A stretch of 64,000 nucleotides of DNA from Spirochaetales bacterium (GCA_003252395.1 QKEL01000010.1:1-64000); one strand, 5' to 3'. Shown: positions 1 to 64,000, numbered from the stretch's first letter. The notes: a model not told the origin generated them from the sequence alone. Program-made: numbers and translations.

Positions 1-136
1 CGAAGGAAGCTGTACTCGACCATGTTGAAGAAGGGAAGGTATCCGAACACGAACACCAGGGCGAGAGGCACCGCGAGAAAGAGGGCAGCCATAATGCGCT
101 GCTGCCGACGGTAGGTCATGCGGGTTTGTCGATTCA
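1..136 (-). CDS. Carbohydrate ABC transporter permease (MalF/UgpA type), N-terminal part, truncated by window edge
   Basis: Reverse strand reads MNRQTRMTYRRQQRIMAALFLAVPLALVFVFGYLPFFNMVEYSFL, a typical sugar permease N-terminus, directly downstream of an SBP gene. Confidence 0.75.
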
Positions 137-249
137 TAGAAAAACGTCCTTAGGGAAAGCGGGATGACCGCCGGGAGCGGGAGCCCCCGGGGCCTAATGC
201 GCGCGGCAGGGAGCGGGGCGGGCCGGGTTCGGACCGCCCCGGCTCAACC

Positions 250-1560
250 TCAGGGAGTGACCCCCAGGGTCTTCCTGGCCTTCGCCCAGCGGGCGTTCCA
301 GTCCTTCATGATGTCGTCGAAGGATTCCTTGGTGGTTCCCATAGCGGCGTCCACGATGCGGATCTTCTGGGGATCGGCCCAGAGCCCGATCTCGGCCTCT
401 TTATCGATCTTGTCGAAAAGGCCGTCCTCACCGGGCTTAGCGGGATTCCCGGCGATGTAGACCACGCCGCTCTGCTTGAAGCTGTCGAGCACCGCGGGGA
501 AGGCGCTTCCCTTTAGGGCGGGAATGCTCTGGTTGTCCCGGGCGTAGCCCGATTCGTCGGCGAACCACTTGGCGAAGGCGGCGGCGGCGGCCTTGTTGCG
601 GCTGTACTTGTTCACGGCGACGTTGTAGTCCAGGGCCACCTCGGAGTACATCTTGCCGCCCACGCTCGTGGGGTAGGGCATGTAGCCGATGTCGTCGGGA
701 TTCTTCGCCAGGGCCATGATCTGTCCCACTGCCCATCCGCCCAGGTTCATCACGCCGATCTTGCCGTCGGCGATCATCTGCTTGGAGGCTTCCCAGTCGG
801 AGGTCAGGAGGTCCTTTTCGCACAGGCCCCGCTTCACCACCTCGTAGAGCACCTTGTAGAGCTCGTAGTGGGGCTTTCCCGCCGAGAAGGGATCGTCCAT
901 GTGGATCATCTTGTTGCCCCAGTCGGGATCGCCTGAGTAGGCGTTGCGTCCGCCCTCCCACTGCACCAGGGTCCATTTGGAGGGGTAGTTGATGAAGATG
1001 GGTACCGCGTCGGTGTTCTTCTTGATCTTCTCCAGGGCGGCGTAAAACTCGTCGGAAGTCTTCGGGAACTTCGTGATCCCCGCCTTCTCGAACACCCGCT
1101 TGTTGTACACGAGGCCGCCCACGTTGGCGTTGATGGGCAGGGCATACACGGTGTCGCCGTAGGAAATCTGGGCGCTCTGCTCGATAAAGTCGTACCTCTT
1201 GTTGAGCTCCGCCTTGGTACCCATGGGCTCGTAGAAATTGCCGAAATCCTGGGGTATGGGGGGGTTGGTCACCATCATGAGCACGTCGCCGTATTCCTTG
1301 GTGGACATGCGGGTGCGTACGGTGCCGGCGTAGTCGGTGATGGCCTCGAACTCCACGCTCACGTCGGGATACTTCTCGTTGAACCGGGCCTTATACTCCT
1401 GGAACTTCGTGTCGTTCCAGTCGGTTCGATGGTGCAGAACGACGATGGAACCGGCGATCTTGCCGGAATCCGCTTTGGCTGAATCCTTGGAACCTCCAGC
1501 GAAGGCGCCGAGGGTGATCGCCGCAAGCAGGGCCGTGGCTAAAATTCTTTGGGCTTTCAT
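250..1560 (-). CDS. Extracellular sugar-binding protein of ABC transporter (family 1 SBP)
   Basis: Signal peptide MKAQRILATALLAAITLGAFAGGSKDS; SBP-like body; start moved to 1560 (AAGGAGAG RBS just upstream) rather than 1593. Confidence 0.85.
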   Translation of the reverse strand: MKAQRILATALLAAITLGAFAGGSKDSAKADSGKIAGSIVVLHHRTDWNDTKFQEYKARFNEKYPDVSVEFEAITDYAGTVRTRMSTKEYGDVLMMVTNPPIPQDFGNFYEPMGTKAELNKRYDFIEQSAQISYGDTVYALPINANVGGLVYNKRVFEKAGITKFPKTSDEFYAALEKIKKNTDAVPIFINYPSKWTLVQWEGGRNAYSGDPDWGNKMIHMDDPFSAGKPHYELYKVLYEVVKRGLCEKDLLTSDWEASKQMIADGKIGVMNLGGWAVGQIMALAKNPDDIGYMPYPTSVGGKMYSEVALDYNVAVNKYSRNKAAAAAFAKWFADESGYARDNQSIPALKGSAFPAVLDSFKQSGVVYIAGNPAKPGEDGLFDKIDKEAEIGLWADPQKIRIVDAAMGTTKESFDDIMKDWNARWAKARKTLGVTP

Positions 1561-1585
1561 TTTCACTCTCTCCTTAAAAATAAAA

Positions 1586-1629
1586 GGGCTCATTCCAAAG
1601 AGAAACCGGTTTCTCTTTGGAATGAGCCC
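1586..1629. promoter_or_regulatory. 44-bp perfect palindrome containing LacI-type operator core GAGAAACCGGTTTCTC; abuts the -10 of the SBP promoter
   Basis: gggctcattccaaagagaaacc|ggtttctctttggaatgagccc; 22-bp arms checked base by base. Confidence 0.85.
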
Positions 1630-1657
1630 AGTATATCATGAGATCGAGGGGTGTCAA
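1630..1657 (-). promoter_or_regulatory. Sigma70-like promoter for SBP/permease operon
   Basis: Minus strand TTGACA (1652-1657), 16 bp, TATACT (1630-1635). Confidence 0.7.
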
Positions 1658-1699
1658 GAAAAAAGTTTATGTTTTGTAATAAAATGTCCTTAAGAATAA

Positions 1700-1709
1700 A
1701 AACCGGTTT
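1700..1709. promoter_or_regulatory. Second LacI-type operator (AAACCGGTTT)
   Basis: aaaaaccggtttctg; same core as 1586-1629 and 5443-5466. Confidence 0.6.
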
Positions 1710-1722
1710 CTGCGGGTAAATT

Positions 1723-1760
1723 AAAAAAAGCCCCGAAACGACGGTACATCGTTTCGGAGC
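1723..1760 (-). terminator. Rho-independent terminator of the GH130/epimerase operon
   Basis: Minus strand: TCCGAAACGATGTACCGTCGTTTCGGGGC followed by TTTTTTT. Confidence 0.8.
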
Positions 1761-1798
1761 AAAGAGAGAGGGCGCGGATTAACGAAAAGGAGCGTTTC

Positions 1799-2971
1799 TT
1801 AAGTTCTCGCGAGATTCCGCCGGATCAGTTCCACCCGCTGCTTCACCGAGCCCTGAGAGGTGTGGGCGTCGCGCGGGGTGTTCAGGCAGTAGTCTACCAG
1901 GCGATCAACGGTGCTCTCCGCCACGTGAAGCCGAGTGTCGGAGGAGGCGTAATAAATGAGAAGCCTGCCGGATTCCTCCGAAATGGCCCCGTTCACGAAA
2001 ACGACGTTCGATACGTCGCCAACCCGCTCATTTCCTTCAGGGGCTATGAGATAGCCGCCCGGGCTCGCGATTACCCGGGTCGGGTCCTCGAGGTCGGTCA
2101 TGAAGGCGTACACCACGTAGCGCAAACCCGCGGCGGTATTCCTGACCCCGTGGGCGATATGGAGCCAGCCCTTGGGCGTCTTTATGGGCACCGCGCCCGC
2201 GCCGTTTTTGGTTTCCTTGATCGTATGGTACGCCTTCTCGTCAAGAATCTTCTCGTCAGGCACTACGGCGCGGTCCATCGAATCCGCGAAGCCTACGCAA
2301 ATGCCGCCGCCGGTTCCGGTCTCGATAAAGCCGTCCTGAGGACGGGTGTACAGCATGTATTTTCCGTTCACGAACTCGGGGTGAAGCACCACGTTCCGCT
2401 GTTGTGGGGATTTCGTGGCGAGATCCGGCAGGCGGATCCAGGTTTTCAGGTCTTTGGTCCGGACAATGCCCGCGGCGGCCACCGCGCTGGAGGTGTCTCC
2501 CGCGGGCGAGGCGGGATCCTTGCGCTCGGAACAAAAAATCCCGTAGATCCAGCCGTCTTCATGGCGGGTAAGCCGCATATCGTACACGTTAACGTCCGGA
2601 TTTTCGGTTTGGGGCAGTTCGACGGGGTAATCCCGAAATTTAAAATTCTCCACGCCGTTGGGGCTCTCGGCGACGGCGAAAAAACTCTTCCGGTCCGCGC
2701 CTTCCACGCGCACGACCAAGACGTACTTTCCCTCGTGCAGGATCGCGCCCGCGTTGAAGGCCGCGTTGATTCCCATGCGTTCCATCAGGAAGGGATTCGT
2801 GGCGGGATCCAGATCATAGCGCCAGGAAAGGGGCGCGTGGGAGGCGGTCACCACGGGGTTCTCATAACGGACGAATATGCCGTTGCCGGGAAAAACGGGC
2901 CTGTTGGGCCTTGCGACCAGGGCGTGGTGTTCCGTTTCCAGCATGGCCAGGCGGTCCGAAAAATCGTTCAT
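1799..2971 (-). CDS. GH130 4-O-beta-D-mannosyl-D-glucose phosphorylase (MGP-like)
   Basis: Strong resemblance to GH130 MGPs: [101 protein letters not shown]. Confidence 0.9.
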
Positions 2972-3028
2972 CATATATCTGTCCTCAAGCAAAAAATCGC
3001 CGAACGTAGGTGCGGCACGCGAGATACT

Positions 3029-4384
3029 TTATCGGGAACGGGCGCGCCGCATGATTTCCATGCAGGCCCGGGCGTTGTGGTAGGGCGTTTTCCAGTTACC
3101 GCCCTTGGGTTCCGTTAAATCCGGATTTCCGTCCGGGTCTACGGCCCAAAACCAGTCGCCCCCGATACGGTCCGCCTGGAAGCGGTCTATCCAGCGCCAC
3201 GCGGCGTGGGCTGCCTCGAGAAAGGGCAATTCGCCGGTCATTTCCCAGGCATTATAAAAACCGACCAGGGCTTCGGCCTGGCACCACCAAATACGGGTGC
3301 GGTCCCGCCTGCCTTCATGGGTCTCGTTCTCCAGGGCGCCGGTCGATGGATCTACCCCTTCGGCCAAGGCGGTCCTCGCGATGCCGATAATGCCCTCTCG
3401 CCGGGTATCCGCGAGCCGCCTCCCCTCTTTCGCTCCCGCCCCTTCCCCGGATTTCAGTTCTTCGACGGCTTCCCATAAAAGCCAGCTGGCTTCAATGTCG
3501 TGCCCGTAAGATACGGGATCGCCGACGGCGTTCCATTTCCGGTCAAAATAAAGGTCCAGGTGAAAGTCAGGCCCGAGGATACGTTCCATGGTAACGTCCA
3601 CTAACGCCGCGAGCGCTTCGCCGACACGCTCGAGGATCGCCGAAACGGAGGTCACGCCGGCAACAGTGCCGGGGACGGTTTTGAAGCCCGCCGAGGAAAA
3701 GGCGCCCAGGGTCCGGTGCAAAGCCGTCAAGGATTCCATCACGTGGAGGTTCGTATTCATGGACTTTTCGCAATCGATGTCCTTGTCGGACAGTTTAAGG
3801 TCTTCCGTGGGAGCCCAATCCCTGCCCCGCGCCTCCACGTAACCGCCGGCTATCGGGTCTCGGGCATGTAGTTCGAGCAGGCAAAAAAGATCGAGGGCGC
3901 GACGAAGGGGCTCCGTCGGGTCAGGGCGGAGAGCGCCTTCCCGGCATTCCTCATGGCGCAAAAGCGCGGCGGCGTATTCCGCCAGGCCGTACAGCGTGAA
4001 AGCCTCGCCGTACACCTGCTTTTTCGTTACCGCAGGAAGGCCGTTCGGGGCCACCGACCAGTAAACCCCGCCGTAGTCCGCGTCCAGGAATTGGCCGACT
4101 AAGGCATCATAGGCCCAGCGGGCGGCATCCAGGAGGGAGGGGTCGCTTAAGCAAACGGAGGCGGCGGAATATGTCCATAGGTGGCGGGCGGTCATCACGA
4201 CCGAACGGGGTTCTGCCCCGTCCCCTACGTTATCGCCCCCAATCCTTCCCCAATAGCCGCCGTTCACCGGATCGCGGGAGTATTTCTGCCAATAGGGAAG
4301 AATATTCCCCGTCAGTTCCGCGCGCGCGGCTTCCGCCAGGGTTTCCGGGGTTTGCCCCGGATCCGATATCGCCTTCGCCGTCAT
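3029..4384 (-). CDS. Cellobiose/mannobiose 2-epimerase (AGE superfamily)
   Basis: AGE/CE motifs [60 protein letters not shown]; start set at ATG 4384, ATGA-coupled to upstream GH130. Confidence 0.85.
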
Positions 4385-5379
4385 ACGATGCTGTTTTTCT
4401 TTACGAAATCGACTATCTCGTCGATTCGGCCGAAGGCAAGGCCCGTCGCGGTATCGGCGCAGCCGTAGTACACCGCGACCCTGCCGGTGTCCCCATCGGT
4501 CAGGGCCGCGCACGGAAAGGTGACGTTCGGAACGTCGCCGACGCACTCGTAGTCCTTCACGGGATTTATCAGATAGGGCCGCGCGCGGGCGATCACCTTC
4601 CAGGGCGCGTCCAGGTCGAGCAGGGCGGCGCTCCAGGAATACACGAAGCCGTTACAGCTGTTGAGCACGCCGTGATAGAAGAGAAGCCAGCCCTCTGAAG
4701 TCTCGATAGGCGCGGGACCGGCGCCAACCTTCGTGCTCTGCCAGCCGGAGTGCTTCGTGTCCGGGGACATAACGTGGCGGTGCCTGCCCCAATAGGTCAT
4801 GTCCGGGCTCTCGGAATAAAAAATATCCCCGAAAGGGGTGTGCCCCGAATCGCTCGGCCGGGACAGGAGCGCGAAATTCCCGCGGATTTTCCGGGGAAAG
4901 AGCACCCCGTTCCGGTTATACGGCATGAGGGGGTTCTCGATCCGGGTAAAGGTTTCAAAATCGTAGGTATAGCCCATGCCGATACTCGCGCCGTGATAGC
5001 CGTTGCACCAAATAATCCAATACCGATCTTCCACGAAAACGACGCGGGGATCGTACTTGTAATCCGAGTCGGGCAGATCAGCCGAGGCTTTCGCGAAGGC
5101 AATCGGTTTATCCTCAATCGTCCAATGGACACCGTCCTTGCTTCTGCCGCAGTGAATATTCATGCGCCGCGCCGTATCGTCCACCCGGAAAACCCCGGCG
5201 TACGCGCCCTTGAAAGGCACTACGGCACTGTTGAAGATGCTGTTGGAGTACGCGGTCTGATCCCGCGTAATAACCGGATTTGCGGAACAGCGCCACAGTA
5301 CCTCTGACCGGAGCGCCGCAGGACGGTCTTCCCAGGGCATGCCGGGCAGGGACGAAGCGTTCACAAGCATTGAAGCCAT
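4381..5379 (-). CDS. Second GH130 phosphorylase (beta-1,4-mannooligosaccharide phosphorylase-like)
   Basis: GH130 pattern: [92 protein letters not shown]. Confidence 0.87.
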
Positions 5380-5442
5380 ATCAACCTCACAGGAGCTGTA
5401 TCATCATATACGTAACCGAAACACAAGTTGCGGGGAGAAACA

Positions 5443-5466
5443 AAAAGAGAAACCGGTTTCTCTTTT
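5443..5466. promoter_or_regulatory. LacI-type operator upstream of the GH130 operon
   Basis: aaaagagaaacc|ggtttctctttt, 12-bp perfect arms, directly downstream of the promoter. Confidence 0.8.
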
Positions 5467-5474
5467 CAATAAAT

Positions 5475-5503
5475 ATCCTATCCCCATTGGCGGGAAATGT
5501 CAA
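5475..5503 (-). promoter_or_regulatory. Sigma70-like promoter of the GH130/epimerase operon
   Basis: Minus strand TTGACA (5498-5503), 17 bp, TAGGAT (5475-5480). Confidence 0.65.
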
Positions 5504-5550
5504 GATTCTTCTGGTAATACGAAGAGGCATCGGGTACAATCGATTTCACA

Positions 5551-6654
5551 ATGCAAGAAAACCCGGAGTACCTAACTCAACAGCTCATCACCTACATAGG
5601 AAACAAACGTTCGCTGCTGCCCTTTCTCGGAAAAGCGGTCGAGAAGACCCGAGCCCGGCTTGGGGGGCGTAAAATCGCCGCTTTCGACGCCTTTTCGGGC
5701 TCGGGCGTCGTTTCGCGCTTTTTAAAAAGACATTGCTCGTATCTCGCCGCCAACGATTTGGAACCCTACGCTTCCCTCATCAATCGGTGCTATCTCGCGA
5801 ATGCCTCCGAGTTGGATATTGAGGGCTTGCGGAACACCCATACGACCCTGCTCAACCGGCTGACGGGCGGACCGCTCGAGCCGGGACTCATCACCCGTCA
5901 CTATGCCCCGCGGAACGACCGGGACATCCAGGCCGGGGAGCGGGCGTTCTACACGAACCGGAATGCCCGTTACCTCGATACGGCGCGCGCCCTGATCGGT
6001 CAATTGCCCGAAGGAGAGCGGGATTTCTTTCTCGCCCCCCTTTTATCGGAGGCCTCGGTGCACGCGAACACGTCAGGGGTTTTTAAGGGCTTTCATAAGA
6101 ACCCCAATTCGGGAATCGGCCAGTTCGGTGGTTCCGGACGGGACGCGCTTAACCGGATCTTAGGGGACATTACCCTGCCCTTCCCGGTCTTTAGCCGCTT
6201 TGAATGCGAGACCATGACGCTCTGCGCGGAAGCGCGGGAAGCCGCGGGTCGCATTCCCCCGGTGGATCTGGCTTACCTTGACCCGCCGTACAACCAGCAC
6301 CCCTACGGTTCAAACTATTTCATGCTGAACCTATTGGTGGAGTACCGGGAATGCGGGAATATCTCGGAGGTTTCGGGCATTCCGGCCGATTGGCGCCGGT
6401 CGGCCTATAACCGGCGCTCCGAAGCGGCGGCGCAGCTTGAAGGGCTGATAACCGCCCTTAACGCGCCGTTCATCCTCGTATCCTTCAACTCGGAAGGCTT
6501 TATCGACCGGGAATCCATGGTCGCCCTGCTCGGCCGCTTCGGCCGGGTCGAAGACTTTGAGACCCGGTACAATGCCTTCCGGGGAAGCAGGAATCTCAGG
6601 GACCGGGCCAAGCACGTAAGCGAGTACCTCTTTCTCGTGGAACGCCGGGGATAG
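5551..6654 (+). CDS. D12-class N6-adenine DNA methyltransferase (Dam-like), apparently orphan
   Basis: QLITYIGNKRSLLPFL (motif X region), FDAFSGSGVVSRFLK (SAM motif I), DLAYLDPPYNQHPYGSNYFMLN (DPPY motif). Confidence 0.88.
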   Translation: MQENPEYLTQQLITYIGNKRSLLPFLGKAVEKTRARLGGRKIAAFDAFSGSGVVSRFLKRHCSYLAANDLEPYASLINRCYLANASELDIEGLRNTHTTLLNRLTGGPLEPGLITRHYAPRNDRDIQAGERAFYTNRNARYLDTARALIGQLPEGERDFFLAPLLSEASVHANTSGVFKGFHKNPNSGIGQFGGSGRDALNRILGDITLPFPVFSRFECETMTLCAEAREAAGRIPPVDLAYLDPPYNQHPYGSNYFMLNLLVEYRECGNISEVSGIPADWRRSAYNRRSEAAAQLEGLITALNAPFILVSFNSEGFIDRESMVALLGRFGRVEDFETRYNAFRGSRNLRDRAKHVSEYLFLVERRG

Positions 6655-6672
6655 ACCCGCTCAATGGCCACT

Positions 6673-7953
6673 TCATTTGCGGATCCAAAGCGCGATATCC
6701 TTCAGGGTAAAGTTTTTTCCCGTCATCAGGAGCCCGGTTCGGAATATCTTCGCCGCCAGAAGCCCGCATCCGAAAATAGAGAGGGCCAAAAGGGCCAGGG
6801 ACGCCAAAGCCTCGAGGGTTCCCGCCGCCCCGGCGAGCACGCGCAGCATCATCACCATCGGAGCGGTGAAGGGCACGAAGGAAAAGACTACCGCCAGGGT
6901 AGAATCGGGCTGCTGAATGAAGGACTGCATCATTACCATGGGGATCACGAGAAGGAGAACCACGGGCATGGAAAGCTGGGCCATATGCTGATCGTCCTCG
7001 GAGGCGGCGCCGAAAGAGGCGTAGAACGACGCGTACAGGAGATAGCCCCCGGCAAAGAACGCGACGAGCCAGGCGAACTTGTCCCCGCCGACGGAAACGG
7101 GCAGGCCGATATTGAACACCGGCTTGAGGAGCGCGAGGGAACCGGCGGTGATACCCACCCACGCCGCGTACTGGAGCAGGCCCGCAAGACCGATGCCGAA
7201 AATCTTGCCGAACAGAATGTCCCCCGCCCTCGCCGACGATAAAAGGATATCAACGATCTTCGAGGACTTTTCCGCCACCACGGAGCGGCCCGTCTGCTGC
7301 CCGTAAAGAAGAACCGTTAGGTAAATAACCATGCAAAAGAAGATTCCGGTGAACAATGTCGCCAGGAATTCCGCTTCCCCGCTTTTTGCCGCGCTTTCCT
7401 TTTCGTCCACCTTGAAGGTAGGCAAATCCACCGGGGCGAGCAGGGACCGGGCCCACGATTCGTCCACGCCGGCGGCGGAAACCCGCTCGGAAACCACCAG
7501 GGCCGAAACCATGCCCTTGATGGCCTCCGAGACGAAGAGGTCCGCCCCGTTTTTCGAGAACCACCCGAAAGACCCGCTCCCTTCACCCTCCCGAATCGAG
7601 GATTCCGAGGGGAAGCCCGCGGGAAGCTTGAGGTAACCGTCCAGCTCTCCGTCCAGGGTTTTTGCCCGCAGCGACGACTCATCGCCCGAGATCTCGTAGA
7701 GCCATCCCTTGGCGGTAATTTCGGGACCCAGCAATCCCCCGGAACGCGCGGCGGAAGCTTCGTCGGGGGTGAAAACGCCGATACGAAGAACATCGTCGGT
7801 GCGGTCCATGGTCTTCATGGCGATGAGCGAGGGGAGCACCACCACGGCGAGGATAAGAAAGGGGCCCAGTACGGTCGTGATAATGAAGGTTTTCGTTTTA
7901 ACCATTTTAAGGAATTCATAGCGGAATACCACCGCGAGCTTATTTGAGATCAT
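6673..7953 (-). CDS. ABC-2 type transporter permease (NatB-like)
   Basis: MISNKLAVVFRYEFLKMVKTKTFIITTVLGPFLILAVVVLP; multiple TM segments; ATGA-coupled to the ATPase gene. Confidence 0.83.
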   Translation of the reverse strand: MISNKLAVVFRYEFLKMVKTKTFIITTVLGPFLILAVVVLPSLIAMKTMDRTDDVLRIGVFTPDEASAARSGGLLGPEITAKGWLYEISGDESSLRAKTLDGELDGYLKLPAGFPSESSIREGEGSGSFGWFSKNGADLFVSEAIKGMVSALVVSERVSAAGVDESWARSLLAPVDLPTFKVDEKESAAKSGEAEFLATLFTGIFFCMVIYLTVLLYGQQTGRSVVAEKSSKIVDILLSSARAGDILFGKIFGIGLAGLLQYAAWVGITAGSLALLKPVFNIGLPVSVGGDKFAWLVAFFAGGYLLYASFYASFGAASEDDQHMAQLSMPVVLLLVIPMVMMQSFIQQPDSTLAVVFSFVPFTAPMVMMLRVLAGAAGTLEALASLALLALSIFGCGLLAAKIFRTGLLMTGKNFTLKDIALWIRK

Positions 7954-8864
7954 TGCGCGTCTCCTTTTGCGACGGACACGAAAATCGAGTGGAGGGAGGG
8001 CTCGCGGGTCATGAAGGAACGCAGCCCCCCGCGACCCGCCAGGGCGGAAAGGATCGCGTCCCGGTCCGCGTCGGCTTTTAGGGAGAGAATAAAACCGTCC
8101 GCGTCGGAAGCGACGGAACCGACGCCGGGAACCCGCTCGAGAAAGGCGGAATCGCCTTCGGCTTTCCGATCCGCCTCGAAGGAGACGAACAGCGCGTCGC
8201 CGCCGGCATCGCGTTTTATATCGCGCAGGGACCCGTCGAGGAGCTTCTTCCCGCGGTGGAGCATCACGATGCGGTCGCACACCCGCTCCGCCTGTTCCAT
8301 CACGTGGGTGGAAAAGAGGACGAGCTTGCCCTGGGCGCGGAATTCGCGGATAAAGGCCAGCAGTTCGTCGGAGGAAACGGGGTCGAGGCCCGAGAAGGGT
8401 TCGTCCAGAAAGAGAACGTCGGGATCGTGCAGCACGGAGCTAATGAATTGCACCTTTTGCGACATGCCCTTCGAGAGGGAGTCGATCCGTTTGTCCCGCC
8501 ACTCGCTCAGGCCGAACCGCTCGAGCCAGCCGTCCAAGCGCGGCTTGGCGACCCGCGCGGGGCACCCCTTCAGGGCCGCCAGGTATACGAGCACGTCGGA
8601 GAGCTTTTGCTTGCGGTGAAGCCCGCGCTCTTCGGGCAAATAGCCCACCCGGTTTCGGTCTTCTTCCGCGAAGGGTTTCCCGTCCAGGAAGATACTCCCC
8701 GAATCGGGAGCCAGAATGTTCATGATCATGCGGATGGTGGTCGATTTTCCCGCGCCGTTCGGCCCGATCAGCCCGTAAATCTCCCCGGGCCGTACCTCAA
8801 AGGAGAGGGAGTCCACGGCGGTCAGCGCGCCGTACCGTTTTGTTACGTTTTCTGTTTTAAGCAT
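7950..8864 (-). CDS. ABC transporter ATP-binding protein (NatA-like, DUF4162 C-terminus)
   Basis: Walker [43 protein letters not shown]. Confidence 0.9.
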   Translation of the reverse strand: MLKTENVTKRYGALTAVDSLSFEVRPGEIYGLIGPNGAGKSTTIRMIMNILAPDSGSIFLDGKPFAEEDRNRVGYLPEERGLHRKQKLSDVLVYLAALKGCPARVAKPRLDGWLERFGLSEWRDKRIDSLSKGMSQKVQFISSVLHDPDVLFLDEPFSGLDPVSSDELLAFIREFRAQGKLVLFSTHVMEQAERVCDRIVMLHRGKKLLDGSLRDIKRDAGGDALFVSFEADRKAEGDSAFLERVPGVGSVASDADGFILSLKADADRDAILSALAGRGGLRSFMTREPSLHSIFVSVAKGDAQ

Positions 8865-8945
8865 ACCGAAACCATATCACCCCGTCACGGCGCCCGCAAG
8901 GGTTTTTTGGTCGCCAGGCCAGCGTACGGCCAGTTGACGGGCCGT

Positions 8946-9581
8946 TTACAGGCCGTTTTTGGGGCAGAGCGACTCGACCGGGCACTCGCCGCACTTCGGC
9001 TTTCTCGCAACGCACACGTAGCGGCCGTGCAAAAGGAGCCAATGGTGGGCATGGAGGAGGAATTCGGCGGGGATTTTCGCCATGAGATCGTTCTCCACGC
9101 CACGGGGCGTGGTTTCGGCCGAAAGGCCCAGGCGCGGCGCCACGCGCAACAGGTGCGTATCCACCGGCATGGTCGGCTTTCCGAAAGCCGCGTTCAGCAT
9201 CACGTTGGCGGTTTTCCGGCCGACCCCCGGAAGGCTTTCCAGCGCTTCCCGGGTATCGGGCACCGCGCCGCCGAACCGGTCCACCAGGGCCTGGCTCGTC
9301 TCGATTATGTGCCGCGCCTTGGTCGGCCAATAATTCACGCTCTTCACGTATTCGCCGAGCCGCTCGAGCCCGAGTGCGAGCATTTTTTCGGGACTGTCCG
9401 CCACGGCGAAAAGGGCCGCGGTGGCCTTGTTCACGCCCTTGTCGGTCATCTGGGCGGAAAGCATGACCGCCACGAGGAGCGTGTACGCGTTCACGCTCAC
9501 TAACTCGGTTTTCGGCTCGGGGTTCGCCCGGGCAAGGGTTTCCATGACGGTTCTGATCTGTTGCGGGGAGAGCATGGTCAT
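8946..9581 (-). CDS. nth: Endonuclease III
   Basis: HhH LPGVGRKTANVMLNAAFG, PVDTHLLRVAPRLGL, C-terminal [4Fe-4S] CVARKPKCGECPVESLC. Confidence 0.93.
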   Translation of the reverse strand: MTMLSPQQIRTVMETLARANPEPKTELVSVNAYTLLVAVMLSAQMTDKGVNKATAALFAVADSPEKMLALGLERLGEYVKSVNYWPTKARHIIETSQALVDRFGGAVPDTREALESLPGVGRKTANVMLNAAFGKPTMPVDTHLLRVAPRLGLSAETTPRGVENDLMAKIPAEFLLHAHHWLLLHGRYVCVARKPKCGECPVESLCPKNGL

Positions 9582-9707
9582 GGCTCAGGATAGCCGGAAA
9601 CACCCGCGGGAAACAATGCTCGGGAGGGAATAATGCTTCGCGCCCGAATACGGTCCTTCCGCCGGCGCTTCTTATGCCGACCGCCTTTTTTTGCTATACT
9701 CCCCCCC

Positions 9708-11732
9708 ATGAATCTTCTTTCCGTCAACGGCCTTTCCCGAATGGGCCGCGAATCACCGCTCTTCGGCGGCGTATCCTTCGGCCTGGACGAAGGCGACAAG
9801 GCCGCCCTGATCGGCAAAAACGGCTCGGGCAAGAGCACGCTCCTCCGCTGCGTCGCGGGGGAACTGCAGGGCGACGCGGGCACCGTCATACTCAATAAGG
9901 CGGCGGGGGTTTCCTATCTCCCCCAAAACCCCGTTTTCGACCCGAACGACCGCATCCTCGACCATATCTACAAATCCCGCAGCCCGAAGCTCGACACGAT
10001 ACGCGACTATCAGGAAACCTGCGACCTTCTCGCCGGCGCGGGAGAAAGCCCCGAACGGCTCACCAAGCGACTCGAGGAACTTACCCACGAGATGGACGAA
10101 AAGGACCTGTGGAACCTTGAGGCCCAAATCCGCTCCGTCCTGACCACCCTCGGCATCGACGACCTGGAGCTGACCATGGGCACCCTCTCGGGCGGCATGG
10201 TCAAGAAGGTCGCCCTCGCCCAGGTCCTCGTGGAAGACACCCGCCTCATCCTCCTGGACGAGCCGACCAACCACCTCGATATACGCACCATCGCCTGGCT
10301 CGAGGAATTCCTCGCGGCCACGGACCGTTCGGTACTCATGGTCACCCACGACCGCTACTTCCTCGACTCGGTGTGCAACCGCATCTACGAGCTCGACAAT
10401 CGCCGACTCACCATGTACGAGGGGAACTTCTCGCGATACCTCGAAAAAAAGGAGCTTGAGCGCGAAATCGCGGCCAACGCGGAGGAACGGATCGAATCGG
10501 TCCTCCGCACCGAGCGGGAGTGGCTCCTCAGGGGGCCAAAGGCGCGCGGCACCAAGGCCCGCGCCCGCGTGGACAATATCCACCGCATGATCAACCGTGA
10601 GAAACTCGCCGCGGACAGCGAGTTCGCCTTCGAGATAACCGGCCGCCGCCTGGGAGGCAAAATACTCGAGGTTACCGGGCTGACCAAAAGCTGGCCCCAA
10701 GCGACGCCCGCGGGAAATAAAGGCACAAAACCGGCCGGCCAACCTACCGGCGCCGCGCGCCCCCCGATCGTCGACGGCTTCTCCTACTCCTTCAAGAAGG
10801 GCGAGCGCATCGGCGTATTCGGCAACAACGGCTCGGGCAAAACCACCCTCCTCAACCTGCTCACCGGCAAAATCGAGCCCGACTCGGGAACCGTCGTTCG
10901 GGGCGACAACACACTCTTCGCCTACTACGAGCAAAACCCGGCGTTCCCGAACGTGGACATGACCGTCCTCGCCTACGTGCGCGAGGCCGCCGAGGTAATA
11001 GCCACCGCGAACGGCAAAACCTTAAGCGCCGCGCAGCTCCTCGAGCGCTTCGGCTTCGAGGGCAAAATCCAGCACTCCCCGGTGGGTACCCTCTCCGGCG
11101 GCGAGCGAAAGCGGCTCTACCTGGTGCGCCTGCTCATCTCAAACCCCAATTTTCTCGTGCTCGACGAGCCCACCAACGACTTCGACATCTACACCATGGG
11201 CGTCCTCGAGCAATTTCTCGAGGGCTTCGCGGGCTGCCTCCTCGTGGTCTCCCACGACCGCTTTTTCATGGACCGCGTGGCCGACACCCTCTTCGTCCTC
11301 CCGGGAGACGGCACGATTGAAGGCTTCGTGGGCAGCTGCACGGAACTGCTGGAAGCGCAGCGCGACGGGGAAAAAGGGAAAAGGGGAATCGAGGCGCCAA
11401 GAACGGGCGACCCGGCCGGAAAGGGCGACGGGGGCGGAACGGGAAAGCCGCGGGCCCCTTCGTCCGCCGGGGGAGACTCCCCCGATTCGGCGGGCCAAAA
11501 AACCGAGCGGAACAGGCCGAAAAAGCGCACCTTCGCCGAGGAAAGGGAATACGCGCTCATTGAGGGGGAAATAGAGGCCCTCGAGGGGCGAAAGGCGGAA
11601 CTGGAAGCCCTCCTTTCCGGGGGCGAAAGCGACCACCTCAAGCTCGCCGCCTGGGGCCGGGAGTTCGACGCCGCCTCCGCGGAACTGGAAGAAAAGATCG
11701 CGCGCTGGGAGTACCTCGCCTCATTCGGCTGA
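9708..11732 (+). CDS. ABC-F family ATPase (Uup-like, two ABC domains, C-terminal coiled coil)
   Basis: Two Walker A (GKNGSGKST, GNNGSGKTT), two LSGG signatures, no TM; charged C-terminal segment. Confidence 0.9.
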   Translation: MNLLSVNGLSRMGRESPLFGGVSFGLDEGDKAALIGKNGSGKSTLLRCVAGELQGDAGTVILNKAAGVSYLPQNPVFDPNDRILDHIYKSRSPKLDTIRDYQETCDLLAGAGESPERLTKRLEELTHEMDEKDLWNLEAQIRSVLTTLGIDDLELTMGTLSGGMVKKVALAQVLVEDTRLILLDEPTNHLDIRTIAWLEEFLAATDRSVLMVTHDRYFLDSVCNRIYELDNRRLTMYEGNFSRYLEKKELEREIAANAEERIESVLRTEREWLLRGPKARGTKARARVDNIHRMINREKLAADSEFAFEITGRRLGGKILEVTGLTKSWPQATPAGNKGTKPAGQPTGAARPPIVDGFSYSFKKGERIGVFGNNGSGKTTLLNLLTGKIEPDSGTVVRGDNTLFAYYEQNPAFPNVDMTVLAYVREAAEVIATANGKTLSAAQLLERFGFEGKIQHSPVGTLSGGERKRLYLVRLLISNPNFLVLDEPTNDFDIYTMGVLEQFLEGFAGCLLVVSHDRFFMDRVADTLFVLPGDGTIEGFVGSCTELLEAQRDGEKGKRGIEAPRTGDPAGKGDGGGTGKPRAPSSAGGDSPDSAGQKTERNRPKKRTFAEEREYALIEGEIEALEGRKAELEALLSGGESDHLKLAAWGREFDAASAELEEKIARWEYLASFG

Positions 11733-12479
11733 GCGGTACAGCCGGCCCGTGCCCTCCTCGAAGCGCCTTCGATCGTAGCGCGCCTCCCGGAATTCCACGG
11801 CCATGGTTTCGCTGTCCCACAGCGCGTATTCCGCCGGATAGTCCGCGGCGTCGTCTTCTTCGGGCCGCGAGCGGGGAAACCCCACGCTGCCGGGGTTGAT
11901 TATCCCGGGGAACGGAAGGCCGCCGTCCGGCGAAAAGCGGATCTCCGTGCCCGGAGCGGCGCGAAAGCCCGCCTCCCCGGAGCCCCTTACGAACCAGGCC
12001 GGCGTATGGGTATGCCCCACGAGGCACAGGCGCATGCCCCGCGCCTCCAGGCGCTCCAGGGCGGATTCCGTTTCGTCCCCGCCAAAGAGATAGCCCGTCA
12101 CCGGCTCCAGGGGAGAACCGTGCACGGCGAGAACGCCGCCATGGAACTCCGCGACGGTCGGCCGGGCCGCCAGCCAGGCAAGGCTATCGGGCGTCAGGCG
12201 GGCCCGGGTGAATTCCAGGGCAAACCGGGCGTTCGCGTTGAACCACCGGGAGGAAACCGCGCCGAGAACCCCCGCGTCGTGGTTGCCCGTCACGCACGCC
12301 TTCAGGAGCCCGGCGGCCTCCAGCTCCCGCAGCCGGGACACGCAGGCGGAAGGCTCGAAGCCGTACCCCACCACGTCGCCCAGGCAGACGATTCCGTCCG
12401 TTCCGTCCGGGGCGGCGGCCAGGACCGCGTTCAGCGCGTCGAGATTCCCGTGTATGTCCGAAATCGCGAGATATTTCAT
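11721..12479 (-). CDS. Metallophosphoesterase (calcineurin-like)
   Basis: MKYLAISDIHGNLDAL, GIVCLGDVVGYGFEP, CVTGNHD, AVHGSP, LVGHTHTP; start set at 12479. Confidence 0.88.
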   Translation of the reverse strand: MKYLAISDIHGNLDALNAVLAAAPDGTDGIVCLGDVVGYGFEPSACVSRLRELEAAGLLKACVTGNHDAGVLGAVSSRWFNANARFALEFTRARLTPDSLAWLAARPTVAEFHGGVLAVHGSPLEPVTGYLFGGDETESALERLEARGMRLCLVGHTHTPAWFVRGSGEAGFRAAPGTEIRFSPDGGLPFPGIINPGSVGFPRSRPEEDDAADYPAEYALWDSETMAVEFREARYDRRRFEEGTGRLYRSAE

Positions 12480-12506
12480 CCAATCCGCATTATACTCAAA
12501 ACACCC

Positions 12507-13091
12507 ATGGCGCGCAAAACCGAAGGCGCGATCGGGCGGTTTTTGGCCGACCGGTTCGCCCCAGAATGGAAACTCCTTTCGGAAACCGAAACCCTCCTCT
12601 CCCATACCCCCGAATTCGCCTCCTACGAAAGCCAATTCCGCCAATGGCGCAAGCGATTGCAGGCGGCCACGATCAGGGAAGACGGCCTGAACACGGTCCG
12701 TCAGGAAATCGTGGCCCTCCGCAAGGAACTGCGCCTGCGGGGCTACGACCTTTCCCTCGGCTCCCTCCGCCTCGTCCTGGACGGTTTCCGCAACGACGAC
12801 TCGGTGGCGGAAGGCTTCAGGCGGGTCGTGATCTGCATATGCGGCAGCCGCGTATACTACCAGTGCGGACAGGCCAACCACGTGGAAATCGCCGCCGAAC
12901 TGCTGGATAGCCTTTCCCGGCGGCGGCTTCTCGAGCGTCCCGAGGTCCATTACCTGTGGTACCGCAGAACGTCACGGGAATTGGTCCTTTCCGGGTCCGC
13001 CACCGAAACCCGGGACGATTTCGTCCGGCTGGAGAACAGGGCCAACGCGAATCCCCTGCTTTTGCTTTCCGCCCTGAAAAACCTCTCCTGA
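12507..13091 (+). CDS. Hypothetical protein (~194 aa)
   Basis: ORF with ATG 12507 divergent from the phosphoesterase; no recognised domain. Confidence 0.6.
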   Translation: MARKTEGAIGRFLADRFAPEWKLLSETETLLSHTPEFASYESQFRQWRKRLQAATIREDGLNTVRQEIVALRKELRLRGYDLSLGSLRLVLDGFRNDDSVAEGFRRVVICICGSRVYYQCGQANHVEIAAELLDSLSRRRLLERPEVHYLWYRRTSRELVLSGSATETRDDFVRLENRANANPLLLLSALKNLS

Positions 13092-13175
13092 GCGCGCTTT
13101 TTTCGCGAAACTCGCGAATCGGGCGAACCGATTCATATACTGAAGGTGTTATACATAGTAAAAGGGGTATTCACT

Positions 13176-13964
13176 ATGAAACGAGACATAACGACCGTGG
13201 TAATCGGCGTTCTTTTCCTGGCCGCCGGCGTCCTCATCGGCGGAAACATGCTCGGGTATTTCGATTTCGACTTTAACCTGGCGGGATGGTGGACCCTCTT
13301 CCTGATCATTCCCGCCCTCCTGTCCATGACGCAGGTCGGGCCAAACGCCGGGAACGTCATATTGTTCGGAATCGGTACCCTGCTCTTTTTGGACCGGCAG
13401 GGAATCGTTCCCCACGGCTACGGATGGAAACTGATATTCCCGGTGGTATTGCTGGCGGTGGGACTCCAGATCCTCTTCGGGAACGGCAATCGGGGGGGAG
13501 ACCGCCCGTTCCGGCCGTACGAGAGCGGCGACGAGGGAAATTCCGGCGACCCCGGTCCCGGCCCCGGTCCCGACCGACGAAACGGTTCGGCGACGCGGTC
13601 GGGCGGCGGCGTTTTTACCTCGTCCTCGAAACCCGGGGAGGGGCACAAGAAGGCTTCGGTCACCTTCGGCGGCGAGCACGTTTACTACGGCGACGAGGAA
13701 TTCCTCGGCGGCGTCTATACGGCCATCTTCGGCGGCCTTACGGTTAACCTCGTGAACGTGCGGATAAGCGGCAACGTGTCCATAGACGTGAGCGCGGTGT
13801 TCGGCGGGGTGGAAATTATCCTGCCCCAGGGCGTCCGGGTCGTCACCCACGTCATCCCCGTACTCGGAGGTTCGGAATGCAAGTATCCTTCCTCGACCGA
13901 CCCCGCGGCCCCGACGGTCACGGTCAACGGCACCGTTACCTTCGGCGGCGTGGAGATTAAATGA
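13176..13964 (+). CDS. Membrane protein with LiaF/cell-wall-active-antibiotics-response-like C-terminal domain
   Basis: Four predicted TM segments then SVTFGGEHVYYGDEEFLGGVYTAIFGGLTVNLVNVRI...SAVFGGVEIILPQGVRVVTHVIPVLGG. Confidence 0.75.
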   Translation: MKRDITTVVIGVLFLAAGVLIGGNMLGYFDFDFNLAGWWTLFLIIPALLSMTQVGPNAGNVILFGIGTLLFLDRQGIVPHGYGWKLIFPVVLLAVGLQILFGNGNRGGDRPFRPYESGDEGNSGDPGPGPGPDRRNGSATRSGGGVFTSSSKPGEGHKKASVTFGGEHVYYGDEEFLGGVYTAIFGGLTVNLVNVRISGNVSIDVSAVFGGVEIILPQGVRVVTHVIPVLGGSECKYPSSTDPAAPTVTVNGTVTFGGVEIK

Positions 13965-14589
13965 GCATTTCCCCGAGGTTCGCGATATAAAGATCTGCTC
14001 CGGGAAGGTTTTCCGGCCTTCCCACGGCCACCGCAGCCATTCCGGCGGCCTTCGCGGCCTCGATCCCCGCCAATGAGTCCTCGAAAACGGCGCATTCCGC
14101 CGCCGGGAGGCCGAGCGCTTCCGCGCCTTTCAGGAACGCCTCGGGGTCGGGCTTCGCCCTGGAAACCGCGTTTCCGTCGACGATCGCGTCGAAGAGGCCG
14201 GCGATACCGCAGCGATCCAGGATAAGCCGGGCGTTCTTGCTCGCGGAGGCGAGGGCGACGCGGGCGCCGCGGGACCGCAGCGCTTCCAGGTATTCGCGGG
14301 CCCCCGGCAACAGCGCGCCCGAGTCGAGCTTTAAAAGGTATTCCACGTACCAGGCGTTCTTTCGCTCCGTCAGCTCGAGCATCTCTCGCTCGGAAAAGGA
14401 AAGGCCGCCGATCTCCAGGAGTATCTCCAGGGAGCGCCTGCGGCTCACGCCCTTCAGCCGCTCGTTGCTTTCCGCCGAAAACGCGAAGCCCAGGCTCTCG
14501 GCCAGGCGTTTCCACGCCAGATAATGGTACTTCGCCGTGTCGACTATCACGCCGTCCAGATCGAACAAGGCGCCCGTAAACTCAACCAT
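13957..14589 (-). CDS. pgmB: Beta-phosphoglucomutase (HAD superfamily)
   Basis: FDLDGVIVDTAKYHYLAWKRLAESLG, LASASKNARLIL, AKPDPEAFLKGAEALGL, FEDSLAGIEAAKAAGM. Confidence 0.88.
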   Translation of the reverse strand: MVEFTGALFDLDGVIVDTAKYHYLAWKRLAESLGFAFSAESNERLKGVSRRRSLEILLEIGGLSFSEREMLELTERKNAWYVEYLLKLDSGALLPGAREYLEALRSRGARVALASASKNARLILDRCGIAGLFDAIVDGNAVSRAKPDPEAFLKGAEALGLPAAECAVFEDSLAGIEAAKAAGMAAVAVGRPENLPGADLYIANLGEMLI

Positions 14590-14608
14590 GAATACCCCCG
14601 TCCCTCGC

Positions 14609-15622
14609 TCAAACCGAACGCACGGAATCCCGTTCGACGATGGAAACCGGCAAAACCACGCTGCGCGACGCCGCTGTTTTTCCTTCCAGGTAATCGACCA
14701 TCATGTTCGCGGCAACCGTTCCCTTCTCGCGGGCGTCCTGATGCACCGTGGTGAGCTGGGGGGTGGTAATGCGGCTGATGTACACGTCGTCGAACCCCAT
14801 GACGGAGACGTCGTCGGGCACGCGCGCGCCCCGCTCGTTCAGCCCGCCGATGATTCCCGCGGCGAGAAGGTCGGCGGTGGCGAAGACCGCGGTTACGTCC
14901 GTGCGGGAGGAAAGCGCGCGACCAAGGTCGCGGCCGCCGTCGACGGTCATGGGGCATTCGAAGGCCAACCGCCCGTCGAAGGGTATGCCCGCCGCCTCGA
15001 GCGCGTCCCGATAGCCCCGAAACCGCTCTTCCAGAACGCCCGCGCGCTCGATTCGGGGCGAGGCGAACGCGATAGTGCGGTGTCCCCTGCCGATCAGGTA
15101 TTCCGTCGCGAGATACCCGCCCCGGTAATCCTCGAGGCCCACGTTGAATACCGTGCCGTTCTCTACGTAGCTGTCCAAAAGCACGACGGGCTTATCGGAG
15201 GATATGAGACCGCCGAAAAAGCTGCCCTCGAAAATCCCGGCAAGGATCACCCCGTCTAGGTTCCAGTTCCGAAAAAGCGAGAAAAGCTCGTTTTCGTCCC
15301 TGACGGTACGGACCATCATGTAATACCCGCGCTCGCGGAGCGCGCATTCAATGCCGCCGATAAACGCGCCGTGGAAGGGGTCTTGCAGGAAGCTGCAATC
15401 GGGGGAATCGGCGAGCAGGTGGTTTATCACGCCGATAATGCGGGAGCTCTTGCTTACCAGGGCCCGGGCCGAAAGGTTCGGCGCGTAATCGTACCGCTCG
15501 ATTATCCGGTTGATCCGTTCCACCGTATCCTTGGCGACGTGGGAACGCTTCCCGTGAATCACGTTCGATACGGTGGTAACGCTTACGCCGGCGTCACGGG
15601 CTATGTCCTTAATGGTCGCCAT
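14609..15622 (-). CDS. LacI family transcriptional regulator
   Basis: MATIKDIARDAGVSVTTVSNVIHGKRSHVAKDTVERI HTH; periplasmic-binding-like effector domain. Confidence 0.92.
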   Translation of the reverse strand: MATIKDIARDAGVSVTTVSNVIHGKRSHVAKDTVERINRIIERYDYAPNLSARALVSKSSRIIGVINHLLADSPDCSFLQDPFHGAFIGGIECALRERGYYMMVRTVRDENELFSLFRNWNLDGVILAGIFEGSFFGGLISSDKPVVLLDSYVENGTVFNVGLEDYRGGYLATEYLIGRGHRTIAFASPRIERAGVLEERFRGYRDALEAAGIPFDGRLAFECPMTVDGGRDLGRALSSRTDVTAVFATADLLAAGIIGGLNERGARVPDDVSVMGFDDVYISRITTPQLTTVHQDAREKGTVAANMMVDYLEGKTAASRSVVLPVSIVERDSVRSV

Positions 15623-15642
15623 GCCGCAAATACCCTCGGGCC

Positions 15643-16554
15643 CTAGAAGCGTTCGGGAACGGATCCCGCGACGGCCCGCGCTCCCGCGCTCCCGACGAGC
15701 GCCGCCAACGCCCGGGCGATTCCCCCCCGACCGTGCCGCAAGAGGGCCGTGACGAAGGGCCGCCCGACCATCACCTCGCTTACCCCGTAGAAGGCGGCGG
15801 TCTCGAGGTCGCTCCTGCGCCGCACGCCGCCGTCGACCCACAGCTCGCCGCAATGGTTCCGCAATTCCCGCCCGTGGGCCGCGAGAAAGGCCGCGGTGCT
15901 GCCACGGTCCGTTTCCACGCGGCCGCCGTGGTTGGAAATAACCGCCACGTCGGGCCGCACCTCGCGCACCAGATCAAGGTCAGATTCCCGGAAGATCCCC
16001 TTGATCGCGAAGGGAAGGGCGGCGTGGCGCCTGATTTCGTTCAGGTCAGCGGCGGTTTTCCGCTGCAGGTTTACTTGGTTTCGCATGGTCACGATGGCGT
16101 AGGAGTCGATATCCACCCCGACGATTTCGGCCACCGGCCGGGCCCATTCCACGCGCTCAAGCACGCGTTCGTTGGGATAGGGCTTAATGAAGACGGCGCC
16201 CCGGACGTTTCTGGCGGCCAAGGCCTCGATCCCGAACCTCAGTTTTTCGTCGGGCGCGCCGTCGCCGATGGAGAGCCGGACCCCGGCGGCCAGGGCGGAA
16301 TCGGCGAGGTCGTGGTAGAACGCCCGCTCTTCCCGGTACCCGACGTTTTGCATGGCCCCGGTCAGGGGCGCAAGCCGTACCGCGGGAAGCTCGGAATCGT
16401 CCCGCGGGGCGCGGGGATACTCGGCCCAATCGGCGCAGTTCCGTATAAAATTGTCGTTGCCGTACACGCCGCCCATTCCGGGCAGTTCGCCGACACAGCC
16501 GTGCCCGTCGCATTCATCGCAAAAATGGCACTTATAGGACCCATCGTCTCGCAT
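15643..16554 (-). CDS. FMN-dependent alpha-hydroxy-acid dehydrogenase-like protein with Cys-rich N-terminus
   Basis: VISNHGGRVETDRGSTAAFLAAHG, WVDGGVRRRSDLETAAFYGVSEVMVGRPF; N-terminal CHFCDECDGHGCVGELPGMGG. Confidence 0.78.
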   Translation of the reverse strand: MRDDGSYKCHFCDECDGHGCVGELPGMGGVYGNDNFIRNCADWAEYPRAPRDDSELPAVRLAPLTGAMQNVGYREERAFYHDLADSALAAGVRLSIGDGAPDEKLRFGIEALAARNVRGAVFIKPYPNERVLERVEWARPVAEIVGVDIDSYAIVTMRNQVNLQRKTAADLNEIRRHAALPFAIKGIFRESDLDLVREVRPDVAVISNHGGRVETDRGSTAAFLAAHGRELRNHCGELWVDGGVRRRSDLETAAFYGVSEVMVGRPFVTALLRHGRGGIARALAALVGSAGARAVAGSVPERF

Positions 16555-16629
16555 TGGGTCACTATACGCCACATTCCGGCGTCTCGCAACATGCAAAACC
16601 AGCGCCTTGCGCGCCCCGAAGGAATCGCT

Positions 16630-16666
16630 AAACCGGTTTGACAACGGCAATGAAAAGGCGCATGCT
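16630..16666 (+). promoter_or_regulatory. LacI-type operator AAACCGGTTT overlapping the -35 of the GH13 gene promoter
   Basis: aaaccggttt 16630-16639; TTGACA 16638-16643, 17 bp, CATGCT 16661-16666; half-site AAACCGG at 16668-16674. Confidence 0.65.
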
Positions 16667-16696
16667 CAAACCGGATACTGAATCGGGAGGAACGAA

Positions 16697-18376
16697 ATGA
16701 CGAAAGCATGGTGGAAAGAAGCGGTGGTGTACCAGATTTATCCCCGAAGCTTCATGGACTCGAACGGTGACGGCGTGGGCGACCTCGCGGGAATCGCGTC
16801 AAAGGCGGATTATTTGGCCGAGCTCGGCGTGAGCGCCGTATGGCTTTCCCCGGTCTACGCCTCGCCGAACGCGGATAACGGGTACGATATCAGCGATTAC
16901 CGGGCCATCATGAAGGAATTCGGGACCCTCGACGACTGGAAGCGGCTGCTCGCCGCCCTCCACGCGCGCGGCATCCGGCTGGTCATGGACCTCGTGGTGA
17001 ACCATACGTCCGACGAGCACGCCTGGTTCGTCGAGTCCCGAAAATCGCGGGAAGGCCCCTACGCCGACTACTATATCTGGCGGGAAGGACGGGGCGGGTC
17101 GTGCGAGGAACTGCCCCCCAACGATTGGCAGTCGATTTTCTCCGGCCCCGCGTGGAAATACGTCGCCGAGCGGGACCAGTGGTACCTCCACCTATTCGCC
17201 GAGAAACAGCCCGACCTAAACTGGGAAAACCCCCGCGTGCGCGAGGAAGTGTACGCCATGATGGAATTCTGGCTCGACCTGGGCGTGGACGGGTTCCGCA
17301 TGGACGTGATCAACATGATATCCAAGGATTCGCGGTTCACCGCCTTCATGAACGGGCCCCGCATACACGAATTCCTTCAGGAGATGAACGCTCGGGTGCT
17401 CGCCGGCCGCGACCTTTTAACCGTCGGGGAAACCCCCGGCGTGGACCCGCAGCTTGCGGCCCTGTACGTGGGCGAGTCGCGGAACGAGCTGGGCATGGTG
17501 TTCCAGTTCGAGCACATGGGCGTGGACCACGGCAAGGGCGGTAAATGGGACCCGGTTCCCTGGAAACTCACGGAGCTGAAGCGCATCCTCGGCAAATGGC
17601 AACGGGAACTGGACGAAAAGGGATGGAACAGCCTGTATCTCAATAACCATGACCAACCGCGCATGGTTTCCCGCTTCGGGAACGACGCGCCCCGGTGGCG
17701 GGAGACGAGCGCGAAGATGCTCGCCACCCTGCTCCACACCCAACAGGGAACGCCATACGTGTACCAGGGCGAGGAACTCGGCATGACCAACGTGGCCTTC
17801 CCGCGCCTCGAAGACTACGACGACGTGGAAATCAAGAACTGGGCCCGCGAGCAAATGGGGCTCCACGGCAAGAAAGAGGCGGACCTCTTGCCGGCGATCC
17901 ACTACATGGGCCGCGACAACGCCCGAACGCCCATGCAATGGACGGGGGGAGCGAACGCCGGCTTTACCGCGGGAAAGCCCTGGATCGGCGTTAATCCCAA
18001 TTACCGGGAAATTAACGCCGAAGCCGCCCTCGCCGACGAAAATTCGGTGTTCCATTACTATAAACGGCTCATTGCCCTCAGGAAGAAATACCCTATCCTC
18101 GCCTACGGCGGCTCATTCACGGAGTTTATGGCAGATAGCGAGGCGGTATACGCCTACGGGCGGTCCTATGCGGGCTCGAAACTCCTTACGGTCCTCAATT
18201 TTACCGATACGGACCAAGGCCTCGCGCCCATGGCGGAGGCCTTGAAGGGGGCGGGAACGCTATTAATCGGGAATTACGCAAAGGCGGGTTCGGAAAGCGC
18301 GACGGGCAAAGAAGCCGCGATTCCCGACCCCTTGGTACTGCGCCCCTACGAGGCGCGGGTGTACCTCGCCGAGTGA
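16697..18376 (+). CDS. GH13 alpha-glucosidase / oligo-1,6-glucosidase family
   Basis: WWKEAVVYQIYPRSFMDSNGDGVGDLAGI, DLVVNHTSDEHAWF, GVDGFRMDVINMIS, LNNHDQPRMVSRFG. Confidence 0.92.
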   Translation: MTKAWWKEAVVYQIYPRSFMDSNGDGVGDLAGIASKADYLAELGVSAVWLSPVYASPNADNGYDISDYRAIMKEFGTLDDWKRLLAALHARGIRLVMDLVVNHTSDEHAWFVESRKSREGPYADYYIWREGRGGSCEELPPNDWQSIFSGPAWKYVAERDQWYLHLFAEKQPDLNWENPRVREEVYAMMEFWLDLGVDGFRMDVINMISKDSRFTAFMNGPRIHEFLQEMNARVLAGRDLLTVGETPGVDPQLAALYVGESRNELGMVFQFEHMGVDHGKGGKWDPVPWKLTELKRILGKWQRELDEKGWNSLYLNNHDQPRMVSRFGNDAPRWRETSAKMLATLLHTQQGTPYVYQGEELGMTNVAFPRLEDYDDVEIKNWAREQMGLHGKKEADLLPAIHYMGRDNARTPMQWTGGANAGFTAGKPWIGVNPNYREINAEAALADENSVFHYYKRLIALRKKYPILAYGGSFTEFMADSEAVYAYGRSYAGSKLLTVLNFTDTDQGLAPMAEALKGAGTLLIGNYAKAGSESATGKEAAIPDPLVLRPYEARVYLAE

Positions 18377-18434
18377 TCCTCGGCGCCGAGAGGGAGCCTC
18401 AAAGGCAGGCCTTTCGGCGGGACTGACGGGCGAT

Positions 18435-19751
18435 TTATAGCGAGGTCAGGGGGCTTTCCAACCGGTCCAGCTGGTCGCTGCCCTCAAGATACCAGTTGTC
18501 CGCGGCGTAGTCGCGGGCGGACATGCCCGTTTCGTCTATCGGCAAGATATCGGCGCCGGCGTCGAGCAGGGCCCTGATGAGGGAGTCGTCACCGTTATTC
18601 TCGCACGCGTAAATCAAGGCGGTTTTGCCAAGGTCGTCCACCGCGTTAACCTTCGCCCCGTCGGCTATCAGGGCCTTCGTTATTTCGAGCCGCCCGTATT
18701 GGGCCGCGAGCATGAGCGGGGTCACGGCGTCGTTTCCCCGAACGGAGGAATCGGCTCCGGCCTTTCGCAAAACGGGGTACAGCGAGTCCGCGTTTTCGTT
18801 GTAGAACGCGTACATCAGCGCCGAGTAACCGTAATCGTCGAGGTCGTTGACCTTCGCCCCGGAGGCCAGCAGAAGCTTCATAACCTCGGGGTCACCGTTG
18901 TTCGAGGCGGCGTACATGAGGGGCGTGGTCCCGTATTCGTCGCGGACGTTCGCCTTCGCGCCGGAGGAAAGGAGGGCCTGTATCGCCGCCAGCGGCAAGT
19001 CGGTCGAAACCGCGAACGCGAGGGGAGAGGTTCCGTCGGAATCCGCGGCGTTCACGTCTGCCCCCAAGGCGATAAGCCGCTTGATGAGGGCGGGGTCCGC
19101 CGAGGCGTTGCCGCATAGATAGGAAAGGACGGTCCGCCGGTATTCATCGGCCGTCCCGACCGTCCCCTTCACGTCGTTCAGGCGTTCCTTGAGGAGCCAC
19201 GAAAGCACGCTCAAGTCTTCGTTCCCGGCGGCGTACATAAGGACCGTGCGGCCGTCTTCGTCCCGGGTGGCAAGGCTCGCCCCCCGCTGCAGCAAAAAGG
19301 CCACGGTTTCCGCCGACGTGCCGTTTTGGCAGGCGAACATGAGGGCCGTTTCCCCCGCGAGATTCTTGGCCTCGATAGCGGAGCCCACGGAAAGCAGGTA
19401 TTCAAGCACGGCCTGTTCCCTATCGCTCGCGCATGCCGTCATGAGCAGGGTGTTCCCGGAGGAATCCACCTTATCGCCCATCGCCGCGCGAATTTCATCC
19501 AGGGAACCAGAGCGGATTATCTCAAAAACGGGGTCTTCTTCGTAATCGTCGTAGTCGTAATCGTCGTAGTCGTATTCGTCATAATCCCCCTCTTCGTATT
19601 CCTCGTCGTAATACTCGCCAGAGTCGTCGGAATCGTCATACTCGTATTCGTATTCTTCGTCGGCCTGATATTCCTCGGCGGCGCCTTCGGCGACCAGGGC
19701 GACCGGTGACAGGAAAAGGACAAAAAACAAGGCAAAAATGATCTTGTGCAT
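18435..19751 (-). CDS. Secreted/periplasmic ankyrin-repeat protein with acidic Tyr/Asp/Glu-rich linker
   Basis: Signal peptide MHKIIFALFFVLFLSPVALVA; low-complexity YQADEEYEYEYDDSDDSGEYYDEEYEEGDYDEYDYDDYDYDDYEED; about 9 ankyrin-like repeats. Confidence 0.87.
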   Translation of the reverse strand: MHKIIFALFFVLFLSPVALVAEGAAEEYQADEEYEYEYDDSDDSGEYYDEEYEEGDYDEYDYDDYDYDDYEEDPVFEIIRSGSLDEIRAAMGDKVDSSGNTLLMTACASDREQAVLEYLLSVGSAIEAKNLAGETALMFACQNGTSAETVAFLLQRGASLATRDEDGRTVLMYAAGNEDLSVLSWLLKERLNDVKGTVGTADEYRRTVLSYLCGNASADPALIKRLIALGADVNAADSDGTSPLAFAVSTDLPLAAIQALLSSGAKANVRDEYGTTPLMYAASNNGDPEVMKLLLASGAKVNDLDDYGYSALMYAFYNENADSLYPVLRKAGADSSVRGNDAVTPLMLAAQYGRLEITKALIADGAKVNAVDDLGKTALIYACENNGDDSLIRALLDAGADILPIDETGMSARDYAADNWYLEGSDQLDRLESPLTSL

Positions 19752-19824
19752 AGTGACTCCTGGGACAACTATACCCTGACCCGGTTTTTTTTTCATGTTT
19801 TTCGGATATTCCGGCTTCGAAAGC

Positions 19825-19853
19825 TTGACGGACCCCTCAATGTGTATTAATAC
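19825..19853 (+). promoter_or_regulatory. Near-consensus promoter of pdxR (TTGACG-17-TAATAC)
   Basis: TTGACG 19825-19830, 17 bp spacer, TAATAC 19848-19853; ATG at 19866. Confidence 0.75.
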
Positions 19854-19867
19854 CATATTAATACCAT
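19846..19867. promoter_or_regulatory. Tandem 11-bp direct repeat ATTAATACCAT x2, putative PdxR operator
   Basis: attaataccat at 19846-19856 and 19857-19867; overlaps -10 and start codon. Confidence 0.7.
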
Positions 19868-21377
19868 GGATATATCTGATATTTCGACGCACAATGCCGA
19901 TCAAACCCTTCCCCTTTATGCGCAAATCGCGAAGGAAATCAGGGCGGCCATTTCCTCGGGAGAGATTCCCCCGGGAACCCGACTGCCCGCGGTAACCGAC
20001 CTTGCCGAAACCAAGGGCGTAACCGCCGCCACCGTCCGGCGCGCCCTCAAAGACTTAACCGACGAAGGCCTTATCTATTCCCACGTCGGGCGGGGAACCT
20101 TCGTGACCGAACCGGCCACACGCGCGGCGGAACCCAGGCCCTCGGATAGGCCGCGCTCCAGCCGCGCGGAATCCGAACGGGATATCAGGGAATTGATGGC
20201 GCTGGCGAATCGGGAAGGGGTGATCGCCTTTACCCGGGGAATCGGCGACCCGGAAACCGTCCAAAAGGGAACCCTGACCCGGCTCGCCCACGAGGCCCTG
20301 GAAGGGGGCGAGGAAATGTTCCTGGATTACGGCGACCCCCGGGGGCTTTTACCCCTGCGTGAGGCCATAGCCAACCTATACCGCGAGCGCTCCCTGGCGA
20401 TCGGGCCGGAAAACGTACTCGTGACCAGCGGCTCCCAGCAGGCCCTCGCCCTCATCGCCCGCGAGGCCGCGGAAAAAGGCACGCCCGTGGCCTGCGAAAC
20501 GCCCTGCTACTCCGGCGTACTCAACGCCTTCGAGGCCTTTGCCGTACGCCCCGCCTTCGTGGAGCGCGACGCCCGGGGACCCCGCCCCGAACGATTGCCG
20601 GAAGGCGGCGTCCGCGGTTTCGCGGGGGGCGTCTTTTACCTATGCCCCATCCTCCATAATCCCATGGGTACGGACATCGCGCCGGACCGTCAGGCGCTCG
20701 TTGTCGAATGGGCGCGACGGACGGGCAGCGTTATCCTGGCCGACGAAATTTTCCGAGACCTCCATTTCGGCCCCGAGGCGCCGGCTTCCTTCCTCGCGAG
20801 CCTCGGCACGGAACGCTCCATCGTCCTCGGATCCCTCTCAAAGTCGTTTATCTCCGGCCTGCGGGTCGGCTGGCTCATCGCCTCGGAAGAACGGATACGC
20901 AGCCTCACGGCGGTGAAGAAGGCCATGGACCTGGGCTGCCCGCCCCTCATGCAGGGAATCGCACGGGTTTTCCTGGAAGACGAATCGGGCTACCGCGCCC
21001 ACGGCGCGCTGGTCCGCGAGCACTACCGGATCCGTCGGGACGCCGTCCTTTCGGCACTCGACCGCCATATGCCCGAGGGCGTGGCATGGACCCGGCCGGC
21101 AGGGGGCTTCCAGCTCTGGCTCAGCCTGCCGCCGGGCTATTCCGCGGTGGAACTCTTGGTCCGGGCCGTGGAAGCCGGGGTTTCCTTTCTTCCCGGCGCG
21201 CTGCAGTGGACGGGAAACCCTTCGGGCGAAGACTATTCGGCCTCCCTCAGGCTCTGCTACGGCTCCCTTAAGCCGGAAGAGATCGAGGAAGGTATCGCGC
21301 GGCTCGCTCGGGCGACCAGGGCCTATTTAGCGGAATCGTCCGCCCGCCCCGACTATTCGGGATTGGGCGATTTTTAG
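19866..21377 (+). CDS. pdxR: MocR/PdxR-type regulator (GntR HTH + class I aminotransferase domain)
   Basis: [56 protein letters not shown] fold with ILADEIFRD and [15 protein letters not shown]; upstream of pdxST. Confidence 0.88.
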
Positions 21378-21417
21378 GAATCGGCGCGAGGAAACAAGGC
21401 GCGCAAGGGAGAACGAC

Positions 21418-22302
21418 ATGAACGAAAAAGAACGATTCGCCGTGAAAATCGGCTTGGCGGAAATGCTCAAGGGCGGGGTCATTATGGACGTAACCAACGC
21501 CGAGCAGGCGAAGATCGCCGAGCAGGCCGGCGCCGCCGCGGTCATGGCCCTGGAGCGAATCCCCTCGGATATCCGGCGCGACGGCGGCGTTTCACGCATG
21601 AGCGACCCGAAGATGATCGCGGAGATACAAAAGGCGGTGTCTATCCCCGTTATGGCGAAATGCAGGATCGGCCATTTCGTGGAAGCCCAGATCCTCGAGG
21701 CCCTCGAGATAGACTTTATAGACGAAAGCGAGGTGCTCACCCCGGCCGACGAGGAATTCCACATCAACAAGCACGGCTTCACGGTGCCCTTCGTCTGCGG
21801 CTGCCGGAACCTGGGCGAGGCGCTGCGCCGCATCGGGGAGGGCGCCGCGATGATCCGCACCAAGGGCGAGGCCGGCACCGGCAACGTGGTCGAGGCGGTG
21901 CGCCACATGCGGCAGCTCATGGCGGACATTCGCCGCGTCAGGGGCATGGACGAGGCGGAGCTCATGACCGCCGCCAAGGAACTCCAGGCGCCCTACGAAC
22001 TCGTGCTCGAAACCCGCCGGCTCGGCAAGCTTCCCGTGCCCAATTTCGCCGCGGGGGGCGTAGCCACCCCGGCCGACGCCGCCCTCATGATGCACCTGGG
22101 CGCCGAAACGGTCTTCGTCGGCTCCGGCATCTTCAAAAGCCAGGACCCCGAAGCCCGCGCCCGGGCCATCGTCAAGGCGGTGACCCATTACCGCGACCCC
22201 GCCGTGCTCCTGGAAGTTTCCACGGGCCTGGCGCCGGCCATGGAAGGGATCGACATAACCAAGCTCGCCGAGAGCGAAAAACTCGCGGGCCGGGGCTGGT
22301 AA
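21418..22302 (+). CDS. pdxS: Pyridoxal 5'-phosphate synthase lyase subunit PdxS
   Basis: [81 protein letters not shown]. Confidence 0.97.
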
Positions 22303-22340
22303 GGGCAAACGGCAGATAGCAACATTAGGAGTTCCGCATT

Positions 22341-22997
22341 ATGAAACCCATCGTCGGCGTGCTTGCCCTGCAGGGCGGTTTCGCGAAACACGGCGCGGTA
22401 CTGGAAAGCCTCGGCGCCCGCGCCATTGAGGTGAGGACCGTCACCGATCTCGGTCGCTGCGACGCCCTGGTCATTCCCGGGGGGGAATCCACGGTGCTCA
22501 CGAAGCACCTTATGGGGCCCGATAGCGGCCCGGCCTTCGGAACGCCCTGGGAGCCGCTGCCGCTGTGGCACGCGATACGCGCCTTCGCCGATCCGGTGCA
22601 CGGCGCGGGAAAGCCGGTCCTCGGCACCTGCGCAGGGCTCATTATGCTCTCCCGGGATTGCGGCGACGCGCGGGTGCGCCCCTTTAACCTCCTTCCCCTC
22701 TCCGTTGAGCGCAACGCCTTCGGAAGGCAGACGGAATCCTTTATCGCGCCCGTAACCCTTACCCTCGAAGGCGAAGATACGCCGACCGAGCCGTACCGGG
22801 CGGTCTTTATCCGCGCGCCGAGAATACGCCAGCGCGGCGAAGAGGTGGGCGTCCTCGCCACGCTCGACGGCCCACAACACGAGACGGAACCGGTCATGGT
22901 TCGCCTCGGGAACGTGATAGGGCTCACCTTCCATCCGGAGCTAACGCCCGAAGACCCGAGGATTCACCGGTATTTTTTGGGCTTGATACGGAATTAA
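22341..22997 (+). CDS. pdxT: Pyridoxal 5'-phosphate synthase glutaminase subunit PdxT
   Basis: VGVLALQGGFAKHGAVLESLGA, LVIPGGESTV, PVLGTCAGLIML, LTFHPELT. Confidence 0.95.
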   Translation: MKPIVGVLALQGGFAKHGAVLESLGARAIEVRTVTDLGRCDALVIPGGESTVLTKHLMGPDSGPAFGTPWEPLPLWHAIRAFADPVHGAGKPVLGTCAGLIMLSRDCGDARVRPFNLLPLSVERNAFGRQTESFIAPVTLTLEGEDTPTEPYRAVFIRAPRIRQRGEEVGVLATLDGPQHETEPVMVRLGNVIGLTFHPELTPEDPRIHRYFLGLIRN

Positions 22998-23043
22998 GGA
23001 AGGCACGCGCCATGCCGGGACGTTTTTGTCGTATATTTGAGTC

Positions 23044-23346
23044 ATGTACACCGCAACCATGAGATATACCTTTACGGAACGGGGCTTCGAGGACGGCTGC
23101 GCCCTCTGGAAGACCCTGGTCTTGGAACGGGCGAAAACCGCCCCCGGCATGGTGAGAATGCAATTCCTCACCGCGAAACCCATCGCCTTGGCCATCGGCA
23201 CCTGGCGCGCGAAAGCCGACGCCGAGGCGTTCATGAGAACGGGGGTTTTCAAGGAATTAACGGCGACGCTCGGCCCCCTTCTCGAAAGCCAACCCGTACC
23301 GGAATTGTGGGAATTGTCGGCCTTCGCCGAAGGCGAGCGGACCTAA
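23044..23346 (+). CDS. Small hypothetical protein, possibly ABM-like dimeric alpha/beta barrel
   Basis: 100-aa ORF MYTATMRYTFTERGFEDGCALWKTLVLERAKTAPGMVRMQF...; fold guess only. Confidence 0.55.
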   Translation: MYTATMRYTFTERGFEDGCALWKTLVLERAKTAPGMVRMQFLTAKPIALAIGTWRAKADAEAFMRTGVFKELTATLGPLLESQPVPELWELSAFAEGERT

Positions 23347-23466
23347 GGGGACGACCGTTTTCCGACGCCCGGGGGAATACCGGGCGAAGGCGCTCCCTCA
23401 GGCTATTTGACAGGGGCCAATCGCCAATCTATCCTTAAGCTATACTAAAAAAACGGGGGTTCTTTC

Positions 23467-24216
23467 GTGAAACCGTCGGGTATTCTTGGGGCCTTGGCGA
23501 TCGGCGCCCTATTCGCGTTCTCGGCTCACGCCCAGGCAGAAAGCGTCTTGATGGTTACCATGGAGTGGCCACCCTTTCGCGTTGCCGGCGAACAAGGGGG
23601 CGGATGGTCGGGAATCGATATCGACTTGATGCGCGAGGTATCGCGGCGCGCCGGCATCGAGACGGTCATTACCGAAGCGCCCTGGAGCCGATGCCTCGAA
23701 ATGATACGGCTCGGCCATGCCGACCTCATGACCGGCGTGGCGTGGACGGCCGAACGGGCCGCCGGGATGACCTACGTGCCCACGAGTTACGCCTCCGTCC
23801 AACCCGTTTTTTACGCCCGTTCCGGCAACGGGGCCCACGTGAGCTCCTATGAAAGCCTCTACGGGAAGGCTATCGGGAATTCGGTCAATACCGCCTATTT
23901 CGACCGGTTCAACGGCGACGAGGCCCTGACGAAAATACCCCTTAAGGACGAAATGACCAAGCTGAAAATGCTCACCCTCGGCAGGATTGACCTGGCAATC
24001 GGGACCGACCCCAATTTCAGTTGGTATATCGAGCGGTTCGGCATGAAAGGGCTCGTGGAACCCACGGCCTGGCAACCCGCCGAGAAAACGCCCCTCTACA
24101 TCGTCGTGTCCCCGGCGAGCAAAATACCGAACCTGGCGGCGCGCCTGGACGAAGCCCTTCGGTCCATGATCGAGGACGGCTCCCTGGCCGGAATCCAAAA
24201 CGGATACCCAAAATGA
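23467..24216 (+). CDS. Periplasmic amino-acid-type substrate-binding protein (SBP_bac_3)
   Basis: Signal peptide; VLMVTMEWPPFRVAGEQGGGWSGIDIDLMREVSRRAGIETVI; no adjacent transporter genes; coupled to HK by ATGA. Confidence 0.85.
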   Translation: MKPSGILGALAIGALFAFSAHAQAESVLMVTMEWPPFRVAGEQGGGWSGIDIDLMREVSRRAGIETVITEAPWSRCLEMIRLGHADLMTGVAWTAERAAGMTYVPTSYASVQPVFYARSGNGAHVSSYESLYGKAIGNSVNTAYFDRFNGDEALTKIPLKDEMTKLKMLTLGRIDLAIGTDPNFSWYIERFGMKGLVEPTAWQPAEKTPLYIVVSPASKIPNLAARLDEALRSMIEDGSLAGIQNGYPK

Positions 24217-25964
24217 CCGCGGCCCCGTCCCCCGTTTCGGGGTCCCGTATTGGCTTGCTCGGCGAGATCGGGTTTCTCATGGTCTCCCTCACCGCCGTCT
24301 TCGTTATCCTCGTGGAAAGCCTTTCCCTGCTCGCCATAACCCGCGCCGCGACCGACGACCTGAAACGGGAAGCGGCGCGCACCACGGAGGAAACCGTGGC
24401 CATCCTCGAGGTACCCCTTTTCATTCTGGACCTGGACCAGTGCAGGCGGATCGGCATGACCCTGCTCGCGTCCGGAAGGATCTCCGGGATCAAAATCGAG
24501 TCTTCCTATTCCGAGGTGATTCTGGACGTTCCCGACACGGATCCCGACGCGTCCATTCAGAGCACCGCGGGAGAAATCGTCCGGGACGGTTACGTGCTGG
24601 GCACCTACCGGCTTGACTTTAGCGACAAGCAATTGCGCGACCTGACCGCGAAGATCATGAACGTCATCTTCTGGGTAATACTGACCGTGATCGTTTCAAT
24701 CGTGCTGGCCATACGGTTTATCCTCATCAAGGGCTTCAATCGGGCCTTCTCGCCCATAAACGCGGCGCTGAGCCGAATCGAAAGGGGCGATTACGCCGCC
24801 CGCATCCCCCGGAGCAGATACGGCGACATCGACCGGATTATCGGCAACATCAACAGCATGGCCAACGAGATAGAGCGCCACAGCAACGCCCTCAACCTCG
24901 CGAACCAAAACCTCGAGCTCAAGGTGGAAGAACGAACCAAGGCCTTGCGCGATTCCCTGGACGAATTGGAAAAAACGCAAAACCGCCTGGTCCATTCGGA
25001 AAAGATGTCGGCCCTGGGCGGCCTTTCCGCGGGCATAGCGCACGAGTTGAACACGCCCTTGGGGGCGATTCTCTCGTCGAACCGCCAAATCCTGGACTTC
25101 TTCGACCGCTCCTTGCACGAGACCCTGAACCTCTACGCCGAACTGGACCCGCAGGGACGGGAACGGTTTATCGAACTCCTCCGCCTGAGCAGGGATACCG
25201 CGTCGCGACAGGACCTTTCCCTGTCCACGCGCAAGCAACGCAAACTCGTAGAAGACGAGCTGAGGGAAAACGGGGTGTCGGAACCGGAAGAACTCGCCGA
25301 GCTGATCGTGGAGCTGGGACTCCGCGAGGCCCTGGGCCAATTCCGCGGCTGGCTCGGCGAAGACGGGGCGCCGGCGCTGCTTCGGGCCGTCGGCCCGGTT
25401 ACCCAGACGAGGCGCATGGCGGAAATTATCGAGTTGGCGGGCAACAAGTCCGCCAACGTGGTGGCCGCGCTCCGTTCCTATCTCGCCCCGGACGATTCGA
25501 AGATGCCGGATTACCTTGACGTTGAAGACGGCATCGAAAAAGTGCTCGTGCTCATGCAAAACATGGTGAAACACGGGATAGCCCTCACTCGCGACTATGC
25601 GGGGGTCGAGGTCAAGGGTTCGCCCGAGAAACTGGGGCAGGTTTGGCTCAACCTGATCCGAAACGCGGTACAGGCCATGGACTACAAGGGAAGCCTTACC
25701 ATCGCCACGGCCTGCGACGAGGCGGGCCTGGTATCGGTGCGCGTAACCGATACCGGACCGGGTATCGCGCCCGATATCGCGGACAGGATATTCGAGCCCT
25801 TCTTTTCCACGAAAAAAAGCGGCGAGGGAATGGGTATCGGGCTGGACGTATGCAAGAGGATCGTGGAAGGCCACGGCGGAACGATCGCGTTCGAGAGCGC
25901 GCCGGGCCGCACGGTATTCACGGTCACCTTGCCGGAAGGAAGAAAGAAGGGGGAAAGGCCATGA
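24213..25964 (+). CDS. Membrane sensor histidine kinase (HAMP, HisKA-like with large insertion, HATPase)
   Basis: HAMP-like region near aa 160-220; KMSALGGLSAGIAHELNTPLGAILSSN H-box; VWLNLIRNAVQAM N box; DTGPGIAPDIADRIFEPFFSTKKSGEGMGIGLDVCKRI. Confidence 0.9.
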   Translation: MTAAPSPVSGSRIGLLGEIGFLMVSLTAVFVILVESLSLLAITRAATDDLKREAARTTEETVAILEVPLFILDLDQCRRIGMTLLASGRISGIKIESSYSEVILDVPDTDPDASIQSTAGEIVRDGYVLGTYRLDFSDKQLRDLTAKIMNVIFWVILTVIVSIVLAIRFILIKGFNRAFSPINAALSRIERGDYAARIPRSRYGDIDRIIGNINSMANEIERHSNALNLANQNLELKVEERTKALRDSLDELEKTQNRLVHSEKMSALGGLSAGIAHELNTPLGAILSSNRQILDFFDRSLHETLNLYAELDPQGRERFIELLRLSRDTASRQDLSLSTRKQRKLVEDELRENGVSEPEELAELIVELGLREALGQFRGWLGEDGAPALLRAVGPVTQTRRMAEIIELAGNKSANVVAALRSYLAPDDSKMPDYLDVEDGIEKVLVLMQNMVKHGIALTRDYAGVEVKGSPEKLGQVWLNLIRNAVQAMDYKGSLTIATACDEAGLVSVRVTDTGPGIAPDIADRIFEPFFSTKKSGEGMGIGLDVCKRIVEGHGGTIAFESAPGRTVFTVTLPEGRKKGERP

Positions 25965-26362
25965 CCGAACGCGCGAAGAGGGCAATCCTCTGCGTCGACG
26001 ACGAACCGTTAATCCTGATATCCCTGATCCAGGAGCTGAAAGGCGCCTTTAAGGACAGTTTCGTGTATGAGCAGGCCCTCAACGCCGAAATGGCCCTGGA
26101 AACCGTCGCGGAACTGGAACAGGAGGGAATTCGGCTGGTCTTGGTTCTCTCGGACTGGCTCATGCCCGGCATGAAGGGCGACGAGTTTCTGGACCGGATT
26201 TCGCGCGAGCACCCGACGATTAAAACCGTCATGATAACGGGGCACGCCGACGGGAACGCCGTCGCGCGTATCGGCCACATCGATTCCGTCCAGGCGATTC
26301 TCCAAAAGCCCTGGGACCCCGACGAACTCATCGCCATTATCCGCGCGGCCCTGCCCGACTAG
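25961..26362 (+). CDS. Single-domain response regulator (REC only)
   Basis: AILCVDDEPLILISLIQEL, VLSDWLMPGMKGDEFL, MITGHAD, LQKPWDPDEL; ATGA-coupled to HK. Confidence 0.9.
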   Translation: MTERAKRAILCVDDEPLILISLIQELKGAFKDSFVYEQALNAEMALETVAELEQEGIRLVLVLSDWLMPGMKGDEFLDRISREHPTIKTVMITGHADGNAVARIGHIDSVQAILQKPWDPDELIAIIRAALPD

Positions 26363-26383
26363 GAGCGGGCGGAGCGCGACGGA

Positions 26384-27364
26384 TCAGCGCAGGACGTGCG
26401 AGAAAATGACGGCGGCGCGATAGAACGCGCGTCGGTAGGGATTTCCGTCCACTAGGCGCCGGTAGCGGTAAAAGTCGGCCTCTGACGTATCCACGGTAAA
26501 GGTGCGCAGTTCGCGCCACTGCGCCAGCAAGGTCAGCGAGGTGAGCGCGTTTCCGCGGTAGTCCCTGCGGAAGCCGAAGTTCACGATGGGGCCCCAGGTC
26601 CAAATCGGCACCGACTCGCCCCAGTAATCGCCCCCGGACGTGCCGTACAGCCTGGTCCGGTTTTCGACGAGCAAGCCGACCAGGTCCGGGCCTACGGGCA
26701 TCCGGTAACCGGCGAAGTAATTGCCGGTATACGACCACCCGTTCAGGTTCTCCCCTTCGTCCGCCTCCCAAAGCCAGGATTCCCCCGCGGACGCGCCGGT
26801 GAAGGCGCCGTACGTGAAGCCTTGATAGGTTTGCACCACCACATGGTTCCATTCGCCCGGCACGATGGCCGCGAAATCGAACTGGAACGTGCCGCCGCCC
26901 TTCCAATACCAGACCGCGCCGCCCAAGGATTCGTCTTCCAGGTCGCGCTCGCCGGTATAGGTCCCGTCAGGGGCGGTTTTGCCCGCGTTCATCCGCAAGC
27001 CGTCGGCTATCGGAATGTTCCAGCCGGTACCGATGCCCGCGCCCGACGACAGGCTCAAAAAGGCCACGGGAGTCAGGGTGGCCAAAAAGGTTCCGTTAAC
27101 GGAAACGGGGGACAATTCCCCGGCGATGTCCAGGCGAAGATTGTTGCCCTCGGTCAGCGGCCCGTCGCCCGCGAACAACGGGAAGGAGACGGATTCCGTA
27201 AGGGTCAATTTCGTTTCCAACGTGCTGGCGAACACGAAGGAAACGGAGGTGGAGTCGGTTACGCCCTCCGTCAGGGCGGAGACGGGCAGGGCCGCCAGGG
27301 AGCAAAGCGCGACGCAGAACGCGGCGAGCGCGCCGCGGGGCGAAAGCGACTGGTAAATCCGCAT
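26384..27364 (-). CDS. Secreted/outer-membrane-like hypothetical protein
   Basis: Signal peptide; alternating aromatic/hydrophobic strands (YFAGYRMPVGPDLVGLLVENRTRLYG, PIWTWGPIVNFGFRRDYRGNALTSLTLLAQW). Confidence 0.6.
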   Translation of the reverse strand: MRIYQSLSPRGALAAFCVALCSLAALPVSALTEGVTDSTSVSFVFASTLETKLTLTESVSFPLFAGDGPLTEGNNLRLDIAGELSPVSVNGTFLATLTPVAFLSLSSGAGIGTGWNIPIADGLRMNAGKTAPDGTYTGERDLEDESLGGAVWYWKGGGTFQFDFAAIVPGEWNHVVVQTYQGFTYGAFTGASAGESWLWEADEGENLNGWSYTGNYFAGYRMPVGPDLVGLLVENRTRLYGTSGGDYWGESVPIWTWGPIVNFGFRRDYRGNALTSLTLLAQWRELRTFTVDTSEADFYRYRRLVDGNPYRRAFYRAAVIFSHVLR

Positions 27365-28071
27365 CAATGTACCTCCAGGGTGATTTTTTCGGCGATTTCC
27401 AAAGCGGTGGTAAAGCCCTCGAGCGACGGAACGACCTCGCCGGACGAACCGTCCGGCGACCCGTGACCGACCGGCTTCAGGGTCAGGGTTTCCGGGTTTC
27501 CGAAGACAAAGCAGGCTTCGTATACCAGCGAGGGTTGGCCGTTCACCCCGGTATCCGCCTTTTTCCAGCGCTCATTGTAGTCATAGCTATGGTTTATCTC
27601 GAAGCGCGCTACGTATTCCCGTCCGGCTTTCAGGGATCCGCCGGGAACGGTAGCCGCGGCGCCCGCGGCGGACGACGCCGCGGAAATCGCGTCGAGGGAC
27701 GAAAGCGCGCCCGCGGCGTGGTACCACACCGGAACCGATTCCGGTCGGCCTTCGGCGGGAGAGCCGAGCCAGCCGCCCTTGCCGGCCTTCCCGCTCACGA
27801 GGAGGGTCGCGACGTATTCCCCGTCGGTGGTTTCGATCCAGCCTGCGTAGGAAGGCGATACCGCGGCGAACAGCATTATGCGGTGGGTCCATCGCGGGCC
27901 CGGTTCCACCGATAGCGCGAGGGTTCCCGGGGCCGCGGAGGATTCGACCGAGCCTGAGCCCGCGCTTCCCGAAGACCGAGTCGGCTCAGGCGACGCGCAG
28001 GCCGAAATAAGGAAAACGGCGAGGGCAACCGAGAGGGCGGATTGCCCCCGATAAGACGTAAACACTGCCAT
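27364..28071 (-). CDS. Lipoprotein with DUF2271-like domain
   Basis: Lipobox LISACAS; WIETTDGEYVATLLVSGKAGKGGW, VWYHAAG, EYVARFEINHSYDYNERW; start set at 28071. Confidence 0.65.
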   Translation of the reverse strand: MAVFTSYRGQSALSVALAVFLISACASPEPTRSSGSAGSGSVESSAAPGTLALSVEPGPRWTHRIMLFAAVSPSYAGWIETTDGEYVATLLVSGKAGKGGWLGSPAEGRPESVPVWYHAAGALSSLDAISAASSAAGAAATVPGGSLKAGREYVARFEINHSYDYNERWKKADTGVNGQPSLVYEACFVFGNPETLTLKPVGHGSPDGSSGEVVPSLEGFTTALEIAEKITLEVH

Positions 28072-28136
28072 GTCATTCGCTCCAATTACCGTCATTATAC
28101 TCCCGAAAGCCGGTTCCCCGGTACGGGATTCCAGAA

Positions 28137-28976
28137 TCAAAAATCGAAATTGTCCGGGTCGGAACCCGCGCGCTGATTACGGTTCATGTCCCCGATGGCA
28201 AGCATGTCGGCATGGCTAAGCTCAAAGTCGAACACGCCCGCGTTCTCCGCGATCCGCTCACGCCTTACCGATTTCGGTATGGTCACGAGGCCCCGCTGCA
28301 ATTCCCAGCGGATAATGACCTGCGCCGCGGTTTTCCCGTACTTCGCGCCGATCCCGGCGAGCGTCGGATCGGCGGTCAGGTTAAGCCGCACTCCCCCGAG
28401 CGGGCTCCAGCAGGTAACCGCTATGCCCAAACCCTCGCAATAGTCGACCAGGGGTTTTTGGCCCAACAGCGGATGGCACTCTACCTGATCCACCGCCGGC
28501 GTCAGGTCCGTGGCCTTCGCGAGGGCCTCGAGGTGATGCCGGTGAAAATTGCTCACCCCCAGCGCCTTGATATGGCCGGCGCGGTACAGGGGCTCCAGGG
28601 CGACGTACGATTTCTCGAAGCGGCCGGGCACGGGCCAGTGCACCAGATAGAGGTCCACGTAATCGGTCCCCAACAGGTCCAGGCTCCGGTTAAAGGCCTC
28701 CGCCTCGGTACCCCTGCGGGAATCCTCGTTCCACAGTTTGGTGGTAAGGAAAATCTCGCTTCGGGGGATACCCGAGTCCCTGATCGCCCTGCCGACGCTT
28801 TCCTCGTTTCCGTACGCGGCGGCCGTATCGATGTGCCGATAGCCCGCTTCCAGCGCCCACAGTACCGCCCGTTCGGTTTCACGCCCGTTTTCCGCCCGAA
28901 ACACCCCCAGTCCGAGTAGGGGAATTTCGACGCCGTTATTCAGCGTCCTGGTTGAATCGATTCGCAACTCGCTCAT
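28137..28976 (-). CDS. Aldo/keto reductase
   Basis: GVEIPLLGLGVFRAENGRETERAVLWALEAGYRHIDTAAAYGNEESVGRAI, DLYLVHWPVPGRFEKSY, ALGVSNFHRHHLEAL. Confidence 0.93.
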   Translation of the reverse strand: MSELRIDSTRTLNNGVEIPLLGLGVFRAENGRETERAVLWALEAGYRHIDTAAAYGNEESVGRAIRDSGIPRSEIFLTTKLWNEDSRRGTEAEAFNRSLDLLGTDYVDLYLVHWPVPGRFEKSYVALEPLYRAGHIKALGVSNFHRHHLEALAKATDLTPAVDQVECHPLLGQKPLVDYCEGLGIAVTCWSPLGGVRLNLTADPTLAGIGAKYGKTAAQVIIRWELQRGLVTIPKSVRRERIAENAGVFDFELSHADMLAIGDMNRNQRAGSDPDNFDF

Positions 28977-29014
28977 CTATTGTTCCCTCCTGATCCTTTT
29001 GGTACATTGTCTAC

Positions 29015-29497
29015 ATGTTTACCGTAACCCAAACGGAGGGCACCGTCAAAGAGCGCTATACGACCGCTCTGGAACAGCTGCGGGCCCTCGTCTCCGACGA
29101 GAGCGACGCAATCGCCAACTTATCAAACACGTCGGCCCTCCTGAAAGTGTCCCTGGACCGCGTGAATTGGGCGGGATTTTACCGCTACGACGGCGCGGAA
29201 TTGGTCCTTGGCCCCTTCCAGGGCCTTCCCGCCTGCATCCGCATACCCCTGGGATCGGGCGTGTGCGGTACCGCCGCCGCGCGGCGCGAAACCCTGGTAG
29301 TTTCAGACGTGCACGCCTTTCCCGGCCATATCGCCTGCGATTCCGCCTCGAAAAGCGAGATCGTCGTTCCCCTCACGGTGAACGGAAGGCTCTACGGCGT
29401 GCTCGACGTGGATAGCCCCGAGGAGAACCGATTCGGGGCAGACGAACGGGAGTTTCTGGAGGCGGTCGCCCGCCTTCTCGAGCGATGCCTCGCATGA
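29015..29497 (+). CDS. msrC: GAF domain protein, free methionine-(R)-sulfoxide reductase type
   Basis: NWAGFYRYDGAELVLGPFQGLPACIRIPLGSGVCGTAAARRETLVVSDVHAFPGHIACDSASKSEIVVPL. Confidence 0.87.
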   Translation: MFTVTQTEGTVKERYTTALEQLRALVSDESDAIANLSNTSALLKVSLDRVNWAGFYRYDGAELVLGPFQGLPACIRIPLGSGVCGTAAARRETLVVSDVHAFPGHIACDSASKSEIVVPLTVNGRLYGVLDVDSPEENRFGADEREFLEAVARLLERCLA

Positions 29498-30684
29498 ACG
29501 CGACCCTGGCCGCGGCGATAACCTCCTACACGTTTTTCTTCCTTACCGGTTTTTTCATCAATATCGGCGGGCCCGTTTCCAATGCCGCCGCCGCGGCTTT
29601 CGGCACCGATACCGCGGCGCTGGGCTTTTGCTTTTCCCTCTTTATGGTCGGCCGCCTTATCGGCATTTTAGGGAACGGGGCATTGGTGCGGAAACGGGGC
29701 ATTAACCGGAACGTTCACGTTCGAGCCTTGGGGCTCGCGGCCCTTTTCGCCGCGGCGGGAATCATACTCCTGGCGCGGGGAGTGAACGGCTTCGCCGCCT
29801 GGATTTTTCTCGCGGGCATCGCCATCGGCGGCATGTATTCCGCCTCGAACATGATCCTCGTGGACATTTTCGAGGGGTCGCGCCGCGCCTTCCACGTATC
29901 CATGATCAATTTCTTTTACAGCGTGGGCGCGGTGCTCTCCCCCGCCCTATCGGGCGCCCTGCTCAAGCTCGGCGCGCCCTGGTACGCGCCCTACGTCGCC
30001 TTCGCGGCAATCCTTCTCGCGTGGGCGGCCGTTACCGCGGGCGCAAGCTTCGCGCGGCTCTTCGGCGGTACCGGCGCGGAACCCCAGTCCCCGTCCCCGT
30101 CTGCCGCCCAGGGCCCCGAACGGATTACACCGCCCCTCCTATTGATTTGCGCGGCTATCGTACTCGTCATCTTCGCGGAATACATGACGACCTTCTGGAC
30201 CCCGGTGTATTTACGGGAATTCCGGGGCGAGGACGCCCTCTTTTCCGGGCTTGCCGTATCGGCCTTTTGGGTCGCGGTGCTAATCGGGCGCTTCGCCGAA
30301 AGCATGCTTATCGCCCGGATCAGGCCGCGGTTTTATATACTCGCCTCGGGAACCGCGGCCATAATCGCCCTCTTGGCCCTTCCGTTCCAAGCGTCCCGGC
30401 CCACGATCCTCGTTTCGGCCTTCGCCTCGGGAGCGCTGTGCGCGGGCCTGTTTCCCGCGCTTTTCACCTTCGGCGCGTCCCGGGCCGAGCGGCTCAAGCA
30501 TACCTTCCCCACGCTCATGATGGTTTCCGCCGCAATCGGCAGCTTCTTGGCCATGACGGCGGGCAGCCTGATAAAAAGGGCCGCGGGCGTTCAGGGCGTC
30601 ATGTTCGCCGCGCCGGTGGCGGTTGCCCTTACGGTCGTTACCGTGTTCGCCGTCGCCCTGGCGGACGCCAAAGAGCAAAAATAG
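29485..30684 (+). CDS. MFS transporter
   Basis: 12 TM-like segments; overlaps upstream ORF by 13 nt; actual start may be the ATG at about 29494. Confidence 0.85.
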   Translation: MPRMNATLAAAITSYTFFFLTGFFINIGGPVSNAAAAAFGTDTAALGFCFSLFMVGRLIGILGNGALVRKRGINRNVHVRALGLAALFAAAGIILLARGVNGFAAWIFLAGIAIGGMYSASNMILVDIFEGSRRAFHVSMINFFYSVGAVLSPALSGALLKLGAPWYAPYVAFAAILLAWAAVTAGASFARLFGGTGAEPQSPSPSAAQGPERITPPLLLICAAIVLVIFAEYMTTFWTPVYLREFRGEDALFSGLAVSAFWVAVLIGRFAESMLIARIRPRFYILASGTAAIIALLALPFQASRPTILVSAFASGALCAGLFPALFTFGASRAERLKHTFPTLMMVSAAIGSFLAMTAGSLIKRAAGVQGVMFAAPVAVALTVVTVFAVALADAKEQK

Positions 30685-30739
30685 TCGGGTACCGATTTTC
30701 GATCCGGCATATACTCCGAATACAGGGAGAAAAAAAACG

Positions 30740-31624
30740 ATGATGGACTGGCAGGAACGGATGACGAACGCGATCGCCTACCTCGAGGCAAACCTCGCCG
30801 CCCAGATCGATCTGGAACGGGCCGCCGAGGCCGCCAACTGCTCGCCCTTCCACTTTTTCAGGATGTTCGACGTGATAACCGGCCTCGGCCCCGGGGAATA
30901 CGTGAGGCGGCGCCGCCTTACCCTCGCCGCGGCGGAACTCGCCACCGGGGCTTCCGCGCAGGCGGGCTCCCGCGTTATCGACGTCGCGCTGAAATACGGG
31001 TGGGAGTCGCCGGACGCCTTCAGCCGCGCGTTCAAGAAAGAATTCGGCCTGCCGCCCGGAAGCCTCAGGGAGGGAACCGCCACCCTGCACGCCTATCCCC
31101 CCATCGCGTTTTCTATCGCCCTGAAAGGAGACAAAGCCATGGAATACCGAATCGAACAGGGGCCGGAATACCGGCTCACGGGCGTCTCGCTCGAGTGCAA
31201 GAGCGACGACGGCAGCAACTTCAGGGATATCCCCGCGTTTTGGGAAGCGGTGATGAAGGACGGCCGGTTCAATCAGCTCTTGAACCGCATGGGGAAAAAC
31301 CTGTGCGTGTGCGGGGTCTGCCACTCGGCCGACATGAAAACGGGCGCATTCACCTACACCATCGCGATCGAGACGCCGGCATCCATGAACGGCATGCCCG
31401 AAGGCTGCGGCGAGGTTATCGTCCCCGCGTCCACCTGGGCCAAGTTTACGTCCCGGGGCCCGCTGTTCCCGAACTACCAGGACATGATCAAGCGGATTTA
31501 TTCAGAGTGGTTCCCGGCCTCCGGCAAGGAGCACGCGGGAACGGCCGAAATCGAGTTCTACCCCTGCGATAAGGACGCCAACGACCCGGACTATTACGCC
31601 GAGTACTGGGTTCCCCTGAAATGA
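30740..31624 (+). CDS. AraC family transcriptional regulator with GyrI-like effector-binding domain
   Basis: MTNAIAYLEANLAAQIDLERAAEAANCSPFHFFRMF, AFSRAFKKEFGLPPGSLR; C-terminal YRIEQGPEYRLTGVSLE. Confidence 0.9.
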   Translation: MMDWQERMTNAIAYLEANLAAQIDLERAAEAANCSPFHFFRMFDVITGLGPGEYVRRRRLTLAAAELATGASAQAGSRVIDVALKYGWESPDAFSRAFKKEFGLPPGSLREGTATLHAYPPIAFSIALKGDKAMEYRIEQGPEYRLTGVSLECKSDDGSNFRDIPAFWEAVMKDGRFNQLLNRMGKNLCVCGVCHSADMKTGAFTYTIAIETPASMNGMPEGCGEVIVPASTWAKFTSRGPLFPNYQDMIKRIYSEWFPASGKEHAGTAEIEFYPCDKDANDPDYYAEYWVPLK

Positions 31625-31657
31625 CCGCGCGTCCGGGCAGGGCAACCCGCCCGGACC

Positions 31658-33808
31658 TTATTCGATCCGCGTCACCCCGTCGCCGCCTTTGCAGGCGAAG
31701 AAATCGGCCTCAAGCCCGGTTTTCGCCCGGTAGGCCTCGCCCACGCGGCGTATAAAGCCCTTCACCGCGTCCGCGCGAACCAGGGCGATTGCGCACCCGC
31801 CGAAGCCGGCGCCGGTCATGCGCGCGCCGATACAGCCCTCGGCGGCGTTCGCCTCCTCGAAAAGCGTATCCAATTCAAGGCCCGTCACCTCGTAATCGTC
31901 CCGCAAGGATACGTGTGAGGCGACGAGCAACTCGCCAAGCCGTTTCAGGTTTCCCGCCTCCAGGGCGGCCACGGCCTCGTTTACCCGCGCGTTCTCGGTC
32001 ACGCAATGCCGTACCCGCCGGCGAATCGTCGCGTCGGCCAGATGCGATTCGAGGGGGGCGAAGGTTTCCGGGGTCAGCTCGCAAAGCGACTCGATCTTCG
32101 CGTATTTTTTAAGCTCGGCCAGGCCCGCCATGCACTCCCCCAGCCGTTCGTTGTATTTCGAATCGGCGAGCTCGCGCTTCTTGTTCGTGTTCATCACGAC
32201 TATCCGGTATTCTCCCACCGCGAGCGGCACGTATCGGTACCAGAGGTTGGACGTGTCCAGGAGGATGGCGTGGTCTTTCTTGCCCATGGCGACGCTGAAC
32301 TGGTCCATAATGCCGCACTTCACGTTCATGAACTCGTGCTCGCTCCGCTGTCCCAGTTTCGCGACCGTAACGCGGTCCAGGGCGAACCCGAAGAGGTCCG
32401 CGAGGGCCCAGGCGAAGCCGACTTCCAGGGCGGCCGAGGAGGAAACGCCCCCTCCCGCCGGAATATTCGAGAACATTAAAAGCTCAAAGCCGGAATCGAG
32501 GGAATGCCCCCCGTCCCGCAGCAGCTTCACGATGCCGTTCAGGTAATTCGCGTAGCCGTTTTCCCGCGCGTAGGCGAAGGATTCCCCCGCGTCGAATTCC
32601 ATCCTGCCGGGGAACCGGAGATCGTCGTAGACGATTTTCGCGTCCGGCCGCCGGCGGATCGCGATATAGAGGAAGCGGTCTATGGCCGCCGGAAAGACCT
32701 TGCCGCCGTTATAGTCGATATGCTCGCCGATCACGTTGATCCGGGCCGGCGACGAGAACAGGGCGATCGGCCCCTCCCCGTAGCGCTTCCTGAACTCGCC
32801 CTTAAACTCCGTCAGGAATCGGGGGCGGTCAACGTCGGCGAGGTAGTCGAGCTTCGCGTTCCGCACCTCGGCGGCCTTGGCCTCTACCGCCGCCACGTTC
32901 GCCGCCGCCCAGGCGCCGGTCTCGCTCGTCGCGTAGTACTTGATGAGCCGCTTTGCCCGCAGGGGCGTGTAAAACTCGATATGGAAATGGTAGTACCCCT
33001 CGGCTTCCTTCCACTCCGGGGAGTTCGCCGGGTTTTGGTGTATGGCCATCATATAGGGAAAGGGCCGGTTGAATATCCTGTCGAAAGAGCCGGTCACCAC
33101 ATTCAGGATATCCGCGAGATCGGTTCGCTCCGCGTCGGTCAGGTCGGTAATCCGCGGGCGATGCGCCTTCGCGGTCACGAACACGCCGTAGGGATAATCG
33201 GTAAAGAAGGGTATGTACGCGTAAAAGGATCCGTTTTCGAACACCATCCGCTCGCCGAAAGAGGCTTCCTCGCGGTTCATCCGGCAAACGAGGCATTCGC
33301 CGCTGGCGGCGTGGTGCCTTTTCGCGTTTTGGAGCTCAACCTCGATTTTTTGCGGGATCCAGGAGTAGGCGTAAATCTGGCCGTGGGGATGCGGCATCGT
33401 CACGCCGATTTCCTCGCCCCGGTTCTCGAAGGGCATGACGTACTTGCTCGTGGGCCGCTCGGAAAGCGAGGCGACGCGCTCGATCCACAGGTCCACCAGC
33501 TTTCGGATATGGGGAACCGGCAACTCGTGCAGGGTTTTTTCGTGGTCGCTGGAATACAGGATCACCTCGCACGCCCCCGCGGCGGGCGCGGTCCGGTAAA
33601 AATCGGAGCCAACGGGATCGGGTTCGGGGGGGGTCGCGCTCAGCGCCGGAAAGTCGTTGTCGTATTTGTGAACGTCGTAGGAATCGGGAACCTTCCCCGA
33701 ACCGGGGCAAAACGGGCACCAGTCTTTCGGCATCTGGGGGCGGTTCTGCCGGTGCGAGGCCACCATGGTCCACGTTCCGAGCATGGGGTTGAAACGAAGC
33801 TCACTCAT
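31658..33808 (-). CDS. galTK: Fused galactose-1-phosphate uridylyltransferase / galactokinase
   Basis: N-terminal GalT (NPMLGTWTMVASHRQNRPQ, TMPHPHGQIYAYSWIP) followed in the same ORF by GalK (SSPARINVIGEHIDYNGGKVFPAAID, SNIPAGGGVSSSAALEVG, GARMTGAGFGGCAIALV). Confidence 0.93.
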   Translation of the reverse strand: MSELRFNPMLGTWTMVASHRQNRPQMPKDWCPFCPGSGKVPDSYDVHKYDNDFPALSATPPEPDPVGSDFYRTAPAAGACEVILYSSDHEKTLHELPVPHIRKLVDLWIERVASLSERPTSKYVMPFENRGEEIGVTMPHPHGQIYAYSWIPQKIEVELQNAKRHHAASGECLVCRMNREEASFGERMVFENGSFYAYIPFFTDYPYGVFVTAKAHRPRITDLTDAERTDLADILNVVTGSFDRIFNRPFPYMMAIHQNPANSPEWKEAEGYYHFHIEFYTPLRAKRLIKYYATSETGAWAAANVAAVEAKAAEVRNAKLDYLADVDRPRFLTEFKGEFRKRYGEGPIALFSSPARINVIGEHIDYNGGKVFPAAIDRFLYIAIRRRPDAKIVYDDLRFPGRMEFDAGESFAYARENGYANYLNGIVKLLRDGGHSLDSGFELLMFSNIPAGGGVSSSAALEVGFAWALADLFGFALDRVTVAKLGQRSEHEFMNVKCGIMDQFSVAMGKKDHAILLDTSNLWYRYVPLAVGEYRIVVMNTNKKRELADSKYNERLGECMAGLAELKKYAKIESLCELTPETFAPLESHLADATIRRRVRHCVTENARVNEAVAALEAGNLKRLGELLVASHVSLRDDYEVTGLELDTLFEEANAAEGCIGARMTGAGFGGCAIALVRADAVKGFIRRVGEAYRAKTGLEADFFACKGGDGVTRIE

Positions 33809-34826
33809 CGAGATTCTCCTTGAAAAACACGTCTATGGGCATGGATATGCCCGCGTCCGGCGTCTCGCGCAGCACGAAATGCCGGTAGAGCTGGTGCACC
33901 GCGAGGCGGCCCTGTTCCTCGGGCCGCTGGGAGATTATGCAGTCTATCGAGCCGGAGCGCAGGCAGCGCACGTTTTCCTCCACCAGGTCGTAGCTTATCA
34001 GGGCCGGCCGGCCGGCGGGAAAATCGGAACGCGCGTCGAGGTAGGAGGCGATTTTGTGACCGAACGCGGTGACCGCGAATATTCCCCGAAGGTCGGGATA
34101 CTCCGCGAAAGCCTTCGCGAAGGTCTTTGCCGGTTCCTCGGGGTCCGTTTCCGGGCAAACGAGGTCGGCCACGCGGATATCCTTTCGGAAGGAAAGGCGG
34201 TCGATAAAGCCCTTCACGCGTTCGTTCAGGTTATAGGCGCCCAGATAGGGGCGAACCACCGCGTAGGTACCGGCTCCGGGGGCGAGCAGCTCCATGAGCC
34301 GACCGGCTACCCTGCCGCCCTTTCGCGGCTCTTGGGCCACCGTGGTCATGGCTTCCAGGCCGGGCATGGCGGTATCGATAAAGCAAACGGGCGGCTTGGG
34401 GCTAATGCGATCCAGCAAGGCGGCGATCTCCGCCTGCATGACGGGGGCGATCACCCACGCGTTGCATTCCGCGGCGGCCATGGTCGAGAAGGCGGATTCC
34501 AGGGAACGCTGGTTGGTTCTTTCGTAGGTAAACAGCTCGGGATTGAACGAAAACGCGGAGAGCCCGTCGAAGGCGTTTCGGATGGCAGTCCAGATAAGGT
34601 CCCAGTAGCGGCTTTCCTTTTCCAACTCGGGCAATAAAACGCCGATTCGAAACGTTTCGCCTCGCTTCAGGTGCCGGGCCAAGGGATTGGCCTGATAGCC
34701 GGCCGCCTCGATAATCTCGCGTATCCTCCGTTCCTTTTCCTCCGAAACGTGGCCGCGTCCGTGAACGACCCTATCCACGGTACCGATGGAGACGCCTGCG
34801 CGTTTTGCAATCTCTACGATGGTCAC
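33801..34826 (-). CDS. LacI family regulator, galTK-linked (GTG start)
   Basis: VTIVEIAKRAGVSIGTVDRVVHGRGHVSEEKERRIREIIEAAGY; overlaps galTK start; paralogue of 54223-55239. Confidence 0.9.
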   Translation of the reverse strand: MTIVEIAKRAGVSIGTVDRVVHGRGHVSEEKERRIREIIEAAGYQANPLARHLKRGETFRIGVLLPELEKESRYWDLIWTAIRNAFDGLSAFSFNPELFTYERTNQRSLESAFSTMAAAECNAWVIAPVMQAEIAALLDRISPKPPVCFIDTAMPGLEAMTTVAQEPRKGGRVAGRLMELLAPGAGTYAVVRPYLGAYNLNERVKGFIDRLSFRKDIRVADLVCPETDPEEPAKTFAKAFAEYPDLRGIFAVTAFGHKIASYLDARSDFPAGRPALISYDLVEENVRCLRSGSIDCIISQRPEEQGRLAVHQLYRHFVLRETPDAGISMPIDVFFKENLDE

Positions 34827-34842
34827 CCTTTTCCCCCTAATG

Positions 34843-34856
34843 TGTGTACGTACACA
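34843..34856. promoter_or_regulatory. Palindromic operator TGTGTACGTACACA upstream of lacI-galTK
   Basis: Perfect 14-bp palindrome immediately downstream of a -10-like TATTGT on the minus strand. Confidence 0.75.
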
Positions 34857-34918
34857 ATACTGCCACAACCGCGTTTCGGTCAAGCAGGAAAAGCGCAAAT
34901 CCGCTATACTCCGTGACA

Positions 34919-36541
34919 ATGCAGCATGAAACGACGATCCGGCTACTGCCGGGAGAAGAGAACGACGAAAAACTGATCCGTTCGCGCATCGAACGGGAAA
35001 TTCGAGACGCCGGGCATAATCCCGGCGAGATCGACTCATGGGTTTTAAAAAAGAAATCAATCGACGCGAGAAAGGGAAAGATAGCCGTGGTGCTTCGCCA
35101 TACGGTCTATATCGGCGAAAAGCCCGGAGCGCCCACCGTTCCCGAATGGCTGCCCGCCAATCCGGCCAAGCGGGCGATAATCGTCGGTTCCGGCCCGGCC
35201 GGGCTCTTTGCCGCGCTTCGGCTCCTGGAAGACGGCATCACGCCCATCGTGATCGAGCGGGGCGAACCGACGGGGCAACGCAAGCGGGATATCGCCGAAA
35301 TCACCCGAACCGGCAGGGTTAACGGCGATTCCAACTACTGCTTCGGCGAGGGCGGCGCGGGAACCTTCTCCGACGGAAAGCTCTATACCCGCTCGAATAA
35401 ACGGGGCGACATCGGCCGTATCCTGGCCATACTGAGCGCCCACGGCGCCGATCCTAGCATACTGACGGACGCGCACCCCCACGTGGGCAGCGACCGGCTC
35501 CCCCGTATCATAAACGCCATCCGGGAAACCATCGTTTCCCGCGGCGGCGAATTCCGCTTCAACGCCCGCTTTACGGGGTTGATCCTCGAAGGCGGCGCGG
35601 TGAGGGGCATTACGGTAAAGCCCGCCACCCAAACGGAAGGGGCTGAATCGGCGGTTTTCGGCGGCGCGGTAATCCTCGCCACGGGGCATTCCGCCGACGA
35701 CGTATACGAGTACCTGGAGGCCGGCCTCGCCCGGGATACCGAGGGAAAGGAAGCCCGCTTCGGCTCGCCCCTGGAGGCAAAAACCTTCGCGGTCGGGGTC
35801 CGGGTAGAGCACCCACGCGCGCTGATCGACGCGATTCAGTACCACGGCGAGCGGGGGGCACAAAACATGCCGGCCGCGGAATACCGCCTGGTGGCGCAGG
35901 AAGACGGCCGCGGGGTCTATTCCTTTTGCATGTGCCCCGGCGGCCTCATCGTGCCCTCCGCCAGCGACGACGGCGGAATCGTCGTGAACGGCATGTCCAG
36001 TTCCGGGCGGAACGGGCGATGGTCCAACGCCGCCTTCGTGGTGGAAACGCGGCCGGAGGACCTGCCGGGCGAATACGGGCGCTACGGCCGACTCGCCGGC
36101 CTTCGCTGGCGGAAAAGCCTCGAGAGCGAGGCCAAGAGCAACGGCTCGGGCCAAAGGGCGCCGGCACAGCGCATGACCGACTTTCTCGCGCGCCGGGCCT
36201 CGGAATCGCTCCCGGAATGCTCGTACAGCCCCGGCGTCGTGCCCTCGCGGCTGGACGAATGGCTCCCGGCCCGGATTTCGGGGCGGCTCGCGGCGGCCTT
36301 CCGCGATTTTGAGCCTTCAATGCGCGGCTTCGTCTGCCCGGAAGCGATCCTGGTCGCGGTGGAAACGAGAACCTCCTCTCCGGTACGGATCCTTCGCGAC
36401 GGCGACAGCCTCGAGTGCGCGACCCTTCCGGGCCTCTATCCCGCGGGAGAGGGGGCGGGCTACGCGGGAGGCATCGTGTCCTCCGCCATGGACGGGGAAA
36501 AATGCGCCGCCGCCTGCGCTCGTGCCCTTCTCGGGAAATAA
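34919..36541 (+). CDS. FAD-dependent oxidoreductase (COG2509-type)
   Basis: AIIVGSGPAGLFAALRLLEDGITPIVIERG, FGEGGAGTFSDGKLYTRSNKRGDI; start set at 34919. Confidence 0.85.
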   Translation: MQHETTIRLLPGEENDEKLIRSRIEREIRDAGHNPGEIDSWVLKKKSIDARKGKIAVVLRHTVYIGEKPGAPTVPEWLPANPAKRAIIVGSGPAGLFAALRLLEDGITPIVIERGEPTGQRKRDIAEITRTGRVNGDSNYCFGEGGAGTFSDGKLYTRSNKRGDIGRILAILSAHGADPSILTDAHPHVGSDRLPRIINAIRETIVSRGGEFRFNARFTGLILEGGAVRGITVKPATQTEGAESAVFGGAVILATGHSADDVYEYLEAGLARDTEGKEARFGSPLEAKTFAVGVRVEHPRALIDAIQYHGERGAQNMPAAEYRLVAQEDGRGVYSFCMCPGGLIVPSASDDGGIVVNGMSSSGRNGRWSNAAFVVETRPEDLPGEYGRYGRLAGLRWRKSLESEAKSNGSGQRAPAQRMTDFLARRASESLPECSYSPGVVPSRLDEWLPARISGRLAAAFRDFEPSMRGFVCPEAILVAVETRTSSPVRILRDGDSLECATLPGLYPAGEGAGYAGGIVSSAMDGEKCAAACARALLGK

Positions 36542-36598
36542 CGGCCGCGGCAACCGTAGGCGACTGACACGGGGCGCGTTCTTTTATATACTCGCCCT

Positions 36599-37615
36599 AT
36601 GGAAAAAGTTTTGGAAATCTGCGCGCGGATCGACGGCATGGCCGAGGCGGTATACGCGGCCTATGCCCGCAAGCCGGAATCGGGCGACCTTGCCGACTTT
36701 TGGCTTCAGCTGGCCGAAGAGGAACGGGAGCACGCCGCCGCGTGGCGGTGGCTGGGCCGATTCGTCGACCGGGCTACCATGGAATCCTATATCGACGATT
36801 ACGACGAGGCGCTCGCCAGGCTTGAGGAGCTCTCAAGCCAAGCCAAGGCGCTCCTCGCCCGTTCCCGCGAAGGAATCTCCCTTTCCGCGATGTTCGCTGA
36901 TACCTGCACCCTCGAGCTGGGAATGCTCGACACGGCCTTAATCCACCTGTTTTCCCTCTTCGACCTTTTAAACCCGGCAGACGCGCGCAAGATCGACTAC
37001 GAAGCCCATATTCGCCATTTCTCGCAGCGGATCAGAGAAAGCGACCTTGGCTCCGGCCTAGCCCCGATGATCGATCGCATTTTCCGCTTTTGGAAGCAGA
37101 ATTCCCTCCTGGCCGAGCAGGCGCAGCGCGATTATCTGACCGGGCTCCTGAACCGCCGGGGCTTTATCGGGAGAACCATGCCCCTCGCGGCGTTGCTCGG
37201 CAGAAGCGGAGGCGTATCGGGGCTCCTCATGATCGATATCGACCGTTTCAAGGCGGTGAACGACACCCACGGTCACGTGACCGGGGACACGGTCCTGTCC
37301 CGGCTGGGCGCGACCATTTCGGGTCACCTGCGGATATCCGACGCCGCGGGGCGTTTTGGGGGGGAAGAATTCACGGTATTCCTGCCCGAGACGGGGCCGG
37401 AAGGCGCCCGTGACGCGGCCGAAAAACTGCGTAAGGCCGTGGAGTCGGACGGAGAAATGCCCGTTCCGATCACCGTCAGCGTGGGCTTCGCCTGGATTAC
37501 ACACGGGGGAAACGCCGCCGAGGAAATGGACAGGCTCCTGAAAACCGCCGACGAAAACCTCTACGCGGCGAAGCGAAACGGGAGAAACCGGACGGAAGGC
37601 TCGCCTGCCGGCTAA
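36599..37615 (+). CDS. GGDEF domain diguanylate cyclase (N-terminal helical, possibly metal-binding, sensory domain)
   Basis: DYLTGLLNRRGF, LMIDIDRFKAVNDTHGHVTGDTVL, RFGGEEFTVFLPE (intact GGEEF); N-terminal EEEREHAAAWRW. Confidence 0.9.
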   Translation: MEKVLEICARIDGMAEAVYAAYARKPESGDLADFWLQLAEEEREHAAAWRWLGRFVDRATMESYIDDYDEALARLEELSSQAKALLARSREGISLSAMFADTCTLELGMLDTALIHLFSLFDLLNPADARKIDYEAHIRHFSQRIRESDLGSGLAPMIDRIFRFWKQNSLLAEQAQRDYLTGLLNRRGFIGRTMPLAALLGRSGGVSGLLMIDIDRFKAVNDTHGHVTGDTVLSRLGATISGHLRISDAAGRFGGEEFTVFLPETGPEGARDAAEKLRKAVESDGEMPVPITVSVGFAWITHGGNAAEEMDRLLKTADENLYAAKRNGRNRTEGSPAG

Positions 37616-37627
37616 GGCGTTCCGGCC

Positions 37628-39475
37628 CTAGGCGTCGCCCACCTCGGAGGGCCCGGACAGGGGTTTGGGCCGCGAAAAGTAGTAGCCCTGGAAATAGTCG
37701 ATATTCAGGTTCTGCAGCGAATCGTATACCTCGTCGTCCTCGACGAATTCGGCCACGGTCTGCTTGTTGGTCTTCTTGCAAAAGTGGACTATCCCCTCCA
37801 CCAGGGTTTTCGCGTTCTCGTCGGACCGAATCCGGCGGATCAGCGAGCCGTCAATTTTAACGATATCGATGGGCAGGTTCAGGAGATTGATATAGTTCGA
37901 GTAGCCCGAACCGAAATCGTCGATCGCGATGCGGAACCCGAAACGGGAAACGTAGTCGATAAACCAAACGCATTTATCCAACTCCACCAACTCGTCGCTC
38001 TCGAGAATCTCGAAGATGATGCGCCCCGCCCGATCGCGGATCATGTGGTGAATTTCTTCCACCAAGGCGATAAAGTCGCTGCGAACGATATCGGCGATGG
38101 AAATGTTCACCGAAACGTTAATATCGAATTCGAGAATCGCCTCGGCGGACTTTCTCAGGATAAACTCGGTAAGGTAATGGTAAAAGCCGGTCGAGCGGGC
38201 TACCTCAAGGTAGGGATAGATCGAGGAGAAGGTTCCGTCCTGCTTTTTAATACGGAGCAAGGCCTCGTACCAGGAAATGCCGGAGCCGTCGGCCTTGTAG
38301 ATCGGCTGGAACACCGCGCGGAAGGTGCCGTTCTCGCGGTTGGTAACCAAGTCCGAGAACCGCATCACGTAGTTATAGGAGGTTTCCCGCTCATGGGTAT
38401 CGTCGGTGAAAACGGTTATGACCGACTGGCTGTGCTCGGCGCGCTTTAGGGCGATATCCGCCATGGAAAGGGGGCTTCGCGTGTCCCCCGGCGAAATGGA
38501 CGTGCCGCCGACCCGGTATACCAGGCGAATGCGGTCCTGTTCCCAGGGAAGGGCCTCCAAGTCCAGGGCGCGCACGATTTCGTCCAAGAGCTGGATGGCG
38601 TTTACCGTGGAAGTCGGCCCGTCGCGCAGGATCAAAACGCCGTATTCGTTGTACTTGAGCTGGTAGGTCCGGTACCCGTACCGTATTTCGTGCTTGGAAA
38701 GCTGTTGCGAGGCGAATTGGGAAATGGTATCCGAAAATTCGTACCCGAAGAGCGCCACGAGATCGCTGAAGTTCTCGATTTTGATGATGGCGAACACGTA
38801 GTGAAGCGTCGGGTCGAGGCTGAAGGTGAGCACTTCCCGGTTTGGCAATCCCGTGGACGGCGAGAACACCATCAGGTCGGTGAGCTTCCCCACCAGATTT
38901 TCCTGCCTCCGCTCGGAATACAGGGAAAAAAGGTAGAGAAGCGCGCTGCCTACCGCGAGGGCAACGAAGGAAACGGGCCCCAAGTAGGTTTTCCAGGGCG
39001 GCAAAAGGCCCAGGGAGGCAAAACCCCACGCCAGGACGAAGGCGAGCGATATCCCGCCGTAGAGGAATGACCCCCGTCTTGAACCGTGCAGTTGCAGGCA
39101 GAAAACGGGTAAAAAGACCATCACCAGGGTCACTACCGACAAGCCCCGTTCTACGTACGCGGATAAGACGAAGGCCACCGCCAGGGAGGCCATCGAAAGC
39201 CACGAAAAGAACTCCACCTTCCCGATAATCCGAATCGCAGCGACCTGGATAAGGGAAATAAGGAGCGGCGCGAGGCAATACAGGGGAAATACGTGCCCGT
39301 ACACCAGGGAAATCACCGCTTCAAGGAGCGGCGGAATGGCGGCGACGGCGGGAAAAACGAAATAAAGAAGCGTTTTTTTGTAGTCCCTCGCCTCGCTCAG
39401 AATCGTCTGAAACCAGGGGGTACGCTTATAATCAAAGGCCCCAAGGCCGACTTTGCGAAAGCGAAGATCCAACAT
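37628..39475 (-). CDS. Membrane EAL domain protein with degenerate GGDEF (c-di-GMP phosphodiesterase candidate)
   Basis: Multiple N-terminal TM; degenerate GGDEF (YQLKYNEYGVLIL); EAL motifs WYEALLRI, FEILESDE, IAIDDFGSGYSNYINL, IVKIDGSLI, AEFVED. Confidence 0.88.
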   Translation of the reverse strand: MLDLRFRKVGLGAFDYKRTPWFQTILSEARDYKKTLLYFVFPAVAAIPPLLEAVISLVYGHVFPLYCLAPLLISLIQVAAIRIIGKVEFFSWLSMASLAVAFVLSAYVERGLSVVTLVMVFLPVFCLQLHGSRRGSFLYGGISLAFVLAWGFASLGLLPPWKTYLGPVSFVALAVGSALLYLFSLYSERRQENLVGKLTDLMVFSPSTGLPNREVLTFSLDPTLHYVFAIIKIENFSDLVALFGYEFSDTISQFASQQLSKHEIRYGYRTYQLKYNEYGVLILRDGPTSTVNAIQLLDEIVRALDLEALPWEQDRIRLVYRVGGTSISPGDTRSPLSMADIALKRAEHSQSVITVFTDDTHERETSYNYVMRFSDLVTNRENGTFRAVFQPIYKADGSGISWYEALLRIKKQDGTFSSIYPYLEVARSTGFYHYLTEFILRKSAEAILEFDINVSVNISIADIVRSDFIALVEEIHHMIRDRAGRIIFEILESDELVELDKCVWFIDYVSRFGFRIAIDDFGSGYSNYINLLNLPIDIVKIDGSLIRRIRSDENAKTLVEGIVHFCKKTNKQTVAEFVEDDEVYDSLQNLNIDYFQGYYFSRPKPLSGPSEVGDA

Positions 39476-39507
39476 ATATAAATACTATCGGTTTGCCCGA
39501 GAAAAAG

Positions 39508-40206
39508 TCAATCAAATATTGTGAGCCGTCGGCCCGCCAATTCCAAGATTCCCTCGTCGCGCATCCTTCCCAATTCCCGGGAAAGCGCGCTCCGGTCCAC
39601 GCACAGGTAGTCCGCCAATTCGCCCCGGGAAAAGGGCAATTCCACGGTCACCGAACGCCTCGGCGCCTGCCCCTCCCCGCCCGGCGCCTCGGCGCGGGAT
39701 AGGCCCCGCTCGCGCGCGAGGGCCGCAGCGTATCCCCGCACCTTATCGCGGATGGAGCGCATGCCGGCGATTTCGATGCGGGAATTGAGCGTGAGGTTTT
39801 TACGCGCCAGCATGCGGACCATGTTTTCGATCAACCGCGCGTGAAAGCCGCAGGAAGACTCGCAGGGCCTCAGCAGGCGGGCGAAGGGGAGAAAGACCGC
39901 CACGACGTCCGTTTCGGCGACCACCGAGACCGGCGCGCGGGGAATGCCGGCGCAGGCGAAGCTTTCCCCGAACAGGGAGCCCGCGCCGAAGGTCGCGATA
40001 ATCATTCGGTTGCCGTCCAAGTCGGTCCGCGTTACGCGAACGCTTCCCGCGGCGACTATGCCGATCGACTCCACGCGGTCGCCCTCGGCGATTACGGTCT
40101 CGCCCCGGGAAAAGCGCCGTTCCCGCGCGCTTACGCACTCGAGCAACACGGCGCTCTCCTCCGGGGTAATTCCCTCGAAAAGACTGATGTTTCCGGGAAG
40201 TATCAT
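39508..40206 (-). CDS. Crp/Fnr family transcriptional regulator
   Basis: cNMP-like N-terminal barrel (FGAGSLFGESFACAGIPRAPVSVVAETD), C-terminal HTH LPFSRGELADYLCVDRSALSRELGRMRDEGIL. Confidence 0.88.
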   Translation of the reverse strand: MILPGNISLFEGITPEESAVLLECVSARERRFSRGETVIAEGDRVESIGIVAAGSVRVTRTDLDGNRMIIATFGAGSLFGESFACAGIPRAPVSVVAETDVVAVFLPFARLLRPCESSCGFHARLIENMVRMLARKNLTLNSRIEIAGMRSIRDKVRGYAAALARERGLSRAEAPGGEGQAPRRSVTVELPFSRGELADYLCVDRSALSRELGRMRDEGILELAGRRLTIFD

Positions 40207-40305
40207 GCCGCTATCCTAGGATATGGGGCCGGACCTGTCAAATCAAAACCGGTCGGCCCCGGGCGCGAAAGGGCTTCCCGGAACCCCGCCGCGCCCGGTA
40301 CGGCC

Positions 40306-41466
40306 TTACCGGTTCTTGGCCTTGGAATACAGGTCGAAGGCGACCGCCCCGAGGAGCACGAAGCCCTTGATTGCCTGCTGCCAGTCTATGCCCACGCCCA
40401 TGATGGACATGCCGTTATTGAGCACGCCCATGAAAAGGCCGCCGACGATGGCGCCGATTACCGTGCCGATACCGCCGGTGGTGGAGGCGCCGCCCACGTA
40501 ACAGGCCGCGATCGCGTCGAGCTCGAAATTCTGCCCGGCCTTCGGCGTGGCCACGTTGAGCCTGGCCGCGAACACCATGCCCGCCAGGGCCGAGATCACG
40601 CCCATATTCACGTAAATCCAGAACATCACCCGTTCGGTCTTGATGCCCGAGAGCTTGGCCGCCTTGGCGTTGCCGCCCAAGGCGTAAATATGCCTTCCGG
40701 GAACCGTGCGCACGGTCACGAAGTGGTACACCGCGATCAGCATCGCCAGGAGCACGAGAATGTTCGGGATGCCCTTGTAGGAGGCGAACACCAGCGTAAA
40801 GGCGTTCACCGCCACGACGAGAAACGCGAGCTTGACGAGAAAGGCCCACAGGGGCAAAAGCTCGAAATCGAACTTCTTCTGCTTGCGCCGCTTATGGATC
40901 TCGTTCACCGCGATTCCCACGGAAATCACCAGGCCGATCAGGATCGTGAGCAGGTGCTTGTCTCCGCCGAAGGGGTCGGGAATGAACCCCGAGGACAGGG
41001 ACTGGAACATCTGGGGGAAGGGACCCTTGGACTGCCCCTGGAGCACCACGAGCGCCAGGCCCCGGAAGATCAGCATGCCCGCCAGCGTCACGATGAACGC
41101 CGGAATTTTCACGTAGGCGATCCAATATCCCTGCCAGGCGCCGATAACGCCGCCGATCAGGAGCGCGATGACCATCGCGTACACCGAGGGTATGCCGTGG
41201 TCGACCATGAGCGTGGCCGAAATGGCGCCGACGAAGGCCACGACGGAGCCGACCGACAGGTCGATATTTCCCGTCAGGATCGCGAGCAGCATGCCGATCG
41301 CCAGGATCAGTATGTAGCTGTTCTGCAGGATCAGGTTGGTCAGGTTGACGGGCCTGAGGAGCACGCCGTCGGTGGTGATCTGGAACAGGATCATCGCGGC
41401 CGCGAGGGCGAGCAGCATCCCGTACTGCCTGAAATTCTTCTTCAATATCTGAAAAACGTTGTTCAT
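40306..41466 (-). CDS. gguB: Multiple-sugar ABC transporter permease (GguB/MmsB/XylH type)
   Basis: LAIGMLLAILTGNIDLSVGSVVAFVGAISATLM, GRHIYALGGNAKAAKLSGI, CYVGGASTTGGIGTVIGAIVGGLFMGVLNNGMSIMGV. Confidence 0.88.
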   Translation of the reverse strand: MNNVFQILKKNFRQYGMLLALAAAMILFQITTDGVLLRPVNLTNLILQNSYILILAIGMLLAILTGNIDLSVGSVVAFVGAISATLMVDHGIPSVYAMVIALLIGGVIGAWQGYWIAYVKIPAFIVTLAGMLIFRGLALVVLQGQSKGPFPQMFQSLSSGFIPDPFGGDKHLLTILIGLVISVGIAVNEIHKRRKQKKFDFELLPLWAFLVKLAFLVVAVNAFTLVFASYKGIPNILVLLAMLIAVYHFVTVRTVPGRHIYALGGNAKAAKLSGIKTERVMFWIYVNMGVISALAGMVFAARLNVATPKAGQNFELDAIAACYVGGASTTGGIGTVIGAIVGGLFMGVLNNGMSIMGVGIDWQQAIKGFVLLGAVAFDLYSKAKNR

Positions 41467-41476
41467 CTTCTTTCCC

Positions 41477-43000
41477 TCACGACTGGATTATGTTTCGCAT
41501 GATTTCTTCCTGGGTGGCGGTTTTGCCGTCCAGTTCCGCGGTGATCCTGCCCTCGCTCATGACGTACAGGCGATCGCTCATGCCGATTACCTCGGGCATC
41601 TCCGAGGATATGAAAACGCAGGCCATGCCCTGGGCGGCCAGCTGATTGATGATCGTGTATATCTCGTACTTCGCGCCCACGTCGATTCCGCGGGTGGGCT
41701 CGTCGAGGATCAATATCTTCGGCTCGGTGAACAGCCACTTCGAAAGCACGACCTTTTGCTGGTTGCCGCCCGAGAGGTTGTTCGTGAGCTGGAGGATGGA
41801 CGGGGTCTTGATGTTGAGGGCCTTCCGGTATTCCTCGGCCTCACGCACCTCCTCGTGCTCGTCGATCACGAGATTCTTCGCCACCTTGCCGAGTTTCGCG
41901 AGGGTCGTGTTGTGCCGCACGTCGTCGATCAGCACGAGCCCGTACTGCTTACGGTCCTCGGTCACGTAGGCGATTCCCCTGGCGATCGCCTTGGGAATCG
42001 TGCCCAGGTCCGCCTTCTTGCCGTCTATATAGGCCTCGCCCGAGATATTCCGCCCGTAGGAGCGGCCGAAAACGCTCATGGCCAGCTCCGTGCGGCCGGC
42101 GCCCATGAGACCCACGAGGCCGATCACCTCGCCGGCGCGCACCTTAAAGTTCGCGTTGTCTATCATCTTGCGGCCCGGATCGTCCGGGTGGAATACGTTC
42201 CAGTTTTTCACCTCGAATACCACGTCGCCCACGGCGCTGGTCCGCTTGGGAAACATATCGGTAATCTCGCGGCCGACCATGCCCCGGATAATCCGCTCTT
42301 CGGAAATGGGCCCGTCGCCGACCTTCAGGGTCTCGATGACCCGGCCGTCGCGGATGATCGTGATTGAGTCGGAGACCTTCGCGACCTCGTTCAGTTTATG
42401 GGATATGAGAACCGAGGAAATGCCGCGGTTCTTGAGCTCAAGCAGCAGCTTGAGCAGGTTCTCGCTGTCTTTTTCGTTCAGCGCCGCCGTCGGCTCGTCG
42501 AGTATCAGGAGCCGAACGTCCTTGGAAAGCGCTTTGGCGATCTCTATGATCTGCTGTTTGCCCACGCCGAGCTTTCCGACGGGGGTATTGGGGTTCTCTT
42601 TCAGGCCCAGCATGGCCATGAGCCGTACCGCCTCTTCCCGGGTTTTGTCCCAGTCGATAACCTGAAGGCGGGCCTTTTCGTTGCCGATGAAAATGTTCTC
42701 GGCGATGGACAGATAGGGGCTCAGCGCGAGTTCCTGGTGGATAATGACTATCCCCGCCCTCTCGCTGTGCTTGATATCGCTGAACGCGCACTCGCGCCCG
42801 TCCATCAAAATTTGGCCTTCGTAGGTCCCGTGCGGGTAGGTTCCGCTCAGGATATTCATGAGCGTCGACTTACCCGCGCCGTTCTCGCCGACGAGGGCGT
42901 GTATCTCCGCCTTTTCCACGCGAAGACTCACGGCGTCGAGCGCCTTTACGCCCGGAAAAACCTTGGTGATGTCCTTCATCTCCAAAAGGGTCTCAGACAT
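41477..43000 (-). CDS. gguA: Multiple-sugar ABC transporter ATP-binding protein (GguA/MglA-like, two ABC domains)
   Basis: [93 protein letters not shown]. Confidence 0.92.
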
Positions 43001-43017
43001 TCGGAATCCTTCCTCTT

Positions 43018-43073
43018 TGAAAAAAAATAGGAGTTCAAGCCCAAAGCTCAAACGAACTTTGGACCCAAACTCC
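43018..43073 (-). terminator. Intercistronic rho-independent terminator between SBP and ATPase genes
   Basis: Minus strand GGAGTTTGGGTCCAAAGTTCGTTTGAGCTTTGGGCTTGAACTCC followed by TATTTTTTTT. Confidence 0.65.
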
Positions 43074-43142
43074 CGGTAAAACTGTGGGGTCTCGCGAAAC
43101 CGCCCCCTGCCCTACGGCCCGAGGCGGTCCCTTAAAGCCCGC

Positions 43143-44219
43143 TTACTTCAGCTGGTCGGCGGTGTAGTAGCCGGAATCGACCAGGGCGGAAGTGATATTG
43201 TCCTTGGTCACGATGGTGGACTGCAGGAGGTAGGAGGGAACGACCTTCACGCCGTTGTCGTAGGTCTTGGTGTCGTTAACCTCGGCGGCCTTGCCCTGGA
43301 GGAGCGCGGTGGCCATGGCGACGGCCTGCTTCGCGAGGGAGCGGGTGTCCTTGAAGATCGTGGAATACTGCTCGCCGGCGAGGATCGACTTGACGGAGGG
43401 AACTTCCGCGTCCTGTCCGGAAACGAAGGGCATCGGGGTGCCGCCCTTGCCGTAGCCTACGCCCTTGAGGGAGGAAAGGATACCGATGGAGATACCGTCA
43501 TAGGGGGAGAGGACCGCGTTGATCTTCTTGTCGGTGTAGAACGCCGAAAGGAGGTTGTCCATGCGGGCCTGGGCGGTCGCGCCGTCCCAGCGAAGGGTGG
43601 AAACCTTGTCCATGCCCATCTGGCCGGAACCGATGATGACCTTGCCGCTCTTGATGTAGGGATCGAGCACGCTCATGGCGCCGTTATAGAAGAAGTAGGC
43701 GTTGTTGTCGTCGGGCGAGCCGCCGAACAGTTCCATGTAGAAGGGACCCTTCGCGGTCTTCAGGTTGAGCGCGGTTTCGAGGGTGGAAGCCTGCTGCACG
43801 CCGACCTTGAAGTTGTCGAAGGTCACGTAGTAGCTGACGTAGGGGGAATTGCGGATCAGGCGATCGTAGGCGATAACGGGAATCTTCGACTCGTTGGCCT
43901 TCTAGAGCACCTTGGTCACGGACTCGCCGTCGATTGCGGCGATAACGAGCACGTCGACGCCCCTGGTAATCATGTTTTCGAGCTGGGCGATCTGGTTCTC
44001 GACCACGTCTTCGGCGTACTGAAGGTCAACCTTGAAACCGAGCTTCTCGAATTCCGCCTTCATGTTGTTGCCGTCGGCGATCCAGCGCGCGGACGATTTG
44101 GTGGGCATCGCGATACCGATGGTCCCCATCTTTCCGGATGAGCCGGAGTCTTTCGAACCGCCCGCAAAGGCCGACGCCACAAGGGCGAGACCGGCGATAA
44201 CTGCGATCAATTTCTTCAT
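43143..44219 (-). pseudogene. chvE: ChvE-type multiple-sugar-binding protein gene interrupted by an in-frame TAG
   Basis: ORFs 43902-44219 and 43143-43826 share one frame; only TAG at 43902-43904 separates ...GESVTKVL from [34 protein letters not shown]...; joined length about 358 codons fits ChvE-like SBPs. Confidence 0.85.
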
Positions 44220-44261
44220 TTAAATTCCTCCTCGGATTGATTTGCCCAAAGGGCAAATTAC

Positions 44262-44273
44262 GTTAACGTACAC
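44262..44273. promoter_or_regulatory. LacI-type operator GTTAACGTACAC (ggu O3)
   Basis: Within acgttaacgtacacgta, repeated identically at 44326-44342. Confidence 0.65.
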
Positions 44274-44294
44274 GTAGTGATACGTCATTGTAAC

Positions 44295-44310
44295 GCGGTA
44301 ACGTTAACGC
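44295..44310. promoter_or_regulatory. LacI-type operator GCGGTAACGTTAACGC (ggu O2)
   Basis: Imperfect palindrome; shares TAACGTTAACGCTTG with the araB intragenic palindrome. Confidence 0.65.
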
Positions 44311-44327
44311 TTGTCCGGGATACTCAC

Positions 44328-44339
44328 GTTAACGTACAC
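44328..44339. promoter_or_regulatory. LacI-type operator GTTAACGTACAC (ggu O1)
   Basis: Lies directly downstream of the predicted promoter 44350-44378. Confidence 0.7.
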
Positions 44340-44349
44340 GTACTTTCTC

Positions 44350-44378
44350 AGATTAGGGCATTTTCCCGATGCTGTCAA
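44350..44378 (-). promoter_or_regulatory. Sigma70-like promoter of the SBP-gguA-gguB operon
   Basis: Minus strand TTGACA (44373-44378), 17 bp, TAATCT (44350-44355). Confidence 0.75.
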
Positions 44379-44518
44379 ATAATATGATAGGTAATTTTTT
44401 TACCGCAAGAATCGCCAGATTGAGGCAGAACGTCTTCGCGGGCGAGGGTCCTTGCCGGGGCGGAAGGGAACGGCGGAGCGAAGCCGGAGCCCGCCGGGGC
44501 CCGGCACCGCCCCAGAGA

Positions 44519-45289
44519 TTACAGTCGGTAATCTGGATCGTCGATCACGGCGGTTTCCCGGTTGAGTTCGAGTATCCGCGCGAGGTACGCGTCGCTTACG
44601 TATTGGGCCCGGTATTCCCCGCCCTGGCGCTCGAGCTGGCCGTAAAAGGAACGCATATGGTTGCGGCTTCCCTTCATGAGGTTCTGATAGACGATTTTCA
44701 GGTCGTCGTTATCCGTCGCCGCGACGGCCGCCTGCAGGTCGGCTATGTCCAAGTCCTCTATCGTCGCGCCGACGGTCAGGGCCGCGCCGAGGCTGCCGGA
44801 GCCGGAAGCGACCAGGCGGTCATACAGGGCCTTCGTTTCGGCGCTCGCGAACCGCCCCGCGGGTAGCGCGGATACGCTGTCCTTCACCCCATAGCGGGCA
44901 AGCAGGGACACGAGGGAGTCGAGGTGCTGCTGCTCGCTCGCGCTGATATTGTTGAACACCGGAAGGTTCCACACGGCGTACAGCTTGGCGTACACGTCAC
45001 GGGCGAGCTTTTCCTCTTCGGCCATGGCAAGGAGGGTATCGCGCTCGGCGGCGGTCAGGTCCGAGACGGGAACGCCCGCAAGGATCGCGTCGAGCTGGGC
45101 TTGAAACTGCGCGTCGGTTTCCGCGCCGCCGCCGGGTCCGAGGCCGTTTCCCGCGCCCCTCCCGGCGCCGTTACCGCGTCCGCCGCCCCGCGTCGCGGGC
45201 GTTCCGCTTTCCTGCGTTCCTTCCGCGCCCGCTGCGACGAGGGCGAAGGCCAAGAGCAAACCGGTCAATGCGCCAGTAATTCTATTCAT
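44519..45289 (-). CDS. Exported DUF2202-type (ferritin-like helical) protein
   Basis: Signal peptide; LTAAERDTLLAMAEEEKLARDVYAKLYAVWNLPVFNNISASEQQHLDSLVSLLARYG, MKGSRNHMRSFYGQLERQG. Confidence 0.85.
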   Translation of the reverse strand: MNRITGALTGLLLAFALVAAGAEGTQESGTPATRGGGRGNGAGRGAGNGLGPGGGAETDAQFQAQLDAILAGVPVSDLTAAERDTLLAMAEEEKLARDVYAKLYAVWNLPVFNNISASEQQHLDSLVSLLARYGVKDSVSALPAGRFASAETKALYDRLVASGSGSLGAALTVGATIEDLDIADLQAAVAATDNDDLKIVYQNLMKGSRNHMRSFYGQLERQGGEYRAQYVSDAYLARILELNRETAVIDDPDYRL

Positions 45290-45511
45290 GGTAAGTCTCC
45301 TTAAAAAACGGGTTCCCGATCCGCCGGGGCGAACCGGTTTATGAATATGAATGTAACGGCCGATTGTGAAGCTCCCGTGAAGGGCGCGCGAAGTATTCGT
45401 GGGCCGCGAAATTCAGACGGGCTTCACGAAATCTTCACGCAATACGCACCCCATCTTCCCGGAGCCTTCCTATAATCAAACCATACGAGGTAATGTATCC
45501 AGGAGGATTCC

Positions 45512-46375
45512 ATGGCAGGCAAAAACTTGAAATCGCGGCGCGCGGGCCGGATCAGGCCGTTCGTGCAGGTCTTTTTCTTCGTTTTGATCGGGGCGATCTC
45601 CGTCAACCACTATCTGGAGGAATCGGGCGCGGCGCTGCCCTGGCTTTCGAGCGCGTCGCTCCATTCGGTCTGCCCCTTCGGGGGCGTGGTGTCCATCTAT
45701 CAGCTTTTCGTAACCGGCACCTTCGTTAAAAAGGTCCATGAGTCTTCAATGGTGCTCATGGGCATCGTATTCGTTCTCGCCCTGCTTTTCGGGCCGGTTT
45801 TTTGCGGCTGGATCTGTCCCTTCGGCGCCTTCCAGGAATGGCTGGCCAAAATCGGCAGGAAAATCTTCAAAAAACGGTACAACCGTTTCATGCCCCGCCG
45901 CCTCGATTCCGTCCTTCGCTACGCGCGCTATCTCCTCTTGGCCCAGGTGATCTACATGACCGCGAAATCAGGCGTGCTCGCGTTCGCCGAAGCGGACCCC
46001 TACTATGCCCTCTTTAATTTTTGGACCGGCGAGGTAGCGCTCGCGGGATACCTTTTCCTCGGGGCCACCGCGCTCCTTTCCCTCTTCGTGGAGCGGCCCT
46101 TTTGCAAATACGCCTGCCCCTACGGCGCCGTGCTGGGCATAACCAATCTATTCCGGGTGTTCGCCATCAAGCGGAACAAGGAGACCTGTATCGATTGCAA
46201 GGCCTGCGACCGGGCCTGCCCCATGAATATAGAAGTATCCGCTTCAGGGACCGTGAGAAACCATCAGTGCGTCTCCTGCCTGAAGTGCGCCAGCGAGCAA
46301 GCCTGCCCGATCGCCGATACCGTCGTGATGGGCGTAGGCAGCTTTCCCGCGGCGGGCAAAAGCGCGGATAAATAA
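45512..46375 (+). CDS. Membrane 4Fe-4S ferredoxin-like protein (NapH/NosR/RdxA-like)
   Basis: CGWICPFGAFQEW, CKYACPYGAVLG, ferredoxin CIDCKACDRACP and CVSCLKCASEQACP; multiple TM. Confidence 0.87.
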   Translation: MAGKNLKSRRAGRIRPFVQVFFFVLIGAISVNHYLEESGAALPWLSSASLHSVCPFGGVVSIYQLFVTGTFVKKVHESSMVLMGIVFVLALLFGPVFCGWICPFGAFQEWLAKIGRKIFKKRYNRFMPRRLDSVLRYARYLLLAQVIYMTAKSGVLAFAEADPYYALFNFWTGEVALAGYLFLGATALLSLFVERPFCKYACPYGAVLGITNLFRVFAIKRNKETCIDCKACDRACPMNIEVSASGTVRNHQCVSCLKCASEQACPIADTVVMGVGSFPAAGKSADK

Positions 46376-46386
46376 GGGGGAACGGC

Positions 46387-47184
46387 ATGAAAAAGATAAG
46401 CAGTTACGTTCTGGCGCCCGTCATCGCGGCGGTGTTTTTCGGCGGCATAATCGTTTCGATGGCCCTGAACCTGTGGATCACCGAATCCACCAAGACGGCG
46501 GTAAAATACTCGAGCGGCGAGTTCGCGGGCCTCGCGAACCCGGGCGATATTCGCGGGTCCTATTCGCTATCCGATATCGAGAAGAACTTCGGCATTCCCG
46601 TCGCGGTGACCGCCCGGGCCTTCGGCGCGGAATCCTGGCCCGACCCCGCCGCCTTCAAGGCGAAAGACCTTGAGGCCCTCTACGAGGGAGCCCCGGAGGG
46701 CGTCGAGATCGGTACCGATTCGGTGCGGCTTTTCGTCGCGACCTACCTCGGAAGGCCCTATGCCCCGGAAGAAACCACGCGGCTACCCCGCGCCGCCCTC
46801 ACGGAGCTGGCGGCGAAACTCTCGCCGGCGGACCTGAAAGCCATGGAAAAGTACGCCTTCGAGGGCGAAGCGCAAAGCGCCGACGGCATGGCGGCGACCG
46901 CGCTAACCGGCGAGCCCGCATCCGCTGAAGCGACCGCGCCGACTGTCACGGCGCCGACTACCGCCGAGGACCATGGCGCCACCGCCGCCGAAGACCGCGC
47001 CATCAAGGGAAAAACCACCTTTAACGATCTCTTGTCCTGGGGCGTGAGCAGGTCTACAATCAATGGTATCATGGGCATGGATATCGGGCCCGCCTCGGTG
47101 ACCGTCCGGGATTTCTGCCTTGAAAGAGGCCTGGAATTCTCGGAGTACCGGGCAGCGCTCCAGGCGGTAGTACCCGCGCGATAA
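46387..47184 (+). CDS. Membrane-anchored protein of unknown function linked to the NapH-like gene
   Basis: Single N-terminal TM; two similar helical modules (SYSLSDIEKNFGIPVAVTARAFG and TFNDLLSWGVSRSTINGIMG) joined by a Pro/Ala/Thr-rich linker. Confidence 0.65.
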   Translation: MKKISSYVLAPVIAAVFFGGIIVSMALNLWITESTKTAVKYSSGEFAGLANPGDIRGSYSLSDIEKNFGIPVAVTARAFGAESWPDPAAFKAKDLEALYEGAPEGVEIGTDSVRLFVATYLGRPYAPEETTRLPRAALTELAAKLSPADLKAMEKYAFEGEAQSADGMAATALTGEPASAEATAPTVTAPTTAEDHGATAAEDRAIKGKTTFNDLLSWGVSRSTINGIMGMDIGPASVTVRDFCLERGLEFSEYRAALQAVVPAR

Positions 47185-47236
47185 GCGCCGCGCGGCGCCA
47201 GAACCAGAAGCATAACGTCGGAGGCCCTGAGAAACC

Positions 47237-47929
47237 GTGGCGAGCATATACGTGGTGGAAGACAGCGAAAACATCCGCGAGGCGGTACGCGGCTATCTCG
47301 AGCTCGACGGGCACGAGGTGGCCGAGTTCGATAAACTCGCGGACGCGAGAAAATCCCTCGAAACCGCCGCGCCCGACCTGCTCCTCCTGGACGTAATGCT
47401 CCCCGACGGGGACGGTTTTCTCTTCGCCAAAAAGCTGAGGCAAACCAAGGCCATTCCCGTCATTTTCCTGACCGCGCGGGCGGACGAATCGGACCGGATT
47501 ACCGGCTTGGAACTCGGCGCCGACGACTACGTGGTAAAGCCCTTTTCGCCCAAGGAGCTCGTATTGCGGGTAAACGCCGTATTGCGCAGGGTCCAGGGAC
47601 GGAACGGGCCCCTCGCGGCGCGTCCGGCGCGCTACCTGCTGAGCGGCGCGGCCTTGGAGCTCGATCGCGCGAACCACCGCCTTACCCTCGACGGGGCGGC
47701 GCTCAGCCTTACCGCCGCGGAGTGGACGATCCTTTCCTACCTCGCGGAAAAGTGCCCGCAGGTTTTCAGCCGGGCGCAGCTCCTCCAGGCCTGCCTCGAT
47801 TCCATCGCCGACGGCTCGGAACGCACCATCGACACCCACGTCAAGAACATACGGGCCAAGCTCCGCAACCCCGAGTGGATCGAAACGGTACGGGGCTTCG
47901 GCTACCGTTTTTCGGGGCGGCCGGAATGA
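47237..47929 (+). CDS. OmpR/PhoB family response regulator (GTG start)
   Basis: IYVVEDSENIREAVRGYLEL, LLLLDVMLPDGDGFL, VVKPFSPKEL; winged helix SDGSERTIDTHVKNIRAKLRNPEWIETVRGFGYRF-like C-terminus. Confidence 0.93.
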   Translation: MASIYVVEDSENIREAVRGYLELDGHEVAEFDKLADARKSLETAAPDLLLLDVMLPDGDGFLFAKKLRQTKAIPVIFLTARADESDRITGLELGADDYVVKPFSPKELVLRVNAVLRRVQGRNGPLAARPARYLLSGAALELDRANHRLTLDGAALSLTAAEWTILSYLAEKCPQVFSRAQLLQACLDSIADGSERTIDTHVKNIRAKLRNPEWIETVRGFGYRFSGRPE

Positions 47930-49218
47930 GAAACGCGTTCTCCTGGCTCTTCAGGTCCATAGCGGGAAGCCTTGCCGCCCTCGTTCTGGTGCAGGTTCTC
48001 CTCGTTAGCCTGGGCCTCCCGCTCATACTCGGGGCCTATTCGCGATACCGCCAATCCGAGTTCGCGAGCCTCGCCGGGGAAATCCTTAAAGGGAGCCAAG
48101 AGGCGCGGGACCGCGTGCAAGGCCTGGAAAACGCCTTTTTCGTGTTCGCGGCGGACCGCAGCCTCATCTATTCCAATCGGGGAAAGGGGAAGAGCCTCGG
48201 CGAGGCGGAACTGATCCCCATTACGCTCGAAGGCTCCGTGGTCGGCTATTACCGCGCCCTCGAACTGCAGTTTCTCGATACCAAGGCCAACCGGGCCTTT
48301 TTCGTTTCCCTCATGACGCTGCTCGCCGGTTCGGTGCTCCTGTCGTCCGCCATCGGCCTCGTTTTCGCCTTCCGGGCCGCGGGCACCATTTCCCGCCCGG
48401 TGGAAACCCTGCTCGGCGACCTGAACGACCTGGAGCGGCTTTCGCCCGTAACGGCCCGGCGCTTCGAAATCAGCGAGCTCACCGGCGTCTCGGAACGCCT
48501 GGCGCGGGTGAGCGATATCCTTTCCCGGCAAGATTCCTACAAGCGGCAATGGATGCAGGATATCTCCCACGATCTGAGAACGCCCATCGCCGGGTTACGC
48601 GGCCAGCTCGAAGCCCTGCGCGACGGCGTCTTTACCCCTTCCGAAGAACGGTACGGCCGGCTTCTTTCGGAGATCGAGCGGCTGGAATCCATGGCCGCGG
48701 GGGTGTCGGAGCTTAATTCCCTGGAAAGCGCGGGGGAACCCGGCGGCGCGGTCAACGCCGAGGCCATCGACGGCGCGGAGTTCGCCGAGGAAATCCTGCG
48801 CCCTTTCGAGGCTCCCCTCTCCGAGAAGGGGGTACGGGTCGAGAAACGCGTTTCCGCCCCGACCATCCGCGGAGACCGGCCGCTCCTCCTGCGGGCCGCG
48901 GAAAACATCGTCTCGAACGCGCTTCGTTTCCTTCCCCCGGGAGGGCTTTTGGAGCTCGGCATCGACCCCACCGAGGAAGGCTGGGCGCTGAGCGTTTACA
49001 ACGACGGCCCTCCCATACCCGAAGAGCAGCTTGGTCTCGTTTTCAACCGCTTTTACCGGGGCGAGAATTCGCGCACCACGCCCGGCAGCGGGTTGGGGCT
49101 CAGTATCGTCAAGGAGATCGCCCGGCGGCATGGCGGTAGCATAATCGCCGAAAACCGCGGATACGGCGGCGCGCCGACCGGGGTCCGTTTTACCCTGGAA
49201 ATTCCCTGGGCCCCTTAG
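47926..49218 (+). CDS. Sensor histidine kinase
   Basis: Two TM, HAMP-like region, WMQDISHDLRTPIAGLRGQLEAL, NIVSNALRFLPPGG, GSGLGLSIVKEIARRHGG; ATGA-coupled to RR. Confidence 0.93.
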   Translation: MRNAFSWLFRSIAGSLAALVLVQVLLVSLGLPLILGAYSRYRQSEFASLAGEILKGSQEARDRVQGLENAFFVFAADRSLIYSNRGKGKSLGEAELIPITLEGSVVGYYRALELQFLDTKANRAFFVSLMTLLAGSVLLSSAIGLVFAFRAAGTISRPVETLLGDLNDLERLSPVTARRFEISELTGVSERLARVSDILSRQDSYKRQWMQDISHDLRTPIAGLRGQLEALRDGVFTPSEERYGRLLSEIERLESMAAGVSELNSLESAGEPGGAVNAEAIDGAEFAEEILRPFEAPLSEKGVRVEKRVSAPTIRGDRPLLLRAAENIVSNALRFLPPGGLLELGIDPTEEGWALSVYNDGPPIPEEQLGLVFNRFYRGENSRTTPGSGLGLSIVKEIARRHGGSIIAENRGYGGAPTGVRFTLEIPWAP

Positions 49219-49274
49219 AAAAAATCGCTTTGCGGCGGGGATCGGACAGGCTACACTGACGGGGCGGCGTCGCG

Positions 49275-49721
49275 ATGAACGGGGTCGGCGAAAAGAAATC
49301 GCGTTACGGGGGCTTTATCGTGGGAAAGTCTGTAAAAGGCATTATACGGATGGTGGGGATTTGGGATTTATTGCTTACCCTCCCCTTCGCACTGCCGGTC
49401 GTGAACGGTTACGCCATCGGCGCCCTACGCTCTCTCAATGGCCTGCTTTCGCCGGCCGCGCCGTTCCCGGAATTTAGCGGCTTTCACCTCTTTTTCGTAC
49501 AGTTATTCGGAATTCTCGCCGTATTATGGGCCGCGGTGCGCGTTCATACGGGCGAAGCCTATCTCGGAGCCTACGATTCGGCGGGAAGGTTGGTGGTGGG
49601 CTCCTGCATGATCGCGTTTACCCTCCAGGGCGGAGGGTTGGTTCCCGCGGCGTTTTCGGCGTCGGAATTCGGTTTCGCCCTCGTGCAGGCCTACGCGCTG
49701 AGTCGCGGGGTAAAGGGCTGA
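49275..49721 (+). CDS. Hypothetical membrane protein
   Basis: 148-aa ORF with about 4 TM segments. Confidence 0.6.
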   Translation: MNGVGEKKSRYGGFIVGKSVKGIIRMVGIWDLLLTLPFALPVVNGYAIGALRSLNGLLSPAAPFPEFSGFHLFFVQLFGILAVLWAAVRVHTGEAYLGAYDSAGRLVVGSCMIAFTLQGGGLVPAAFSASEFGFALVQAYALSRGVKG

Positions 49722-49742
49722 GAAAGGGCGCAAACCGTTCGA

Positions 49743-50096
49743 TTAGCCTTTCCGCTTTCCGCAGCCCGATCCCTTTACCGTTCCGCCGAACGCGATCATG
49801 ACGCCCAGGATAAAGCCCAGGTTATACGTCGCTCCGGTATTGTGCACCTCGTACACGTTCACGTTCTTGTTGAAAAGCGAAACGATAAACGCGATGAACG
49901 CGATTATCCCATGCCAGAGGCCGAGAAGGAAGCCCGCGGGGGCCTTCTCGCCCGCGCGAACCGTGGCGACGAGCTCGTTTTGCCCCGCTGCGCAGGAAGC
50001 GAGAACAAAAGCGGCCGACAGCGCGAGGAACAGCATGCCGGCGCGGCGAACGGCCCGATCGCCGCGGGATTGAATCGAAACGCCTATCTTTTTCAT
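49743..50096 (-). CDS. Small putative membrane lipoprotein
   Basis: Lipobox-like LASCAAG; GLWHGIIAFIAFIVSLFNKNVNVYEVHNTGATYNLGFILGVMIAFGG. Confidence 0.6.
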   Translation of the reverse strand: MKKIGVSIQSRGDRAVRRAGMLFLALSAAFVLASCAAGQNELVATVRAGEKAPAGFLLGLWHGIIAFIAFIVSLFNKNVNVYEVHNTGATYNLGFILGVMIAFGGTVKGSGCGKRKG

Positions 50097-50167
50097 GCCC
50101 TCACTCTATACCTCGCGCCGAGGAATTTCAAATGCCGTTCGCATCGCAGGCTACCGCAAGGGCGCGC

Positions 50168-50210
50168 GCAAAAAAAATGGCGCGCACCGGGAGGAGTCGG
50201 TACGCGCCGG
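50168..50210 (-). terminator. Rho-independent terminator of the ara operon
   Basis: Minus strand GGCGCGTACCGACTCCTCCCGGTGCGCGCC followed by ATTTTTTTT. Confidence 0.7.
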
Positions 50211-50258
50211 AGAGAGGGATAATTACTTAGGCAAAGACCGCGGAACCGTTCCGATCGG

Positions 50259-51011
50259 TCAATGCGCGCCGCCCTGGCCGTAGTAGGCGTTGGGGCCGTG
50301 CTTACGCAGGTAATGCTTGTCCACGATATAATGCGGAAGCCCCGTCGCCCCGGGATTCGCCTGGAGGGTGAGCAGGGCCATGCGGGCCATTTCCTCGAGC
50401 ACCGCGCCGTTGTACACCGACTTGGCGGCGTTGGCCCCCCAGGCGAAGGGACCGTGCCCGCCCACGAGCACCATGGTCACCTCGGAAGGCTTCATGGGGC
50501 CGCACTGGCCGGGAATGCCCTCGAGAAAGGCCTTCACGATCAACTTGCCCGTTTCCAGCTCGTAATCCCGTTCCACCGCTTCCTTCGAAAGGTAGGGCGT
50601 GCAGGGAACGGGAAGCTGGATATGGTCGGCGTGGGTGGTACCGAACAGCGGTATCGCCCTGCAGGCTTGGGCCCAGGCCGTGGCGTGCGTGGAGTGGGTA
50701 TGGATAATGCCCCCCACGGCCGGCTTCCCGGAACCCGACCCCGCGTTGAAATCGCGATAGAGGACCCGGTGGGTCGGCGTGTCCGAAGAAGGGTTTAGTT
50801 TCCCCTCGACGATCGTACCCTCAAGGTCAACCACGACCATATCCCCGGGTTTCAGCTCGGGATACGGCACGCCGGAAGGCTTGATCGCGAAGACGGCGCG
50901 CGAGGCGTCGTAGGCGGAGACGTTTCCCCAGGTGTATAGGGCAAGGCCGCGGGCGGGAATTTCCATGTTCGCCGCCCACGCCTCTTCCTTAAGAGAGGCG
51001 TAAACCGACAC
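50259..51011 (-). CDS. araD: L-ribulose-5-phosphate 4-epimerase
   Basis: LALYTWGNVSAYD, IKPSGVPYPELKPGDMVVVDLEG, SDTPTHRVLYR, GGIIHTHSTHATAWAQA, FGTTHADHI. Confidence 0.95.
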   Translation of the reverse strand: MSVYASLKEEAWAANMEIPARGLALYTWGNVSAYDASRAVFAIKPSGVPYPELKPGDMVVVDLEGTIVEGKLNPSSDTPTHRVLYRDFNAGSGSGKPAVGGIIHTHSTHATAWAQACRAIPLFGTTHADHIQLPVPCTPYLSKEAVERDYELETGKLIVKAFLEGIPGQCGPMKPSEVTMVLVGGHGPFAWGANAAKSVYNGAVLEEMARMALLTLQANPGATGLPHYIVDKHYLRKHGPNAYYGQGGAH

Positions 51012-51017
51012 GGTACC

Positions 51018-52529
51018 TTACCTCCAGGCGGCGGCGTTCCACCGCAGCTCGTTCCGGAACGAGGGAACCGTGGTTCCCTTGCCGATGGAAACGAACTCGA
51101 TCCCGACCATCTCCGCCCAGTCGCGGATCATGTCGGCGGTAAGGATATTCGAGAAGGCGGTGTGGTGCCCGCCCCCCGCGAGAATCCAGCTTTCGGCGGA
51201 GGTCGTCATGTCAGGGAGGGGCTTCCAGAGCACGCGGGCCACGGGAAGCTTCGGGAAGGGCTTGGCGGGCTTAACCACTTCCACCTCGTTGAGCACGCAG
51301 CGGAAGCGGTTGCCGAAGTCGACCACCGAGGCGCAAATCGCGGCGCCGGGGTTCGAGTCGAACACGAGGCGGGCGGGGTCTTCCTTGTCGCCGATCCCGA
51401 GCTGATGCACCTCGAGTTTGGGCTTTCCCGCGGCGATGGAGGGGCAGACTTCAAGCATGTGCGCGCCGAGGATAAGGCCGTCTTCCTTTTTCGTGCCGAA
51501 GTGATAGGTATAGTCTTCCATGAAGGAATCGCCGAAACCGGCCCCCTTGGCGGCGCCAAGCCCGGCCGACATGACCTTGAAGGTGCGTACCATGGCGGAA
51601 ACCTTCCAGTCGCCCTCGCCGGCGAAGCCGAACCCGTCGGCCATGAGCCGCTGGACGGCGAGGCCGGGAAGCTGCTTCATGCCGTGCAGGTCCTGGAAGT
51701 TCGTCGTGAAGGCGTTGGCGCCCTTGTCGGCGAAAAAGGCGCGGAAGGCGATTTCGATCCGAGCCTGCTCGCGGATATGGGCGAGGGCGAAGGCCTTGTC
51801 GGCGCCCCACGCGATCTCGTACTCGCCCTCGTAGGTCTTTACCAGGGCGTCGATTTCCGCGTCGGTTACCTTGGCCATATAGGCCACCAGGTCGCCGATC
51901 CCGTAATAGGGCACGGACCAGCCGAGCTTGATCATGGCCTCGACCTTGTCGCCGTCGGTAACCGACACCTCGCGCATATTGTCGCCGAAGCGGACGATCC
52001 GGAGCGCCTTTCCGTCCGCAACCGCGATTCCCGCGCGCATCCACTTGGCGATCCGCGTCCTCGTCTCGCTATCGCTCCAGTGGCCGGCGATTACCTTGCG
52101 GGGCACGTCCATGCGGGCGGTAATAAAGCCGAATTCCCGGTCGCCGTGGGCAGACTGGTTCAGGTTCATGAAGTCCATATCGATGGTATCGTAGGGTAGG
52201 TCACGGTTGAACTGGGTGTTGAACTGCAGGAGCGGCTTCTTGTAGGAGGAAAGGCCGGCGATCCACATCTTGGCGGGGCTAAAGGTGTGCATCCAGGCGA
52301 TAACGCCCGCGCAATCGCGCTCGGCGTTGGCCTTCTCGAGCTCGGTCCGGATCGCGTCCGGGGTGAGCAGGGTGGGCTTCCACACGATCTTGCAGGGCAT
52401 GGAGGGGTCGGCGTTCAGGGCCTCTACCACCTTCTTGGAGTCCTCGGCCACCTGGCGAAGGGTTTCGTCGCCGTAAAGGTCCTGGCTTCCGGTTATGAAC
52501 CAAAACTCGTATTTCTTCAGGTCAATCAT
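51018..52529 (-). CDS. araA: L-arabinose isomerase
   Basis: FWFITGSQDLYGDETLRQVAEDSKKVVEALN, GVIAWMHTFSPAKMWIAGL, LLQFNTQFNRDLPYDTIDMDFMNLNQSAHGDREFGFI. Confidence 0.97.
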   Translation of the reverse strand: MIDLKKYEFWFITGSQDLYGDETLRQVAEDSKKVVEALNADPSMPCKIVWKPTLLTPDAIRTELEKANAERDCAGVIAWMHTFSPAKMWIAGLSSYKKPLLQFNTQFNRDLPYDTIDMDFMNLNQSAHGDREFGFITARMDVPRKVIAGHWSDSETRTRIAKWMRAGIAVADGKALRIVRFGDNMREVSVTDGDKVEAMIKLGWSVPYYGIGDLVAYMAKVTDAEIDALVKTYEGEYEIAWGADKAFALAHIREQARIEIAFRAFFADKGANAFTTNFQDLHGMKQLPGLAVQRLMADGFGFAGEGDWKVSAMVRTFKVMSAGLGAAKGAGFGDSFMEDYTYHFGTKKEDGLILGAHMLEVCPSIAAGKPKLEVHQLGIGDKEDPARLVFDSNPGAAICASVVDFGNRFRCVLNEVEVVKPAKPFPKLPVARVLWKPLPDMTTSAESWILAGGGHHTAFSNILTADMIRDWAEMVGIEFVSIGKGTTVPSFRNELRWNAAAWR

Positions 52530-54226
52530 TTCGTTTCTCCTTTAACCTCAGATTCGATAAACGCGCCAAGGCGCTTGAATTTTCCGTAGAGCCCGTTATA
52601 GACCGCCACCGCGGCGGGATTGGGCTTATGGACCCGCTCGGTTCCCGCGGAAAGGGCTTTCTGCGCGGTGAATAGGTCCGGGTAGAGCCCCGCGGCCGTT
52701 GCGGCGAATACCGCCGCGCCGATCGCGCAGGACTGGTCGCCCGCGGTAACCTGAATCTCGCGATTGGTCACGTCCGCGAGGATCTGCATGCCGAGCTTGC
52801 TCTTCCGGGCCACGCCGCCTATGGCCATAATCCGCTCGATCTTCACGCCGCCCGCCTCGAAGGCCTCGATAATCGCGCGGGCGCCGAACGCGGTGGACTC
52901 AAGAAGGGCGCGCATGACCATGGGGGCGTCGGTCCCGAGCTTGATCCCGGTAATCGCGGCGGCGAGCTTTTGGTTCGCGAAGGGGGTACGACGACCGTTA
53001 ACCCAGTCCAGGGCCACCGGCGAGGATTCGCTCGGGGGAATGGATTCCGCCGCCTCCTCCAATCGCCTGACCAGGTTCTTTTCGATGGCTTCCACGTCCA
53101 GTCCCTTGGCGGCGGGATCGGCGGCCACGAGGTTCTTGACCGGCCACATGAGCAGGTTCCTGAACCAGGCGTAGTAATCGCCGTACGCGGACTGTCCGGC
53201 CTCGTAGCCGATCCAGTCGGCGACCACGGAACCGTCTACCTGGCCGCAAATGCCGGGGACCAGGGCCTCGCTCTCGCCCGCCTTCGGCTTTTCCGCGATG
53301 ATAATGTCGCAGGTTGAGGTACCGATGCTCTTCACGAGGGTTCCGGGGGCAGCGTCGCCGCCGACCGCGCCGATATGCGCGTCGTAGGCGCCCACGCACA
53401 CGATGGTCGACTCGCTCAGGCCCAGGCTCTTGGCCCACGCGGGGGTAAGCTTTCCCGCCACGGTTTCGGTGGTCCAGGTCTCGCTGCCAAGCGTATCCCG
53501 CAGCGCGCCGAGCCGCGGGTCCAGCCGGTCAAAGAACGCCCTTGGGGGATAGCCGCCCCATTCCTTGTGCCACATGATCTTATGGCCCGCGGCGCAGCGG
53601 CTTCGCTTAATGGCCTCGGGGCTTTCGGTTCCCGTCAGCGTCGCGGTGATCCAGTCGCAGTGCTCGACCGCCGTATAGGCCGCCTTGGCGACCCGGTCGT
53701 TGCCCCGAAGGGTATGCAGGGTTTTCGCCCAAAACCATTCGGACGAATACACGCCGCCCATATACTTGGTAAAATCCGTTCCGCCCCAGGTACGGCACAG
53801 CGCGTTTATCTCGTCCGCTTCCTTTATAGCGGTATGGTCCTTCCAGAGAATGAACATCGCGTCGGGATCCTCGGCGAACTCCGGCAAGAGGGAAAGCGGC
53901 GTGCCGTTCCTGTCCGCGAAACAGGGCGTTGAGCCCGTGGTGTCGATCGAGATGGCGCGAACCTTTCCGGTTACGGAAGCGTTAACGTTAACGCTTGCCT
54001 GCGCAAGGGCGCCCTTCACGGCTAGGGTAAGGCTCTCCGTGTAGTCTTTCGGATGCTGCCTGAACCTGTCCGCCTTGGGATCGCAGTATGCCCCGGATTT
54101 CCAGCGGGGATAGTACGCGACATGCTGGCCCGCGACGTGGCCGTCGGCGGCGTCCAGAATCACGACCCGTACCGAGTCAGACCCGAAGTCCGCCCCCAGT
54201 ACGTAATGCTCGTCTTTGTTCATCAT
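52526..54226 (-). CDS. araB: Ribulokinase
   Basis: YVLGADFGSDSVRVVILDAADG, GGVYSSEWFWAKTLHTLR, VCVGAYDAHIGAVGGDAAPGTLVKSIGTSTCDI; ATGA overlap with araA. Confidence 0.96.
   Translation of the reverse strand: MMNKDEHYVLGADFGSDSVRVVILDAADGHVAGQHVAYYPRWKSGAYCDPKADRFRQHPKDYTESLTLAVKGALAQASVNVNASVTGKVRAISIDTTGSTPCFADRNGTPLSLLPEFAEDPDAMFILWKDHTAIKEADEINALCRTWGGTDFTKYMGGVYSSEWFWAKTLHTLRGNDRVAKAAYTAVEHCDWITATLTGTESPEAIKRSRCAAGHKIMWHKEWGGYPPRAFFDRLDPRLGALRDTLGSETWTTETVAGKLTPAWAKSLGLSESTIVCVGAYDAHIGAVGGDAAPGTLVKSIGTSTCDIIIAEKPKAGESEALVPGICGQVDGSVVADWIGYEAGQSAYGDYYAWFRNLLMWPVKNLVAADPAAKGLDVEAIEKNLVRRLEEAAESIPPSESSPVALDWVNGRRTPFANQKLAAAITGIKLGTDAPMVMRALLESTAFGARAIIEAFEAGGVKIERIMAIGGVARKSKLGMQILADVTNREIQVTAGDQSCAIGAAVFAATAAGLYPDLFTAQKALSAGTERVHKPNPAAVAVYNGLYGKFKRLGAFIESEVKGETK
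53977..53996. promoter_or_regulatory. 20-bp perfect palindrome AAGCGTTAACGTTAACGCTT inside araB, putative intragenic operator
   Basis: aagcgttaac|gttaacgctt; shares a 15-mer with the ggu promoter region. Confidence 0.65.
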
Positions 54227-55239
54227 ACGAGATTCTCCTTGAAAAATATGTCCAGCGGCATCGCTATCTCGGGATCGGTCCGTTCCTCAAGCACGATGTT
54301 TCTGTACAGTTGCGTTACGGCGATACGGCCCTGCTCTTCGGGACGCTGCGAAATAAGGCAATCGATCCGCCCGTCCCGCAGGCATTCAACGTTTTCGGGA
54401 ACCAGGTCGTACCCGATAATCTTGCGGCCGTCCTTCATTCCCCGGCGGTACACCCGCTCGGCGACAACGTGGCCCACCGAGGACACGGCGAAAAAACCCT
54501 GAATCGCCGGCCGCTCGTTTAGGGTGCGGTCCAATATGGCCAGCATGTCGGATTCATGGTTTTCCGGGCACACCAGGTCGATAATCTCGACCTTCGGGTT
54601 CCCGGAAAACCAGGCGGTAAAGCCCCGGGCACGCTCGTTCAGGTTGAAGGCTTCCGTGTACGGGCGAACCACGGCGAAGGGACCTTCCGACGCGGACAGG
54701 AATTCCATGACCCGCCCGGCGAGAAAGCCGCCCCGGAACGGGTCTTGGGCGATCGTGGTTATCCCGTGGGCTCCCGGCAACGGGGAGTCGATAATGCAAT
54801 AGGGGACCGCCGGGGGCCTTTCGGAAAGAAGCACCAGAGTCTCTTCCTGCATGACCGGCGCGATAATATAGCCGTCGCACCCGGAGTCCAGCATGGCCTG
54901 ATACGCCGCGTCCAGCGAAAAACGGTCAGGCCGCTCGAAGGGGTACAGTTTCGTTTCGATCGAGAAAACCGAGAACGACGCCGCGGCCCGCACGATCGCG
55001 TCGTACATCAGGCGCCAATACCGGCTTTCGCCTTCCAGGCCGGGAATGAGTATTCCCAGCTGATAACCCCGGTTTCTCTTCAAGTGGCGCGCCAGAGGAT
55101 TGGGCTGATACCCCTCTTCCTCGATAATCGCGCGTATGCGGTTACGAGTCGCCTCAGAAACGCGGCCGCGGTCATGCAGTACGCGATCTACCGTACCGAT
55201 CGACACTCCGGCTCGCTTTGCGATCTCGGTTACCGTCAT
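54223..55239 (-). CDS. LacI family regulator at head of ara operon (AraR/GalR-like)
   Basis: MTVTEIAKRAGVSIGTVDRVLHDRGRVSEATRNRIRAIIEEEGYQPNPLARHLKRN; paralogue of 33801-34826; ATGA-coupled to araB. Confidence 0.93.
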   Translation of the reverse strand: MTVTEIAKRAGVSIGTVDRVLHDRGRVSEATRNRIRAIIEEEGYQPNPLARHLKRNRGYQLGILIPGLEGESRYWRLMYDAIVRAAASFSVFSIETKLYPFERPDRFSLDAAYQAMLDSGCDGYIIAPVMQEETLVLLSERPPAVPYCIIDSPLPGAHGITTIAQDPFRGGFLAGRVMEFLSASEGPFAVVRPYTEAFNLNERARGFTAWFSGNPKVEIIDLVCPENHESDMLAILDRTLNERPAIQGFFAVSSVGHVVAERVYRRGMKDGRKIIGYDLVPENVECLRDGRIDCLISQRPEEQGRIAVTQLYRNIVLEERTDPEIAMPLDIFFKENLV

Positions 55240-55264
55240 TTCCCTCCCCCCGTTTCATCCTTGC

Positions 55265-55276
55265 GTGTACCTACAC
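55265..55276. promoter_or_regulatory. Operator GTGTACCTACAC downstream of the ara-operon promoter
   Basis: Near-palindrome next to minus-strand TTGACG-17-TATTAT. Confidence 0.65.
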
Positions 55277-55369
55277 CCACATAATACCCCGGTTGGTTGA
55301 CCGCGTCAATCGCGGTTTATAGCGAGAATGCTTGTAATGGTACGAAAAAGGTAGATATAATATTCAACT

Positions 55370-56290
55370 ATGAATCAGGATGAACGGCTACTGGTAGTAG
55401 ACCCCCTCGCGAACATGGATAAATTAAAAGCCATGGCCTCGGAACCCCGCATACAAATTCTGCAGCTGATCCGGCAGCGGGTGCGGAACGTCAACGAGAT
55501 AGCGGACGACATGCACTTGCCCCAGTCCACCGTGGCCACCCACATATCCATCCTCGAAAACGCCGGCCTCATCCGAACGGAATCCGTGAAGGCAAAAAAG
55601 GGCAACCAAAAGCTCTGTCGGCCCGCCTTCGAGGAAATGCTCATTCAGTTTCCCGAGGAGCAAACCGAGGAAAACTGCCTGGAAGTGGAAATGCCCATCG
55701 GGCTGTATACGAATTACCGCGTCTCCGCCCCCTGCGGGCTATGCTCCACCGAGGGCATTATCGGCTTTTTGGACATTCCGGACTCTTTCTTGAACCCGAA
55801 CCGCATGAAGGCGGGCCTTATCTGGTGCGAGTCCGGCTTCGTGGAGTACAAATTCCCGAATAACGCCATGTATGACAAGCGAAAGGTCAAACGCCTCGAG
55901 CTGAGCATGGAGCTTTCCTCGGAAACGCCGGGCACGAACAAGAATTGGCTGTCCGACATTACCCTGTGGCTCAACAACGTTGAAACGGGGTCCTGGATTT
56001 CCCCGGGCGACTTTGGGGACAAGCGGGGGAAATACACGCCGGACTGGTGGAAACTCGAGGGCTCCCAATACGGGTTGCTCAAGCACTGGAACGTCAGCGA
56101 CGAGGGCACCTACGTGGACGGCGTGAAGATATCTTCCGTCACCCTCGACGACCTCTGCCTTATGGAGCACCACTCCATCAAGGTAAAAATCGGCGTGCAG
56201 GACAACGCCGAACACCTGGGCGGCATGAATATTTTCGGCAAGGGATTCGGTAATTACGACCAGGGCATCGTGCTTCGGCTCTATTTTTAG
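55370..56290 (+). CDS. ArsR-like HTH regulator with large C-terminal domain
   Basis: KLKAMASEPRIQILQLIRQRVRNVNEIADDMHLPQSTVATHISILENAGLIRTE; C-terminal ~200 aa unassigned; upstream of GH51. Confidence 0.83.
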   Translation: MNQDERLLVVDPLANMDKLKAMASEPRIQILQLIRQRVRNVNEIADDMHLPQSTVATHISILENAGLIRTESVKAKKGNQKLCRPAFEEMLIQFPEEQTEENCLEVEMPIGLYTNYRVSAPCGLCSTEGIIGFLDIPDSFLNPNRMKAGLIWCESGFVEYKFPNNAMYDKRKVKRLELSMELSSETPGTNKNWLSDITLWLNNVETGSWISPGDFGDKRGKYTPDWWKLEGSQYGLLKHWNVSDEGTYVDGVKISSVTLDDLCLMEHHSIKVKIGVQDNAEHLGGMNIFGKGFGNYDQGIVLRLYF

Positions 56291-56409
56291 CGAAACAAAG
56301 CGCGTAAATTTTTCGATATACAACGCATTTTCTCGATAAAGTGGTTGAACCGCACAAAAAACGGGGTTATGATTCGTTCAAACGCACACTTTACTTTATC
56401 GAGGCATAT

Positions 56410-57900
56410 ATGGACCACGCGATCATCGTTTACGCGCAGCAAAAGGGCTCCGTCATCGAGCGGGATATCTACGGCCACTTCTCCGAGCATCTGGGAAGGT
56501 GCATCTACGGCGGCATTTGGGTGGGTCCCGATTCGCCGATCCCGAATATCAAGGGATACCGGAAAGACGTCGTCGAGGCCCTGAAAAAAATCCGCATTCC
56601 GAACCTTCGCTGGCCGGGCGGCTGCTTTGCCGACGAATACCACTGGAAAGACGGCATCGGGCCCAAGGAAGAGCGCAAGCGGATGGTGAACACCCATTGG
56701 GGCGGCGTGGTCGAGGATAACTCCTTCGGTACCCACGAGTTCATGGACCTGTGCGAGCTCTTGGACTGCAAAGCCTACATCAACGGCAACGTCGGCTCGG
56801 GCACGGTGCAGGAAATGCAGGAATGGGTCGAGTACATTACCTTCGACGGCGACTCCCCCATGGCCCGGTTGCGAGCGAAAAACGGCCGCGAAAAGCCGTG
56901 GAAACTCCCCTACTTTTGCGTCGGCAACGAGAACTGGGGCTGCGGCGGCAACATGACCGCGGAGCATTACGCGAACCTCTACCGCAATTTCCAGACCTAC
57001 GTCCGCAATTACGGGAAGGACAAGATATACAAGATCGCCGGCGGCCCGAGCGTGGCGGACTACCACTGGACCGAGGTTCTCATGCGCGAGGCGACCCGCA
57101 TGATGGACGGGTTGAGCCTGCACCATTACACCTTCGAGAACGGCTGGAACGGCAAAAAGCCCGCAACGGTCTTCGACGAGACCGGGTGGTTCTCTACCCT
57201 GAAAAGCGCCTACTATATGGACGAATTGCTCGTGAACCACTCGAAAATCATGGACAAGTACGATCCGGAAAAGAAGGTCGGCCTGATCGTCGACGAATGG
57301 GGCTGCTGGCACGACGTCGAGCCCGGCACCAATCCCGGCTTCCTGTACCAGCAAAACACCCTGCGCGACGCCCTCGTGGCGGGCATAACCCTGAACTGCT
57401 TCAATAACCGGGCAGACCGGGTCAAAATGGCGAATCTCGCCCAGCTCGCCAACGTGCTGCAGTCGCCCATCCTCACCGAGGGCCCCGACATGGTGCTCAC
57501 GCCCACCTATCACGTTTTGGACATGTATAAAAACCACCAGGGCGCGACCCACCTCGCCACCGGCCTCGCCACCCCCGAATACCGGCACGGAACGGAAGCG
57601 AAGGGCATTCCCGCGCTGAGCGTTTCCGCGTCCCGGGCCGCGTCGGGGGAAATTACCGTAACGATAACCAACGCCGACCCGAACAGGCCCGCCACGGTTC
57701 CCGTATCGGTCGCCGGCGCGGAAACGCCCGTCACGAAGGCCCGCGCGGAGATCCTCACGTCCGACCGTATGAACGCCTTCAACGATTTCCAGAATCCGAA
57801 CGCCCTTACGGCGAAGCCCTTCGCGGTCGCGGCCCCGAAAAACGGCGTGATAGAGCTGGACATGCCGCCCATGTCGGTCGTCACGGTCACCCTTTCCTAG
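56410..57900 (+). CDS. abfA: GH51 alpha-L-arabinofuranosidase
   Basis: [67 protein letters not shown]; start set at 56410. Confidence 0.94.
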
Positions 57901-57913
57901 GAAGGGGCAGGCC

Positions 57914-58219
57914 ATGGCGTGCAGGGGGTGCGGTTCCGCGGAACTGCCGACGAAGGGCGAGATCGAGCGCATCGCGGAAGAAATCGCCGCGAGCCGGGAA
58001 ACCGCGGTCGGGGTTCGGCCAATAGACGAGGAAACCCGGTCCAGAAGGATATTGACCTGCGCCGCCTGCGAGGCCTTGGCCATGGAGATCCTCTGCGCCC
58101 ACTGCGGCTGCTTTATCGCCGCGCGGGCGCTGGACCCCTTGCGTAAATGCCCGCACCCGGCCGGAAACCGGTGGGCCTTCGGCGACGAAACGCCCGCCGA
58201 GGAATCGGCCGCCGGTTAA
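57914..58219 (+). CDS. Small Cys-rich protein (DUF6171-like, probable zinc ribbon)
   Basis: CRGCGS...LTCAACEALAMEILCAHCGCFIAARALDPLRKCPH. Confidence 0.65.
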   Translation: MACRGCGSAELPTKGEIERIAEEIAASRETAVGVRPIDEETRSRRILTCAACEALAMEILCAHCGCFIAARALDPLRKCPHPAGNRWAFGDETPAEESAAG

Positions 58220-59490
58220 GGCCTTCCCGTATACAATTCTTCCGTAAGCTCCCGGGCCGCCCGCTCCAGCAAACCGCCGGAGTCGGCCAACCGGAGCACG
58301 GTATACCGCTCGCGAATCTCCATCGCGTGCAGAACCCCTTCGTAGAACGTTTCCCGGGGAATGCCCAGCCCCGCGGGCCCCAGGGGATCCCCCGTCGGCG
58401 CGGTTTCCGCCCCCGCGGCGGCCGCGCCACGGCCGGCGCCATAGCCCGCGCCGTCCAACAAATCGCGAATCAGGGCCGGATCGGGCGGATTCACCCCCGC
58501 CGGCACCAAGGAACCGAGGGTTCGGTATATTTCGGCGATTACCCGCGTCGCCACCCCCACGGAGTTGCCGTGCAGGGGGTGCTCGCGGCCGGCCGCGAGC
58601 GCGGCGGTTTCCCAATAATGGGCCATATGGTGTTCCGCCCCCGACGCGGGCCGGGAATTGCCCGTCATTCCCATCACCAATCCCGAAAGGACGAGCGCCT
58701 CGGTGGTCGCCACGGGATCAATGACCCTTCCCTCGCGGACCGGGGCCACGCACCGCTCGATCGCCCGCTCCACGAGCGCTTCCATCCGCGGGCAATGGTA
58801 CTCGCCGGTCAGTTCCCTGGCCAGGCGCCAGTCCGCCAACGCGGTGTATTTTCCCAGAATGTCCCCGAACCCCGCCCGGAGCATCAACGCCGGGCCTCAG
58901 CCAGAATCCGCGGGTCGGCGAAAATCCCCCGGGGATACGCCGCCTCGAAGGTGATTTTCTTCCCGTCCACGATAAGGGGAGAAACGGTGGAAGCGTACCC
59001 GTCCATGGAGGGAGCGGTCGCGAAAACGGAATAGGGTATGCCGGTTCTCGCGGAAACGAGCCGGCAGGTATCGTTTACGGAACCCGAACCCACGGCGACG
59101 ATAAAGGCCGCGTCGCCGCACTCGATCAAGACCCTTCCGACCGCGGCCTCGTCGGGCACCAGTTCCGCGCGGCCGCGGGCGGGCAGCTCAAGCGACCGTA
59201 CGGAAAGCGATCGGCTCCCCGCCCGAGCGGCCCCGATCTCCCGCGAAATGAGATTGGCCAATTCGCGTCCGGCAACGGCGAGGGTATTCGCGTCGCCCAC
59301 GACCAGAATCTCGGTTCCCCTTCGGCCCGCGCTTCCCAGCAATACCGCCTGGGCGGCGGCGGACACTCCGGCGCCGGGCGATATGTCGATCCGGTCTATC
59401 CCGACGCCATGCCGCCTCCCGCAATCGCACTCGAATTCAAGGTATGCCCATTCCGATAGGGCCAGGCTCGAAAAATCCGGTATGCCCATA
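58216..59490 (-). pseudogene. araM: sn-glycerol-1-phosphate dehydrogenase (AraM/EgsA) split by an apparent frameshift
   Basis: N-half (ORF 58884-59597, ...FATAPSMDGYASTVSPLIVDGKKITFEAAYPRGIFADPRILAEARR*) and C-half (ORF 58216-58887, MLRAGFGDILGKYTALADWRLA...) are consecutive parts of one AraM-type enzyme in different frames; N-terminal start uncertain. Confidence 0.82.
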
Positions 59491-59656
59491 CGCCATCCCC
59501 CCTTCGGCCGAAAGCGGCCGGTCGCGCACATGAATAGTAGCCCGCGGCGCTCCGCGTTGCATAGCCAAAAAAAAACGCGATAATGTTGCAATTGCAACGG
59601 AATTGACCCGATCTTTCGTATATCTTACCATCAACACCTTTCAAACGGAGACCACA

Positions 59657-60493
59657 ATGACCAGACAGATCATCAAGATAGACGCGGAAAAATGCAATGG
59701 CTGCGGACTGTGCGTGAGCGCCTGCCACGAAGGGGCCATCGGCCTCAAGGAAGGCAAGGCGACCCTCCTTCGCGACGACTACTGCGACGGGCTCGGGAAC
59801 TGCCTTCCGGTCTGCCCCACCGGCGCGATCACCTTCGAGCAGCGCGAGGCGGCTGCCTACGACGAGGCCGCGGTCATGGAAAACATGAAGAATAAGGCTG
59901 AAGGCGCATCGAAAGAAGGTACAGACGAGAAAATGGCCGCGAACGCGCCCCGGCCCGTCATTACCCAGCCGGCCGGGGGCTGTCCCGGCTCGGCGGCGAG
60001 AACCTTCGACAGGCCCGCCGGCGCTCCCGCGCGCACCGTCGCCTACGCCGGCGGCGGCTGCCCCGGATCGGCGGCCCGAAGCCTCGCGCCCTCCGGCGCG
60101 CCGGCAACGGCGAACGCCGCGCAAAACCGCGTTTCGGAGCTTCGCCAGTGGCCGGTCCAGCTGAAGCTCGTCCCCGTTCGCGCCCCCTATTTCGACGGCG
60201 CCCACCTCCTGATCGCCGCCGACTGTACCGCCTACGCCTACGCGGGCTTTCACGAAGACTTCATCCGCAACAAAATCACGGTCATCGGCTGCCCCAAGCT
60301 CGATACGGGCGATTACGCGGAAAAACTCGCCGCCATCATCGCGGAAAACGACATTCAGAGCGTGACCATCGTTCGCATGGAAGTGCCCTGCTGCGGCGGC
60401 CTCGCCCACGCGGCGACCGAGGCCCTCAAGGCAAGCGGAAAGTTCATACCCTGGCACGTCGTCACCGTTTCCACCGACGGCCAAATACTCTAG
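59657..60493 (+). CDS. 4Fe-4S ferredoxin-type protein with C-terminal domain and duplicated GGCPGSAAR motif
   Basis: CNGCGLCVSACHEGAI, CDGLGNCLPVCPTGAI; two GGCPGSAAR copies; C-terminal IAADCTAYAYAGFHEDFI...VIGCPKLD. Confidence 0.87.
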   Translation: MTRQIIKIDAEKCNGCGLCVSACHEGAIGLKEGKATLLRDDYCDGLGNCLPVCPTGAITFEQREAAAYDEAAVMENMKNKAEGASKEGTDEKMAANAPRPVITQPAGGCPGSAARTFDRPAGAPARTVAYAGGGCPGSAARSLAPSGAPATANAAQNRVSELRQWPVQLKLVPVRAPYFDGAHLLIAADCTAYAYAGFHEDFIRNKITVIGCPKLDTGDYAEKLAAIIAENDIQSVTIVRMEVPCCGGLAHAATEALKASGKFIPWHVVTVSTDGQIL

Positions 60494-60592
60494 CCGGAGC
60501 GGGGCGGCTCGGTTGACCGCGCCCCGCCTAATTTTGATGGAAACGCCCCCGATCCGGCCGTATACTGAACGTACAGAATCAGGAGGCGTCCC

Positions 60593-61846
60593 ATGTCCGA
60601 ATCGCGTACCGAATCCAATGAAAGCCCGACGGCCGGCCGTTTGGCAAAAGGAGCCCTCGTCGCCTTCCTCGCGAACCTCGCCGCGGGTACGGCGGCCTGG
60701 GCGTTCATCGCGCTCAGCCCGGGAACGGGCGGCCTCATGTCGTGGGTACCCGCGTACGCCCTCTATTTCGCGATGCTCCCCGCGACCGCGCTTCTCCCGG
60801 GATTGGCCCTCGCGAGCGCGCTCATCCTCAGGAGGGTCCGCCGCGCCCGTTTATCGCCGGCAACGCGGCAACCGGCGCGAGCTGGCGACTCGTTTCGCCG
60901 CCTGGAGGGAGCGCTCAACGGCATCGCCCTCGCCGCGGGCGCTTTCCTTACCGCGGCGATTTTGGCCTTCCTCGCCTGGTTCCTTATCGGCTCACAACGC
61001 GTCTCGCCCCGCCCCGCGCCCCTCTTTCTCGCCGAAGGCGCCGTAGACCGCCCCCTTCAGCGGCTGGCCTTCTCCTCGGATCCCCACTTTGGGGCCGACA
61101 CCCGGAATCCCGAGGCCACGGAAAGCCTTCTTTCCGCGATCGATCGGGGCGATTACGACGGGTTTTTCGTCCTCGGGGACCTTTCCGAAACGGGCTTTCC
61201 CGGTACCGGGCTGGAGGAAGCCGCCGAGGCCCTCGCGCGCTCCCTCCCCGATACCCCCGTCGCGACCCTGGAAGGCAATCACGATTACCTGATCGGCGGT
61301 TCGGCGCGATACCGGAAAATATTCAAGCGCCCGCCGTATTGGCGCATGGATTCCGGTTCCGTACATATCATCGCCCTCGATCTCCCCTGGGGAACCGAAC
61401 GCTTTACCCGGGAACAGCGGGCCTTTTTGGAACGAACGCTCTCATCCATAAACAACGAAGACTTCACCGTCGTTTTGTCCCATTGCTTCTTCTGGTCTTC
61501 GGGTTATGTCGACCCGGGGACCGGCAAACCCTGGTACGATCAGGCGGACATGATCGCCGAGGTGGCCCCGATTCTCGCGGCGGGGGGCGTGGACCTCGTC
61601 GTCTCCGGCCATAACCATTACATGGAATACCTTGAGGCGGACGGCATGCGCTTTGCGGTAATCGGGGCCATGGGCGGGGCGCCCGACCCCCTACCGACCC
61701 ATATGTCCCCGGCTTCCCGCTGGTTCAATCAGGGTACCTTCGGCTACCTGGAACTGGACCTCTCCGGCGCGATCCCCGCGCTCACGTTCCGGGACCGAAC
61801 GGGCGCGGCCTTGTACAGCGAGGAACTCGGCCCGTCGCCTCGGTAA
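60593..61846 (+). CDS. Membrane-anchored metallophosphoesterase
   Basis: N-terminal TM segments; FSSDPHFGADT, DGFFVLGDLSETG, LEGNHDYLIG, VLSHCFFW, VVSGHNHYMEY. Confidence 0.85.
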   Translation: MSESRTESNESPTAGRLAKGALVAFLANLAAGTAAWAFIALSPGTGGLMSWVPAYALYFAMLPATALLPGLALASALILRRVRRARLSPATRQPARAGDSFRRLEGALNGIALAAGAFLTAAILAFLAWFLIGSQRVSPRPAPLFLAEGAVDRPLQRLAFSSDPHFGADTRNPEATESLLSAIDRGDYDGFFVLGDLSETGFPGTGLEEAAEALARSLPDTPVATLEGNHDYLIGGSARYRKIFKRPPYWRMDSGSVHIIALDLPWGTERFTREQRAFLERTLSSINNEDFTVVLSHCFFWSSGYVDPGTGKPWYDQADMIAEVAPILAAGGVDLVVSGHNHYMEYLEADGMRFAVIGAMGGAPDPLPTHMSPASRWFNQGTFGYLELDLSGAIPALTFRDRTGAALYSEELGPSPR

Positions 61847-61864
61847 GGCCCCCGCGCGGCGGAG

Positions 61865-61922
61865 GCAAAAAAAGGGCAACCCGAACGAACGTGCCGGGTT
61901 GCCCAAAGGGCGCTTTTTTTTC
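61865..61922. terminator. Bidirectional rho-independent terminator between convergent genes
   Basis: gggcaacccg aacgaacgtgc cgggttgccc (10-bp perfect stem) flanked by A-run on the left and T-run on the right. Confidence 0.8.
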
Positions 61923-61962
61923 GCCAGCGCGGGCGGAAATCAAACCGCTTGGCGCGGCTTTT

Positions 61963-64000
61963 TTATTTTTCCGGCTTCAGGTAGGCCTTTACGTAATTGC
62001 CCTCGTTGAAGTACCTATTGGCCAGAACGCTCAGGTTTTCCCCGGTCAAGCCAGATAGAACCGCGTTTACGTCCTCGATATCCCCGTACGCGCGTCCCGA
62101 CATTCCGAAACCGAGAAGCTTTCTCAGCCAATAACCGTTATTATGAAGCCCTTCTTCCTGGGTCCTCTTCCAGGTTTCCCTCAGCTTGGTCACGTACGTT
62201 TCCGGAACGGGCGAGGCTTTCATCCAGCGTATCTGCTCCAACGTCGCCGCCGAAAGCTCGTCCTCCCTCCCGGGCTCGCATCCGAATTCGATGTCGGTCT
62301 CGTAGAAGCTTTCCGGATAATCGACCATGGTACCGCGGACGGATACGCCGTACGATCCGCTCATGTCTTCCCGGATAATCTCCCGAAGCCGAATCTCGAG
62401 CAGGGAACAGAGATACCCGTAGAGCTCCCGGTCCGCGCCAGAAACCGTCGTCGGTCCGCCAAAGGCCATGAAAACGCGGCTTTTGGGGTCAATTCCCAGC
62501 TTCAGGACCTCAGACGAAATGCCCGCCGGGAAGGGAACCGGGCGCGCTACGGCGTTCTCGGCGCTCCCCGTGGAAGGCAGCGGGGAAAGATACGTAGCGA
62601 CCAGCGTTTTCAGTTCGTCGAGCCGAAAGCTCCCCACGAAAACGAAGGTAAAATCGCCGGCGTCGGCAAAGCGCCGGGCATACGCCTTCTCCGAGGCTTC
62701 GGGATCCATCTTGGCAACGAGCGCGGGCGACAGGTTCGCGTGCCTCACGTCGTCGCCGTATAAAAGCCGCGCCTTCAGGTCGGCAAAGGCCTCGGCCGGG
62801 TCCTTGCCGCGCGAGGCCGCCACCGTTTCCAGCTGGGCCCGAAGGGCTCCCCAGGCTTCCGCGGTGAAGTAGGGCCGGTTAAACCACAGGTTCGCGAGCT
62901 GAAGGGCGGTTTCCAGGTCCTTCGTCGAGGAAGAGCCGGAAAGCCCCTCATAGGAGACATCGATCCAGGGCGCGGCGCCCACGGTCATGCCGGAAAGCTT
63001 TTTCTGTAAGTCGGTGGCAGAAAAGCCGTTGAGACCCGACATGCGCGCGTAGGAGGTCGATATCGCCGCGGAGGGGAAGTCCTCGTCGGAGACAGTCGAG
63101 TTACCGCCCTTGCTCCACGCTCCGAACAGAATCTCGTTGTCCTTAAAATCCGTCGGCATGGCGAGAACCGTCGCCCCGTTCCGGAGCTTCCATTCGGTCA
63201 GGCCGCGTTCGGTAAGCTTTTTCTCGGACACGATAGCCTGGAGAACGTCCGTATCCGCGGCGGCAAGGGAAGAATCGAAAAGGGGCCGGTCCAACCCGTT
63301 CTCGGCATATGCCGCCAGGGCCTTTTCGGGCGCCCATTTCTGCCAAAGAGCGAGAAGGCCTACCTCGTCCGGTATGTCCCCGGCGGTATCCGGCGCGGTA
63401 ATGAGCAGGGAGGTGCCGCGATCGGCAAACCACTCCCGTATCGCCGCGTTAACGTCGGCCTCCGATATGCCCGGCACCAAGGCCGATAGCAAGCCGTATT
63501 CGTCGTCCGCCGAAATTTTCACGTCTCCGTAAAGCCGTTCGTTCACGAGTTCGGCGGCCAGCGACGCGGAATGGGTTTTCTCCCGATCAAGCCACTTTTG
63601 TTTCGCCGAGTCGAGAATGTCGTTTTTGGCGCGCTCCAGTTCCGCGGCGGTTATGCCGAATTCCCGGTAGCGTAGCCATTCCTCGAGCAATTCCTTGAAT
63701 CCGTCCTCAAAGCGGCCGGGTTGCGGGACCGCCGCCAGGTACGCGAAGTCGGACGGGCGGGCGAGCCGCTGCGACCCGGCGCCGGCGCCTAAAATCAAGG
63801 GTTCGGCAACGAGGGTCTTCTCTTGGAGCCTGGTATTGAAAGCCGCCTCGGCGATGGACCGTACCACGGCCCTTCGGTAGTCTCCGACGGTCTTAAGCGG
63901 CCGCGCGGGGGAGGCCTCAAGGATCTCCGCCGTGATATACTGAATTTCCGGGTCCCTGAATACCAAGACCCCGGGCTTCGACGCCTTGAGACCATCGATT
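61963..64000 (-). CDS. M16 family zinc metallopeptidase, C-terminal part; 5' end outside window
   Basis: M16-type LNGFSATDLQKKLSGMTVGAAPWIDVSYEGLSGSSSTKDLETALQLANLWFNRP; frame stays open to the window edge. Confidence 0.85.
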   Translation of the reverse strand, partial: IDGLKASKPGVLVFRDPEIQYITAEILEASPARPLKTVGDYRRAVVRSIAEAAFNTRLQEKTLVAEPLILGAGAGSQRLARPSDFAYLAAVPQPGRFEDGFKELLEEWLRYREFGITAAELERAKNDILDSAKQKWLDREKTHSASLAAELVNERLYGDVKISADDEYGLLSALVPGISEADVNAAIREWFADRGTSLLITAPDTAGDIPDEVGLLALWQKWAPEKALAAYAENGLDRPLFDSSLAAADTDVLQAIVSEKKLTERGLTEWKLRNGATVLAMPTDFKDNEILFGAWSKGGNSTVSDEDFPSAAISTSYARMSGLNGFSATDLQKKLSGMTVGAAPWIDVSYEGLSGSSSTKDLETALQLANLWFNRPYFTAEAWGALRAQLETVAASRGKDPAEAFADLKARLLYGDDVRHANLSPALVAKMDPEASEKAYARRFADAGDFTFVFVGSFRLDELKTLVATYLSPLPSTGSAENAVARPVPFPAGISSEVLKLGIDPKSRVFMAFGGPTTVSGADRELYGYLCSLLEIRLREIIREDMSGSYGVSVRGTMVDYPESFYETDIEFGCEPGREDELSAATLEQIRWMKASPVPETYVTKLRETWKRTQEEGLHNNGYWLRKLLGFGMSGRAYGDIEDVNAVLSGLTGENLSVLANRYFNEGNYVKAYLKPEK

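What the first reader, a model, noticed from the sequence alone, without database searches (positions are those of the whole stretch)
34843..55276. One operator family (GTTAAC/GTGTAC half-sites) ties together the gal, ggu (ChvE-type) and ara transcription units
Seen directly: TGTGTACGTACACA at 34843 (lacI-galTK), GTTAACGTACAC at 44262 and 44328 and GGTAACGTTAAC at 44297 (SBP-gguAB), AAGCGTTAACGTTAACGCTT at 53977 (inside araB) and GTGTACCTACAC at 55265 (lacI-araBAD). All can be written as mixes of half-sites GTTAAC and GTGTAC around a central CpG or its variant. In the three promoter regions the site lies directly downstream of a recognisable -35/-10. Two paralogous LacI regulators (33801-34826 and 54223-55239) with nearly identical HTHs (IAKRAGVSIGTVDRV) are encoded beside gal and ara. 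Inference: an overlapping GalR/GalS-like regulon in which both regulators converge on one broad-specificity arabinose/galactose transporter.
Basis: partly seen in the sequence, partly recalled or inferred. Interest (0 to 1): 0.78.

Follow-up and report, generated by a model that had tools for sequence, protein, structure and literature searches.

The report
Shared repressor operator for arabinose/galactose genes
In a spirochaete, two sister LacI-type repressors and one short palindromic DNA code tie together the genes for using arabinose, using galactose and importing both sugars, including a conserved copy of the code hidden inside the araB gene; it is a real but recognisable kind of bacterial sugar regulon.

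Summary
All six sites are where stated. A matrix trained only on other species scores them 13.3-24.6 bits; the next best position in the window scores 8.9. The exact motif GTKWACGTWMAC occurs four times in the 3.41-Mb genome, all in this window, and a motif model finds nothing else genome-wide. The promoter operators are conserved in the genus and beyond (Treponema, Cryosericum, a Verrucomicrobiota MAG).

In several single-LacI relatives one regulator sits over lacI-araBAD, chvE-gguAB and galTK, so joint control looks ancestral. Relatives add an alpha-L-arabinofuranosidase and an AraM-like dehydrogenase: an arabinose regulon.

GTGTAC and GTTAAC are two discrete half-sites (NT-4/NT-3 = GT or TA in 74 of 80 halves), both used under a single LacI.

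The araB-internal site is not incidental: it is held at codons 79-82 in four species through an amino-acid change, three others carry one about 310 bp further on, and simulated araB genes almost never make one. I favour an elongation roadblock sparing lacI but limiting araBAD.

Not shown: that both regulators bind ggu. The gal paralog and its operator differ at one contact residue and the outer base. New variant of a known kind.

The parts
34843..34856 (.). gal operator TGTGTACGTACACA, overlapping the -10 of the lacI-galTK promoter
   Evidence: 24.6 bits; conserved in G003 and G002
34854..34883 (-). lacI-galTK promoter, TTGACC-18-TATTGT
33801..34826 (-). LacI-family regulator, gal paralog (341 aa, HTH + Peripla_BP_4)
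31658..33808 (-). fused GalT-GalK (716 aa)
   Evidence: GalP_UDP_transf N and C, galactokinase, GHMP domains
44258..44277 (.). ggu operator 1 (GTTAACGTACAC core 44262-44273)
   Evidence: 21.1 bits; conserved in G003
44293..44312 (.). ggu operator 2 (GGTAACGTTAAC core 44297-44308), weakest
   Evidence: 13.3 bits; poorly conserved in G003
44324..44343 (.). ggu operator 3 (GTTAACGTACAC core 44328-44339), just downstream of the -10
   Evidence: 17.4 bits; conserved in G003, outer pair 66 bp apart here and 65 bp there
44350..44378 (-). chvE-gguAB promoter, TTGACA-17-TAATCT
   Evidence: read from sequence; same layout in G003; not found by the consensus scan
43143..44219 (-). ChvE-type multiple-monosaccharide binding protein gene, interrupted by an in-frame TAG at 43902-43904
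41477..43051 (-). GguA ATP-binding protein
   Evidence: NF040905 834.6 bits, cut-off 810
40306..41466 (-). GguB permease
   Evidence: NF040906 566 bits, cut-off 450
55261..55280 (.). ara operator (GTGTACCTACAC core 55265-55276), between -10 and the lacI start
   Evidence: 22.8 bits; present, some as variants, in 18 orthologous loci
55281..55309 (-). lacI-araBAD promoter, TTGACG-17-TATTAT
54223..55239 (-). LacI-family regulator, ara paralog (338 aa)
53977..53996 (.). operator inside araB (AAGCGTTAACGTTAACGCTT, codons 79-82), 1,284 bp from the ara promoter operator
   Evidence: (20.6 bits)
52526..54226 (-). AraB ribulokinase
51018..52529 (-). AraA L-arabinose isomerase
50259..51011 (-). AraD L-ribulose-5-phosphate 4-epimerase
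   Evidence: NF006047 306.5 bits, cut-off 257

Best explanation
This is an arabinose/galactose regulon run by two paralogous LacI-family repressors that share one operator vocabulary: a 12-bp core of two half-sites (each GTGTAC or GTTAAC) around CG, or CC/GG when both halves are GTGTAC, usually flanked by GC. Without sugar, a dimer on the core covers the start region of lacI-araBAD, chvE-gguAB and lacI-galTK and blocks initiation; binding of an arabinose- or galactose-type sugar releases it. Ancestrally one LacI governed all three units; in this clade a second copy went with a separated galTK unit. The ggu transporter is most likely controlled mainly by the ara-type repressor, with some cross-binding by the gal paralog. 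The operator inside araB is a real regulatory site and most likely an elongation roadblock: it lets lacI, first gene of the autoregulated operon, be made while limiting araBAD. Shown by sequence: the sites, their conservation, gene linkage, genome-wide exclusivity, and that the araB site exceeds coding expectation. Inferred: repression, effectors, which repressor binds which site, roadblock rather than looping.
For: Six sites separated from background with a matrix trained on other species. All four exact core matches of the genome lie in this window and model R1 finds no other place. An operator or variant lies upstream of the orthologous lacI in all 18 loci. Operators precede chvE in G003, G008, G006, G057, G068 and the Verrucomicrobiota MAG L022, and lacI-galTK or galTK in G003, G002 and G009. 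One-LacI layouts: G004 and G011 have lacI-araBAD-chvE-gguAB-galTK in one cluster; G006 has lacI-araBAD and chvE-gguAB-galTK on one contig. Extra sites in relatives precede arabinofuranosidase, AraM-like dehydrogenase and sugar-binding-protein genes. Both half-site types occur under a single LacI (G004, L022). Half-site coupling 56 GT / 18 TA / 5 mixed / 1 other. araB-internal site: same codons in W, G003, G002, G001 although G001 reads VYVN instead of VNVN with a GTGTAC half; G004, G006, G011 have one at about +545; it is the best-scoring site reported in the G001 and G004 genomes, or within rounding of it; at most 0.2% of simulated araB genes reach even 11.5 bits and none 14.6.
Against: No binding, expression or effector data exist. 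Homology alone does not prove repression or the sugars sensed. The gal paralog has His where the others have Arg/Glu and its operators lack the C/G outer base, which argues against full overlap. Codon permutation within each araB gives weaker support in some species (32/300 in G002), because the encoded VNVN itself favours the motif. G008, G010, G005, G009 and G007 have no araB-internal site, so it is not essential. Coupling counts use related sequences, so the Fisher value overstates significance.
Confidence: 0.8

Rival explanations
1. Specialised paralogs: the operators look alike by descent, but the gal LacI binds only the gal site (outer T/A flank) and the ara LacI binds ara, ggu and araB sites (outer C/G flank); there is no functional convergence on ggu.
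For: All three gal-paralog operators (W, G003, G002) carry T/A on both outer sides (TGTGTACGTACACA) while the other operators used have C/G on at least one side; gal paralogs have GRGHVS against RGRVS or RGEVS elsewhere; all three ggu operators have C/G on both sides.
Against: Recognition helix and hinge are nearly identical; single-LacI relatives place galTK under ara-type operators; on the promoter side the outer T falls in the -10 hexamer; only one clade of gal paralogs, so one event.
Confidence: 0.45
2. The araB-internal operator works by DNA looping with the promoter operator, like lacO1-lacO2, rather than as a roadblock.
For: A strong operator 1.27-1.62 kb from the promoter operator in seven species; looping with an operator inside the first structural gene is established for lac.
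Against: The repressors are 337-341 aa and end like PurR, without room for the LacI tetramerisation helix (LacI features from general knowledge); spacing is long and changes by about 310 bp between clades without obvious phasing.
Confidence: 0.25
3. The araB-internal palindrome is a coding accident (Val-Asn-Val-Asn written with common codons).
For: VNVN by itself raises the chance of the motif; 32 of 300 codon permutations of G002 araB reach its score.
Against: VNVN/VYVN lies in an indel-rich loop and occurs only in species with the site; G001 changes a residue yet keeps an operator using the other allowed half-site; a second position in G004/G006/G011; 0 of 3,000 simulated araB genes reach 14.6 bits.
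Confidence: 0.05
4. The motif belongs to another factor (for example the CRP-type protein at 39508-40206).
For: A CRP/FNR-type gene lies next to gguB; a homolog lies on the same contig as gguB in G003 and as galTK in G002.
Against: The motif tracks LacI genes, including Cryosericum and Verrucomicrobiota loci, has the even-palindrome, mostly central-CG structure of LacI-family operators (PMC4052901), and lies directly before the lacI start in the orthologous loci.
Confidence: 0.03

Closest known systems
E. coli GalR/GalS isorepressor regulon
   Same: Two LacI-family paralogs with shared operators over sugar catabolism and an ABC sugar importer
   Different: Neither protein is a GalR or GalS ortholog by NCBIfam cut-offs; different operator; arabinose genes included; each paralog is linked to its own catabolic operon
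Bifidobacterial AraQ (LacI-family regulator of araBDA; PMC5928203)
   Same: LacI-family repressor of arabinose catabolism and of its own gene, operator downstream of or overlapping the -10
   Different: AraQ is a global regulator of central metabolism; here the regulon is three units; motif not compared here; protein not tested for orthology
E. coli PurR roadblock in purB (He and Zalkin 1992, cited in PMC4052901 and PMC10310618)
   Same: LacI-family operator within a coding region downstream of the promoter
   Different: Here the site lies in the second gene, behind the repressor's own gene, and has changed position between clades; roadblock not demonstrated
lac operator O2 inside lacZ
   Same: Secondary operator within the coding sequence
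   Different: Distance 1.27-1.62 kb, no sign of a tetramerisation helix
B. subtilis CcpA sites acting by elongation block in the ara and xyl operons (PMC3463425)
   Same: LacI-family protein blocking elongation in arabinose genes
   Different: CcpA is the catabolite regulator, not the substrate-specific repressor

Membership tests
LacI/GalR family transcription regulators | N-terminal LacI HTH plus periplasmic-binding-protein-like effector domain | tested here: met
   Gal paralog: PF00356 45.3 bits (cut-off 27) and PF13407 93.9; ara paralog: PF00356 64.2 bits, over cut-off, effector part matched to LacI-type and sugar-binding structures
LacI/GalR family transcription regulators | Even palindromic operator, usually with central CG | tested here: met
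   Core GTKWACGTWMAC; centre CG in 26 of 40 sites, CC/GG in 14; family norm from PMC4052901
LacI/GalR family transcription regulators | Autoregulation through an operator at the regulator gene | tested here: inconclusive
   Operator directly upstream of both lacI genes; sequence only, binding not tested
GalR/GalS (E. coli type) | Equivalog score for GalR or GalS | tested here: not met
   GalR 36.4 and 34.6 bits against 557; GalS 27.2 and 34.1 against 555
GalR/GalS-like overlapping regulon | Two regulators acting on the same operators | tested here: inconclusive
   Identical recognition-helix core but different outer contact residue and flank; needs binding data
GguAB-ChvE multiple-monosaccharide transporter | GguA and GguB equivalog cut-offs | tested here: met
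   834.6/810 and 566/450
GguAB-ChvE multiple-monosaccharide transporter | Intact ChvE equivalog | tested here: not met
   Frame broken by TAG; C-terminal fragment alone 366 bits against 460; relatives intact
Intragenic LacI-family operator (purB/lacO2 type) | Operator in coding sequence affecting downstream expression | tested here: inconclusive
   Site present and conserved beyond coding expectation; effect on expression not testable here

The most novel reading that the evidence does not exclude
In an autoregulated lacI-araBAD operon, selection maintains a repressor operator inside araB, at one of two alternative places in different clades, so that the repressor's own gene and the catabolic genes behind it are repressed to different degrees from one promoter; the repressor reads two discrete coupled half-sites (GTGTAC or GTTAAC) rather than independent bases.
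Probability: 0.45. Interest if true: 0.55.

Novelty: new variant of a known kind. Interest (0 to 1): 0.42.

Why it matters
The large LacI-family regulon survey I checked covers seven phyla, spirochaetes not among them (PMC4052901), and I found no paper on this regulon in the searched library. It gives a compact, testable operator code with a regulator duplication caught while the ancestral single-regulator state is still present in sister species, which makes the question of how duplicated repressors share or split operators directly testable. The araB-internal operator is of a rare kind (less than 1% of LacI-family sites lie in coding regions, PMC4052901) with unusually clear signs of selection on DNA rather than protein.

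Tried and rejected
A CRP-type factor as owner of the motif was rejected because the motif tracks LacI. 'One half-site per regulator' was rejected because single-LacI loci (G004, L022) use both. Pure coding accident for the araB site was rejected on codon and simulation tests, with the caveat that permutation within G002 alone is weak. An internal promoter just upstream of araB was looked for: only one weak match, within lacI at 54890-54863, not pursued. The LacI tree groups the three gal paralogs (100/100) and the W-G003-G002-G001 ara type (100/100) but does not resolve their order, so the timing of the duplication is open. No structure predictions were run, as they would not separate the remaining hypotheses.

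Full report
What was claimed. Six palindromes built from GTTAAC and GTGTAC half-sites were said to link the gal, ggu and ara units of this window, with two LacI paralogs beside gal and ara.

Check of the observation. Every site is at the stated position. The gene calls are right: LacI-family proteins, a fused GalT-GalK, GguA and GguB above their curated cut-offs, AraB and AraA above theirs, and AraD above the cut-off of one AraD subfamily model. To avoid circularity I built a 20-bp matrix only from promoter operators of other genomes and scanned the window: the six sites take the first six ranks (24.6 to 13.3 bits), then there is a gap to 8.9; first-order Markov sequence gives 0.025 hits of 14 bits or more per 64 kb. 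In the whole 3.41-Mb genome the exact core GTKWACGTWMAC has four matches and all lie in this window; a sequence-only covariance model reports five places at E<=10, again only here (it scores just the 150 best candidates of a first look). The weakest site, 44297, is below that list. In this genome the regulon therefore seems confined to this roughly 20-kb stretch (assembly 93% complete).

Conservation. A scan of GTDB genomes with the ara LacI gave relatives in Spirochaetales, Treponema, Candidatus Cryosericum and a Verrucomicrobiota MAG. In the 18 orthologous loci examined an operator or variant lies just before the lacI start: GTGTAGGTACACGC in several Spirochaetales and Cryosericum, GTTAACGTACACGC in the Verrucomicrobiota MAG, GTGTACGTACACGC or close variants in some Treponema, and GCGTGAACGAACACGC in rumen Treponema whose recognition helix reads VSTGT instead of VSIGT. 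Operators also precede chvE in G003 (two, 65 bp apart; 66 bp in the window), G008, G006, G057, G068 and the Verrucomicrobiota MAG, and lacI-galTK or galTK in G003, G002 and G009. In some relatives further operators precede an alpha-L-arabinofuranosidase, an AraM-like iron-type dehydrogenase and sugar-binding proteins. This fixes the physiological theme as arabinose, with galactose attached.

Ancestral state. In G004 and G011 one lacI is followed by araBAD, chvE-gguAB and galTK in one cluster; in G006 lacI-araBAD and chvE-gguAB-galTK lie on one contig; G008 has the same gene order plus a second lacI. In W (the window), G003 and G002 galTK sits apart with its own lacI, and these three gal paralogs form one clade (100/100). 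Joint control by one repressor is thus the simplest ancestral state, and the two-regulator arrangement looks derived. The order of branches is not resolved.

Operator code. Sites with a CC or GG centre contain no GTTAAC half. Sequences are related, so the counts are not independent. Both half-site types occur in loci with one LacI of this type (G004, L022), which rejects one half-site per regulator. The published rule that Arg at position 20 of LacI-family proteins pairs with G at NT-6 (PMC2978694) fits the invariant outer G of the core.

Which repressor binds where. The recognition-helix core is identical and the hinges nearly so, so cross-binding is plausible. However, the gal paralogs have His (GRGHVS) where the other homologs have Arg or, in one, Glu; by alignment this is the position of LacI His29 (alignment from memory, a lead). 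Their operators have T/A on both outer sides, whereas all three ggu operators have C/G on both. On one side the T also belongs to the -10 hexamer. I therefore regard the ara-type LacI as the main regulator of ggu and leave full overlap open.

Promoter geometry. ara: TTGACG-17-TATTAT, operator 4 bp after the -10. gal: TTGACC-18-TATTGT, operator overlapping the -10. ggu: TTGACA-17-TAATCT, first operator 10 bp after the -10 and two more in the leader at 31 and 35 bp spacing (the -10 is weak and was not found by the scan; layout kept in G003). All positions fit repression. LacI-family site pairs have a distance peak at 32 bp (PMC4052901).

The araB-internal operator. It lies at codons 79-82 in W, G003, G002 and G001, in a loop that is variable and indel-rich elsewhere. 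G004, G006 and G011 lack this site but have one at about +545, encoded by ACTYT/ACSYT instead of the usual AAYT. The +234 species form one group in the AraB tree (97/99). In G001 and G004 the internal site is the best-scoring site reported genome-wide. Simulated araB genes drawn from the alignment with local codon usage reach 11.5 bits in 0 of 1,500 (site-free profile) and 0.2% (all-species profile) and never 14.6. Codon permutation within each gene reaches the observed score in 4, 5, 32, 1, 0, 3 and 2 of 300 trials for W, G003, G002, G001, G004, G006 and G011. G008 and G009 instead have two promoter-proximal operators, and G010 and G005 only one.

Mechanism. Initiation block at three promoters is the default reading. 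For the internal site I prefer an elongation roadblock: the proteins are 337-341 aa and align to PurR-length chains, so a LacI-type tetramerisation helix is unlikely; spacing is long and differs by about 310 bp between clades; and the site lies behind the lacI gene, where it could lower araBAD without silencing the repressor's own gene. PurR at purB is the precedent (PMC4052901, PMC10310618). Looping remains possible. None of this is shown by experiment.

Caveat on the transporter. The window's chvE has an in-frame TAG at codon 106, where five relatives have Glu, with intact reading on both sides. It may be a real recent loss or a sequence error; either way the regulatory argument does not depend on it.

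Verdict. A real, well-conserved LacI-family arabinose/galactose regulon, ordinary in kind, with two less ordinary points: a coupled half-site code and a selected operator inside araB that has changed place. The literature checked holds no description of it, but that search was limited.

Noticed in passing
window 43902-43904 (minus strand): Premature in-frame TAG in the chvE gene at codon 106; five relatives have an intact frame. Real loss or sequence error not decided.
   Followed up: partly
window 31658-33808: GalT and GalK are fused in one 716-aa protein; near full-length matches to the fusion occur in G003, G002, G008, G004 and G011.
   Followed up: partly
L025-L033 (rumen Treponema): LacI orthologs with VSTGT instead of VSIGT in the recognition helix go with a shifted operator, GCGTGAACGAACACGC: a possible natural change of the recognition code.
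   Followed up: no
L019, L021, L022: Candidatus Cryosericum and a Verrucomicrobiota MAG carry a 60-62% identical LacI with araBAD and the same operator, suggesting transfer of operon and operator together (or a binning error in the MAG).
   Followed up: no
G001:C9 about 42343 (L149), G006:C76 about 13979 (L136), L142, L143, L151: Additional operators before an alpha-L-arabinofuranosidase, an AraM-like dehydrogenase and sugar-binding proteins followed by a membrane sensor-like gene.
   Followed up: partly
window 44356-44372: The ggu promoter spacer holds GGGAAAATGCCC on the coding strand, partly kept in G003; may be a site of another regulator such as the CRP-type protein at 39508-40206.
   Followed up: no
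G016:C102 (L068): A LacI homolog in another genus of the family also shows one in-frame TAG; probably unrelated, but worth a check for TAG readthrough.
   Followed up: no
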